This document shows, in pieces, positions 1 to 64,000 of a DNA stretch of 64,000 nt. The position numbers and the translations under genes were made by a program. Numbering within the stretch: the first letter of the stretch is position 1; every line of letters begins with the position of its first letter. The notes under the pieces are model-generated. The model searched no databases. It was not told where the DNA came from and was given only the letters and a program-made list of their open reading frames with translations. Source of the stretch: Petrosia ficiformis (lineage: Eukaryota; Porifera; Demospongiae; Haplosclerida; Petrosiidae). Location of the stretch: NCBI GenBank assembly GCA_947044365.1, contig OX345637.1:13548916-13612915 (forward strand). The letters are read 5' to 3'.

Positions 1-95
1 TTGGCTCGCCGTGCCTACGCGTGGGCGAGTCTTAGCACTTGGGTTGTCATTCTGTCATTCATTCATTCTGTCTGTCTGTCCCAACTTTTTTAATG

Positions 96-190
96 TAAGC
101 GTCGATTTAAAGACTTGATATAGTAGAGAAAGAAGTTTATCAAAATCATATTGAAAAGAAATTTGCCACAGACATTGTTTTAGCAAGTTA
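96..190 (+). repeat. 95-bp direct repeat, copy 1, outside the pogo-like element
   Basis: This stretch recurs at 1874-1968 with only a few mismatches, so the two copies bracket the transposon at 234-1713. They could be a local duplication older than the insertion or two copies of another short repeat. Confidence 0.8.
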
Positions 191-233
191 TTCATTCATT
201 CCTTCCCAACTTTTTTTTTACTTTGAACAGTTA

Positions 234-1713
234 GCGTAAGTGGCCAATCACCGACATGTATCTATTATCGACACCGCTGGTATCAATTATCGACACATTC
301 GTAAACACTCATTAACGGACCGTATGGAATCAATTAATAAGTACAATCGTGTATTCGTGTTCCACGTTTCTGTTTTCATCAGTGTACTCTCAGTGCTGTC
401 AGTCTGTATCTCCCTCAATCAAAGGTTTACAACATGATAAAGTGGCATATACTATCTTATTTACATGTATGTTTGTTCTTTTGTTCAGTGTAGACACTCA
501 TGTCATCCAAACGAAGGAGAAAACGTGGCCGACCCAGGTCAAAAGCTTGTCTGCCTGTTCTTTCTACTCCGATTACAAAATCTCGGAAACAGTGGTCTGA
601 TGAATCCGTGTTAGCTGCTATCGAAGCAGTGAAGAATGGAGAACCTCTTCTTCGTGCTGTTGTCATGTTTGGAATTCCTAGGACAACCCTTGGTGATCGA
701 ATGCGTGGAAAGGTTGCCGGTTCATGGCATGAAATGTGGACCAAGGCCTTATCTTTCCCCAGACGAAGAGCTACAACTGTCAGAGTTTATTGTGGAGGTA
801 GATCAGGCTGGTTTTGGAAAGACAAGGAGAGAAATCGTAACGCCTGCTGAAAATGTTGTTCATGATAAAGGAATGTTGAGAGGAAGCAGGGTAACAAGTG
901 GCTGGTTTCGACGCTTTATGGAATGACACCCTGATCTATCTTTACGTAAAGGTGATGTGACAGCAAATGTGCGAATGGATTGTCTCGATTTTGAGACAAT
1001 GAAGGCTTACTTTGATTTGTTGAAGGATATCCTAGATAAGAACAACTAATGGATTCTGTGAGTCGTGACAGTATCCGTGATATTTTTACATTAACCAATG
1101 TTGTGTGGCCTTCCAAACGTTTGAAGATGACGGAAGAGAACAATCTGGTTTAGAATGGGTTGAGTGCGCTTGCTCTCGATGGCTACATGAAGAATGTATA
1201 GAATATGATATAAGTGTTAATTCCAGGAGTCAAGAGTTGTTGTGTCCCTTTTGTTTATAGATTATCTTTGTTGTCAAGTACAAAAATATTTGGAAAAATA
1301 TAAAATTTTTTTATTGTTTGTTAAAAAAAAATTCAAATTATGTTAAATACAAATATATTTCAAAAATTTTATAGCAGTAGTGGTAGTAGGAATGGTTGTG
1401 CATATAGGGGTGGAGTTGAAAAAATATGCAGTCTGTGCTAGAGGAGAATGTTTACATGAGTGTTGATAATTGATGTACAGAAATGAATGTAGTGCACGTG
1501 GCGCAATAAAGTACCAGGTGTCGATAATTGATTTTTTCAACCCTTCGTATTTCAACTACCGCTCTCATTGTGAATTCTTTAATTCCTCGAGGTTTGTTGG
1601 ATCCTGAGAATTGACTACAAGCATTTGTTCTCCTTGTTATTGTCGTCTGGAGGTGTTTCTAAAGTGAGTTGCAAATCTGGAAAACTTACATGTCGATAAT
1701 TGGTCACTTACGC
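234..1713 (+). mobile_element. pogo/Tigger-like DNA transposon, internally deleted
   Basis: The ends are inverted repeats (GCGTAAGTGGCCAATCACCG at the left; the right end reads inward as GCGTAAGTGACCAATTATCG) flanked by TA at 232-233 and 1714-1715, the target duplication of the Tc1/mariner-pogo group. Subterminal copies of a CGATAATTG-like motif occur inside both ends (about 262-300 and 1461-1530) and may be transposase sites. The coding content is a broken pogo/Tigger-type transposase whose catalytic DDE region is missing, so the copy is non-autonomous. The assignment rests on TIR, TSD and protein motifs read by eye. Confidence 0.82.
500..1260 (+). pseudogene. pogo/Tigger-like transposase relic with C-terminal PHD-like finger
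   Basis: The start at 500 opens a basic segment followed by a psq-type helix-turn-helix (WSDESVLAAIEAVKNGE ... FGIPRTTLGDR). A frameshift at about 700-735 moves the reading to a second frame, where a CENP-B-type HTH follows (PYLSPDEELQLSEFIVEVD, GKTRREI, GWFRRFME). An in-frame TGA sits at 924-926, after which HPDLSLRKGD continues. The frame ends near 1047, where the roughly 300-residue DDE catalytic domain should begin but is absent. From about 1120 another frame gives WVECACSRWLHEEC ... LLCPFC and a stop at 1258-1260, a PHD-like zinc finger of the kind found at the C terminus of some invertebrate pogo-like transposases. Frameshift, stop and deletion make it a pseudogene. Sequence-specific DNA binding and a zinc-finger tail are the inferred ancestral features. 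Confidence 0.75.
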
Positions 1714-1873
1714 TATAACTTCAAACGCATACCTCCCACAGCCACAAAACTTTCAGATCTGTTAAAAAACCTGGTCTTCTATTGCTCTGTTGTTTTTATA
1801 ATGAAGTAAACTGTATGAAAAGTTACTTAGAATGGAAAATGCTAAAATCACTACAGATCCTAGCCAGATGCTT

Positions 1874-1968
1874 TAAGCGTCGATTTAAAGACTTGATAGG
1901 GTAAAGAAAGAAGTTTATCAACATCGTATTGAAAAGAGATTTGCCACAGACATTGTTTTAGCAAGTTA
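1874..1968 (+). repeat. 95-bp direct repeat, copy 2
   Basis: Partner of 96-190, same orientation, beginning TAAGCGTCGATTTAAAG and ending TAGCAAGTTA. Confidence 0.8.
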
Positions 1969-3151
1969 CAGACTCTATCTTTGTAAGCTCTCCAGTTTCT
2001 GCCATTTACTTGCAATGACCCACAACCTCAGCCACACCCAATGTAATCACGTGAGATCAAACGTGGAGGTCAGTTTTGAGCAGGTCGCTATTACTGAACT
2101 TTTGTTTGACTTTCAAATTACATATATTTGAACTGTAAGTTCAATGCTTTTGCTCATTGTAGTTGTAACAATGTAAAATTCATTATAGGATAATTATTTT
2201 TAGTAACTGGCAGTTGTGGCATAGATACTTTTGGTAATGAATGTGGTAATGAATATTTGTTGGAAGAGTATATTATGTAATTTGACTGTAAGTAATATAG
2301 TTATTATACTAGTTCAAAGCAGTATAGCTGATGGAGAATCATTCTTAGTCATCTTCCATGTGTTTTTATATTTATCAGATATAATCTTAGCCAGTCTAGC
2401 CACAAAAAACTTTCAACTTTATATAAACAAGAAATTCAAATTTAAGCTTGTTACTTTCTCTCTTGCATCTCATTTATTTAATTGTTGCAATTGCAACCTA
2501 TCCTTAAGATACAGCGGCGAGGCCACCCACCAAAGGTGCTTTATTAGATTGTGAACTGTAGAACTAGAACAGAACTGAAATGAAAATATTAATTCAAAAC
2601 ATAGAGCTATAAAGTAGTATATCACAATACATCACATTTTTCACTTCATTGATCATTACTTAACAGCTGTACCTGCTTGTAGAAATAAGAAGTTCATTAA
2701 TATGTAACAGTAGTTTCACTAGTTTGATCATTCAAAATTTTATTTTCATTTATTTCATTCTGAGTTATCAAGAACCAGGAACAGTCAATAACATTTTTGC
2801 AATTTATAATAGGAACTAAATCAGAATCAAAACTTCTCTCATGTTTGGAGCCAGAACTAAAACAGAATCAAAAAACATTTCAAGTTGGTACTAAAACTAT
2901 AACAAAATCAACAGGATTTTCAAACTCTGAACTATAACTAAAATCATAACTAAAACAACATTTAATACTAAAACTACACTAGTACTTTTAAACATCCCAG
3001 CTTGCTACCTCCCTTCAATTAACAAAGAATTATTTTGGTATACATATAGGTTATATGCTGTTTTAGCCAGATTACAATTATTTTAGATCCAGAGGCTGAA
3101 GCCTAAGGAATCCAAATACCTGTAATCCCACAAAACAGTGTATAACTATTT
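1969..3151. other. Intergenic, AT-rich, no gene seen
   Basis: No convincing coding signal. A 107-residue open frame at 2231-2554 has no recognisable domain and AT-biased content. Between about 2560 and 2990 the sequence is a degenerate A-rich run of variants of AACTAAAACAGAATCAAAA, likely a decayed simple or satellite-like repeat. Confidence 0.6.
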
Positions 3152-3530
3152 ATGGCCCATAGGGCCATCCATATGATTGCTTTCCCACAAGTTCGATGTA
3201 TGTTTATATATTTATATGTTTGTCATATGCGCTGTATATGTAGTCAAGGAAGTTACGTCATTCCGGGGGTTTGATCAATTATTGGGCGTGGCACGTAAAA
3301 GAACGCGTGCTCAAGCTCTATAGACCAGCAGTTGTGTAGCTTATGTAGAAACTAGAACTAATAGCTAGCTATTCTACCTAAAATATATTCTTAAAGTTCT
3401 ACAAGGTCATTTACAAGGTAAACAGAATAGATAATCAAAATAATAACTGTAAAGGCTGATGTGTTTCAGGCACCATAAAGTTATCCATGATTACTGAATG
3501 CTGGACACCACAAAGCAGTCACAGGGATAC
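3152..3530 (+). mobile_element. MITE family M1, full copy
   Basis: A roughly 350-bp element that begins with GGCCCATAGGGCCATCC...ATGATTGCTTTCC and ends in an inverted version of the same motif (CACAAAGCAGTCACAGGGATAC). Internal landmarks shared by all copies are AAGGAAGTTACGTCATTCC, a GGGCGTGGC motif and AGCTTATGTAGAAACTAGAAC. Other copies lie at 8909-9264, 9919-10210 (reverse), 10735-11095 (reverse) and 53950-54275, with fragments near 16063, 27085, 43815 and 46744. No coding capacity. Confidence 0.8.
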
Positions 3531-3752
3531 TATACTCATATTGAAACTTGTTGAGTGGTTTCCACTCACTGTACAAACAGTTCACATATGAATATTATTA
3601 TTCATATTGACTGATCAGCAAATGCTTACATAGTTGCACCATTCCTGTGGCTTGGCCAATTAATGGGCAAGGAACATAGCACTATATATACACCTAATAC
3701 TAATGATTGTTGTATTAACAGAGAAGCATTGTTATCATTAACAAATATTTAC

Positions 3753-4174
3753 CTTTTACTACGAGTTGACCCATATCACTGACTAGTTTTTGAGTTTTTC
3801 CAATAACAAAAACTACACACTTTATTTCAGTATTGTTGTATTGTGATAAGGCAGTTGCTGTTAGATTTCTTATTTGTGTTGTAGAGTCATAATTGACAAT
3901 TCCGAGTTGTAGGAAACCTTTGTCAATGATCTTTTGTTTACTGGCATAGGTATCATTCACAGTGTATAACAAAATGATAGAATCATCAGTACTGACAATA
4001 CAACTGAATTCCACTTTAGTACCATCCACAACAGTCATACTGTGTGGATGGCTCAGAAATTCTACAAAATAGACACAATGAATGAATGAGAGATTTACTG
4101 ACATATTAATTATGGTTATTACCTAGACTTTGAGCAAACACCATATGAAGAAAGAGTATTGCTAACAGCAACAT
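3753..4174 (-). pseudogene. Receptor gene A, 5' remnant: signal peptide plus Ig-like exon
   Basis: Exon 1 (4123-4174) starts at ATG 4172-4174 and encodes a signal peptide (MLLLAILFLHMVFAQSL) ending in phase 1 at a GT donor. Exon 2 (3753-4061) is a complete 309-bp phase 1-1 Ig-like exon with B-strand Cys (KVEFSC) and F-strand Cys (QYNNTEIKC), ending VVKG at a GT donor. No FN3, stalk or TM exon can be found on this strand towards position 1, where a MITE and the degenerate A-rich repeat now lie. The Ig is closest to that of gene B (both GF(L/M)QLGIVN), its head-to-head neighbour. It is probably a truncated partner of B. Alternatively the missing exons lie beyond the window, or it makes a short secreted product by reading into the intron. 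Confidence 0.7.
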
Positions 4175-4323
4175 GTCATCAGATCAGATATAAGGTTAGT
4201 TGCACCCACAAATTGGACAAGAAGCTTTAAAAAGACGTGGCAGATAACTGAGCATATATGCTGGGCAGATGACGTTATATTCTGGATTATCTACCAACAG
4301 ATTACAGATATATAGCCCACCAC

Positions 4324-4344
4324 CGATCACATGGTGTGACGTCA
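4324..4344 (-). promoter_or_regulatory. CRE-like palindrome upstream of gene A
   Basis: CGATCACATGGTGTGACGTCA contains a perfect TGACGTCA (4337-4344), the bZIP/CREB-type palindrome, 150 bp upstream of the gene A start codon. A CACGTG E-box lies at 4441-4446. A related string, CGATCACGTGACATAATGACG, lies upstream of gene C (25952-25972). The role is inferred from position and resemblance only. Confidence 0.35.
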
Positions 4345-5986
4345 GACGCTCTCCTATAATTATATAATAATATATAATATATATACCGGTATATAATTAT
4401 AGAGAGAGTTGAGGGTGCATTATTGCCGCCTATATCCTACCACGTGTGTTAAGTTGCTGATCACCCCGAGAAGTGAGATATAATAATATATTTCATCTTC
4501 TTCAGTAAATCTCTGCTTTCATTGCAGGTAACTGCACTTGTTGTTGATGATTGACTAAAAATCGAGCTGAAATCGAAGTCTGTATCGTCAATCTCATCAA
4601 ACCCCAGCTGGAAACTTTGTAAATTGGTTGGAGGCAATTTGTCATAATAAGTATTAGTATTTCAGTCATGTAATTATAAGGTTTTTACTAACAATTCTAT
4701 AGAATAGCCAACTGGGAACAAGATAAACAAACTGTGCTAAAACCAAATGACCTACAAAGTGAAGATTCAGTACTATTAATATCATGTGTTGTATACTACA
4801 CACCTGACAATCAAAATGTAGCTGATCCTGTTTCTTCTTCAATCAACTGTATATAGTATCTTTACAAGATTCAAATAGATTTATGCTGCTCCTAGCCTCC
4901 TAGTAAGGCCAGCTCGTCATATGCTGGGTGTACTGAGCAATAATGTCATAATGAACTGTAAATTATGATGAATCATGTGTGAGATTGTTAATGTTATTAA
5001 AATTGTTTAACCATTATTAAAGTTAAGTAACTATTAAGTAAAATTAGCTTGGAAGATTTTAGGACAAGTTTGCCTGGATTCTCAGATTTCGAATAGGATT
5101 TCGGATTTCCAGATTTCCTTTCCAGATTCAGGGATTTGAGTTGATTTGTAAGGAGGTTGTACGAGATTTCTATTCGTGTCACCCCTCGGATCATCCTTTC
5201 TAGTGCCGTCGTCTTATCAAAACCTTTCGGTATATTTGCAAGTGACATGAAAATCAATAGGTGAGATTAGATACTGGAAAGTTTGATTAATATGCACAGA
5301 GCAGGGGAGGAAACAGTACAGCTAGGGGGTGGCTGAACGCTGAAGACTGCTAGGGTACATGCAAGGCTGTGCGGGCATTGTTCCATTCCCTGTGGCGGCA
5401 TGCCCCAAAAAGAAATTTTAATTTGGATTCTCAAAATCAGCAGTACACTATATATAATTATTTAGCTACTCCCCCTAGGGCTCAGCCACTAATGCAGATT
5501 TGGGGGTGGGGGGTTAAAGCCCCTTTGCAACCCCAACCAGTTTTCTCTTTCTGTACAGAGTAGCACTAGATTGAAACAACATAACTATCAGCTAGTAGTT
5601 TCAATACAAGCATCAGTTATTTTATAAAGGTGTTACCAACTTAAAATACTATAATATATTTCTTGCAAATAATATCCAAAATGGTATTGTATCACATTGA
5701 CTGGAATTAACATATAGTGAATATTGAAGACTAAAATTTCCCTAATAGGGCAGGCTTGCTGGCATGAGAAAATGTAATACATATTGGGAGGAAATTACTT
5801 AACCAGGGAAAAATAAGCTAGAAATTTTGCATGTAAAATTTTAAATGGGAAAAGTTTTCACTAAAATTAATTAGTTATCAACTGTGCACATGATATTATT
5901 ATAATATACACATAGTGTGGAGCTCACTCAGGCTTCCCTACACAATAAGTATAATATACATTTTCATAGGTTCAGTGTAAACTAAT
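4345..5986. other. Intergenic region between gene A and gene B
   Basis: About 1.6 kb between the A promoter and the putative first exon of B. It is AT-rich with no recognised coding exon. The part at about 5280-5560 (GCAGGGGAGG... GGGGTTAAAGCCCC) has a GC content and short inverted ends unlike its surroundings and may be a small non-autonomous element. Open frames at 4997-5257 (-) and 5369-5563 (+) look spurious. Confidence 0.5.
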
Positions 5987-7982
5987 ATGGATACAATTTT
6001 TTTTCATTCATAATAGCATTTTAATCCTATTGGGAATATTAGTTACAAGTATTTTGAGTTTTGGTAAGTACAATGTATTCTGCCAATCACATATATGTTT
6101 TCATATTTCGTTGAACATTGTCAGTATGATTCATTTTGTATTTCTAAATTATCATGATTGGTTTTCACTTGACATTTTTTAGAGAGTACAGTACTCTCTG
6201 TGTAGGGATAAGACGAAAAAATTAACACCCATGCATTTCAATTGCAAGTATTGAGTGGAATTCTCTGTTAATATCATTGAGATAAGTCTTAATACACACA
6301 TATCTTTTCATATCTAGTGTTTTGTGACTACCAACACTTAGATGGTATGCAGTTACATTAAAATCATAACCATTTTAAGAATTATAAAAACATTCTTGTA
6401 ATAATTTTAATAATGATTACTTAATTGGACGCCATACAATAATTATAATAGTTATACTATAATTATATAAGCATTGGATTGCCAAGTGGTTGACACAGTG
6501 ACTCCTACTGACTACATCCTGAGGACTGCAGACAATGCTGTAAGTGAAAGCGAAAATAACCATATTTGTAGATGAAAGAGAATGGTCATCAATAAACAAA
6601 AAAAAGACTGACCTTTGGTACTAAACAAGGCCTGCCTATTTATAATATTATGCACTAAAAATTGATGTGGGTGTGTGCAATTATGTTTTCATATAACAAC
6701 TCTACATAAGTACCTTCATGTATGTCACTAAAGTGGAAAAGACAAAGTAGATGTGCTTATGTAGGGTTATAAGGAAGTGGTTAGCATAATTTTGTTGCTG
6801 AGGTTCTGCTTTTTTTTGGGTTTTAAGTTTTTCACTTTTTGATAATGTTATTATTCTTGTATTATGGCATATAATACATTTGTGCATATATGTATGTTTG
6901 ACATAGTTAAGGAAATTATGTCATTACTAGGGGATTCATTATTTATTTTACATTCAGCACATTTAGTTTCTGACCACAATTCATATCTTAATCACTAGAA
7001 TTTCTGACTCATCCTAATAATATAACAGTTCTTCATGGTACTGAAGTGAATTTCAGTTGTGTTGCTATAGATTTTGATTTAATTTTCTTATTTGTGAATG
7101 ATACTCGTGCAGCAGAAAAAGGTGTTATGGATAAAGGTTTTATGCAACTTGGAATTGTCAATATCAACTCTACAACACTAATAAGAAATCTAACAGCAAC
7201 TGCATCAACACAATATAACAATACTGAAATACAATGTTATGCAATTAATAATAACAACACAGTACTACAATTCAGTGACACTGGTACACTCTTGGTACAA
7301 GGTAAATTATTATTAAGACCCATCTCCCTATACTAATGTAATATATTTTTACAGGTCCATTATCATCAGTTGTTGATATATCTCATTATTTCATTAATTC
7401 CTCAAGTCTCAATATCTCATGGAATCCACCATTCACTCTTCCTGGGACACATATCACTGGATATAACATATCAGTTACTAGTATCATGTTCAATATATCT
7501 CAGTTTATTACTGATACTTACTATGTGTTAACAGCTCCTAATAATACTGATCCATGTGATGAGATCAGTATAACAGTATCAGGTTATAATGGAGCAGGGA
7601 ATGGAGAAATGACTACTATATCATCACTATACTTCTCTAAAGGTGATAATAGTATTATTATACTGTGTGTGTGTGTATGTGTCTATTTATATATTGAGTG
7701 ATGTCTAAGTTTGCCATCAAAAACTACGATTATCTTGATATTGATTCAACCCTAACCATAACCCAACACAAATTGTAAAAACTAAACTGAAGATGGTCTC
7801 CTGTTTTGTCAATGATTAAGCTAGTATTTTGGATCATTTAGTTGTCATATAATAGTTATTCCTAATATTTATTACTGAGATCGAAAAAGGATATTAATGC
7901 CCAAAGAGCATGCAAACATAAGTACCTACATTGTACACTGCTGTGAATCTAACAAAGCATGCAAAGTACTGTGTTGATGTAT

Positions 7983-8029
<47 letters not shown>

Positions 8030-8687
8030 ATATATATAGTATGCTAACAGGTCCTATATACAAAATATAAGACCTTGAGTTCTATGTCCGAGGATGTGAT
8101 ATAGCCTGAGCCTGCGAGGGCTATATCACATCCGAGGACACAAAGCGAGGGTCCTATATGCATTATATAGGATCTATTAGCATATTATATACAATATATT
8201 GTATGATGGTGACATCTCCTGCATAGTGTGCACATGGAAGTTCTATGTACAATATAGAGAACTCACCACATCAAAGGGATGATGTCACCATCATACTCTA
8301 TATATATATCAGTGCCCTCCACAGGAAAAAAAAATAGCAGGGTGGTTGAGATAGTAAGTGAAAAACGTGATAAATGTACAGATGTATGTAATGAATGATT
8401 ATGCCACACATGCTTACACAATATGTAACCTAAAGCAACAGAACAATCATTCTCATATCACAGACTTACAGTCTTCATCTTTCAAGTTGCAAACATCTAA
8501 ATGCTTGTAATCTTCTTTAATACACACACGTGGGCAATAAACACACCCAGTAGGACTAATTAAAAATGTTTTTAATCATTAATAATTTTAAATTTAACGA
8601 TTTAATTGATGTTTAAAGCGGGGTGGATAACAGGGTGGTATGTAAAGAAGCAGGGTGGGCCACCCTGCTTCCATGCTTTAGGGAGAC

Positions 8688-8746
<59 letters not shown>

Positions 8747-11700
8747 GTTTTGTTGATAAGTTCCATCAAATGCTTTTTTGGTTTTGACATTCTTTCCTCA
8801 TTTTTGTGGATGATTCTTACTTTATAGTTACTGTAATGGAAATTTACTTGTAAAAAGTAAAAACTATTAAACTAACATTATTATATTCTCTTTTCATGTC
8901 ATTTTTGTGGCCCACAGGGCTATCTCTATGATTGCTTTCCACAGGGTTTAATGTATGTAGAATAGATATATAAGATGCTTGTGTCAGATACACGAGTATG
9001 TATACGTAGTTAAGGAAGTTGCATCATTCTGGGTAGCTCGGTCAATTAATGGGTGTAGTGCATAATAAAATGCACAGATCTATACAGACTAGCAGGAAGA
9101 GAACTGCTTGCAGCAGCTATAGAAACTGGAACTTATAGCTGTTCTATATTTCTAAAGTTTTACAACATCCTTTAAAAATTAAGGAGAGTAGATAATCAAA
9201 GTAATATCTATATTAGGTTGGTACAACATGATTACTGGACACCACAAAGAAATCATAGGAATACTTGTTACTCTATATATCTTGGTAAAACTTTTAATAT
9301 TTTGTTTTTTACTTCAACAGTCCCTTCAGTTGATTCCAGTATACCAGTAACCATTCAACCAGTAGTCACTGGTAATGTGGTAGAAATAACAGTACATGTG
9401 AACGTAAGTAACAATTTTAATCAATATCATGCATGTTGGGAGAACATACTGTTTGTAATTTTGTACATGTATAGTACTGATATGAGAATACATGTACATG
9501 TATTATAATTATGTACTCTTAGAATTATATAATTATACTTATAAGAATAATTTTTAAAAAATTTTATAAAAATGAAAAATGTTGGTATATCAAAACCCAA
9601 AAAGTATGCAAGCAATATTGGGATGATGTTATCACAGGATGTAAACGCCTAAAACTGCTATAAAAGCAAGAGACAAAAAGCTATACTTTTGCATGGTTAT
9701 GTATTGAAGTGGTTTATTTAATTTTGGGTACTATGTTTACCTTCTATTCAGGGGCGTACCTAGACTTTGATTGATGGTATAACATACTCGGTGTGTAAAG
9801 CGCCCTGCGAAAATTTATAACTGTTATAATATATATAATTATGTTTTGTATAACTATGTTTAAAAATGATAAGCCACGTGCACTGTGCTACTTAAAAACA
9901 GGATAATTATGGAGAGGTATCCCTGTGATTACTTTGGCATTTACTAATCATTGCTGACTTTCTCATGCCTGAAGCACAACAGTCTATTATAACTATATAG
10001 TTATTGTTTTGATTATCAACTCTTACATTTTAAAGGATCTTGTGGAACTTTAGAAATTCAGATAGAATAGCTATTAGTTAATTCATATACAACATGTACA
10101 TGTATATGACAAGTATTATAAAAATTAATATTTCTATGGATATATATATATATATATATTATGTATATACACCCAGTAGAAAGCAATCATAGGGATGGCC
10201 CTGTAGGCATAAAAATTTTTAATTAGATTATAGCACTGTACGTGCTGTGCCACTTTAGTGGAGAACCTGGACCATAGCTGTTTTTAATGTTGTGTTATTT
10301 TAAAGGGAACATACAGCTGTATCTTGTGTGCTATCTCAAAATATCTATGCATATGATTTATATATTATCAGGATTCATGCATCTCTTAGGCTTCATCCTC
10401 AGGATCTAAATCCATTCTAGTAGATTTATATTATTAACCTATATTACCATGCTAAAAATTAATTTCTTACAAGCAATGCATGAGTTCTTCCTCATTCACC
10501 CTTAATGTCTGAACTGAACTGGGAGGCAAGATTCTGGCAAGTGAATACGACCCCTCCTCCACATGGAAACCCAGGTAATAGGCCACCATAATATCTAATA
10601 TAACAACCAACATGTTACCATGGTGACCGTATATTAGACCACAAGACATTATAAATAACACGTTACCATTAATGTCTGTTGTATGATGATACAAATGGCC
10701 ATGTGAGCCATAACAAGATATATAGAGAAAAAACTATCCCTATGATTGCTTTGTGGTGTCCATCATTCAGTAATCATGGCTGACTCTGATACACCACATA
10801 CTACTATAGTTATTATTTTGATTATCTACTTTTTAGGGTTCTTGTATAACTTTAGGAATGTATTGCACCTAGAACAGCTATTAGTCTACATAAAGCTACA
10901 AGCAGTGTTCTTCCTGCTGGCCTGTAGAGCTTGAGCACGCGTTCTATTATGCGTTCATTAGTTGCCTGACCCCATGGAATTATGTAACTTCCTTAACTAC
11001 ATATACAACTCATGCTAGCACAAGTGACACAAGCATATAAATATAAACACTTCAAACCCGTAGGAAAGCAATCATAGGGATGACCCTACGGGCCATAAAA
11101 ATGGCTGAATTAAATTTAATTATGACTGTTAGCATCATTTATTTTCTGATGTAGCTGAGAATTATTGCACATTACATTACATGTATTTCATTTAAAAGTA
11201 TTTTATGTGAAATCTTTGGAAAATGTTATACTACTAAGAGTACGCTAATACTAGTTGTATTAAAATGTATTTTTGTTATTTACTATAATATACTATATCC
11301 ACAGGTTAGTAAACTATGTCCTGGGGAATATCCCACTACTATTGATATATTGATTACTAATTCAACTGATGATACTACAATACAAAATATTAATGATGTA
11401 ATGTTAATGGAAGGATCACAAGATAATATACTCACTACTGTGGATAATATTACTCTTCAATCAGACATGATATATACTATACAAGTGTCGTTTAGTAATT
11501 TGGATGGAGAGTTTAATATTACTAGTAGTACTAACTTCAGTAAGTTCTCACTAGTCATGTCATTGTAATTATATTACATGTATAATAATTGTTACAGTAA
11601 TGATATTGTTAAACATGTGTTATACACTATACTAACTATTCTCAGCTAAGTGAAACAGAAAGATTATGATAGTTTCACAGTCGCCTTAAACTCTAGGAAA

Positions 11701-14700
11701 TTAAGTTGATTGGTTCATGCGCAAACAGTTGAATCCAGGCTCTATTATTTTCGCCACCTTAAAGACCTTATGTATGAGGCTAATCCTTTTTGAGGTCATT
11801 GTTAATATGAATAGACTTTAACATTACTATAGCTATGTACATAATTATAATTAATGTTCAGTAATTATATAACTTATGCTACAGCAACTTGTATATACAC
11901 TTTTTTTATACATGTACACATGTAGTTACTTGGTTTTTTATTCTTACTTTTTAACAATTCAGTATACGTTTTGCAATGTATATTAACACCTAGTATTGCA
12001 ACTGAATTCATTCTGGTAGTTCACTAGCTTGAGCACATGCATTCATTTATGTGTCACATCCATTACAAACTTGTAAATGAATTGGAATAATGGCTTCAAT
12101 TCTGGGCTATGGATCTGCTCTAAACGTCTACTGACCCAAGTATTGCTTTCCTCAAAATTCAATGACTAAGAATTTCATTGGCCAAAGTACTAAGCTTAAC
12201 AATTTAAACAGGCATATACATGTATATATACATATCTTACATATACTTTTTCACAAAATGGATTCTTTTTCTAACTAGTTACTACATACATGTAGCTCCA
12301 AAGGGGACCATGTGCTTGCAAAAGGTGAACTAATCAGCATGGTTGATTTTTTTATTTTATTGTTTACTGCAGCTTACCCACTGGTATGATAATTTTCGTG
12401 TGTGTGAGTGTATGTACATGTGTGTGTGTATGTGTGTTGTATGTGTGTGTGTGTGTTTAGAAAAAAGAGACAGTGTTTGCCAGATCATCAGGCCATCAAC
12501 TGACTGAACATGTGGCCTTACGGGGACTGACTCCCAACTGAATGACAGACCTCTCACTGATCAGGAGTTAACTTCTCCTCTGAAGCTTCAGTGGTACGAG
12601 TATCTGACATTTACTCCATTTCGTTAATATAAGCTAAAATATTAGTTTTAGAGACATGCTATACATTTACGTAGTTAATGATAAATTAGTTTTTTTATAA
12701 ATTGAGCGCTTGCTAGCTATATAGTTTTATACTTCGATTCTTAATTCTGTTCATCAGGGGAGTTCCCAATCCGGTCATTACTAGGTCAACAGGTTTCGGT
12801 TCCTTTAATCTCCCAACCTGTTGTTAGCTACGGAAAGGGCGGAACCACTCCAAAGCAGGAGTCCAGAGTGGTGGAACATATGTAAATGTGTAGGGTAATG
12901 CTTGTTTCTACTACACGTTATTTTTGTGTGTGTGTGTGTACATGTATGTATGTATGTATGTATGTACATGTACGTAAGTATGTAGTCTATGTACATACAT
13001 ACATATATACATGTAGAATGAACAGGTGGCCCTGTGGATACTGACTCCCAACTGAATGGCAGACCTCTCTCTGATCAGGAAGTAACTTCTCCCCTGAAGC
13101 TTCAGTGGTACGAGTATCTGACATTTACTTCATTTCTTATTAAGCTAATGTGCTAAACTTAAAAACTTAACAGACATAATAGGTCTTTCTTCAGCTCTAG
13201 TGCTTTTGTTTTCTATTTTTATTCAAATCATCTTGATGGCCTATGGTCATTACTGTAGCATGCAAGCTTACAGAGTTTATATGTTGTTTTTTTTTGATTA
13301 TAGTAAAATTTGGTATAGATTTAGCAATTAGCTACTTAACATAAAGCAGTGTCATGAATAGCATATTCACATATGCTTTGATGCTTTGGTCTCCTGACAT
13401 GGATAGTCTGGCCTTGGGAACCCAACCCTCCTTTCTCTATCCAGATGCTGTGTGTGTGTTACAGGGGGTCAGTATTAGTCAGCGCCTCCTCATGGTGACC
13501 CCTGGGCAGTTTTCTGCACTTCATATGTGACAACTGGCTAAAGCTGACTGTGAGTTTGGATGAGCAGGAGTAGAGTATGGAGTATTGTTCAATGGCACCA
13601 CTCAATGCCAAATGCCGAACTCATTCTCCTCCAGAGGGTTAGCAACCCTCTGTGGATGAGACACTATGTTTTGCACTTAGAATGAAGCGAAAATGGAGTT
13701 CTTCTTGGTATCTGGCATCTTGGAATGTTTGATCTTTGGTGGACGTGGAATGTCTATTGGAAACGGCGAGACAAAGTGAGACAGTGTATGCTGAAAACAA
13801 GAGAAGTGATCAGGTTGTTGCTGTGTTGGAGAAGTATGAGGTGGTGGTAACAGCCCTCCAAAAGACTAAGTGGTTTGGTAATAATGCATGCAGTGTAGGA
13901 AGGAGTCTTGTTCTAACATCAGTAAGACCAACCCCTGATAGCAGTGCTAGACAGAGAAGAGAGTACTGAGAGGTCCAGCTGTGTCGTGTTGGAAAGCAGG
14001 AGGTAGTAAGTGGAGAGCTTAGAGTTCGACATTGATTTCAGCAGAGATCAGGTTTGGAGGTCATGATGAAGACTGCCTTGATGTTTTCTCGTGCTATGCC
14101 CTGACATATGCTGCGAGTAGAGACGAGAAAGAGAGATTTTATGATGATCTACAGCAGGTAATCTCTGAGGTTCCAGCAAGGGCGATTTTAATGGCTGTGT
14201 GGGTTCTCGAGTGAACAGTGATGATTTGTGGTGGAATTAATGAGATGGGCCCACATTGGTATGGAGAGCTAAATGAGGCAGGGAAAGAATTGTTATCGTT
14301 CCTTTCAGTCAAAGAAGCTACTGTCTGCAATACTTGGTTTCAGAAATGGCCCATCCACAAAGCAACTTGGCAACACCCAGGATCTAAAAAGTGACATTGC
14401 ATTTACTTTGCAATAATGAGGCAATCTCAGCGTATTGTTTGTTTGGATGTATCAGTAATGTGTGGAGCAAAGTGTAATACCGATCATCAGATGTTGAGAG
14501 TGAAGCTATTAATGAAGCCAAAGAAATGCCACAAAAGACCATGTGCTGAGAACCAGAGTAGGAAGTTTGATGTGTCAAAATTGCAAGGCCCAGTGAATGA
14601 CAAGAAAGAGAAAAGAGTGGAGAGTGATAAGATCAAGTATAAGTGGGCATGTAGGGAGGCCAGATTAATGACTAGAGAAGCTAAGAACAGATGTGGTTCC

Positions 14701-15460
14701 TGAAGGTGGTTTGGAGATGTATAAGAAATATTCAGCGTGAATGGAGAGGACTGATCCCACTGAAGACAACACAAGTGAATGATGAAAATGAAAATACATG
14801 CAGTACTCTACAACAGCAACAAGCGAGATTGAAGAGGCACTTTTCAAAAGTGTTAAACATCGTGAGCCAATTTGATGAGGAGGAACTAAGGAAAGTCAGA
14901 CAAAGGCCTGTAAGATCTCACATGGCCAAACCACCTACAGTCGAGGAGCTAAAGGAAGCAATCGATAAATTGAAGAGTGGAAAAGCAGCAGGACAGACTA
15001 GTATCCTACCAGAAATGATTAGAGGTGCCAGTTATGATGATGACTTTCTTAACTCCCTGTTGGAACTAGTGCAGCTAGTGTGGAGAGAGGGCAAGGTGCC
15101 ACAAGATTGGATTGATGCTGTACTCGTTCCGATCCCTAAGAAAGGCGAACTCAAGATTTGTGATAACTGGAGAGAAATATTGTTACTAGATTCCAGAGAT
15201 TCCAGAAAACCTTTCGCAGAGAGAGTGACAAAAAGAAGCACAAGTGCATGGATGAAAGAGCTAAGCCTGTGCATGAGCAAAGAGGAGCTGTGAAGTGTAA
15301 CACCTGTAAAATATGGTTCCACAGCAAAGGAGGTTTGTCAGTACATGTCTGCAGACCAGGAGATGCAACATAGAACTTGGTTTGAGCTTCATCCCCTAGA
15401 TTGGGGTAGCATAACCGATTTTACGGCAGTGGTTAAACAAGACAAGTGTGTGTTACAGTG

Positions 15461-15491
<31 letters not shown>

Positions 15492-15664
15492 ATGTATCTG
15501 TACATACTTACATTTGTACCTACATTTATCTTTGTACATACATACATATATACATACATACATACATATGCACATACATACATACATACATACATACATA
15601 CATACGCACATACATACATACATACATACACATACATACATACATACATACATACATACATACA

Positions 15665-15696
<32 letters not shown>

Positions 15697-18600
15697 CATA
15701 CATACGTACATACATACGTACATACATACAAACATAGATACATACATACTAACATGCAAACTGATTGTGCAAAGCGACTGTGTTCATGCATGTATAAACA
15801 TACATATAATATTATTATAGTCATCAGGAATTGGTGTACTTCTATGCTTTCAAGAGTATCTCAAAGTTTACTCACTTTGCTGAAAAACTTACAAAGTGTA
15901 AAATAATAATAATTTTAATGTGAGTATTATAATCACCATGGTATTTAATAAAAGTAGGCGGTACAATTGTAGATACCATGGGAATATAATATTGCCAAAC
16001 ATTATACTTAAACACTATGAAAAACCAGGAACCTCTACAAATAGACAAATATCTATTACAGTCATGATTACTGAGTGTTGTATACCACAAAGCAATCATA
16101 GGGATAATTTTTTCTCTATATATCTTGGTATTTAAACTGTTTCATTTTTTTGTCTTTTGTCTTTCTTCATCCCTCATTGTGTGAAACTCAATATTAATTT
16201 GTTATACACTCATCCTTTGAAAATTAATTCCAATTTACAATTCATTCGTTTAGTTTTCAGAAGTTTTTTTCTGCCCATATGCATCACAAAACCCCGAGTC
16301 ACATGATTAGTTCTGTAAACCATTTAATGTCACCTCAAATACTACTACTATTTTACTATATCTCCTCGTCTTCTCTAGCAACATTTGACACTCAATCAAT
16401 TGATATAACTAGTACTAGTGGAGAAGTGTGTGTGGTGTGTAGATTCTCTATAAATACTACAGCAGTTGGTTGTGAAGTACACGTGTTACAAAATAACAAT
16501 ATCACACAATCAGAAAGGTTTAATAGAGATGTCAACAACATTGCTGAGGGTTGTGTATCAAATATTACTACTGGATATTATGACTTGTATGTATATGATG
16601 TTGAGAATGATAACATGCTGAGTCAATCACCAGCTATTATTAAGAATCAGGTTTTTGTAGATGAACAAGCAACAACATCATCAACAACAATGTCAACATC
16701 ATCATCTTCTATATCATCAATTTCCACAACATCAACAAGTTAGTTTCATTATTTTAATAACACTAAATATTATCTTATTATTTTCTTTTACAGCTAGTTC
16801 AACCGGCATGACTGTGTCACCAACAGGAGGGACAACTGAGGAATCTGAATGTAAGTTTTACTGACCAAAAAGAGCACTTGATTTTGATAATAATTATTTT
16901 AGTTAATTAACTAAATAAATTGACTGAATATAATTATTATGTTAAAGAACAGAGTTAGCTGTACTCTAACATATAATGCTCTTTCCTTTGATGATAATTG
17001 AATTCTAGTAAATCATTTCTGGTGTAATTAACACAACTTGTTTACATCTGTTAAAAATGTGAAAACATTCTTATCATTCACCAATATTCTATCGAAAATA
17101 AAGTACAGGTAGTAACCATGGTAACATAGTCTATATAATCATAAAAATTTAATGCAATTTTAGATTACGATTTTTCGATCATTTTTACACATTTCAAAAC
17201 TAATATCTAAGGCCAGCTGAGTATAGTAGTTGTTCTAATATAATGTGTAATATAAGACATTATTAATATTGATCATATATGTTGGTATTATACAATTTAA
17301 TATCTATAGTCAAAAATATGATATTGGACTTTTCTACTAACAGACTTTTGACTACAGCCATTAGTAGCTAAACCATTCATATATGAGAACACATACTGAC
17401 GTTTTGCAAACTTGATTTGACAATTATTTAATTAAGATACATATTACCTACATATATATAGTATAAATATATCTGTGCATATAATTATTGTTATTTCCAC
17501 AGTTCCTACCATCTATGTCATCATTGGTGTTGTTTTAGCAGTGGTAATAATTTGTGGGATAGTTGTCATTTTAATTTCTGGTCTACTTTACAATCGAAGA
17601 AATAAACCTAGTAAGTTAATAATTTCACAAGATGTATTGAGGAAAATGTATCCCTATCATAGTTTTCTGCCCAGAATATTTAGAGTGATGGTTGGATTGT
17701 AATTGGCTGTTTACCCAGTATATACTTAATACTATCTTAGTAGCCTACATGTGTATTATCTAAGAGGTGGTTAATTTATGCTGAGTTTTGGCTATTCCCC
17801 ACCAGTACCGATCAGGCAGACACTGCTATTAGTGGTAATGGTACAGGGGAGAGGCTTGAGCCCCCCTATAAGAAAATAGGGGGTTCAGTAATCCCCTATT
17901 TTGTCACTATATGCATTGTCACATCACTGTACTGTCACTAATGTGGCATGCAGTGCAAGTTGTGCAACAATTCATTAATGGGTTATTGTAACCATTATGT
18001 GTTTTCAATAATACCATGCATGCTTCTGAGACTATAATTATAAATCAATATTGATTTCCTCTAATACTAGATAATGTTTACAAGTAGTAATTTTGCTCTT
18101 AATCTATAGTGACTACTATATAAAGTATATGTAATAATAAATAATAGTAACAAAACTATATAATGTACTCAAACATGTAAATGTACATCTCATAGTAATT
18201 ATGTATATGTGCTAATTTCTCAAATATCAGTACATGCTTGTTGTTATAAGTACAAATTCATGTACATAATGAATGCACTCGCAGTGCAGAACCCTCGCCA
18301 CATGTGGGATTTGAGAAACAACTTGAGAATGATTCAGTCACTGACCAAAAAATAACTGCAGACAATAATTGACTGAAATAATAATTATTACAATTTACTC
18401 TATACTGAGATTATATTATATTTGAAACAGAAAGGTTTTAGCAAAAGCCTGTTGTTACTTTTGATACTTGTATGATATGACGTCTGCTAGTAGTATTTTC
18501 AACTTGCCAATGTTTGTAGGTTCGCTGGAATTTTGCTGACAGACAAACAGACAAAAAAAATTACAGTAACCCTCCACTCCACCTACGCGGGTGAAGGTTA

Positions 18601-19458
18601 ATTACCCTAGTTTATTCTAGACTTCTCTAATATCAGTACATCGGATGTTATTTGCTATTATAAGTACAGATTCATGTAGATGATTATGCTGGAATAAGCA
18701 TGTAACATAAATTGTGTTCAGAGATGTTAGTATGGGAATGATAATAATATGCCACAGGATATACCTACATATATAATTATAATCTATGCTGTTATACATT
18801 ATTGTTACTATGCTTTATTATGACATGTACTTTATATACTAGTCAAAGATCAAATGTAACTAGTACTTGTAAATATTAGCTACCTAGCAGGAAAAACAAA
18901 TTAGCATTGAGGAATTACATTGAAACTCCTCTAGCCACCTGAAGGTTAAAATAATCCATTACTTTTTACAACGAACTTAACACATTTCTTTTGTGGTCAA
19001 TTAGATCCTCTCTGAGCAACATTTGGGAGCATTACTTTTTAGCTTCTGTGTTTCACAGAAAAGGGGACACACCCCCTCCTGCACCCTCTCCCTGGCAGCT
19101 GTAATGTAGCCACCATCGTCGTGTCCCCATTTTAATTATATTCATGATGGATGTGGTTAATTATATTAATTGGTTTTGTTGTTGATTAAAGTTTATATAT
19201 CACAAAAATCACCACATGTGACACTGCACGAAATTTAGGTTGTCTGAGACTTGTTTTCACTAGTCGTCTATACAAAATCTGAATCCAATAACAATATTCA
19301 TTTTATTTTACAAATTTATGAAATATTATATTATATTTACTGATAATTTATCATCAATAGATGCTGAGAAAAAATTGCCACCAAATTCCAATGCCAGTTC
19401 AAAGAATGGAGTAGCTAGTCAGAAATCATCAACTAAACCTAATATGAGTTCCAAATAA
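5987..19458 (+). CDS. Receptor gene B: Ig-FN3 type I membrane protein with short basic tail
   Basis: Nine exons read by GT-AG borders and phase: 5987-6063, 6999-7301, 7355-7642, 9321-9403, 11305-11539, 16379-16738, 16794-16850, 17503-17610, 19361-19458. Order: putative signal peptide; Ig-like domain (VNFSC ... YNNTEIQC); FN3 (LNISWNPPF ... YNISVTS ... ITVSGYNGAGNG); third beta-sandwich over two exons (VPSVDSSIPVTIQP ... LCPGEYPTTIDILIT); small Cys domain (VCVVCRF, VGCEV, EGC); Ser/Thr-rich stalk; TM (PTIYVIIGVVLAVVIICGIV); a tail of about 40 residues rich in Lys/Ser/Asn without tyrosine motifs. It is rich in N-x-S/T sites, so an extracellular glycoprotein. The ATG at 5987 is in frame with the exon 1 donor only if the T8 run (about 5997-6004) has seven T, otherwise exon 1 is broken. 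With that base discounted the model is 535 aa. Introns hold MITEs and a LINE. Ligand unknown. Confidence 0.72.
6064..6998 (+). other. Intron 1 of gene B
   Basis: Donor GTAAGT at 6064, acceptor AG at 6997-6998. AT-rich. No coding or repeat structure recognised apart from short AT runs; the open frames on the minus strand here are unsupported. Confidence 0.5.
8038..8297. repeat. Nested inverted repeats, hairpin-type MITE
   Basis: Two adjacent palindromes. First: TAGTATGCTAACAGGTCCTAT at the left pairs with AGGATCTATTAGCATATTA at about 8166-8188, with an inner pair GATGTGATATAGCC / GGCTATATCACATCC. Second: TATGATGGTGACATC at about 8202 pairs with GATGTCACCATCATA at about 8281-8295. Such foldback structure is typical of hairpin MITEs. 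Confidence 0.65.
8693..8744. repeat. (TA)n microsatellite
   Basis: About 25 uninterrupted TA units inside intron 3 of gene B. The short open frames crossing it on both strands are low-complexity artefacts. Confidence 0.9.
8909..9264 (+). mobile_element. MITE family M1, full copy
   Basis: Begins GGCCCACAGGGCTATC...ATGATTGCTTTCC and ends CACCACAAAGAAATCATAGGAATAC, same orientation and internal landmarks as 3152-3530. It ends 56 bp before an exon of gene B. Confidence 0.8.
9919..10210 (-). mobile_element. MITE family M1, reverse diverged copy
   Basis: Starts TATCCCTGTGATTACTTTGG and ends AAAGCAATCATAGGGATGGCC, the reverse orientation of 3152-3530, with a shorter and more diverged centre. Lies in intron 4 of gene B (9404-11304). 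Confidence 0.65.
10735..11095 (-). mobile_element. MITE family M1, reverse full copy
   Basis: Starts TATCCCTATGATTGCTTTGTG and ends AGCAATCATAGGGATGACCC-TACGGGCC, in reverse orientation. It shows the family's internal landmarks (GCTTGAGCACGCGTTCTATT and TAACTTCCTTAACTACATAT in this orientation). Lies in intron 4 of gene B. Confidence 0.8.
12521..12620 (+). repeat. About 100-bp direct repeat, copy 1
   Basis: Contains ACTGACTCCCAACTGAATG, GCAGACCTCT-like and AAGCTTCAGTGGTACGAGTA strings. It recurs at 13036-13134 with few differences, separated by microsatellite DNA. Confidence 0.75.
13036..13134 (+). repeat. About 100-bp direct repeat, copy 2
   Basis: Partner of 12521-12620 in the same orientation; both end ATCTGACATTTACT. 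Confidence 0.75.
13683..15370 (+). pseudogene. LINE-type retrotransposon ORF relic (endonuclease, partial RT, zinc finger)
   Basis: Begins at ATG 13683 with an APE-type endonuclease N terminus (WYLASWNV, then a TGA, then LLETARQSE ... VTALQKTKWFG). Further endonuclease segments appear in shifting frames (IRFGGHDEDCLDVFSCYAL, NTWFQKWPIHKATWQHPG, TDHQMLRVKL). From about 14890 comes the RT entry region (PPTVEELKEAIDKLKSGKA, DAVLVPIPKKGELKICDNWR), which stops near 15190. Soon after, about 15285-15360 encodes a C-terminal zinc-finger-like piece (VKCNTCKIWFHSKGGLSVHV). The RT core with its catalytic YxDD is missing, so this is an internally deleted, frameshifted copy. It sits in intron 5 of gene B in the sense direction and is absent from the homologous intron of gene D. 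Confidence 0.78.
15460..15755. repeat. (TA)n and (CATA)n microsatellite at the LINE 3' end
   Basis: (TA)n at 15460-15482 is followed by about 200 bp of CATA/TACA tetranucleotide repeats. Tracts like this often mark LINE 3' ends. The Tyr/Ile/His/Thr-rich open frames in every phase here are artefacts of the repeat. Confidence 0.9.
16851..17502 (+). other. Intron 7 of gene B
   Basis: Separates the stalk exon from the TM exon. Parts such as CTTGTTTACATCTGTTAA and AGTAACCATGGTAACATA recur in the equivalent intron of gene D (about 45240-45265, 45805-45835). No coding signal. Confidence 0.55.
18857..19187 (+). repeat. About 330-bp direct repeat in the last intron of gene B, copy 1
   Basis: Recurs at 20229-20574 in the same orientation with moderate divergence (shared AGCTACCTAGCAGGAAAAA and AGCTTCTGTGTTTCACAGAA-AAGGGGACACAC). 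The two copies flank the last coding exon of gene B and its 3' end. Confidence 0.75.
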
Positions 19459-22400
19459 GTGTATACTAATGATAAATGTGGGCATTGTACTTAAATTTTG
19501 AATTTTTTAGTTGTAGCTATTGCTACAGATATGTATTACTAACTATAATGACCAATTTAAAAATTTATTCTTTTTCTTGAGTGATTCATTCAAAATTGCA
19601 ACAATTCACTCTATCAGCAACAGTCCAACAAGTGTTCAATCTCAGTAGTATACTCAGGAGGAAATAGTAAAGCCAGGATATACAGTTCCTGTGCCATGGC
19701 TGATTACCAGGACCAGACGTACTGGAATATTCTCAGCAAGTTGAAGAGCATATTAACTGAACAATCACAGCATTCTAATAGGAAATCTGTTGCTAATGTT
19801 ATAATTATATGTAGGTGGAGTATGCTATCATAACTAATATCTCTAATACAAACAAATTTATATGTGCATTATACCAAGCTAAAGAGTCCTGCTCCAAACT
19901 CCCAAATTTACTCCACTGCCAAAATTGATGTTCCAGCCAAGTGATGCTCTTCTGGACTGTCACTGAAGCTTGGGTATAATTAAGTCTATAAATCAGTACA
20001 TCTACCATTGCCTGCCTGTTGTTTCTTTGTGTAAGTAAAGAAAAGCATTGTACATCCCAGCTTTGCAAGCTGTTACCAAGATATAAAACCAGGGCCGGAG
20101 GAAGCGCAAAGGTTGCAAAGGTTTTGGCCTTGAACTAATTTAGCAAAATACTTTGTGTTATTAACGCTTAAGTTCTTTAGGTTGATTGTCATGTAAATGT
20201 GTAAACCACATTACACATGACATATTCCTAGTACTTGTAAATATTAGCTACCTAGCAGGAAAAATAAATCAGCATTGAGGAAAATAGAATTAATTACATT
20301 GAAACTCCCTGTAATCAACTGAAGGTTAAAATAACCCATTACATTTTGCTTAACACATTTCTCTTGTTGTCAATTATGTAAATAGAGCCTCTCTGAGTAA
20401 CATTTTGGCGATTACTTTTTAGCTTCTGTGTTTCACAGAAAAGGGGACACACTCCCTCCTGCACACTCTACCTAACAACTATGATGTAGCTGCAATCATC
20501 ATATGACATGTGCCCAATCTAATTATTTCATAATGCATGTGGTCAATCATATTAATTACTTTTGTTGTTGATTGCATAGGTAAAATAAGATCACAATGTT
20601 CACACGCCCTTGCCAACAGTCTTCGGCCCCCCATTTTTACTTAGCTATCTCCTCCCCTGCATTAGCAGGGAGGAGATATTTTGGTGAAAATGGAGAAATA
20701 TTTTCTGAAGAGAGCCAGTTTGAAAAAAATCACTTCAACTCAGTACAAGCATAGCTACATGTACATGCATGTAAGTGCTACCCCTCAATTGTTGTAATTC
20801 TGTCGGCACCCCTGGAACTTGGTTCTCTGAAACAGTTTTTGGCACTTGAAGCGAGGCAAGAAATGTCATATAAATATTAAGTATTCATGAGAGGTGTGGC
20901 CAAATTAAAACGTCACTTAATTAATCAACAGGAACTATATGTCATTCACATTCACCTTGTCCTTGAAAAAATGTTCATAACTTCAGTTTGGAAGAACCAA
21001 AAATCTTTTTACCTGTACCATTTTCATATAATTATCCTTCTTATTCATTTTTGTGTATTTTATAATTGAGTTACAGTATAATCATGTGTTAACCTTACAT
21101 TAAACTATAACTATGGCTACTACATAATATTATAAAATCATCGCAAACAAATCTTAGGGGGGAAGTTAAGATTTTGGGGGGGAAATTTCCAACTCTAAAG
21201 CCTCGTTTCCAGGCTCTTGCAGATGTGTGGGCAGAGAGAAATCCACTATAATCATTACTAGAAGCTATTACAATTGTAGTCGAACATAATTATTCTTTTA
21301 TATTAAATGTATGTGTAGGGATACTTGTGGTGATATCATTATAATAATCGCTAACTTTCTCATCTGAAACCTAAAAACCTGTTATAGTTAATTGTTTTCC
21401 GCTCTTCCTCAGTTATAGCAGCTAATAACTGCGATTTTTACAAATTGCTTTCTGCATGGGGGGGGGAGGCATAATTATGCAGACATAATATATTATGCTC
21501 TTGAGAATGTCAATCAGTTAGTTACAGTTCTTGCTAGGTATATCACGTTTACAAGTAGTAATTTACTTCTTTTGATTTTGATCTATAATTACTATAGTAT
21601 ATTACATGCCAAAATAAAGAATGGAAAATCCCATAGTAATGTAGGCACAATGGATGTTATTTGTTATTGCATGTATTCATGCACATACTAATTACTCTAA
21701 AACAAGTAAGTAACATCTGCTCTTTTCACAGAAACTACAGACTGAGTGGGAATGCGTAATAATACACCACAGATTATAACCATAATACTATGGTTATACA
21801 CTGTATTAATTATATTGCTTAAATGAAAGTTGATGTAGAACTGATATCTAATGGGCTCAGATGGTAAGAGTGTATGACTAAATATCATAAAGTCTTGGTT
21901 TCAATCCTTAGTTGTATTTCTGACATTTTCAGTTTTCCTTAGTTCCTAATTCTCTCAAACAGTAATGATTATTTTAACTTTCAGTTTGCTACAGGAGAAT
22001 ATTGCATACTGATTTTAACTAGTGCTAGGTAATATTTATGAGAAGAAATTTTATAGGTATCTAGTTAACTAAAATAATTTTAGGCTTACTAAAACGTTTT
22101 AGCTTTAGTTAACTAATTTATAACTGTAGTATCATTATGCATTTTAGTTAACTCAATACCTTACTGAATGGGTTTTAGTTATAGTTGACAAAAACAACAC
22201 TAATTCACATTCATGATAAAACCAAAATTTACTTAAGATTGGACAGTTAATCAAAAATTGTAGGACAAAAATTATTGCTACTATACATGTACATACGTAC
22301 TATAATCCCAGCATATCCTACTATACTCTTGACTATTAATATACAGCCAGAAACATTATAATTTATATGTTCCATTGGACAGTACATTTGTATTATAGGA

Positions 22401-22591
22401 TCATGTTTCTAACAGAAATTACAAATTGTATATATTTGGCATTAGAAACATATCATGATATAAAATGGAATGTATTATTTAATAATCAATAGTAAAAAAT
22501 TATGATCATTTAAAAAATATGCAATTAGTTTTTATTACTGTAGCATTTGTGCATGGTTAATTCAACATGTTTAATTATACAGACACAACAG
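19459..22591. other. Convergent intergenic region between genes B and C
   Basis: About 3.1 kb with no convincing gene. It holds the second copy of the 330-bp repeat (20229-20574), itself flanked by MITE-like ends (CAGGGCCGGAGGAAGCG at about 20092 and CTTCGGCCCCC at about 20621-20631), plus diverged pieces also seen in intron 8 of B (about 21540-21790 against 18070-18800). An 87-residue minus-strand frame at 19805-20068 has no recognised domain. The part at 22290-22640 is homologous to the 3' flank of gene E. Confidence 0.55.
20229..20574 (+). repeat. About 330-bp direct repeat, copy 2
   Basis: Partner of 18857-19187, located after the gene B stop codon. Confidence 0.75.
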
Positions 22592-22597
22592 TTTTAT
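22592..22597 (-). terminator. Candidate polyadenylation signal of gene C
   Basis: AATAAA on the minus strand (within CCAATAAAACTG), about 127 bp downstream of the gene C stop codon, inside a 3' flank shared with gene E. Confidence 0.45.
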
Positions 22598-22723
22598 TGG
22601 TTTTAATGTTTGCTCTGGCAGCTACAACAAATAATTATTAAGAAGAAGTAAACACTGTTCATGCAATTCTATATCCACACCTGAGTGAAGTATACAATAT
22701 CAAAAAATTTAAATGTAAAATTT

Positions 22724-25060
22724 TTAAGTCTCATAAACAGTAGTAGTAGTAGTTGTCTGTTGTACAGTCTCATAAACAGGAGTAGTTGTTTCTTGTACAG
22801 TCTCATAAACAGGAGTAGTTATTTGTTGTACTGTCCCATAAACAGGATTATTAATCTCTATGGAGTGGATATCTTCATAAGCTGGATTGTTGTTAAGTAG
22901 TACTTTAAAACTTCTTTCACTGGATATTATATTGTTACTTAGATCGTCATAAGCAGGATTAGTTTGTACTAATAGTGGTTGACCTAAGGGAATAGAATTT
23001 GTTTATATGCAGTTAACAACACTTTAGTGTTCATCCAACAGACATTCAATAAAGCATATATGTTTATGTACAACTTGGGAAAAATAAGTATGCATTTAAT
23101 ATTATATGTATAACCTGATTGTTGATGGTATCTTGCACAGGTGCAGACAACAATAGTGAATCCTATCAAAATCAATACAAATACTCCAATACTAGTAGTA
23201 GTGATTATGATGATAGTACTGTTAATGATAGCTTCAGAATTTGAAATCACTGCATGTAATAAAAACTAAATGAATAATGAATGTAATATAAATCGTCCAC
23301 ACTAACTGGAAGATGGCAGTAATATGTAAGAGGTTTTAATCAACATGGTTGATGCTGTGATTGACATGGCTGAGATTGAAAGTGATGTTATTATTAATGT
23401 TGTTGATGTTTGTTCATCTACAAACACTTGATTCTTAATAATAGCTGGTAATTGACTCAGTGTGTTATCATTCTCAACATCATATATATACAAGTCATAA
23501 TATCCAGTAATAATATTTGATATACAACCCTCAGCAATGTTGACATCTCTATTAAACCTCAATGACCATGTAATATTGTTATTTCGTAACAACTGTGTTT
23601 CACAACCAACTGCAGTAGTATTTATAGAGAATCTACATACCACACACACTTCTCCACTAGTACTAGTTATATCAATTGATTGAGTGTCAAATGTTGCTAC
23701 AGAGAGTAGTTAATATTTAAACAAGTATATTGAATGGTACATCACTTACTAAAATTAACACCAGGATTAATACTAAACTGTCCATCCAAAATCACTTGTG
23801 CAGTATATATCATGTCTGATTGAAGAGTAATAGTATCCACAGTAGTGAGTATATTATCTTGTGATCCTTTCATTAACATTATACCAGTGAAAGTAGTATC
23901 ATCAGTTGAATTAGTAATCAATATATCAATAGTAGTGGGATATTCACTAGGACATAGTTCACTAACCTATATATATATATATATAATATATATATAATAT
24001 TATAATAATTATATAATCATGCTCGTATATAGTATGTAGCAACAACTTTCATACTTACATTTATAAACACTGTTATTGATACCATATTGAGAACAACTGC
24101 TGTCAGCTCAATGGATATTGGTATGTTAGAATCAGCTAAAGGAGCTATTAGAACTATTAACTTAAAATGACTGTATTCTAATAATTTATAGAATTGCATA
24201 ATAATCAACACATAGTGTACTGTTCAGGTTAATGTTCATACAATATACAATTGTGCATTATATACAATGAGTATAATACTTACTTTTCTGAAAGTATAGT
24301 GATGATATAGTACTTATTTTGCCATTCCCTGCTCCATTATAACCTGATACTGTTATACTGATCTCATCACATGGATCAGTATTATTAGGAGCTGTTAACA
24401 CATAGTAAGTATCAGTAATAAACTGAGATATATTGAACATGATACTAGTAACTGATATGTTATATCCAGTGATATATGTTTCAGGAAGAGTGAATGGTGG
24501 ATTCCATGATATATTGAGACTTGACAAATCGATAAAATAATGAGATATAACACCAACTGATGATAATGGACCTGTGTAGAAATGATCAGCATAATTATTA
24601 CTAGAATGTAGTAATTAATTTACCTTGAACTAATAGTACAGCTACTTCACTAAATTTATAAATAGGCGTCTGACCATCAGTATTCAAACCTCTACACTTC
24701 ACTTTAGTATTATTGTATTGTGATGATGCAGTTGCTGTTAGATTTAATCTCAGCGTTGTAGCATTCAAAAAATCAAATGTAGATTCAATGAAACCTGCTT
24801 GAATAATATCTGGTTGATTTGTAGCAGTTCCATTAACAAAATAGTTAATTTCTTTAGCAATAACTACACAACTGAATTGAACTGTTGCACCATCCACTGC
24901 ATTTTCTGAGTCAGGATCATCAATTATAACTGTAAATAGTAACAAGTGTATTTAGTATAATTATATATACATTTATTATATATATATATATACCTGGAGT
25001 TTCAGCTAGCACTGATAAAATATGGAGGATAGTGACAATCAACAAGATTACTGCATACAT
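22724..25060 (-). CDS. Receptor gene C: Ig-FN3 membrane protein with tyrosine-motif tail
   Basis: Eight exons, in transcription order: 24994-25060, 24624-24929, 24284-24571, 24059-24135, 23750-23966, 23307-23696, 23115-23249, 22724-22983; 579 codons plus stop. Domains: signal peptide (MYAVILLIVTILHILSVLA); Ig-like (VQFSC ... YNNTKVKC, no C-strand Trp); FN3 (LNISWNPPF ... GYNGAGNG); third beta-sandwich (DSNIPISIELTAVV ... LCPSEYPTTIDILIT); Cys domain (VCVVCRF, VGCET, EGC) with Ser/Thr/Ile stalk; TM (about IIIITTTSIGVFVLILIGFT); tail of about 95 residues. The tail has NPAYDDL, NPAYEDI, NPVYGTV, TPVYETV twice and a final VYET. The last three YxxV are spaced by exactly seven residues. NPxY and YxxV/I/L are known PTB- and SH2-docking motifs, so a phosphotyrosine-signalling receptor is inferred. 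Introns are compact (49-148 bp). Ligand unknown. Confidence 0.88.
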
Positions 25061-25110
25061 AATCAATTAACTTTAGATTTCATATGACCTAGTGTTAAGA
25101 ACTAAAGCAG

Positions 25111-25118
25111 TTTGCAGT
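25111..25118. repeat. 8-bp target-site duplication, left
   Basis: TTTGCAGT directly before the hAT terminal repeat. The identical octamer follows the right end at 25925-25932. Confidence 0.9.
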
Positions 25119-25924
25119 CAGTGGCGTAGCCACACTGGGGCACGCAGGGGCACGTGCCCCTGTGGATCTTGAGGACAAGAAACTTGAAGAAAGGCGCAGT
25201 TAATTGTCTATTAATTGATTATTTTTGCATGCGTTATTACAGCAGAATTTCTGTGGTCAATTGTTATTACAATTAATGATGTGTTAACACGTGGCTTCTA
25301 TAATAATTATATTTCTTAAAATTAATATCAAAAATGAAGAGACAGATGAAAAACCTCTTGTTACTACTTACCACTTGGACTATCATTCTCTTACTGTTGA
25401 AGCTCCCTTGGCAAAAAAACACGTTGTCTAGATTTCTCGAATTATCAGAGACTAGTGATGCTCTTAAAGAACTAGCACCCTTGAAATCAGCGTTTCCAAC
25501 AGTAGTAAAACTCTTGCAACTGGCTATGACGATCTCTGTCACTTCTGCAAAATGTGAGCGTACCTTTGCCACCTTAAAAAGAGTAAAAACTTACCTGAGG
25601 TCTACCATGACAGAGGAGCGTTTAGCAAATCTTGCTGTTCTTTCCATTGAGAGAGATATCACTAATGCACTTAACCTTGATGAAGTTGTGAGTGAATTTT
25701 CACAGAGTTGTAGACGAATCGTACTTGCTTAATAACTGCTTATCCGTCTAATTACAATTATTATTTCAACATAATTATAAATCAATTAAAAACGAATTAC
25801 TCAATAACAGACACGCCCCTCATGAAATTAATGACAAAAACCCGATTTTTCGCGGCGCGCTTTGCGCGCCGACATTTTGTTTTACTTGTGCCCGTACAGT
25901 CAGATTTTTCTGGCTACGCCACTG
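25119..25924 (+). mobile_element. Short hAT transposon with intact TIRs and 8-bp TSD
   Basis: The left end CAGTGGCGTAGCCA and the right end TGGCTACGCCACTG are perfect inverted repeats, flanked by TTTGCAGT on both sides. This is the hAT signature. At 806 bp it is far shorter than an autonomous hAT and keeps only the 3' end of the transposase gene. It inserted 51 bp upstream of the gene C start codon, splitting the C promoter region. The perfect TSD suggests a fairly recent insertion. Confidence 0.93.
25334..25732 (+). pseudogene. hAT transposase C-terminal dimerisation domain fragment
   Basis: A 132-residue frame ending in the hAT dimerisation region (FPTVVKLLQLAMTISVTSAK, CERTFATLKRVKTYLRSTM, EERLANLAVLSIERD), where S-x-x-x-E/CER and the L-x-x-L helix are the conserved parts. 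The BED finger, RNase H-like catalytic fold and most of the insertion domain are missing, so it cannot be an active transposase. The N-terminal 40 or so residues of the frame are probably not ancestral coding sequence. Confidence 0.85.
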
Positions 25925-25932
25925 TTTGCAGT
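25925..25932. repeat. 8-bp target-site duplication, right
   Basis: TTTGCAGT directly after the hAT right terminal repeat, matching 25111-25118. Confidence 0.9.
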
Positions 25933-25951
25933 CTCTCGTCGCCAACGCAAA

Positions 25952-25972
25952 CGATCACGTGACATAATGACG
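25952..25972 (-). promoter_or_regulatory. CACGTG / TGACG motif upstream of gene C
   Basis: CGATCACGTGACATAATGACG includes the palindrome TCACGTGA. It resembles the string upstream of gene A (4324-4344). Without the hAT and its duplicated octamer it would lie about 78 bp from the gene C start codon. A further CACGTG is at 26037-26042. A role in the divergent C/D promoter is inferred. Confidence 0.3.
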
Positions 25973-26188
25973 TTTTTTTTTTTTTTTTGTTTTTTTTTTG
26001 CGTGCGAGTGTACGTGTGAGGTACGTGAGAAAGTGTCACGTGTCCAAAGAATTTCGCACGTTCGCGTGGATGGACGACTATGTGAATAATAATAATGATG
26101 AATAATAATTATACCCTGACCACAGAAGAGCTAATTGACATAGCTCTCCAAGCATCTGAAAAACTCGACATCAATAACTCCGACTGTT

Positions 26189-27030
26189 AGTCAGGCGTGG
26201 CCTGACCCTTGCGAAAGGCGGATCGCGGAGGGTCAGGACCAGTACTACTTATAGACCTTGTGCAGCTGACGTCTATGGGGTGCCAAATGAGTCAAAATTA
26301 CATTATCAGTCTTTCTTTTTTTGTTTTGTGTTGGCTGCTCCATTATTACCCCTTCTAATATACTATATCCGACATCCAATATCATATCAGACGTCCGATA
26401 TACTATATCGGACATCTGATATACTATATCCGACATCCGATATCATATCAGACGTCCAACTGGGGGATCTGGAGGGGGGGGGGGGGGGGGGGCAGAGCCC
26501 CCCATTTTAGGTCCTGGGATCCATGTTGTTTGAGTCGGGAGAAGCGAATAATTTTGACACAAACGGCACTCCATAGACGTCAGAAGGTTGAAATTTCCGT
26601 GTATTTACCGTATTATAAGTGTTTGTGAGTGGCAAAAGAATGGTTGGCATTATTGTTGGCAGATGGGGCTGGTTCCCCAAGAGTGCAATAATAAAACAAT
26701 CTAATAAAGCAAAGAGTGTATCTAATACCTGGTCCTTCATGATAGACGTCAGAGGTGTGACTACTATAACAACAGATGAAAGTCCATCATATCGAAAGAA
26801 AGGTAGACAGACGCCCATAGCAGAAGGTTTTTCTATACCCCATTGATAGAAATGCAAACACGTCATAACCTTGAACGAAGGCATTTATCACCTTTCTTTG
26901 GTCTTTTTTTAACACATAACCTAGTTTTCTGGCTACAGTTTCTTCCGCCATTACTCTTATAATGTGACAATTTAATGACATTTTTTGACATCACTTCCAG
27001 TGCCGCAGAAAATCTGCGGCCAACCCTCCA
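26189..27030 (-). pseudogene. RecQ-like helicase fragment inside a decayed TIR element
   Basis: On the minus strand, about 26840-26960 encodes a RecQ-type motif 0/I region (ARKLGYVLKKDQRKVINAFV, DVFAFLSMGYRKTFCYG), and after a frameshift about 26720-26800 encodes a motif Ia region (SSVVIVVTPLTSIMKDQV). The Walker A glycine before Lys is replaced (GYRKT instead of GYGKS), and no DEAH-box region or C-terminal half is present. The left boundary at 26189 starts TAGTCAGGCGTGGCCTGACC. A GC-rich region with partly complementary sequence lies at about 26990-27030, but the right end is unclear. A second such relic occurs at 33098-33315. Helicase genes of this type are carried by some DNA transposons; which superfamily cannot be told here. 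Confidence 0.6.
26359..26458. repeat. Short tandem repeat of TCCGATATACTATATC type
   Basis: Several degenerate copies of a unit of about 21-24 bp built from GACATCCGATAT and CATATCAGACGTCC, followed by a G-rich run at about 26465-26492. Lies beside the helicase relic and could be its untranslated end. Confidence 0.7.
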
Positions 27031-27084
27031 CCTTTCGCAAGTTTTTATGCCATCCATGCAGCTACAGACCAAAAGAAAGAAAGC

Positions 27085-27214
27085 TTTTAGCTTATGTAGA
27101 AACTAGAACTAACAGCTAGCTTTTCTACTTGAAATATATTCCTAAAGTTGTACAATGTCCTTCCATTATTACTGGTGGCTGTACACCACAAAGCAGTCAT
27201 ATAGTGAGTGATAC
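27085..27214 (+). mobile_element. MITE family M1, 3' fragment
   Basis: Contains the right half of the element (AGCTTATGTAGAAACTAGAAC to CACAAAGCAGTCATATAGTG). The left half is absent. Confidence 0.6.
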
Positions 27215-28917
27215 TTTTTCTCTCTATATATATTATATTTAATTTTTTAATTTATATATTATTTTTTTATTTTTTAATACACACTTCTATTCATGATCAG
27301 TGTTTGTATATACACTGCTTTTGAGCACTCTTTCCACCAGTGTAACATAACAGGAATAAAGCCACAAGCCGGGCCCAGCCATAAATTTCCCCTCAGTTTA
27401 TTCTTTTTAACTCTGAAAACACTTTAGCTTCTGGGAGACTGCACCCCCCAGACCCAGACCCCTGCTTTACAACTCTCAATTTGTTGGCCCTGCTATCACT
27501 AAACACTCAGATACGCCACTGGTTAGAAGTATGTGTCAATAGTCCATTTCAAAATTAATTATTTATGAGACATTGTGTATTACATACAACAACATATAAA
27601 TGAAGTCACGACCTCGAGTTACAAGATGTTGTGTAATACATACAAGACAATGAGTATTAGCTACATGATGTTAGGAAAGATGTATGACATTGTGTCTAAT
27701 GACACTGCATGATAAACAATTTTTGATGTTTGGCGTGCCATATATATGTTCTAAGATCAATTGAATAGTTGCAAAGCAGAGAGACTTTAAATTTCCTTTG
27801 TTCGTGGGAAAGACAACAACCACCTCACTACCTTCTGAAATTCATAAAGGTCCTTAGCTATACACCTTGTGAGAAGTTGGATTATGAAACCGTAATTTCG
27901 AAAAAGCTTTTTACTGCCCAAAATGATCGCCAAGGGAACAGCAGTGTCAAGTCTCAGTTTGCAACTTCCACATTGTTATTAATCTCTGATGTCACGAGTA
28001 TACTGCTGGAGGGCCAAACATCTGTCACCAATTCCATCTTAGTGTACTAGACACCCTCTCTCTTGTTAGAAGCATAGGTGACTAGGGACAAGACTAGGCC
28101 TGGCCAAATTTTGCTCTGATTTTTTCCTATTTTGATCTGCTCTACTGTTCTCAGTTTTGCCCTTTTCTACCCCGATGTTATGCCCATTATGAACCATATT
28201 GAGTTCATTAACAAAAAAGAGAATTATCATAATAATGCCTTAAAGAGTATGGTGTGACCCAAAACATTGTAAATGGATCCAGAAAATGTAATTATGACGA
28301 ACTATAATTACATAATTCTGCAGTTATGTTAAAAATGATGTTTTAATCTATGATTATTTTGATCTATTATTTTATTAGTCTCTACATGGGTTATCACTTT
28401 ATCTACATGTAGTAGTACTAATTAGTAAGACAATGATAACCACTTTCAGTTATAGTTATAATTAATTAACTGAATAATACTAGTGTTTTGTTCACTAACT
28501 AAACGTGCTATTATTGGCCAATTTCATTTTAGATAGCTATACTATTGTAATAGGTGTGTAAAATAGTTATAGTTTAATTAACTGAATGTCACAATGCCTT
28601 AATACTAAAAGGGGTTTAAATTAGTTAATGAAAACAACTCCAGTATATGTACATGTTTGTATAATTGATACATAATAATTCTTTAGAAATTGATTTTTTT
28701 CTTCTATTGTAAGTAGACATTATTTTCTTCACAAGTTCTTCAAAGTTTTTAATAGAAACCAAGATAGACAAAATTATAATACAAACTCTGGAAGCAGGGT
28801 TCATTCACAACAAGCCATGCGTTACATGCTTATTCAATTTTTAATTGTACTTAACAAAATGTTCTTTTTCGTCTGTTATTTAGAATTTCAGGGCAATTTC
28901 TGTAAGGTTAAGATTAT
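27215..28917. other. Intergenic TE-rich stretch, no gene assigned
   Basis: AT-rich. A hAT-like end (AGATACGCCACTGG) occurs at about 27510, suggesting a non-autonomous element whose other end I could not place. A 93-residue plus frame at 27769-28050 (start MQSRETLNFLCSWERQQ) has no recognised domain and is not supported as a gene. Confidence 0.45.
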
Positions 28918-29336
28918 GGGTAGCACTAAAACACGGAATACGGAAACGGAAACGGAATGCGGAAAACGGAATACACACAAAACTGTCCACTTACAGATTC
29001 CTGAGCAACCAACACTTGCAGCTTACTCAGCAGATATCACAACAACCCTCTTCACAGTCCTTATAAAATTAAAATCAATGATACTAGACATGCCGCTAAG
29101 CTTAGTCTCGTCCATAATGACTGCATGCCATGCGCCATATTGTGATGTGGGTGTGGCATTCAAAAAGTTCCCGTGCCCATATAAATTATTATGTCATTTT
29201 TCAACTCCCAGTTCTTCATAAATACGACATAAACATGATTAAAATACAACATTATATAATTATTATAGTAATAACTCAACTCTGAATTCTTCATAAACTC
29301 AACACAAACACAACATAAACATAAATACAAAGGGCT

Positions 29337-30813
29337 TTACAGCTGTATGGCAAAGTTTTGTAGTAACAATTGTTTATGCAACTTTTGACGCAGTTCATTC
29401 GGAACTACAAGACTCAACGGCTCGAAGTCTGGCCAGTTGGCATGAATACAATTTAGGTAAACGTGATAGTATGCATTCCCATACTTTGTCATTCGCTCAC
29501 TGGTAACAGGGCTAATAAACTTTCTGTCTTCTTGGTGTCGAACAGCAATATTAAAGGGTGGATATATTCCCCTGCTTTGGGAAAGGTTGATGGCAGCCAG
29601 CACACACTCTGATATTCCCATGTAGAAAGATCAAAGTGAATTCTGACATAGGGGCTGGAAATATTGGTGGTGGTAGAGATGAAGACATAAACTGGCTTGG
29701 GGGGGTTAGAGGAGTGGCTATTCGATTAATAGGTGTACCTGGATGAGATATACCAAATGGCGACTGTGATGTACTTGGGAAACCTGATTGTAAACCACTG
29801 GGTGGTTGTTGTGCACCACTTTGAGAAAGGACAACAGTATCTTGGATAGAAATTAGAGGAGGAGGTAAAGGTGGTATATAATCTACGGAACAAGGGGTGG
29901 TGATTGGGACGGTTACTTGCAAAGGAATTCGAAGTACATCTGAAACACTTTGGACCTTCCCTGTCTTCTTTTTCCGTATTGCCTTGCCATTCTTTTGACC
30001 AGCACCAGAGGGTAAGCTGTGTTGTGCCAATTTTGTGAGACTGATATTTTTTTGTTGTGATATAGCAGCCAAAGTTGATTGAAGGCTTCCCATAATCTCA
30101 GTTACTGCTACAGAATGTGAACACAACCCAATTGATTTGAAGTGGGGACAGTTTTGATCACATACACAACGACCTTTTTTTAGGCAAACATAGTGAGGTA
30201 GGCCACTGGAGGTACTTTTAACCATTCTTGCTTCAGAATTGCCTGGAGCTTTCTGAATGTCTTCAGGTGATTGAACAAGTTGTTTCGCTTTCAACCATAT
30301 CCCTCTAGGGATGCTGGTGGGATGTTTAGAAGAGCAATTGCCTCATCTAAACTTACTGACAACACTTCACCCCCTATACTGTTAGTACATGTATTTGAGG
30401 CAAATAATGAAGTGGTACTTGATTGAACATCATTACCACTACTGCATCTATTGGGGTGTACTCTAGCTGAGAGGAACCTTTTCAAATGCTGTTTTCGACT
30501 TTCTGAGTTCATGCGTCGCCATCTGTCAATTGACACAGAAAAGATTTGGTATTCATTGTGGATTCTATACTCTCCTAATCCAACAACAGCTCGCTCTACT
30601 TCAATCATTTGACCATTTGCAAAGTCTATCATCTTTTTGTTGAACAAGGGCCACTCAGATTTTTAAAAATCTACCTTCACTTTGATGGCATTATTGGCAG
30701 ATTCATTAGCATTGGTGTGGAATGGCTGAGGAGCGGAGCCTAGGCCTACATCCTCACGAAGCTGTCTCAATGTACATTCAGCAAAAACTTGGGACTTATA
30801 TTTTGTGAACCAG
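29337..30813 (-). pseudogene. MULE-like transposase C-terminal half with SWIM zinc finger
   Basis: Reads from about 30800 (QVFAECTLRQLREDVGLGSA, FHTNANESANNAIKVKV, the Asn/Glu-Ser-x-Asn motif that follows the catalytic core in MULE transposases) through an in-frame TAA near 30663 to SEWPLFNKKMIDFANGQM. A frame change at about 30290 follows, then the SWIM finger (CVCDQNCPHFKSIGLCSH, i.e. CxCx4C...CxH) at about 30105-30175, a Pro/Ser-rich linker, and a C-terminal piece that changes frame again near 29600 (ICAGC-like VCAGCHQPF, then YYHVYLNCIHANWPDF ending 29337). Stop, frameshifts and the missing DDE region mark it as non-functional. Confidence 0.72.
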
Positions 30814-30829
30814 GTGCTATTTTACTTAC

Positions 30830-31991
30830 TCAAGTGAGTGGATTTCACTCTCAGTAGAAGATGATATTGAGGATAGTTCAACCTGCATAGTATCAAGAGA
30901 TATATAATCATGGATTATAGTACTAGTTTAAGCTATGTTAATTAAAAAAAGTCATGATGTGTTTTCTTTAAACCCTAGTTAAGAGGTTGATTCATCAAAT
31001 ACAAGTATGCATATCTTCATAAAACATTGAGAAAAACTTGACTGAATGGCAGACGAATAAATTGTATTGCAGCTGATTATTCAATAACTCGTGCACATAC
31101 ATGCAGTATTTAAATAATTATATCTGTATGATCACATTTATAGTACTAGCACATATATACCTGTTCAACATTCTTAATAGTCCCATATGAATATTTAGAG
31201 CTAGTATTCACTCTCATTTCACCACTACTGATAATATAATAAAAGAAAATAATAATCTTGCATTAAGATGAACAAAGTAAACAACACATTTAAAACCAAA
31301 CAACACTATATATATTAAGCCAGACAAACATCTATCAGAGATGTAATATCCCGAAGGTGACATAAATGACAACTACGTGTTAATGTACTTTTACCAATTG
31401 GACTATATATATATATATATATATATGAGATATTAATTTCAACAGTGTTAACTAGAGACTTATTTAATTACAACAATAATCTCATTAGCAATTAGATGAT
31501 ATGAGTAATCAATCAATACCTTCGCTTTCGTTTCCTTGGTGATACATCAGAGTCAGATGATATCTCCACAGACCTGATACAAATGAATAATAATAATATA
31601 TACGCTATACTACCTTGGCAACTATATGATGTGGTTAGGTATATAGTATATATTTCGCATATATATAATTACAATTATTATATCACAGTTTACCTGAAGA
31701 TTTCATGACTGGGTGGAGAGTCAGACTCAGATGATAGCGTTATTATTTCCTCCTGAAAACATAGATTATGTGTATATATAATTATAATATATATTTAATA
31801 ATTATACAAACAAATATGTTAAAGCAAAGAAAGCTGCAGTGTATAAAAGCAGTATAATGAAAAAATGAAAGCAATACCTTGACAAAAATTGTCATAAATA
31901 CTTTCATTCTTTCAATATCTGTATACAGTAGAAAATTACATAGTATTAGAAAACTTACTTTATCGGAATTGCTGTCTACATTGACATCCAT
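30830..31991 (-). pseudogene. Candidate 5' exons of the MULE-like gene
   Basis: Five short segments with GT-AG borders read as acidic/Ser-rich protein: 31959-31991 (ATG at 31989-31991, MDVNVDSNSDK), 31694-31752 (EEIITLSSESDSPPSHEIF), 31520-31573 (VEISSDSDVSPRKRKRR, an NLS-like end), 31161-31227, 30830-30882 (VELSSISSSTESEIHS). The catalytic part that should follow is deleted. Their link to the transposase is inferred from position inside the same TIRs. Confidence 0.45.
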
Positions 31992-32070
31992 AGCCAGCAC
32001 ATGTGCTCGTAAAACTCCACCTTTTTTCTGTTTCCGTTTACATTCCGTATTCCGTGTTTTAGTGCTACCC

Positions 32071-32920
32071 AGAATTTACACAATGGTTTAAACGATGCCA
32101 AGTCATCAAATTGCAAAGGTAAGTTTCAAACTTTCAATGCGCCTCAAGTGATTCATACAGTGCATGATTATACATGTATGTGTATATGGCAATAATAGGG
32201 TGGCCAGTGCCCCCCCGGGCCCTCTACTGTTCCTCCTTTGCTGTACTCATGCATCAACATGTCAAAGGAACAAATCAAACAAAAATGAAAAGCACAGCAG
32301 TGCCAAACCCTTGGGACAGAGCCATTTATAGGATCTGAAGATCGTGTGACCCAGCTCTATGTGAATTAAATGAATGTAAGCTACTCATATGATATGTAAA
32401 TATTCACCTATTTACTGATATCAAATATAGTTGCCATAGTAACATAGTTGCATAATATTATAATATATAATTACAATTATGTTATATTATTATTATGTAT
32501 AATTTTACACATGGACTTTGATGTTTATATAAATAAAAATTATGATAGCTTCAACGTAGTCTTCCAAACTACTGTTTTGTTTGCTCCCAAATGAGTTACT
32601 CAAAAAGGAGAATGCCTTTTCTATAGTTAGAATCTTCCATACTCTAACCACAACACTAATCATGTGTGCAGCTAAACTGCCATCATGATCAGTGGTGTAT
32701 CAAGTGAGCTCACATGATCCACCACATGGCCTTCAACAGAATGTTCACTGCTTTGCTTACCTATTCTGCTCAAAATTTTGCCTGCAGAATGTGGACAGGC
32801 CTAAACGTGATAGAAAAGTATTGAAACATCTGGCACTTTGAAATGTGGAATTACAGATATTGTTGAAATTTTGGCACTGAAACTGGCTGATTAAATTCAT
32901 TCCACTGAACTGCTTATGCT
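32071..32920. other. Intergenic, nothing recognised
   Basis: AT-rich sequence with no motif, repeat or coding signal I can support. The minus-strand open frame 32757-33224 overlaps the TIR element at 32921 and is not a gene. Confidence 0.5.
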
Positions 32921-33427
32921 TAGTCTGACAAGCCAGACCCTCGCGATAAGAGGCGAAGGGTCTGGGTACATGCATATTCACTAGTCGTAGACTCTGCAGA
33001 AATATTGCAGACCAATCAGATTGATTATTGTTCAACCACAAGAATTTCAATGTTACTGATTGTGTAATAAAGATGGAGCAAGAGTAAGCACAACTAGCCC
33101 TAAGCACAGTGAGAACAGCAGAACGATTGGGATACAAGAAATTGAAAGCGCAAAAGTTTAAATTAGTGACAAGGTTTATGAAGGGAAGAGATGTATTTGC
33201 CATTCCTCCCGCTGGATTTGGCAAATCACTATGTTATGTACCTTTGACAGTTTCCTAGATAGGAAAAATTGTTGTTGTGATCATTCCTCTTACAGCCGTA
33301 ATGAAAGATCAGGTTTTTTTTTTTTTTTTTGCAATGACCACGTGTTCTCTCGTGCATCTACCGCAAATGTTAAATCCAGTGATGGTTCCCAGACCCTCCG
33401 CTTCCGAGGGTCTGGCTTGTCAGACTA
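32921..33427 (+). mobile_element. TIR element carrying a RecQ-like helicase relic
   Basis: Ends are TAGTCTGACAAGCCAGACCC at the left and its inverse (GGGTCTGGCTTGTCAGACTA) at the right, each followed inward by a small hairpin (CCCTCG...CGAAGGG / CCCTCCG...CGAGGG). About 507 bp with a helicase fragment inside. The 9-bp flanks differ (GCTTATGCT and TGATCTGCT), so no clear target duplication remains. Confidence 0.7.
33098..33315 (+). pseudogene. RecQ-like helicase N-terminal fragment
   Basis: The plus strand encodes AERLGYKKLKAQKFKLVTRF, GRDVFAIPPAGFGKSLCYVP with an intact Walker A (AGFGKS), one in-frame stop, then IGKIVVVIIPLTAVMKDQ (motif Ia). It ends in a poly-T run, beyond which the helicase reading is lost. 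It lies between the TIRs of 32921-33427 and is a second, independent relic of the helicase type seen at about 26.7-26.97 kb. Confidence 0.7.
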
Positions 33428-33587
33428 TGATCTGCTTAGTCGGGTGTAGCGGTTGAAAAAACGGAGGGTCCGGTTTCAGCCCTATTTTTTTCTTACTGCA
33501 AAAATATTGCAGCCCAATCAGATTTGCAGAACGCAGCCAACGTCATCAATGAGCCACACCTTTGAATTGAAAAGGGTTAAAATTTTG

Positions 33588-33807
33588 TTTAACCTTTTAC
33601 CTGGGCTCCTTGCAGTAGATGTGGTTACATCTACTCTGTGGTCTTCACTTGGCTGTCACAGCCTGTCAGTGACTACTCGTCATAATGATGAGGAGTCTGG
33701 ATGGGTGTGTAACCACACCTTAGACTCCACCTCTAAGTATGAGTCACTCCCAACAATGGTAAAGCCGATTGTGGGAGTGACCTTTGAGGCGGAGCCTCGG
33801 GGGCCCA
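33588..33807 (-). repeat. Split direct repeat B2 of the Ngaro-like element
   Basis: 220 bp nearly identical to 34063-34282, ending GAGGCGGAGCCTCGGGGGCC. It forms the outer 3' end of the element. Confidence 0.88.
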
Positions 33808-33910
33808 CACTATCACACCAAGGAAACCCTTGGTGGAGAGAACATACACAAACACATATGTAGCTAAAACCACCGCTAAAGTGGTCTTGCATTAGTGGGG
33901 GGTGGTGGGA

Positions 33911-34064
33911 GAAAAACGATTCTCTTGCTACGAACAACTTGCTTTCTTAAAACAGCACCTGCTATTCTAGCTACTTGCGCATGCGCAGTGCATGTCTAGA
34001 GGCTAGCGATTATACTTCGCCCATTGAGGATAACCCTGTTTAAAGCTACGCTCTAAACAATATT
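33911..34064 (-). repeat. Split direct repeat A2 of the Ngaro-like element
   Basis: 154 bp identical, as far as I can read, to 39985-40138, beginning GAAAAACGATTCTCTTGCTA on the plus strand. Confidence 0.9.
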
Positions 34065-34282
34065 TAACCTCTTACCTGGGCTCCTTGCAGTAGATGTGGT
34101 TACATCTACTCTGTGGTCTTCACTTGGCTGTCACAGCCTGTCAGTGACTACTCGTCATAATGATGAGGAGTCTGGATGGGTGTGTAACCACACCTTAGAC
34201 TCCACCTCTAAGTATGAGTCACTCCCAACAATGGTAAAGCCGATTGTGGGAGTGACCTTTGAGGCGGAGCCTCGGGGGCCCA
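34063..34282 (-). repeat. Split direct repeat B1 of the Ngaro-like element
   Basis: Copy of 33588-33807 abutting A2 with a 2-bp overlap, between the recombinase gene and A2. Confidence 0.88.
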
Positions 34283-34465
34283 GAAAAAATGTATTTATTT
34301 CCCCAGAATATTAATTGTTTCTTCTAGTCCTATCTTTCACTGAAAATATGTGTATTTCAAATAAAGTAACATTAAAGGATAGACATAATAGTATGAAGTG
34401 AGTAGTTATGTGCATTCCGAAAAATAGTTCTATAGGCTAAACCGTCTCTTGCCTGCATGAGTTTG

Positions 34466-35470
34466 TCACTTTGATACTAGCCTATGTGAGAAGGAACTGA
34501 GAGTCTCTCTTGGGGTCTGGATGTACAGCTGGTAGGCTTCAGACTGCCATCGTCCCAGCATCTTAATAATATGCGCAGGTATACCTGCATTTGCTGCGGC
34601 AGTTGCTGCCCCAATACGAAAGCTGTGGCCTGAGTAAGCGCTTGGGTCTATGTTGGCCTGCCTTAGAGCCTCTCTCACCTTCCTGATAAACATGTCTTTT
34701 GTGAGTGGAGTGGTATCCTGCAGAATAAACGGTGGGCCATCATGTGATGGTCGTGAAGCCAGATAGTTAAGTAGCGCTGCCACTGGGCATACAATTGACC
34801 CTGTTTTGCCAAGGTAAATGGAAACTCCTTTCCCAAATGGGTCTGTTTTGGCTCTTCTCAGAAACACCCTCATGACTGACGGTGAAATGTGTGAGTCCAC
34901 TGCAATGTCTGATGCCATGATTGAAGGGGAATTAGAGTTGGTTGCCGTAAACTCCCCTGACCTCATGAAACCAAAAAATCCTGTGCAGCATGCCTCATAA
35001 GTATTCTTGAGAGGGCCTTCTGACCATACAGTGTACAAGCTATGTAAAATTTCAGCTGTGATTGGTAGACGGACTCGCTTACTAGTGCCGTCACCTGACC
35101 GTCTGATTCCTTTGATCACATATTGAAGACGCGGCCACTCACACCTATGTATTGCAGCAAACCCTGCTGCAATCTGTAGATGACGCACAGCTGACATGTA
35201 GGCACTAATGGACTGAGGGGACAGCCCCTGTTGTGCTAGATGCACTGCGAACAAACATGTTGAATATTCAGATAATGGCAGTGGTGGAATGTTGATATTC
35301 TGACAGAAGACCAGATACCTTTGTTTTGCTGATTTATAGGTTCTCATGGTTGACGGTGACAGACCTCTTGCAAAGTACGTAAGAACATCTCCCTCCAACT
35401 TGGAGATGTCCAAGTCTGAGTTGGGCCTAGGACCATTGTGAGAAGAGGGTGTGGTATTGATGATGGACAC
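34466..35470 (-). CDS. Tyrosine recombinase of the Ngaro-like element
   Basis: A 334-residue open frame. The N-terminal core-binding part reads YKSAKQRYLVFCQNINIPPL and SAYMSAVRHLQIAAG. The catalytic domain shows the first Arg in FFGFMRSGEF, the H-x-x-R box in GHSFRIGAATAAA, the following ML-GRW and the nucleophile Tyr in AYQLYIQTP. This is the R-H-R-Y set of phage-integrase-like enzymes, expected to insert a circular DNA intermediate without target duplication. It overlaps the end of the RT frame by about 127 bp in another frame, as is common in DIRS-order elements. No disabling mutation is visible. Confidence 0.9.
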   Translation of the reverse strand: MSIINTTPSSHNGPRPNSDLDISKLEGDVLTYFARGLSPSTMRTYKSAKQRYLVFCQNINIPPLPLSEYSTCLFAVHLAQQGLSPQSISAYMSAVRHLQIAAGFAAIHRCEWPRLQYVIKGIRRSGDGTSKRVRLPITAEILHSLYTVWSEGPLKNTYEACCTGFFGFMRSGEFTATNSNSPSIMASDIAVDSHISPSVMRVFLRRAKTDPFGKGVSIYLGKTGSIVCPVAALLNYLASRPSHDGPPFILQDTTPLTKDMFIRKVREALRQANIDPSAYSGHSFRIGAATAAANAGIPAHIIKMLGRWQSEAYQLYIQTPRETLSSFSHRLVSK

Positions 35471-37100
35471 TGCTGGGCCTGTGGATAAATAGAGTGAAAT
35501 TCACTACTACGGTTCCTTGAAAGGGCATCTGCTGCTGTGTTCATTTTCCCAGGTACATGCTGGGCAACATGTTCAAATTTGAAATGGGCTTCAAAAAAGA
35601 ACAAACACCTAAGTAAGTGCATAATATGGGGGTCTTTGGCTGACCGTGCTGTCAGTACATTTACTACTGCCAAATTGTCTGAGAGGAAGGACACGCGGTG
35701 GCCTTCCCATCTACTACCCCAGATTGCTGCACCCACTACCAGAGGGAGCATCTCTTTAACAGCAATGTTTACGTACTGCCATGACTGAGGCCACTGAATT
35801 TGAAACCAACAAAGGGAATCTTTTTCGAATGCTCCGCACCCCCATGAGCCTGATGCATCAGCTGCAATACAGGTATGACACAACTTTGCCGATAGATAAG
35901 ATATACCATTCCACCCTTGAAGAAAGGCAGACCACCAAGCAATATCGGCTCGGCATTGGACATTAAGACGAACTTTGTGAAAAGGCCGTTTTGGAATCTT
36001 TGTGGCTTCAATAAGGTGGCGAGTGAAAGTGCGGCCTGGTCTGACAACTGTTGCTGCATGACCAAGGTGCCCCAATAGTACTTGGAGCTGGTGTTTGGTT
36101 GCAGACTTTTTCCTAGTCCATCCATCCACTATGCCTTGAAGGCGTATTAATTTCTGCCTGGGAAGACGGATCTCCTGCTCCACCGTGTCTAATTGTATGC
36201 CAAGGAAAGTTATGGTGGTTGATGGTCCTTCTACCTTCTGTGGCGCTACCGGTAGCCCCAGGCTTGTGCACAGGGGAAGAGCAATACCCAGAGCCTCTGC
36301 TACAGCTGATGCCGTTGCAGCACAAAAGAAAAAGTCATCTAGGTAGTGTAGCACATTTCCTATTCCTTGACATATCATCGCCCATGCAAGGGCATCTGCC
36401 ACTGCAGTGAAAATTTTTGGTGCAGATCTGAGACCAAAGGGGAGAGCAAGATCACAGTAGACACACCCCTGCCATTCTATTCCCAAGAGAGGTTGGTCAT
36501 GGGGGTGGACTGGCACCATCCTGTAGGCACTCTTTAAGTCCAACTTGGCCATAAACGCCCCTTTCCCTAGTTGGTTGACCATTGCAGCTGCCTGGTCTAC
36601 AGATGCATACTGCAGCGAACAGAGCCCAGGGTGGATACCATCGTTAACACTGTGCCCTTGTGGAGATGACAAGTCAACAATTAGCCTGAATTTACCTGGC
36701 TGATGGGGCTTGGGGATAATTCCGATAGAACTGGTGTGTACTGCTGTGATCTCTGCTGGAGATGTTATCTGTCGCAGTTTGCCTGCTGCTATTTCCTCTG
36801 AGATATACTGATCAATCACAGATTGGTTTGCGGCTACTGATTTTAGGTTGCCGGAAGAGGGTTTGAGAGTAGTGGAGCGATCAAATCCAATTTGGAATCC
36901 CCACTGAAACCCTCGGCGTAGATAGGCTGCATATACCTGATCAGGGTGCTTTGAGAGGAATGGCTCCCATGCTTCACAGGGTAAAAAACCTTTAACAGGC
37001 TCTAACTTCTTTTGACTAGTGGAGAAAGAACTCGACTTTGCTTCCAGGGCTATTAGGTCTTTGGTATAAATATATGAGGATGAGCATATGCCAGCAGCAC
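35344..37100 (-). CDS. Reverse transcriptase-RNase H of the Ngaro-like element
   Basis: Open from a splice-acceptor-like TTTTAG before 37100 to a stop at 35344, about 585 codons. An N-terminal linker (GFLPCEAWEPFLSKHP, RRGFQWGFQIGF) precedes the RT domain: GKFRLIVDLSSP, AKLDLKSAYRMVPVHP, LALPFGLRSAPKIF and the catalytic YLDDFFF. RNase H follows, with IAADASGSWGCGAF, an acidic LPLVVGA segment, FLSDNLAVVNVL and NTAADALSRN. An internal ATG at 36817-36819 would remove the linker, so an upstream start joined by splicing is more likely. The acceptor is phase 1, the same as the donor of gag exon 1 at 39705, so one leader exon could serve both proteins. Confidence 0.88.
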
Positions 37101-37110
37101 CTAAAACAGA

Positions 37111-37606
37111 GCAATGAAAAAAGGGGGGGTGGTATATATCTAAACAATGTCTAAACCTGTGTAGTGTGCATGGTTGCTAACGCTTGCCATTCAGAAGGAA
37201 ATTTATTTGTGTAACTATTTTTTATTATTATTTTTTATTATTATTTTTTTATTTTTTATTTAATTATTTATTTTTTTTTTTAATAAATTAATTAATTATT
37301 TATTTTATTTCATTTTATTTTATTTTATTTTTTTCATAGCATTTTATTCATTAATTTTATTTATTTTTGTTGCATGCAATCTCCCATAGTGATAATTCTG
37401 CCTACTGTGTGTATACCCACACAATATATTACTGTCTAGCTAAGCTTTTGTGCACACTAGTGAATGTCCACATAATAATCTTAATGATAATTATGATAAT
37501 AAAACAACTTAAGACTATCACAGTAACAACACACAACTTGCTGCAATTCTGATTGATTATATATAGTTGAGGTTCTCTGGTCCCTGGGTAACTTCATGTT
37601 CCACCC
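37111..37606 (-). other. Spacer between gag and pol exons
   Basis: Contains a long A/T-only run (about 37209-37365, TTATTTTTTATT type). No coding signal. It would be part of an intron if pol is spliced to an upstream leader. Confidence 0.5.
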
Positions 37607-39429
37607 CTATGTCTTTACTTTTAAATTAGGGACTGTGACTGACTCGGTGACTGGTGACCTGTTTTTGCCTTTAGGGCACTCAAATGCACCATGGCCAGGC
37701 TTGTAGCATCTGTTGCAAGTATGGTCATACTTGCAACTGTGTTGAGCTAGGGAGCATGAGCCTCGGTTGAATCTACGACAGATGTCATCGTAGGATTTGT
37801 AGGGTTTAAGGCGAAAATTTGATGATACTGGGCGGACCGGTGATTTGTTCCCGGGCCCCTCTAATGAGTTTAGTGCACACTCTGCTTGCCAGTGGTCTGA
37901 ACCCATACATAGCGTGCACAGTCTGTGCCCTGCATCTGGGCCTGTGCCCATGCCTAAAACTGTAGACGCCATCAGGGAAGGGTTCACCTCAGACCATACT
38001 GCATTGGAGCCTGCAGCTAGCTGTTGACGGAAGAGGTAGTCATAATTTTTCCACCCATTGCCTCCATGTTTGCGAGCCATCTGAATAATGATTTGGCCAT
38101 AAGCTAGCAGGTCTCGAATTTGACTGCTGTCAGTTTTTGCTGCTATGAAGGATAGAAACCAGAATATCCAGGTCAGAGGGTCCTGGATATCCCTTAATTT
38201 GGACAGGTTGCCCGTTTGGATGCCGAATGGGTTGACCTCCTGGAGGCGTTGCATCAGGGCTTGGTTATCTACCAGGAGGTCTTTAAGATCAATGAATGAT
38301 CCATTCCTGATCTTTTCCACTGCTCTAGCAGGGATTGGGGGCAAAGCAGATGATAAAATGAGAGGTGCAGCTTTTGCCAATGCAGCTGAGGAGGTCGGTT
38401 GGGTACACAGGAGGGATGATATTGTTGGGATAACTGAGGTATCCAATACTGGGGTGGTGTTGGTATTGGTCAGGGAACCTGTAGTAAGTAGTCCTGACAT
38501 AAGGGGGAGAGATGATATTGACCCCGGCGGGGGGATGTGTGATAGGTTGCCACTTTCTAGCCCCGTTTGGGAGTTGGCTGTGAAAACAGAGAGTGTATAT
38601 GTAATCAGAGGGAGCACCCCTGAGCTTGATATGAATGTCCCTACAATCAACCTGGGTATACCCAATCTCCATGTATTACCAGACAACAAATAGTATTACT
38701 TTATTGTACTTAGATTATTATTATTTATTTATTTATTGTTTAGTTTTGTTGCGACAGCGGATGTGCCGTACCAGTGTACCACAGTATGTCCCTTGCCTGG
38801 ACAATGATAGTGTCCCGAAGATGCATGTGCGTACTGTAGCACGTTGTTCAGTGTGCAGTGTGAAATAGGACAGAGTGATATGTTTGTGAAGCGTTAGACA
38901 GGACCTGGTGGTCTGGCACTTAAGTGTGGAATGTGAGTAATTACCACTAGTGCTTGTTGCATAATTGAAACTAGCCTGACTAGAGGACTGACACATGCGG
39001 AGCCCTAACACTACTGTGAGCTGTTAGCCCTGGTGCACAGCGGTGCAAGACAGAGTTTTCACACAAGATGTCAGCCCCACCTGGCTGTGTAAGTACAGTA
39101 TGGACAATGATAGTTTACTTATACCTGTATATGATTCTTCTGTATTACTAAAGCATGGGTTTTGCTTACATTGGCCACGGGATCATACCCAAGCCCAGCG
39201 ATGCCTGTACTGGTTCAGAATATTCATATATAATTCTGGGCCCAGATGCGGATACGATCTTCGAGAGCTATTGGGGGGGGGGGGGGGGGGTGGGGGGGGG
39301 ATGGAGAGCACGGCGGTGCAGGAAACCACTGCGGTGGAGGAGGGGTGCCGAGGACTTCCCCACGGGTAGTCCAGGGGAGGGAGCACCAGACAGAGAGAGC
39401 GAAGGGGGGGAGAGGGGGAGGGAGAGGGT

Positions 39430-39496
<67 letters not shown>

Positions 39497-39532
39497 AAGA
39501 GAGAGGGAGAGCGACAAAGAGAGAAGAGGGGG

Positions 39533-39586
<54 letters not shown>

Positions 39587-39945
39587 GGGGAGGGAAAGAG
39601 GACTGGAGCCGTGCTGGCCGCCAGGAGGTTATGTCTGGATGATAGCCAGACTTGCATGGGAGCCTATATTATACATTGCCCATATACATAACAAGTCTAC
39701 TTACCTGCTGATATGGGTACTGTGGATGTAGACCCTAGAGAAGTACTGGTATATGATGGAGCCCCTGGCAGTACCGACATGGCACTGGCCACTTCAGATT
39801 GGACAGCTGCTCTGATAGTGTCCAGCACTGCCTCCAGCGTCAATGGACCACTAGTACTTGGGCTCGATGTGCTAGCCGTTGAGGCTTCCGTGGCATGAAC
39901 AGTAGTTGTCCCCGTTGACTCATTAGAGGACGATGTTGCGGACAT
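37607..39945 (-). CDS. Gag-like protein of the Ngaro-like element, two exons
   Basis: Exon 1 (39705-39945) starts MSATSSSNESTG and ends in phase 1 at a GTAAGT donor. Exon 2 (37607-38577) begins after a TTTTCACAG acceptor and reads ANSQTGLESGN, ending KVKT and stop; together 403 residues. The centre (LKDLLVDNQALMQRLQEVN, LAYGQIIIQMARKHGGNGW) is probably the capsid-like helical part. The C terminus has a CCCH finger (C-x7-C-x6-C-x3-H) and a retroviral-type zinc knuckle (C-x2-C-x4-H-x4-C, CNRCYKPGHGAFEC), for RNA binding. The intron contains poly-G and GA repeats. Without splicing, exon 2 would need the ATG at 38687-38689. Confidence 0.75.
39272..39600. repeat. Poly-G run and (GA)n microsatellite in the element's intron
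   Basis: A G-rich run at about 39272-39300 is followed by GA repeats at about 39430-39495 and 39535-39590. Long Arg/Glu and Ser/Leu open frames here are artefacts of the repeat. Confidence 0.9.
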
Positions 39946-39984
39946 TACTATCCAGAATCAGTCAGGAATAGGTCTACACTGGAT

Positions 39985-40138
39985 GAAAAACGATTCTCTT
40001 GCTACGAACAACTTGCTTTCTTAAAACAGCACCTGCTATTCTAGCTACTTGCGCATGCGCAGTGCATGTCTAGAGGCTAGCGATTATACTTCGCCCATTG
40101 AGGATAACCCTGTTTAAAGCTACGCTCTAAACAATATT
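39985..40138 (-). repeat. Split direct repeat A1 of the Ngaro-like element
   Basis: 154 bp matching A2 (33911-34064). It forms the 5' end of the minus-strand element, directly upstream of gag. Confidence 0.9.
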
Positions 40139-40344
40139 AAAATGTAACACTCAGAACACCCGACTCTCCGTTTTTTTCCGCGAGGGTTGGGCTACGCCCG
40201 ACTATGATCTGCTGTGAAATTCGAAAAAGGGAGAAAGATAGCGAGTGAGTGTATTTATTATACTACATCTATGTATAATCTTAATACTTCTACTGATATG
40301 TAAAACTTTCATTCTTGTTCATTTATTTATAATTTCTAGCTAAC

Positions 40345-42179
40345 ATGAAAACAATTATATTGCTGTATTTGAGTTGCACTATCATTAAGATTTCCTGTGA
40401 AAATCGGCCTAGTAAGTTAATAAGAAATATAAACAATAGATTTTATTATTAAATTTTAAAGTTATAGTTGATGATCCTGATTCAATAAATGCAGTGGATG
40501 GTACAATAGTTCAGTTCAGTTGTGTAGTTGTTGCTGAAGAAATCAACTATTTCATTAATGATACTGCTACAAATGATCCGAATATTGCTGAAGCAGGCTT
40601 CATTGAATCTAAAGTTGACATTTTAAATATTACAACACTGAGATTGAATCTAACAGCAACTGCATCATCACAATATAATAATACTAAAGTGTATTGTAGA
40701 GGTTTTAATCCTGTTCATCTTTCTCTGAAAGAGAGTGAAGTAGCTGTACTATTAATTCAAGGTAAATTACTATTACTACATATTCTAGTAATTTGCTGAT
40801 CATTTCTATACAGGTCCATTATCATCAGTTGGTGATATATCTCATAAATTTATTAGTTCCTCAAGTCTCAATATCTCATGGAATCCACCATTCACTCTTC
40901 CTGGGACACATATCACTGGATATAACATATCAGTTACTAGTATCATGTTCAATATATCTCAGTTTATTACTGATACTTACTATGTGTTAACAGCTCCTAA
41001 TAATACTGATCCATGTGATGAGATCAGTATAACAGTATCAGGTTATAATGGAGCAGGGAATGGAGAAATGACTACTATATCATCACTATACTTTCAGAAA
41101 AGTAAGTATTATACTCATTGTATATAATGCACAATTGTATATTGTATGAACATTAACCTGAACAGTACATTATGTGTTGATTATTATGCGATTCTATTTA
41201 TTTAGAGCTATCAAATGAATGAGAATTGAATTGCATGTTGCCTTGAAATGGTATAATTCCAAAGTAATTTCATTTTTTAAAAGGAATTGTTTCGGATGAA
41301 GATTTAACATTGCTGACTGCTTATGTCTAAACATTTAGTGTTATTACTTAATATGGTCATTGAATTTAAAATTCTGTGAGAGCTGAGTTGTGATGGAATG
41401 GAATTGGAATTTCCTTAAATTTGTTAAAATTAATTTACTGAAATTGAATTGAATTGAAGCATTTGTAATTTGAATCTGAATTAGATCACTTCACATCTTG
41501 GTTTCAATTCCATTGCCCTGTTTAGCAATTACTAGTGTTGCAGTAAAATAGTAAATAATCCTTGTTTGTCAGGATAATTATAACTTTATTATGACGTACC
41601 GATATTATAATAATAATTATTAATTAAATGTCATTTTTCAAACTTTTTAAACAGTCTCTTCAGTTGATTCCAGTATACCAGTAACCATTCAACCAGTAGT
41701 CACTGGTAACGTGGTAGAAATAACAGTACTTGTGAATGTAAGTAACAATGAAATTATAGGTTTACCTCATAAATAATGTACATACTTTTTGTATGTGTTA
41801 TATATAAGAGGCATATATATATTACGGGAATATTTATTTGTAGAAGCCATTCACACGACTGTTTATACAGTTTTATATTATAATACTCTCTATACAAAAT
41901 TGCTCTGATATTTCCCTCTCTTTGTTAACTGAACTGATTACTAATGACCAATATTATATCAGAGTTTTTGATACATTTTGAAGCACGAGCCAAATCGACT
42001 CAACAGTGGTTAGTATAATTACTATGTGCCATTTGGGAATACATCTTGAGCCAATTAACAAAGTACTAATCCATCTTGTATCCATAATATCTATATACCC
42101 AGAATGCACATATTACTTTTGTAGGAAAAGCCTTGCCCTAATTTCACTCTACACTATGGTAGAGATGGGCATATATATA

Positions 42180-42220
<41 letters not shown>

Positions 42221-43860
42221 TATATACACACAGCAAGACTAAAGTCATTCTTGTTATTTGGAATCCTCTAGTGATATATTATATCACTAGATGAAAGAAA
42301 AATATTAGCTAGCTTACTTGAAGATTACAATGTATTTGAAAATATCACACTCATTCCAAAGTAATTAGTATGTACATGAATTTGTACTTATAATAGTAAA
42401 TAACACCTGTTGTGTTTCACAGGTGTTTGAGATGTTAGCACATGTAGGTAGAGTTATATGGAATTTACATATACTATATGTTTGAAGTACAAACTTGATA
42501 TTATCCTCAATGAAACCAAAGTCAAACCCATTACTTTATTAGAACATGTCACAATCCATTACTTTCCTGCTTGAAATACGAAACTGACTTTTAATCTCAT
42601 CTTAATTGTTTACTATATGTACATACAATATGTTATAGTATGTATCTCTACATACATCCACAGGTTAGTGAACTATGTCCTGGTGAATATCCCACTACTA
42701 TTAATATATTGATTACTGATTCAATTGATGATAGTGCAATACAAAATATAAAGTTAATTGAAGGATCACAAGATAATATACTCACTACTGTGGATAATAT
42801 TACTCTTCAATCAGACATGATATATACTATACAAGTGTCTTTTAGTAATCTGGATGGAAAGTTTAATATTACTAGTAGTGCTAACATCAGTAAGTTCTCT
42901 GTTGTCATTATAATTATGTTTATTAGTGCTGAAACAAATACTCCCCTTTTAGTATTCGAATTATTTACTTGCTTACTCATCATAAATTGTTTGAATTGTT
43001 TATTGCTAATTATTACCCCACCATTTTGCTGTATGTAGTTACAATAGATGTTTGTATAACAGCAACCGCTGTGTTTTTATTATTTGTTCTCTGATCTACA
43101 AGACTAGAAAACCAGTAACACAAATTTTGCTGCTATTTAATTTCCATATAATTGCATGTGTTTTATTTCTGCTCATGCCCAATCATTAAGTGAATAATCG
43201 GATACGTAAAAATACATTCAAATACCAGTATCACAAATGAATATCTGAATATTGCAGTATTTGTTTCAGTACTAGAGTATATTAAATGCAGTATATATGA
43301 CAATAATAATGTTTAATGATAAACGTGTTATACATAATTATTACACTTTAAAGTTTAAACCACAGGAATGTCTACATAATTATAGTACAAATATTTAGTA
43401 CATTTCTTTTAGTTCACCATGAGACAATATATATCTTTATGTAGGTAAAGGTCATTCACGTTCACCATGACCTCAGAATAATCTTCATAACTGATTTATT
43501 GTGAATATGAATAGACTTTAGCATTAGTGTAGTTATTTACATGATAATTATGTTAATGTTCAATAGTTATATAACTTATGTTATAGGGATGCTTTTATTG
43601 TAGTTTTTCGGTTTTTTTGTTTTACTTTTTAACCATTCAGTATACATTTTGCGATGTATTTTAGCTACAACAGCTAGTAGTACTACAGCCGAATTCATCC
43701 TGCTAGTCTTGAGTGCATGTATTTATTTGTGTGACATGCCATTAATTGACGGGGCACTGGAATGATGCATCTCATTTAGCGATCTATGTATAATTATATA
43801 TAGATTGAACTCGTGAAAGTAATCATAGAAATGGCCCTGCTGGCCATAAAGAAGCCAACC

Positions 43861-43898
<38 letters not shown>

Positions 43899-46421
43899 GT
43901 GTAGTAGTGCCTTATAATATGTTTTGAAATGGGATGAGGAGTAAAGAACAACTTGTTAATATAGATGGGGAAGATTTTGATTTGTGTAGCTTCTATGATA
44001 TATGAATGTGTAGTATTGTCAGTAGTTGAATGAAGTAGGGCTGAGAAAAGGTTGAAAGTTCAGAAACGTTGAGGCTGTGTTGCTTTCTGCTTTGTCACAT
44101 TTCTCAGTCTAATGATGATAAATCAAAGTAGAAACAGCAAGAGGTGTAACACTATTACGCAATAATCCAGTTATGGAGCTATTGTGTGCATTGGTAGTCC
44201 TTCACTTTCTTTTAACTAGAATCAACAACAAAACTATAACAACTAGAATATCTATTTATCTTTTTGTTCTTCTAAATATGGGAGCTTTAATACCACTAAT
44301 AGACCATCATACAATATAGGAAATAGGATTATTTCTGAACTACTGTCCATGCCTTCCTGAATTCTTTCTTATTTTCATTTTAAATTGTTTTCTCAATTCT
44401 TTGTCCCTCAGTGTGATCAACATTTGGGATATTAATTTGTGTTACACTCTACTTTGAAGATTACTATCCATTGGTATAGGTTTTAGAAGTATTCTCTGCT
44501 CATACACATCACAAATAGTTTTTTAAAGCCATTATTCTCAAAATTATGTCAGCATAATGTGCTCAGACCTATACTATCAATTTTTTAATAATACCTCTTA
44601 TATTCTGTAGCAACATTTAACAATCAATCAATTGACATAACTTGTACTAGTGGAGTAATATATACAAAAACAACACCAACAACATCAGCATCAGCAACAA
44701 TAACAACATTCGGAATAACAATGTCAACACCTTCTTTTGTATCATCAATTTCCTCATCATCAAGAAGTTAGTTTATTATTATTTTAAGTAATGAATTCCT
44801 TTTGATGTTTAGCACTATAATGATGAATCCATGCAGATAGTATGGATCCCAGTAACATGTTTAATATTGGCATTTGATAAACTAATGACATCCGTATTGT
44901 GAAAAGTTGGTTTTTATACTGTTTTGTGGTATTCAGCTATTTCGATTTCTTGGCCTTTGCCCTCAAGATCCAAATAGGTGTAATCCTGCTAAAACAGTGT
45001 ATAAGCTATATTTAATAACAAAACATTTGCTTAATGTTTCGTTACATTTTGTATGTGATTTCCCTTACAGCAGGATCAACCATGACTATGTCACCAACAG
45101 GAGGGAAACTTGAGGAATTTGAATGTAAGTTTTACTGACTAAGTGTGTGTTAGAATACATGCAGAATTAGCTGTGCTCTACAAATTAGAGTATGTTACTT
45201 CAATTGAAGTAATTCATTGGAAATTTTCCTGACTTGAGATAACTTGTTTACATCTGTTAATAGTGTGAAACTTTCTTTGATTCACTTACCTCATTCTTAG
45301 CTCCACCCACAACATAGAAAAGCATCTGGCAACACAGGCTAATATTTTGGGGCAGGATAATGCCTCAACATGTGATTGGGGCTGTGTGGAAATAAGTTGA
45401 TTGTATCTTAAACATCATAGTTTAAAAACAAGATTATACAACAATAACAATACTGAATTCCATATCTGTACAGAGCCTAAAAACTATCAAGCACTAGCGA
45501 AAACAGCAAAATCACAGCGACAAACTACTGACAGTGGCAAAGACACAACATCTTGTTTGGTTTAGTCATATAGACAATATACAACAGACTTTCCTCTTAC
45601 CCTTTTAATAGCTTTCCCTTTCCAGGATTTACCTGGAAAAAGATCTTTAATCTTTGAATCATGTCACGTCTTCGTATTAAATATGCAGTTAATTAGTATT
45701 CCAGAAAGTAACATCATCCTGCCCCAAAATATTGGTCACTATTGCTAGATGCTCTCCCCAGTTGGGAGGGGGTGCAGCTGGGAATGAGACTAACCCTAAA
45801 TAGAGTACAGTTAGTAACCATGGTAACATACTGACTCTATTAAGCAAAGAAATGATACACAAATTTTTGATTACACACTCTACCTATTGGTAGCTAAACC
45901 TATCATTCTATTGGTAAATGAGAATGGAGTATAGTTTACTAACAAAGAATGACTTTTCACAAACTTAATTTGACAATGTATAATCGTAGATACATATAAT
46001 TATATTACCTGCACTATAAATTTATATTATACAGTATATACCTATAATTATTGTTATTTTCACAGCTCCTACCACCTATGTCATCATTGGTATCATTTTA
46101 GCAGTGGTAACACTTGCTGTGATAGTTGTCATAATATTTTCTCTTCTACTTTATAAAAGATGTAAACATGAAAAATATAAATTTAGTAAGTTTTTAACAA
46201 ACACAAATAATAATTAAATCACTTCAAAATTATTTTCAGATCATATGAATACTGTAGATGAATCTGAAAAAAATAACCTTTCAGGTAAATGTTATGATTT
46301 ATCGCACTCATTATGTTCTCTAAAGGTCATTATGTTCACCATGACCTCAGAAAAATGTTGATGATTAGTGTTATCTTAATTTTTTTTTGCAGATAATAAA
46401 TGCTCTGAAGATAACAAATAA
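40345..46421 (+). CDS. Receptor gene D: Ig-FN3 membrane protein with reduced stalk and acidic tail
   Basis: Ten exons: 40345-40411, 40462-40761, 40814-41101, 41655-41737, 42664-42889, 44611-44766, 45071-45124, 46066-46185, 46240-46284, 46393-46421; 455 codons plus stop. Domains: signal peptide (MKTIILLYLSCTIIKISC); Ig-like (VQFSC ... YNNTKVYC), closest to gene C; FN3 nearly identical to the other copies; third beta-sandwich (SSVDSSIPVTIQPVVTG ... LCPGEYPTTINILIT). The sixth exon starts like the others (TTFNNQSIDIT-TSG) but lacks the Cys domain and goes straight into a Thr/Ser stalk (156 bp against 360-435 bp). The TM is PTTYVIIGIILAVVTLAVIV, then a tail of about 35 residues (YKRCKHEKYKF, EKNNLSDNKCSEDNK) without the YxxV array. 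It starts 15 kb from its partner C because of transposons. Introns 5 and 7 match those of gene B. Confidence 0.87.
42171..42226. repeat. (TA)n microsatellite in intron 4 of gene D
   Basis: Interrupted TA units. The open frame across it at 42006-42242 is spurious. Confidence 0.85.
42890..44610 (+). other. Intron 5 of gene D
   Basis: About 1.7 kb. The segments at 43497-43745 and 44395-44520 match intron 5 of gene B. A (GT)n tract lies at 43864-43898, preceded by a fragment of MITE M1 (about 43815-43857, AAGTAATCATAGAAATGGCC). No coding signal. Confidence 0.6.
45316..45758. mobile_element. TIR-bearing MITE in intron 7 of gene D
   Basis: The left arm (AGCATCTGGCAACA ... AATATTTTGGGGCAGGAT) and the right arm (ATCCTGCCCCAAAATATT ... 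TAGATGCT) are inverted repeats of about 38 bp enclosing about 365 bp without coding capacity. The corresponding intron of gene B lacks it. No target duplication identified. Confidence 0.75.
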
Positions 46422-49232
46422 TCACCTATACAACTGCAGGTTACAATTGTAATTGTAAACGTCTTTATAATAACTAATATTTTTTTTATAAAGTCATTCT
46501 GTGGGTTCTGTTTACTATTAATTTTTTTATTATAAAATCATTGTGTAGGCAAGTCAGTTTTAACTCAATTTTCTTTTCTTTAAATATATAATGTATACAT
46601 TCTATATACGTAAGAATTATAATAACAAATAGCTACTAGAGTTGATTGTCATAATTAAAATACCACTGTAGTCTGTAGGTCATGGTTGTATATAATTATT
46701 ATAATGGAATTATATATATTTTTATACATTCATTGTATGGCTTCTTTTTAAACAATCTTGTTGAACTTTCGACTGTGCACGCCCATTAATTAACCGAGCT
46801 AGTCCCTCGGAATGACGCAATGAGCCAGTGGTATCATGATATGGTGAAAATACTTTTAGCTAGGGGGTTTCTGGAATGACTTCGAACTATCCTGATTATG
46901 TGTACCTAGTTAAAATCATTCTGTCTGGTCTTGACAAACAGAGCAGATAAGGTTCAATAAAGACAAGTCTGTTTAAGAAGAACAATAAGTCCTATGTACA
47001 TTCCAACCTTACCATTTTTTGCAGCCTCCTTATTTTATGATCAGTCTCCTATTGCATTGCATTTAAAATTGTTGTTTAGGTAAATTCCAGAAATGATTAC
47101 AGATCAGCTGTACAAAAGACTATGTTCAAGATCATGCACTCTCTTGCACAAACCCTTAAACCATAATACTTAAAAGCATTCTTCAATAAAACAAATATCT
47201 TGGTGTGTACATCAATCCACCAGCATTTCAGAATTCTATACTTTGTTGTGACCCATAGTAGGAACCTACTCAGTTCTCCCAGAACTGCAGCATTCGGAAT
47301 TTCTGAAGTAAATTTACAAAACTTTAGCTCAATATTTTGTTTAATTGAATCCCCCCAAATCTCACATGCAGCATTGGGTGTACAAGTGAAGACAACTGGC
47401 ACATAGAGGGAACTAATATATTTCAGCAATGAAGTCTCTACATCCATTATATAGTGACTTCATTGCACTAATACCTGCTGCTCAAATGTGGTCAATGGTC
47501 GTCGTTTATATCAGCCATAGACACTTCTTTGAGTAAATTAAACACTTGTGCTAATGTAACATTTTTTAAGAAATACAATTATATAAGATAACATAAAATT
47601 TCATACATAGTGTGTGGTATAATACTTATTCTACTCACTATGAAAGTTGTGAATTATCACACTTTCGAATTCACTCCCCAGCACCTCAACATTAACAGCT
47701 GCCACAATCACACAGTTTGTAAACATGATCTTGAGTAAACAATGAATCACACAAATGGTACACTGGTTGAACTGTTGTTGTGTTTACTAATGTAGCACTA
47801 GAGTTTGTATCAGTGGCATAAACAGTATATTCCAAGATGGGTATACCATAATCATAGTTGCTTACTTGCTTAAATTATATACTAGTTAATATAGCTATAT
47901 ATGTAGTCTCAGGAACTCATGTAATCAAACGTGGTTAAAATAACCATTTTTTACAATGTAATAATTTTGTTGGTTGAAATTTGAAATACAGTGCAATGAG
48001 GAATTAAAATTAAAATTGTACATCCATTTACACTGCTTCTTGACCCTTCAGTTATATTGACTGACCCAGGAGGTGATGTGATAGAAGTGTTCTATGAACA
48101 TAGCACATAATCATCATGGTATGAAACAAGTGTTAATCATAGTATCAAAGCTGTGACTGAGAGTAGCGAACATTGATTTCCATTTTACAAGTATATTCAT
48201 AATGAGTCTTTCACCAATTGAAGGTTTTTACACTTGTTTTCCAAATAGTGTGGTAACTCACAAAGACAATTTAAATCACATAACTAACCCACAATTCCAG
48301 ATCCGTACTGCAACAGTTTACATTGTGACAATCATAATGTGTGAAATTCACATTATATGTTCCATACTTTTTGGACACTTCATTACATCAAACAGAATAA
48401 TTCGGTTTAAACATGTGTGAGTGGGTAAATAATTTTCTTTCCCTTCACAACCAGGTACAATTGTAGAGCTTCTAAAAGATCCCAGTGGTAATACAATTTC
48501 CTGTTTGAAACTATATAGTTTGTCAGCTTAATAAATTATGATGTATATATTACAATAAATTCTGAATTTTTATTGGGATCTTCTTTAGCTGGTAAATATT
48601 GACAAATGAGCTGAATGTTGACATTCATCTTGTATGCAGGCACAAATTAAATCTTATATTCCTGATAGATATATAGTACATTTGTATTTTCCATTATAGG
48701 ATCATGTTTCTAATGGAAATGATATTAAACAAATTGGTATCGAACCTTTTTTATAAAACTCTCTCCCCTCTTTTTCAAAAAAAAATAATGCATTAGCTAA
48801 GCAATATAAATTATAGCAAACAAAACTCACATAATGATCAAAATGTCCAATTAGTTTTTACACACTGCATTTGTGGTTCAGTGTTTTGTTATTATTGTAT
48901 ATTATTTATATAATATACAGACATGACAGTTTATACTTAATGGTTTTAATGTTTGTTAGTGACAGTTTATTTTAATGTTTAATTGCTCTGGCAGCTATAC
49001 GTGATAATTATTAATTCTTGAGACAAAGTAAACCTATATCTATAAATACCTGAAATGAACACAATATCAAAAAATTACCATTTGTTATATGTATTCAGTT
49101 AGCTATTACTGTATTACAGTCAAATAAACAGAAATAATTTTTTTTGGGTATAAAATCAAACAGAAAGGTGAAATAGCATTGATTGTATAAACTTCTTGAT
49201 TCACAAATTGTATATGTTATGCATTTCGCACA
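46422..49232. other. Convergent intergenic region between genes D and E
   Basis: About 2.8 kb between the two stop codons. It holds an MITE M1 fragment (about 46744-46835, with TTGTTGAACTTTCGA and GGAATGACGCAATGAG), a LINE fragment (47097-47447) and, at about 48650-49070, a 3' flank homologous to that of gene C (TCATGTTTCTAA, GCTCTGGCAGCTA). No further gene seen. Confidence 0.6.
47097..47447 (-). pseudogene. LINE reverse-transcriptase C-terminal fragment
   Basis: The minus frame reads PNAACEIWGDSIKQNIELKF, NAAVLGELSRFLLWVTTKYR and ILKCWW. The pattern (x-E-I-W-G ... I-E ... F-C-K ... N-A-A-V-x-G-E-L-x-R-F-P-L ... R-I-L-K-Y-W) matches the region after the RT domain in many non-LTR retrotransposons. 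Only about 116 residues remain, with no RT core, so it is a truncated relic. It differs in region from the LINE copy at 13.7-15.4 kb, so I cannot say whether they are one family. Confidence 0.62.
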
Positions 49233-50847
49233 TTAATAATTAATTACAGTCTCATAAACAGGAGTAGTTGTTTGTTGTACATTCTCATAAACAGGAATAG
49301 CTATTTGTTGTACAGTCTCATAAACAGGAGTATTAGTTTTTATGGAGTGGATATCTTGATAAGCTGGATTCTTGTTAAGTAGTACTCTATGATTAAAACT
49401 TCTTTCATTGGCTATTATAGTGTTAGTAATATCTCTTGAATCAGCATAAGCAGGATTAGTCTTTACTGATAGTGATTGTCCTGAGAGAATAGTATTTGTT
49501 TATGTACAGTCAATAACACTTTAGTATTCATCCAACAGGCATTCAACAATGCATGACATAATAAAACATGTATACATATTATTATAATTATGTATTAACC
49601 TGATTTTTTGGGGAAAGTTGTACAGACTATCACCACAACAATAGTGAATCCTACTAATCCCAATATAAACACACCAATTGTAATAGCAGTGATTACAATG
49701 ATAGTGTTATCTTGAGTTGTTGCAACTTTAGCATTTGTATAGCATGTAATAGAAACTAAATGAATAATGAATGTAAAAATAATGGTCCATACTTACTGGA
49801 AGTTGGCGATAATAATGTGTGAGAGGTTGCAATGAATGTGGTTGATGTAGCAGTTGACATCATTGAAGTTGTAATCAACATGGTTGATACTGTGATTGAT
49901 GTGGCTGAGATTGAAAGTGATGTTATAATTAACATTGGTGTTGTTTGTTCATCTACAAACACGTGATTCTTAATAATAGCTGGTAATTGACTCAGTGTGT
50001 TATCATTCTCAACATCATATACATACAAGTCATAATATCCAGTAATAATATTTGATATACAACCCTCAGAAATGTTGGCATCTCTTTTAAACCTCATTGA
50101 CCATGTAATATGGTTATTTTGTAACAACTGTATTTCACAACCAACTGCTATAGTATTTATAGAGAATCTACACACTGCACATACTTCTCCACTAGTACTA
50201 GTTATATCAATTGATTGTGTGTCAAATGTTGCTATAGAACATACTTATTAATTACAACAATTATATTGAATGGTACATCACTTACTAAAATTAACACCAG
50301 AATTAATACTAAACTGTCCATCCAAAATTACTTGTGCAGTATATTTAATGTCTGATTGAAGAGTAATATTATCCACAGTAGTGAGTATATTATCTTGTGA
50401 TCCTTCCGTTAACATTACATCAGTGAAAGTGGTATCATCAGTTGAATCAGTAATCAATATATCAATAGTAGTGGGATATTCACCAGGACATAGTTCACTA
50501 ACCTATATTGTATTCATAAATGTATATAACAACAACTTTTATACTTACATTTATAAACACTGTTATTGATACTATATTGAGAACAACTGCTATCAGCTCA
50601 ATGGATATTGGTATGCTAGAATCAGCTAAAGGAAATTAAAAAAATCTATTAACTCAAAATGACTATAATTATATATATTTTGCATAATAATCAACACATC
50701 ATTCAGTATATGATTGTACATATATGCAATGACTTGCTAGTGGTTTTCACAGACACATACATACACATACAAATTTAAATATTATTATAATATATATATA
50801 TATATATATAAATATATATATATAATATATATAATATATAACTATAC

Positions 50848-50881
<34 letters not shown>

Positions 50882-51701
50882 TATATATATATAATATATA
50901 TATATATATACACAATATATATACCTTTAGGAAAGTATAGTGAGGATATAATAGTAATTTCCCCCTGTCCTGCTCCATTGTAAGCTGATACTGTTATACT
51001 GATCTCATCACATGGATCAGTATTATTAGGAACTGTTAACACATAGTAAGTATCAGTAATAAACTGAGATATATTGAACATGATACTAGTAACTGATATG
51101 TTATATCCAGTGATATGTGTCCCAGGAAGAGTGAATGGTGGATTCCATGAGATATTGAGACTTGAGGAATTAATAAAATTATGAGATATATCACCAATTG
51201 ATGATAATGGACCTGTAAGAATATATAACATTAGTATAGGGAGATGGGTCTTACTAATAATTTACCTTGTACCAAGAGTGTACCATTGTCACTCATTGGT
51301 TGGTCTGGATTTCCAAATTCAATAGCTACACATTGTATTTTAGTATTATTATATTGTGTTAATGCAGTTGCTGTTAGATTTCTTATTTGTGTTGTAGGGT
51401 TGATATTATCAATTCCAAGCTCTATGAAACCTTTATCAATGATATTTTGTTCATTTGCAGTAGTACCATTCACAAGATATAAAATAAGGATTGGATCTGA
51501 ATCTACAGTAAAACAACTGAACTCCACTTCAGTACCATGAACAACAGTTATATTGTCAGGATGAGTCAGAAATTCTATAATGGAATAGACACAACGAGTG
51601 GAGCGGATATATAATTTTTATGGTGATTCATAATATATATAATACTTATTACCTAGACTTTGAGCAAACCCCAGAAGAAACATATGGAGTGCTAACTGCA
51701 T
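49233..51701 (-). CDS. Receptor gene E: Ig-FN3 membrane protein with tyrosine-motif tail
   Basis: Eight exons in transcription order: 51653-51701, 51266-51574, 50925-51212, 50549-50625, 50286-50502, 49797-50231, 49600-49725, 49233-49480; 582 codons plus stop. Domains: short signal peptide (MQLALHMFLLGFAQSL); Ig-like (VEFSC ... YNNTKIQC); FN3; third beta-sandwich (DSSIPISIELIAVV ... LCPGEYPTTIDILIT); Cys domain (VCAVCRF, VGCEI, EGC); long Thr/Ser/Met stalk; TM (IIVITAITIGVFILGLVGFT); tail with NPAYADS, NPAYQDI, TPVYETV, IPVYENV, TPVYETV and a final NY. The YxxV motifs are again separated by exactly seven residues. It matches gene C exon for exon, also in its 3' flank, so C and E are the same lineage. 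The TM exon acceptor (TAAAG at 49726-49727) is less canonical than its counterpart in C. An intracellular phosphotyrosine-docking role is inferred. Confidence 0.87.
50786..50912. repeat. TA-rich tract in intron 3 of gene E
   Basis: Long imperfect TA runs directly before the donor side of the FN3 exon. No coding content. Confidence 0.85.
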
Positions 51702-52159
51702 CTTTCTGTTTACGACGTAATTGCATGCATTGGTTTGGAACGCCAATTCTCCAGAGACCTCCCTTTTCGATTTAAAGAACTAGACTAGCATTAAAACTCG
51801 TCCGCGTAGGCGTAGCGGAGGGTTCTGGCCGGGTACTGCCTCCCCCGGCCCCGGGTTCGGTGGTTGGCATTGGTCGGCCTGGAATATTACTTGATACCAG
51901 AAACTTCAGACGCGGGTATCGAAGATCAAGTATCGAATCGATCACCCATCGGTAGGGGTTGGGTCTGGCTACGCGAGACTCGACTACAAAGATGAAATCA
52001 CAACCATCACTTGGTCATATGACTGAAGGAGAATCGGAGAAGTTCAAATTTTTAAAAGTTATTCGAGTGTCCAGTAAGACATGATGACTTCCCAGTAAGT
52101 ATATTATTATACATACACGTCGATCTAGCTATTCACACAAGTAGATGTTATAGTATGCA

Positions 52160-52217
<58 letters not shown>

Positions 52218-52487
52218 ATACGTGTATATATATATATATATATATATATAGGCCTTTTTTCTTACTGTATGGAGTAGTGATCTGTCCTTCAGTTGTTGAC
52301 AGTAATTTTATTGATAATAAATTATTATAGTGAAATTGTAATGCTAAAACATGGCCAAATTAGAATCAGGGCCGATTTAAGTTTCAGCTGAAAGACTTTG
52401 TACAATAAGTGAGATGAAAGTCATGATACTTTTTTCCATAGTATACATGTACTTTTAATACTATTATTTGTTATTATATATACTCTC
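51702..52487. promoter_or_regulatory. Divergent promoter region of genes E and F
   Basis: 786 bp between two start codons pointing outward, so it must hold both promoters. It contains a GC-richer insert at about 51785-51995 (right end reads inward as TAGTCGAGTCTCGCGTAGCC, left part ACTCGTCCGCGTAGGCGTAG), which looks like a degenerate relative of the TIR elements at 33 and 40 kb, and (TA)n tracts at about 52160-52250. No TATA box can be called in such AT-rich DNA. Confidence 0.5.
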
Positions 52488-55400
52488 ATGTCATTATTTA
52501 GGTCAGTGATTATCTGTTTTATACTTTCATGTTGTATAGTGATCACAGGGAGTCTTGGTGAGTATATGTTATATATATAGCACTTGTGAGTTGTGATCTC
52601 TTGTTGAGTATGTGTAATTACCCTCGCCGCGTAGCGTAGGCGGAAGGGTACGGTAATCGTTTTGTCTGTGTGTCTGTGTGTCTGTGTATCTGTGTGTCTG
52701 TGTGTGTGTGTGTGTTAGCAATTTTTCTTGAAAAATAAAAACATTGACATTTCAAAAGGGGTACCGGTAAACTTCAAATTATATAAGGAAAAAAAATAAC
52801 GTAGGAATTCTTCTAAAACCTTTTGGTTCTAATGTTATGACAATTTTTATAACTCACAGTTACCGTTTCACGACTTTAAGATGAAACGAGGGCAATAACG
52901 AGAGTAAATATGGACACACAAAACACAAGTGATCCTCTTGCATGGCTGTCGCTAGCTAAGAAACACTTCAAACCACCAAAACAACGAGGTAATGGTTGCT
53001 TCTGCTTCACCATTGATGCAAGATAGAGAGCTACCTAGCTCCACCTACATGCAGGTATGTGCACGTACGTGCATGCTTGCATACTAAGCACGTGGTAGAG
53101 GTGATTCGTTTTCACATGGGGACTTTAGAGGTAGACTTGAGAACTTTTCGAAGGAAAACACAGAATAAGATGTGAGATATATATACAGATTATACATTTC
53201 ATTCATTGATATTCTTATTTTGTCTTTTAGGATATAAAGTTATAGTTTTAATTAATGCCCATAAATGTTTTCAAATCATTTATATTTCTATTCCATGTAA
53301 CAAAAGTATTGTTTGTTTCATACACTTTATTATATATATATTTTAAATGGAATGCTTTGTATTACTTTGCCACGTAGGCGAGGGTCCCGTCCCGACGGCG
53401 CTCGTTACTTAATGTGGTACAATTATCATTTCATAAAGCAGCTCAAAACACTGTATATAGTTATAATGGCTTCTTATAATGATAACATATCCTATGTACA
53501 TGTAGTACATGTTGACAGCGCTCACCATTTCACAATTTCTGCATCACACCTTCCTTCAGATGTACATTGTGTAAAACATGATTTACTTTCTGTACTTAAA
53601 AATGTATTATCTGTTCAGCTATAAATTGATGTATGATCTTATATGTGATCTCATTTGGTTTTCTTAATGGTTTTGTTAATCAATACCTGAGTTCAGAAAG
53701 TTCTCATGAATACCACCTGTAGGTGACATGACAATCACCTGTAGGTCACATGACTATCACATGTAAGTCTCATGAATACCACTTGTAGGTGACATGACAA
53801 TCACCTGTAGGTCACATGACTATCACATGTAGGTCTCATGAATACCACTTGGTACCTTTATTTTTGTTATATATTTTACATCATTCTAAATAGTAGCTCA
53901 TTTTATCATCAGTACCTGATAAGTCAAGCTACCATACTTTCATAATTATGGCCGTATGATTGCTTTCCCACGGGTTCAATGTATGTTTATAACTATATAT
54001 ATTTTCTTGTGTCACTTTCAATTAATTGGCGTGGCGCATAATAGAATGCATGCTCAAGCTCTACAGACAGTAGTACAGAGCAGCAGAAAAAAAGCTTATG
54101 TAGAAACTGGAACTAATAGCTAGCTATTCTTCCTGAAATATATTTCTAAAGTTCTAGAAGGTCCTTAAAAGGTAAGAAGAGTAGATAATCAAAATAATAA
54201 CTATAATAGGCTGTTGTGTTTCAGGCATGATGAAGTCAGCCATGATTACTGAATGCGGGACACCATAAGGGATACTTTTTTCTCTATATACACTTGTTTC
54301 AAACATGTAATATACTCTTCTGGGATTGTGCATTCAATTCAGTGATATACATGTACAAATAAGGCAGGGTTAATAAGTGTACACTAACTAAGTACATGAG
54401 TTGACACATTCCAGTTACAAGAAATACACTTCTTTGAAAGTATTGTAATAAAACTAGACACTCTAGCCAAGTAATTATATAATATAATTTTTAGTTATCT
54501 AAGTTAATTATAGTATCATACATAAAGCCTGTTACCCTTCATCTTGAGTGTAATAATTTTTTTTCATTTAGTATTTCTGACTCAACCTGACAATAAAACT
54601 GTTGTTCATGGCAGTGAAGTGGAGTTCAGTTGTGTTGCTAAAGATTCTGATTCAATCAATTATATTGTGAATGGTACTCATGCAGATGATCAAAGTATTA
54701 TTGATAAAGGTTTCATACAACTTGGATCTGAAAATATTGACCCAACAACAAGAAGAAGAAATCTAACAGCAACTGCATTAACACAATATAACAATACTGA
54801 AATACAATGTTTAGCTATTGATACTGGAAATGCCAAACAACTAATTAGTGATATTGGTGTACTCTTGGTACAAGGTAAATTATTATTAAGACCCATCTCC
54901 CTATACATGTACTAATGTAATATAATATTCTTACAGGTCTATTATCATCAGTTGGTGATATATCTTATTATTTTATTAATTCCTTAAGTCTCAATATCTC
55001 ATGGAATCCACCATTCACTCTTCCTGGGACACATATCACTGGATATAACATATCAGTTACTAGTATCATGTTCAATATATCTCAGTTTATTACTGATACT
55101 TACTATGTGTTAACAGCTCCTAATAATACTGATCCATGTGATGAGATCAATATAACAGTATCAGGTTATAATGGAGCAGGGAATGGAGAAATGACTACTA
55201 TATCATCACTGTGTTTTCCATCAGGTGACCACAATGTAATATATTTGTATAGTGTCATGTACATGTACATGTACCCTAAATGTTCTAACCCATTGTAGCT
55301 GTTCTGTGGCTTTCTAAGTCTTCGCGGTATTTTATTAAATTATTTATTAAATTGATATAATATATATATATTATATATATATTATATATATGTGTGTATC

Positions 55401-58400
55401 AATTTTCTAAGCTACTTGTTGATTATGGTTTACACTTAGCATGCTAGGCACATGAATTTTCATGTCTCAAAAACATACAGGTTTCTCTTACAAGCATACA
55501 TGTGTATTTGAAGTTGTACATGTAACATGTGTATACGTATGTGAAGAATACTAGATTACTAGTGTTTTTGTTGTTTTTTGTATTTTTACAACAAGATGGT
55601 ACTATTTATTCTAGAATAACATGATCTAACATAGCATATACATGTGGCAAAACAACTAGGATGTTCCTTAGTATGATGAAAGAAGTATAAATGAAATAAT
55701 ATTAATTAACACCTAAATAATTAACTTATTAATACATGTATATGTACATGTGTATGTGTGTTAAGAATACTAGTGTTATTACATGTATATGTACATGTGT
55801 ATGTGTGTGAAGAATACTAGTGTTATTACATTTATATGTACATGTGTATGTGTGTTAAGAATACTAGTATTATTACATGTATATGTACATGTGTATGTGT
55901 GTTAAGAATACTAGTATTATTACATGTATATGTACATGTGTATGTATGTTAAGAATACTAGTGTTATTACATGTATATGTACATGTGTATGTCTGTTAAG
56001 AATGCTACATGTACATGTATATGTACATGTGTATGTGTGTTAAGAATACTAGTGTTATTACATGTATATGTACATGTGTATGTGTGTTAAGAATACTAGT
56101 ATTATTACATGTATATGTACATGTGTATGTGTGTTAAGAATACTAGTATTATTACATTTATATGTACATGTGTATGTGTGTTAAGAATACTAGTGTTATT
56201 ACATGTATATGTACATGTGTATGTATGCTAAGAATACTAGTATTATTACATGTATATGTACATGTGTATGTGTGTTAAGAATACTAGTATTATTACATGT
56301 ATATGTACATGTGTATGTGTGTTAAGAATACTAGTATTATTACATGTATATGTACATGTGTATGTGTGTTAAGAATACTTGTGTTATTACATGTATATGT
56401 ACATGTGTATGTATGTTAAGAATACTAGTGTTATTACATGTATATGTACATGTGTATGTATGTTAAGAATACTAGTGTTATTACATGTATATGTACATGT
56501 GTATGTATGTTAAGAATACTAGTGTTATTACATGTATATGTACATGTGTATGTATGTTAAGAATACTAGTGTTATTACATGTATATGTACATGTGTATGT
56601 ATGTTAAGAATACTAGTGTTATTACATGTATATGTACATGTGTATGTATGTTAAGAATACTAGTGTTATTACATGTATATGTACATGTGTATGTATGTTA
56701 AGAATACTTGTGTTATTACATGTATATGTACATGTGTATGTATGTTAAGAATACTAGTGTTATTACATGTATATGTACATGTGTATGTGTGTTAAGAATA
56801 CTAGTGTTATTACATGTATATGTACATGTGTATGTCTGTTAAGAATGCTACATGTACATGTATATGTACATGTGTATGTGTGTGAAGAATACTAGTGTTA
56901 TTACATTTATATGTACATGTGTATGTGTGTTAAGAATACTAGTGTTATTACATGTATATGTACATGTGTATGTATGCTAAGAATACTAGTATTATTACAT
57001 GTATATGTACATGTGTATGTGTGTCATGTATATGTACATGTGTATGTGTGTTAAGAATACTAGTGTTATTACATGTATATGTACATGTGTATGTCTGTTA
57101 AGAATGCTACATGTACATGTATATGTACATGTGTATGTGTGTTAAGAATACTAGTGTTATTACATGTATATGTACATGTGTATGTGTGTTAAGAATACTA
57201 GTATTATTACATGTATATGTACATGTGTATGTGTGTTAAGAATACTAGTATTATTACATTTATATGTACATGTGTATGTGTGTTAAGAATACTAGTGTTA
57301 TTACATGTATATGTACATGTGTATGTATGCTAAGAATACTAGTATTATTACATGTATATGTACATGTGTATGTGTGTTAAGAATACTAGTATTATTACAT
57401 GTATATGTACATGTGTATGTGTGTTAAGAATACTAGTATTATTACATGTATATGTACATGTGTATGTGTGTTAAGAATACTAGTATTATTACATGTATAT
57501 GTACATGTGTATGTATGTTAAGAATACTTGTGTTATTACATGTATATGTACATGTGTATGTATGTTAAGAATACTAGTGTTATTACATGTATATGTACAT
57601 GTGTATGTATGTTAAGAATACTAGTGTTATTACATGTATATGTACATGTGTATGTATGTTAAGAATACTAGTGTTATTACATGTATATGTACATGTGTAT
57701 GTATGTTAAGAATACTAGTGTTATTACATGTATATGTACATGTGTATGTATGTTAAGAATACTAGTGTTATTACATGTATATGTACATGTGTATGTATGT
57801 TAAGAATACTAGTGTTATTACATGTATATGTACATGTGTATGTATGTTAAGAATACTAGTGTTATTACATGTATATGTACATGTGTATGTATGTTAAGAA
57901 TACTAGTGTTATTACATGTATATGTACATGTGTATGTCTGTTAAGAATGCTACATGTACATGTATATGTACATGTGTATGTGTGTTAAGAATACTAGTGT
58001 TATTACATGTATATGTACATGTGTATGTATGTTAAGAATACTAGTGTTATTACATGTATATGTACATGTGTATGTGTGTTAAGAATACTAGTATTATTAC
58101 ATGTATATGTACATGTGTATGTATGTTAAGAATACTTGTGTTATTACATGTATATGTACATGTGTATGTATGTTAAGAATACTAGTGTTATTACATGTAT
58201 ATGTACATGTGTATGTGTGTTAAGAATACTAGTATTATTACATGTATATGTACATGTGTATGTATGTTAAGAATACTTGTGTTATTACATGTATATGTAC
58301 ATGTGTATGTGTGTTAAGAATACTAGTATTATTACATGTATATGTACATGTGTATGTGTGTTAAGAATACTAGTATTATTACATTTATATGTACATGTGT

Positions 58401-61400
58401 ATGTGTGTTAAGAATACTAGTGTTATTACATGTATATGTACATGTGTATGTATGCTAAGAATACTAGTATTATTACATGTATATGTACATGTGTATGTGT
58501 GTTAAGAATACTAGTATTATTACATGTATATGTACATGTGTATGTGTGTTAAGAATACTAGTATTATTACATGTATATGTACATGTGTATGTGTGTTAAG
58601 AATACTAGTGTTATTACATGTATATGTACATGTGTATGTATGTTAAGAATACTAGTGTTATTACATGTATATGTACATGTGTATGTATGTTAAGAATACT
58701 AGTGTTATTACATGTATATGTACATGTGTATGTATGTTAAGAATACTAGTGTTATTACATGTATATGTACATGTGTATGTATGTTAAGAATACTAGTGTT
58801 ATTACATGTATATGTACATGTGTATGTATGTTAAGAATACTAGTGTTATTACATGTATATGTACATGTGTATGTATGTTAAGAATACTAGTGTTATTACA
58901 TGTATATGTACATGTGTATGTATGTTAAGAATACTAGTGTTATTACATGTATATGTACATGTGTATGTATGTTAAGAATACTTGTGTTATTACATGTATA
59001 TGTACATGTGTATGTATGTTAAGAATACTAGTGTTATTACATGTATATGTACATGTGTATGTGTGTTAAGAATACTAGTGTTATTACATGTATATGTACA
59101 TGTGTATGTCTGTTAAGAATGCTACATGTACATGTATATGTACATGTGTATGTGTGTTAAGAATACTAGTGTTATTACATGTATATGTACATGTGTATGT
59201 ATGTTAAGAATACTAGTGTTATTACATGTATATGTACATGTGTATGTGTGTTAAGAATACTAGTATTATTACATGTATATGTACATGTGTATGTATGTTA
59301 AGAATACTTGTGTTATTACATGTATATGTACATGTGTATGTGTGTTAAGAATACTAGTATTATTACATGTATATGTACATGTGTATGTATGTTAAGAATA
59401 CTTGTGTTATTACATGTATATGTACATGTGTATGTGTGTTAAGAATACTAGTGTTATTACATGTATATGTACATGTGTATGTGTGTTAAGAATACTAGTA
59501 TTATTACATGTATATGTACATGTGTATGTATGTTAAGAATACTTGTGTTATTACATGTATATGTACATGTGTATGTATGTTAAGAATACTTGTGTTATTA
59601 CATGTATATGTACATGTGTATGTATGTTAAGAATACTAGTGTTATTACATGTATATGTACATGTGTATGTGTGTTAAGAATACTAGTATTATTACATGTA
59701 TATGTACATGTGTATGTATGTTAAGAATACTTGTGTTATTACATGTATATGTACATGTGTATGTGTGTTAAGAATACTAGTATTATTACATGTATATGTA
59801 CATGTGTATGTATGTTAAGAATACTTGTGTTATTACATGTATATGTACATGTGTATGTATGTTAAGAATACTAGTGTTATTACATGTATATGTACATGTG
59901 TATGTATGTTAAGAATACTTGTGTTATTACATGTATATGTACATGTGTATGTATGTTAAGAATACTAGTGTTATTACATGTATATGTACATGTGTATGTA
60001 TGTTAAGAATACTAGTGTTATTACATGTATATGTACATGTGTATGTATGTTAAGAATACTAGTGTTATTACATGTATATGTACATGTGTATGTATGTTAA
60101 GAATACTAGTGTTATTACATGTATATGTACATGTGTATGTATGTTAAGAATACTAGTGTTATTACATGTATATGTACATGTGTATGTATGTTAAGAATAC
60201 TAGTGTTATTACATGTATATGTACATGTGTATGTATGTTAAGAATACTAGTGTTATTACATGTATATGTACATGTGTATGTATGTTAAGAATACTTGTGT
60301 TATTACATGTATATGTACATGTGTATGTATGTTAAGAATACTAGTGTTATTACATGTATATGTACATGTGTATGTGTGTTAAGAATACTAGTGTTATTAC
60401 ATGTATATGTACATGTGTATGTCTGTTAAGAATGCTACATGTACATGTATATGTACATGTGTATGTGTGTTAAGAATACTAGTGTTATTACATGTATATG
60501 TACATGTGTATGTATGTTAAGAATACTAGTGTTATTACATGTATATGTACATGTGTATGTGTGTTAAGAATACTAGTATTATTACATGTATATGTACATG
60601 TGTATGTATGTTAAGAATACTTGTGTTATTACATGTATATGTACATGTGTATGTATGTTAAGAATACTAGTGTTATTACATGTATATGTACATGTGTATG
60701 TGTGTTAAGAATACTAGTATTATTACATGTATATGTACATGTGTATGTATGTTAAGAATACTTGTGTTATTACATGTATATGTACATGTGTATGTGTGTT
60801 AAGAATACTAGTGTTATTACATGTATATGTACATGTGTATGTGTGTTAAGAATACTAGTATTATTACATGTATATGTACATGTGTATGTATGTTAAGAAT
60901 ACTAGTGTTATTACATGTATATGTACATGTGTATGTGTGTTAAGAATACTAGTATTATTACATGTATATGTACATGTGTATGTATGTTAAGAATACTTGT
61001 GTTATTACATGTATATGTACATGTGTATGTGTGTTAAGAATACTAGTGTTATTACATGTATATGTACATGTGTATGTATGCTAAGAATACTAGTATTATT
61101 ACATGTATATGTACATGTGTATGTATGTTAAGAATACTAGTGTTATTACATGTATATGTACATGTGTATGTATGTTAAGAATACTAGTGTTATTACATGT
61201 ATATGTACATGTGTATGTATGTTAAGAATACTAGTGTTATTACATGTATATGTACATGTGTATGTATGCTAAGAATACTAGTATTATTACATGTATATGT
61301 ACATGTGTATGTATGTTAAGAATACTTGTGTTATTACATGTATATGTACATGTGTATGTATGTTAAGAATACTAGTGTTATTACATGTATATGTACATGT

Positions 61401-63904
61401 GTATGTATGTTAAGAATACTAGTGTTATTACATGTATATGTACATGTGTACATGAGCATTAATAAATGTAATATGCAATATTGTACTCTGTTGTAGAGCC
61501 TGAAGCATAGAAATACATGTATTTAGACATCATAGATTACTATACAGTTTCCATACTATCACTGTACTTCCATTGACTACTGTGTACACTGTACTACAGA
61601 TGTACATGTACTACACAGTATTACACCTTAGTACTATGCTATCACGTACAAATGTAAAGGGAATTCACACATTACTATGATTACAGTACAAAGTAGTACT
61701 TAGAGGTACAGTTGACCATATTAATGTATAGCTCCCATCATAGTATGTAAACTTAATAAATTCAGGTACTGTATAACACATACTTCAATATCATCATTAC
61801 TACCATAACATCTTCTGTACATGTAGTAACTTATAATAATCGATCAACTGATATAACAAGTACTAGTGGAGAAGTAGTTATAGATGAACAAACAAAAACA
61901 GCAACAAGAAATGTACAACCAACAATATCATTAACACCTTCTGTAGCACTGGTATCACCTTCTGTACTATTAACAAGTGAGTATTGTAATTATAAATCAT
62001 GTTTTAATAATACATGTATAATTATTATGGTTTCATTTGGCATGTACGTTTCTTTATTAGCAAGTGGTACATCTATTGTCACAACAGAAGGACCGACCTT
62101 AGAACCTCCGGAATGTAAGTAATCAATATTATATAATCAGTCACAGGAGATTATTTATCTCTTAGACATTTTCTGAATAACTAGATTATTTCATGTTTAA
62201 TAATACTGCACTCACTGGCATAGTCAGGTCTATCATCAAATCTATTATGATACATATTGATGAAGTGTATTAAAACTCTTTGCTAGTAATGTTTGTGAGT
62301 TTCAGCATGCTTCACTAATATGTATGTATCTTGATGTGTGACTGACTATGCTTTGTTAGAAATCATGTTTTTAGGAAAGTCAATAATTTACAAGTAATCC
62401 ATCAAGTAACGAAAATTTCATTTCATGAAAACTCAACTGCACAACAATAATCTTTATTGAACATTTAATTATTACTAGATTTTTTATGTTCCACATGGGC
62501 CATCCTATGGATGGAAAGGATAAAGTGTGTGTCCAATGTCCATATACCTTAAAGTCTACTGTTAATTTTGTCCAAATATGGAGATTTTTTAAACATTGGA
62601 TTTACATGTACAATTAAGCATTCAATAATGTTAGTGAATTTCTGAGTCATGCCTAATACATGTATGTCTAATAAAATGATCACAAAATACATTTTTTAGC
62701 ACATACTAATTTTAGCATTACTCACTAAAATCAATAAAAAGTTTCTACACTCAATTATAAACAGGTTTAATGTCCATTGTATATGTACAAATTATACGAT
62801 TATTAATTTTGTTTGTGTCAAAACATGTTTTGTATCAAATTAAGATCCAGTGGCAACAGCATAGAAAGGAAGTACTCAATTATGATTTACTGTGTGTATA
62901 GATTTTCAGATATCTATATTATTATCTCTGCAGATCCTCCTATCTATGTCATCATTGTACCATGTATTGTTGGTGTATTAGTAATACCTGTTCTGCTCAT
63001 TCCAAGTATACTTTTTACTTATTACAAATGTAAACATACTAAAGAAAGTAAGTTATTAATAGAACAAATTATAATTCTGTTAATACGCTTCTTCTTGTAG
63101 GACCCAGACTAAGACAGTCATCAGTAGAAAGTGGAACAGTAAGTTTTTTTGTTTAAATAAAAGCAGCTTGTAAAATGTTTATTTTATGAGTCACCAACCT
63201 CACCCTTCTGTTATCGGATTAATGTAGTTTGTACATGTATGTATCTATATGTCATTGTCCAAGTTGAAAATGTTTTTCTACAAAACGTTGCACAAATCAC
63301 AAAGATTATTAGCTTAAGGTTTCATAGTAAACTGTTTCAAATTGTTAATTTTGCTTAAATTAACTTGTATATGTGAGATGATTGAGGTCAATAATGACCT
63401 CAATGGCAAAACATTTGGGTAGAAAGTTAGAAAAACCAGCAGGGGTTGGCACCAAGTGTTTTTCAAATCCTACAAATGACCCTTTTTTTTATTATAGAGT
63501 GGTAATCCTTCTGATACATGTACCTATTCAATGTCTCTGACTGCACTGACTACTTCTGATCAGGTAGATAAATATATTCTTATACATATCTTCATTTCGT
63601 TGTTTTAAAAGATATAATAATCAGGGTTTGAGCTAGAAATATTTTGAATTAAATATTCATTGTGGGTGTGGTCAATTATTAACCATTTTTAATTAAAAAT
63701 TTATAGGACAAACATGATCAAGCCTACATACATGGTTTTCTACAGTCTTTTCTGAAGTTTGGACAGCCATCTATAAAGGCATTCTTCTTAGACTTTGTAC
63801 AGAGCATATTTTATTCACTTGGTCTTCAATCTAGCCAAGACAATTCTTCCAGCCATCTGGGAACACATTTTTTTTACCATTGTATAACTTACACTGTCTT
63901 CTGA
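52488..63904 (+). CDS. Receptor gene F: shortened Ig-FN3 membrane protein with a distinct tail
   Basis: Exons: 52488-52557, 54572-54874, 54937-55224, 61827-61976, 62061-62114, 62934-63047, 63101-63138, 63498-63563, 63707-63904; 426 codons plus stop. Signal peptide (MSLFRSVIICFILSCCIVIT); Ig-like (VEFSC ... YNNTEIQC), closest to gene E; FN3. The two exons of the third beta-sandwich are absent: a 5.7-kb minisatellite fills that intron. Since the lost pair is phase 1-1 overall, the frame stays open into a sixth-type exon that also lacks the Cys domain (TSTSGEVVIDEQTKTAT). Then a stalk (EGPTLEPPE), TM (PPIYVIIVPCIVGVLVIPVL) and a tail of about 110 residues unlike any other copy (RPRLRQSSVESGT, SDTCTYSMSLTALTTSD, HDQAYIHGFLQSFLKFG). 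No YxxV array. The last exon is the least certain; an alternative 3' end beyond the window is possible. Confidence 0.75.
52617..53405. other. Intron 1 of gene F, GC-richer repeat-like inserts
   Basis: Begins TACCCTCGCCGCGTAGCGTA and near its end has CCACGTAGGCGAGGGTCCCG, opposite-facing GC-rich motifs similar to the hairpin ends of the TIR elements elsewhere in the window. Possibly one decayed element of about 0.8 kb. TSD not found. Confidence 0.4.
53702..53851. repeat. 66-bp tandem repeat, about 2.3 units
   Basis: Units start TCTCATGAATACCAC at 53702, 53768 and 53834. Each contains GTAGGTGACATGACAATC and GTAGGTCACATGACTATC, so the unit is itself made of two related halves. Lies in intron 1 of gene F. 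Confidence 0.88.
53950..54275 (+). mobile_element. MITE family M1, full copy
   Basis: Starts GGCCGTATGATTGCTTTCCC and ends GACACCATAAGGGATAC, same orientation and internal landmarks as the copies at 3152 and 8909. It lies in intron 1 of gene F. Confidence 0.75.
55225..55731 (+). other. Start of intron 3 of gene F before the minisatellite
   Basis: AT-rich with a (TA)n tract at about 55355-55390. I searched it for the exon 4 signature (GTTGATTCCAGTATACC in B and D) and found none. Confidence 0.55.
55732..61451. repeat. 5.7-kb minisatellite of 47-bp units
   Basis: About 120 head-to-tail units. The unit is TTAAGAATACTAGTGTTATT followed by ACATGTATATGTACATGT and GTATGTATG. The period of 47 bp was checked between successive TTAAGAATAC starts (56040, 56087, 56134). 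Variants are GTGTTATT/GTATTATT, ACTAGTG/ACTTGTG and ATGTATG/ATGTGTG/ATGTCTG endings. A rarer unit, CTGTTAAGAATGCTACATG, appears near 55991, 56834, 57092, 57937, 59109 and 60421. Part of each unit can form a hairpin (ACATGTA-TATG-TACATGT). It is not coding: 47 is not a multiple of three. Confidence 0.97.
62115..62933 (+). other. Intron between stalk and TM exons of gene F
   Basis: Position-equivalent to intron 7 of B and D. A remnant resembling the MITE M1 end (CATGGGCCATCCTATGGATGG) is at about 62494. The open frame starting at 62813 joins intron sequence to the real TM exon at 62934. Confidence 0.5.
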
Positions 63905-64000
63905 ATTTGAATATCCTCCACTAGTGGCAAGAGGCTCAAAAACCAGGGCACTTCAACGTTGCAGCACAATAACAAACACGTGGTGGCAACGCCCTTAAAT

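What the first reader, a model, noticed from the sequence alone, without database searches (positions are those of the whole stretch)
3753..63904. Three head-to-head pairs of related Ig-FN3 receptors: a candidate paired-receptor locus
Seen: six homologous genes arranged A(-)B(+), C(-)D(+), E(-)F(+), with start codons facing away from each other in every pair and 3' ends converging between pairs. The complete minus genes (C, E) share one stalk/TM/tail module and the plus genes (B, D, F) another, so strand and module type go together. Known: clustered receptors with shared ectodomains and different signalling tails are typical of vertebrate paired immune receptors and of Hydractinia Alr allorecognition genes. 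Inference: a repeatedly duplicated divergent pair, perhaps for self/non-self or ligand sensing in a sponge-like animal.
Basis: partly seen in the sequence, partly recalled or inferred. Interest (0 to 1): 0.88.

Follow-up and report, generated by a model that had tools for sequence, protein, structure and literature searches.

The report
Sponge paired-type receptor gene complex
The window is a small piece of a two-million-base cluster of cell-surface receptor genes in a sponge; neighbouring genes that point away from each other tend to share the same recognition domain but often carry different tails, which makes the cluster a candidate for a sponge self/non-self or microbe recognition system.

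Summary
The window is chromosome 2:13.549-13.613 Mb of Petrosia ficiformis (identified by sizes). Its genes belong to a family with at least 85 FN3-exon places at 13.22-15.18 Mb of that chromosome; one further copy is on C1. Head-to-head neighbours share an Ig subgroup in 10 of 12 pairs, tail-to-tail neighbours in 2 of 9. The adjoining FN3 exon is homogenised (dS 0.10 against 0.58 for Ig). Two tail classes exist: Tyr-rich NPxY tails with YxxV repeats at ITAM-like spacing, mostly on minus, and long Pro-rich tails with an ITIM-like motif, mostly on plus; both recur in Amphimedon. This is the layout of paired receptors, with no sequence kinship to a known paired family found. Against it: tandem neighbours predominate and are as alike as head-to-head ones, head-to-head is not enriched, only one partner carries a proven Pro-rich tail, and B and D have short tails without either motif. 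Ligand, sign of signal, expression and polymorphism are untested; allorecognition remains a hypothesis.

The parts
3754..4062 (-). Gene A, Ig exon (rest of gene left of window)
   Evidence: Ig tree places it beside A'
4124..4174 (-). Gene A, signal-peptide-like exon, 61 nt upstream of Ig
   Evidence: hydrophobicity and splice site only
6998..7300 (+). Gene B, Ig exon
7354..7641 (+). Gene B, first FN3 exon (FN3a)
9320..9403 (+). Gene B, FN3b part 1
11305..11541 (+). Gene B, FN3b part 2
16378..16738 (+). Gene B, stalk-domain exon (STK) with Ser/Thr-rich end
16796..16849 (+). Gene B, second stalk exon
17502..17609 (+). Gene B, transmembrane exon of the P class
19360..19458 (+). Gene B, short tail exon without Tyr
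24995..25060 (-). Gene C, signal-peptide-like exon
24625..24930 (-). Gene C, Ig exon
24285..24572 (-). Gene C, FN3a exon
24059..24136 (-). Gene C, FN3b part 1
23748..23966 (-). Gene C, FN3b part 2
23410..23697 (-). Gene C, stalk domain (STK)
23116..23250 (-). Gene C, transmembrane exon of the Y class
22727..22984 (-). Gene C, Tyr-rich tail: 3 NPxY, 5 Yxx[ILV]
40345..40410 (+). Gene D, signal-peptide-like exon
40461..40760 (+). Gene D, Ig exon
40813..41100 (+). Gene D, FN3a exon
41654..41737 (+). Gene D, FN3b part 1
42664..42891 (+). Gene D, FN3b part 2
46068..46185 (+). Gene D, transmembrane exon of the P class
46240..46421 (+). Gene D, two short tail exons and the intron between them, without NPxY or ITIM
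   Evidence: read by eye
51267..51575 (-). Gene E, Ig exon
50926..51213 (-). Gene E, FN3a exon
50549..50626 (-). Gene E, FN3b part 1
50284..50502 (-). Gene E, FN3b part 2
49945..50232 (-). Gene E, stalk domain (STK)
49601..49711 (-). Gene E, transmembrane exon of the Y class
49236..49481 (-). Gene E, Tyr-rich tail: 2 NPxY, YxxV at spacing 7
52488..52556 (+). Gene F, signal-peptide-like exon (2 kb upstream of Ig)
54574..54873 (+). Gene F, Ig exon
54936..55224 (+). Gene F, FN3a exon
61827..61976 (+). Gene F, stalk-domain remnant (internal deletion)
62934..63047 (+). Gene F, transmembrane exon of the P class
63101..63904 (+). Gene F, tail exons and introns, the first resembling the start of the P-class tail
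   Evidence: read by eye; tentative

Best explanation
The window is a sample of a large, fast-evolving complex of single-pass receptors (signal peptide, variable Ig, homogenised FN3, second FN3-like unit, stalk domain, TM, tail) that works in the manner of paired receptors. Shown by sequence: a family concentrated in one 2-Mb cluster; Ig subgroup shared by most head-to-head partners; FN3a nearly uniform across genes; FN3b and TM/tail modules sorted largely by strand; two tail classes found in two sponge genera. Inferred: gene conversion between facing 5' ends keeps partner ectodomains alike, so both bind the same or related ligand, while 3' modules keep two outputs apart. Class Y tails (NPxY plus YxxV repeats 7 apart, ITAM-like) would recruit SH2/PTB proteins and activate; class P tails (one ITIM-like V-x-Y-x-x-L/I, Pro-rich, often PPxY) would restrain, or couple to the cytoskeleton. 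Partners with short tails (B, D) would act as non-signalling competitors or use an adaptor. Ligands are probably cell-surface markers of sponge cells or microbes.
For: At least 85 FN3a places at C2 13.22-15.18 Mb. Head-to-head Ig identity mean 0.748 (12 pairs) against 0.499 for tail-to-tail (9), Mann-Whitney p=0.005; same subgroup 10 of 12 against 2 of 9, Fisher p=0.009 (subgroups assigned by me). Partners are reciprocal best Ig matches in 4 of 12; C/D (97/88), 15055170m/15073315p (99/95) and 14436033m/14439682p (99/96) are sisters in the Ig tree. Mosaic: Ig within pair 68%, elsewhere 48% (4 pairs); FN3a about 91% everywhere; FN3b2 within pair 72.5% (3 pairs, F has none), same strand 86.9%. 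dS 0.58 Ig against 0.10 FN3a in the same 53 genes, lowest in the middle of the exon. Tail class and strand: Y against P, Fisher p=0.0003. Y tails: 9 of 9 read have Yxx[ILV]x7Yxx[ILV], none an ITIM; 9 of 10 P tails tested have an ITIM-like motif. Both classes match Amphimedon tails by profile (hhalign E 7e-5, probability 62%; E 1e-6, 90%); cross-class E 0.3, reversed controls E 0.05 and 0.6 (members chosen by me by motif). Ig fold: pLDDT 86, top PDB matches Ig entries. SH2 domains occur in the genome (63 matches).
Against: Tandem neighbours share Ig as much (mean 0.698, median 0.784 against head-to-head median 0.745; p=0.29), so likeness of head-to-head partners may simply be recent duplication. 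Head-to-head is 13 of 68 adjacencies, below the quarter expected by chance. Of the 13 pairs, have exactly one Y tail, 1 both, 2 neither, 1 is unclear; strand margins alone predict about 8 of 12 (my arithmetic). Only one partner (14584188p) has a proven P tail; B, D, F have the P-class TM; the other partners are unassigned. Two pairs (13332422m/13341816p, 13424928m/13437249p) have different Igs; A'/B and E/F are not each other's closest. In pair 14286861m/14289904p both FN3a exons hold a stop. The stalk domain does not follow strand clearly (same strand 90.5%, one within-pair value 88.5%). B and D have no signalling motif. Strict ITAM is met in 0 of 9 Y tails. No expression, ligand or polymorphism data; duplication makes the tests non-independent.
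Confidence: 0.52

Rival explanations
1. An ordinary tandem and inverted duplication cluster of adhesion molecules. Head-to-head pairs are by-products of palindromic duplication and carry no pairing logic; strand-tail linkage is inherited from one founder block.
For: Tandem neighbours are as alike as head-to-head ones (p=0.29) and more frequent; tail complementarity within pairs is hardly better than strand linkage predicts; transposon ORFs and exon fragments are seen.
Against: Two tail classes with distinct Tyr motifs recur in Petrosia and Amphimedon; Ig and FN3b have separate histories in the best-read pairs; most fetched copies are open (FN3a stops in 3 of 75 units).
Confidence: 0.32
2. Microbe-sensing immune receptors: the pairs balance responses to bacteria or symbionts, as proposed for Siglec-11/16, rather than to other sponges. 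(This differs from the best explanation only in the ligand.)
For: Siglec-11/16, head-to-head and kept alike by conversion, are linked to bacterial recognition (PMC5701461, abstract and passages); Petrosia hosts a dense microbiome (recalled).
Against: No microbial ligand or induction data were available; nothing here separates it from allorecognition.
Confidence: 0.35
3. Mostly decaying pseudogenes with few working genes.
For: Missing exons in F, stalk remnants in D and F, solitary exons, internal stops in some copies.
Against: dN/dS below 1 in Ig (0.54-0.95) and FN3a (0.59-0.89) by subgroup and 56 of 76 units with an open Ig exon of 285 nt or more; an ENA sequence that looks like a transcript joins stalk, TM and P tail.
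Confidence: 0.12

Closest known systems
Vertebrate paired receptors, in particular SIGLEC11/SIGLEC16 (head-to-head, about 9 kb apart, ectodomains kept alike by gene conversion; PMC5701461, abstract and passages)
   Same: Head-to-head orientation at several kb, shared ectodomain, different tails, signs of conversion.
   Different: No kinship seen; dozens of genes rather than one pair; here FN3a is homogenised across the family while Ig varies; sign of signal unknown; short-tailed partners B and D show no charged TM residue by eye.
Botryllus fuhc-linked FF/FcoR receptors (PMC12065747, passages)
   Same: Ig-superfamily receptors in a cluster, neighbours forming cognate pairs, ITIM, hemITAM and YxxI/L/V tails.
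   Different: FcoR has sushi and several Ig domains and fester genes have no signalling domain; pairing there rests on expression and polymorphism, here on sequence only.
Hydractinia allorecognition complex, Alr genes (PMC11067881, passages)
   Same: Cluster of single-pass IgSF receptors (at least 41 loci) with many likely pseudogenes; ITIM/ITAM motifs reported for candidate genes (PMC12065747, passage).
   Different: No row named as cnidarian among the homologues listed; no polymorphism or fusion data here; head-to-head two-tail logic not described for Alr as far as I recall.
Amphimedon queenslandica 'fibronectin type-III domain-containing' proteins (most of P0003-P0048)
   Same: Same family (P0003 has the same domain order) and the same two kinds of tail.
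   Different: Uncharacterised by name; gene order and orientation not available to me.

Membership tests
Paired receptors (functional class) | Partners with homologous ectodomains | tested here: met
   10 of 12 head-to-head pairs share Ig subgroup; 2 of 12 do not
Paired receptors (functional class) | Linked genes | tested here: met
   Facing neighbours; Ig-to-Ig gap about 2-3 kb in five pairs (A-B by A's window Ig), up to 17 kb in others
Paired receptors (functional class) | Opposite signalling tails (ITIM against ITAM or adaptor) | tested here: inconclusive
   Two tail classes, but only one head-to-head pair with Y and proven P tail (14573491m/14584188p); strict ITAM 0 of 9; B and D short tails; sign not testable by sequence
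Paired receptors (functional class) | Co-expression and common ligand | not testable with these tools
   No RNA or binding data for this genome here
Hydractinia Alr family | Sequence homology to Alr | tested here: inconclusive
Hydractinia Alr family | Alleles decide fusion or rejection | not testable with these tools
   One assembly, no crosses
Sponge aggregation factor family | Calx-beta/Wreath domains (recalled) | tested here: not met
   Pfam scan of the joined C model to E 1 listed neither
Sponge Ig-domain receptor tyrosine kinases | Cytoplasmic kinase domain (recalled) | tested here: not met
   No kinase hit in the C model or in P0001
Immunoglobulin superfamily | Ig fold | tested here: met
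   AlphaFold model of E Ig pLDDT 86.3; the 50 PDB rows shown are, by title, entries with Ig domains, best E 1.2e-5; Pfam Ig_3 only below cut-off
Fibronectin type III | Pfam fn3 above cut-off | tested here: met
   D FN3a 27.7 bits, cut-off 25; not listed in the full C model; stalk domain only weakly FN3/Ig-like

The most novel reading that the evidence does not exclude
This is the histocompatibility complex of a demosponge: a multigene allorecognition locus in which facing Y-tail and P-tail receptors share a polymorphic Ig domain and weigh activating against inhibitory signals from contact with other sponges, with the FN3 domain kept constant by conversion so that any two members can pair in cis.
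Probability: 0.2. Interest if true: 0.95.

Novelty: new variant of a known kind. Interest (0 to 1): 0.78.

Why it matters
Sponges discriminate self from non-self, but a 2025 review says that in sponges, cnidarians and ascidians the candidate allorecognition proteins are not conserved and the mechanisms a mystery (PMC12065747, passage). A chromosomal complex of variable Ig receptors with two recurring, motif-bearing tail classes gives a concrete, mappable candidate in the phylum and would carry the two-tail receptor logic to sponges. The listings of my paper searches (only the top rows were shown and I read no more than passages) showed no title or abstract start describing this cluster; most subscription papers and preprints are not held.

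Tried and rejected
Pfam alone misses the Ig (below cut-off) and lists no FN3 in the full C model; structure and single-exon scans settled it. A short TM query found 6 places, a second 14 and a Y-class TM query 7: too short to sort all genes. Single-sequence phmmer listed no Amphimedon protein for a Petrosia P or Y tail; profile comparison did. Conserved promoter between partners: the self-comparison of the window showed no shared intergenic block beyond what look like repeats; not tested cluster-wide. Tails of 14616180p and 15073315p: the letters fetched held no TM or tail that I could see; left unassigned. In one search the 'strict ITAM' of L091/L092 and 'LLYFVL' of L093 come from letters before the exon and are not counted; 'VSYTHL' in P0001 lies in what looks like adapter sequence (recalled) and is not counted; P0014 has no ITIM; the row for L089 failed (its tail holds VVYAKL by eye) and L090 was not read.

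Rows left out before counting: one search scored 150 of 239 candidates, so 85 is a lower bound; of its 121 matches I used 85 (75% identity or more), the rest being shorter pieces, distant relatives and one C1 copy. Ten short fragments of the 85 were left out of the adjacency count (75 used). Of 135 stalk matches 73 in the cluster were used, one exon being present as two overlapping pieces. Of 64 Y-tail matches 60 were used; the strand count (46 minus, 10 plus) is for 13.3-15.2 Mb and leaves out four plus-strand Y tails at 13.22-13.25 Mb. Of 30 P-tail matches 19 were used, the rest being second pieces or juxtamembrane bits. dN/dS used 53 genes with both exons open.
Full report
What and where. 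The window's own assembly (G000) has 191,215,263 bases; contig C2 is 15,999,405 bases and C12 is 6,113,113. The Petrosia ficiformis assembly odPetFici3.1 has 191.25 Mb with chromosome 2 of 16.0 and chromosome 12 of 6.11 Mb (PMC12648040, passages). The window is therefore chr2:13,548,916-13,612,915 of this demosponge; identification is by size, not by name.

The six genes. Homologous exons were placed by tblastn with exons of B and C and their flanks printed. The order is signal peptide, Ig, FN3a, FN3b in two exons, a stalk domain (STK), in plus genes a second stalk exon, TM, tail. Most introns at domain borders that I read are phase 1. C has all parts; E has all but a signal-peptide exon. A continues left of the window as a gene with the same FN3a, FN3b, STK, TM and Tyr-rich tail (13541510-13543663). 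B has all but a convincing signal peptide; its tail exon of 32 residues has no Tyr. D has a stalk remnant and a short tail. F has no FN3b, a stalk remnant, a 5.7-kb array of a 47-bp repeat in that interval, and tail exons of which the first resembles the beginning of the P-class tail (by eye).

Fold. The Ig exon of E, with five other window copies as alignment, gave a model of mean pLDDT 86.3 whose best PDB matches are Ig domains (E 1.2e-5). FN3a of D passes the Pfam fn3 cut-off, and the FN3a profile finds titin (E 2.6e-6) and NCAM2 (E 0.0014) FN3 chains. The stalk domain is a beta-sandwich at low confidence (pLDDT 69.8, no PDB match at E 0.001).

The cluster. FN3a as query gave 121 matches at E 0.01, 150 of 239 candidates having been scored. 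The 85 places that I took over into the map, at 75% identity or more, lie on C2 at 13.22-15.18 Mb. One copy is elsewhere: C1:28.106 Mb (FN3a 66%, FN3b2 84%). All 135 stalk matches are on C2, with weaker relatives (about 26-44% identity) at 7.4-7.6, 10.4-11.4 and 13.0-13.5 Mb. I fetched Ig+FN3a for 60 places and had 15 from larger blocks, plus the solitary A Ig: 76 units. FN3a has an internal stop in 3 of 75; two of these three are the head-to-head partners 14286861m and 14289904p.

Partners share Ig. Among 68 adjacencies of the 75 units closer than 60 kb there are 13 head-to-head, 13 tail-to-tail and 42 tandem ones. Random strands would give about 17, 17 and 34, so head-to-head is not enriched. 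The stretch 13.42-13.60 Mb, which holds the window, is an exception: ten successive units alternate minus/plus, fragments left aside. Ig identity is 0.748 on average for 12 head-to-head pairs (median 0.745), 0.499 for 9 tail-to-tail pairs (median 0.436) and 0.698 for 21 tandem ones (median 0.784); head-to-head exceeds tail-to-tail (p=0.005) and not tandem (p=0.29). Ten of 12 head-to-head pairs are of one Ig subgroup, two of 9 tail-to-tail pairs are (p=0.009; subgroups assigned by me and the tree, whose own header warns of few columns). Partners are reciprocal best matches in 4 of 12. In the window C/D are sisters; A' pairs with the A Ig and E/F are not sisters.

Mosaic genes. For four pairs with long sequence (13492m/13499p, A'/B, C/D, E/F) Ig identity is 68% within pairs and 48% otherwise. 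FN3a averages about 91% in all kinds of comparison. FN3b2 (three pairs, F having none) is 72.5% within pairs, 86.9% between genes of the same strand and 74.0% between strands of other pairs. For STK only A'/B can be compared (88.5%), against 90.5% on the same strand. So the 5' exon follows the pair and FN3b the strand, while STK says little. In 53 genes with both exons open, synonymous divergence is 0.58 for Ig and 0.10 for FN3a, though the exons are some 50 bp apart. Within FN3a it is lowest in the middle. B and D are 40% identical in Ig and share 97.6% of letters over FN3a. Recurrent gene conversion of FN3a is the simplest reading; I ran no formal conversion test. In Ig, pN/pS is 1.25, 0.93 and 1.54 in the F-G hairpin for three subgroups and 0.93, 0.79 and 3.33 in the segment before the C strand; this suggests a binding edge under diversifying selection, without a significance test. 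Over whole exons dN/dS is below 1.

Two tail classes. Class Y is the tail exon of C and E. The second class came to light through an ENA sequence (P0001, 73% identity over the aligned 17% of the query), which runs from the stalk domain through a TM into a long Pro-rich tail. That tail has 19 places in the cluster, 16 plus and 3 minus; Y tails between 13.3 and 15.2 Mb number 46 minus and 10 plus, with four more on plus at 13.22-13.25 Mb. Assigning to each of 73 stalk exons the next tail downstream: minus 35 Y, 2 P, 4 none; plus 9 Y, 9 P, 14 none; Y against P p=0.0003, Y against the rest p=8e-7. These p-values ignore that neighbours are duplicates. The TM of B, D and F is of the class found before P tails. 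Of 13 head-to-head pairs, 9 have exactly one Y tail, 1 has two (14006580m/14012861p), 2 none and 1 (14138265m/14154368p) is unclear; one partner, 14584188p, has a proven P tail, three (B, D, F) the P-class TM, and the rest are unassigned.

Motifs. All 9 Y tails that I read (of 60 mapped) have at least two Yxx[ILV] spaced 7 residues apart, the spacing of an ITAM, but the strict ITAM pattern is met in none; they have 2 or 3 NPxY and no ITIM. Of 10 P tails tested (4 Petrosia loci, P0001, 5 Amphimedon), 9 have an ITIM-like motif such as VVYSKL or VEYADI. Petrosia P tails also have NPxY with YxDL, YDDV mostly within PPxY, and Pro-rich stretches. Motif names are recalled.

Conservation. The Amphimedon protein P0003 has the same domain order, and 42 of the 45 other proteins listed with it are named Amphimedon, some matching only in part. 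Six Amphimedon proteins show an NxAY...NPxY tail after a TM (the pattern occurs in 8 of 55 proteins held), and four have the ordered P-tail triple motif (7 of 55 in all; 0 of 14,000 shuffled C-terminal halves). Profile comparison joins Petrosia and Amphimedon P tails (E 7e-5, probability 62%) and Y tails (E 1e-6, 90%), while cross-class comparisons (E 0.3) and reversed controls (E 0.05 and 0.6) do not; the members were chosen by me after seeing the motifs. The dichotomy is therefore probably older than the split of these genera.

Mechanism. Shown: shared ectodomain subgroup, near-constant FN3a, two recurring tails. Inferred: conversion across facing 5' ends; common ligand; opposite or complementary output through SH2/PTB and SH3/WW readers. 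SH2 domains are plentiful in the genome (63 matches, at two places two of them close together). In the window itself, pairs combine a Y receptor with a short-tailed or reduced P-class receptor, so there the second gene may be a decoy. Whether the ligand is a sponge marker or a microbe cannot be told.

Known systems. SIGLEC11/16 are the closest in layout, Botryllus FF/FcoR the closest in being neighbouring pairs with ITIM/hemITAM tails in an allorecognition locus, Hydractinia Alr in being a large IgSF cluster. No kinship to them was seen in the searches made, which reach close relatives only. Sponge candidates so far are aggregation factors (recalled; cited in PMC12065747), which have other domains.

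Verdict. On rechecking I lowered the main confidence slightly (0.55 to 0.52), the novel-case odds (0.22 to 0.20) and interest (0.80 to 0.78), because only one pair has proven Y and P tails.

Noticed in passing
window 34466-38695 (-): DIRS-like retroelement between C and D: tyrosine-recombinase-like ORF (phage integrase just below cut-off), reverse transcriptase ORF and a CCHC-knuckle ORF.
   Followed up: partly
window 25307-25732 (+): hAT transposase dimerisation domain upstream of gene C.
   Followed up: partly
window 55729-61450: 47-bp minisatellite, about 123 copies with strong GC skew, in the interval where gene F lacks its FN3b exons.
   Followed up: no
G000 C12:0.17-1.07, 1.8-2.4 Mb: A second large concentration of FN3 exons, over the Pfam cut-off, on chromosome 12.
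   Followed up: no
G000 C2:7.4-7.6, 10.4-11.4, 12.7-13.5 Mb: Older relatives of FN3a and the stalk exon (about 26-44% identity) strung along the same chromosome.
   Followed up: no
G000 C1:28105711-28106610 (-): A lone copy outside chromosome 2: FN3a 66% and FN3b2 84% identical.
   Followed up: no
G000 C2:14280552-14290658 and 14612622-14623042: Apparent inverted duplicate of a three-gene block; the Y tail is on plus in one copy and minus in the other.
   Followed up: partly
G000 C2:13341866(+), 13397183(+): Plus genes with a third kind of TM segment, tails not resolved.
   Followed up: no
window 3754-4174 and C2:13543352-13543663: Gene A may have two Ig exons 9 kb apart, only the outer one with a signal-peptide-like exon.
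   Followed up: partly
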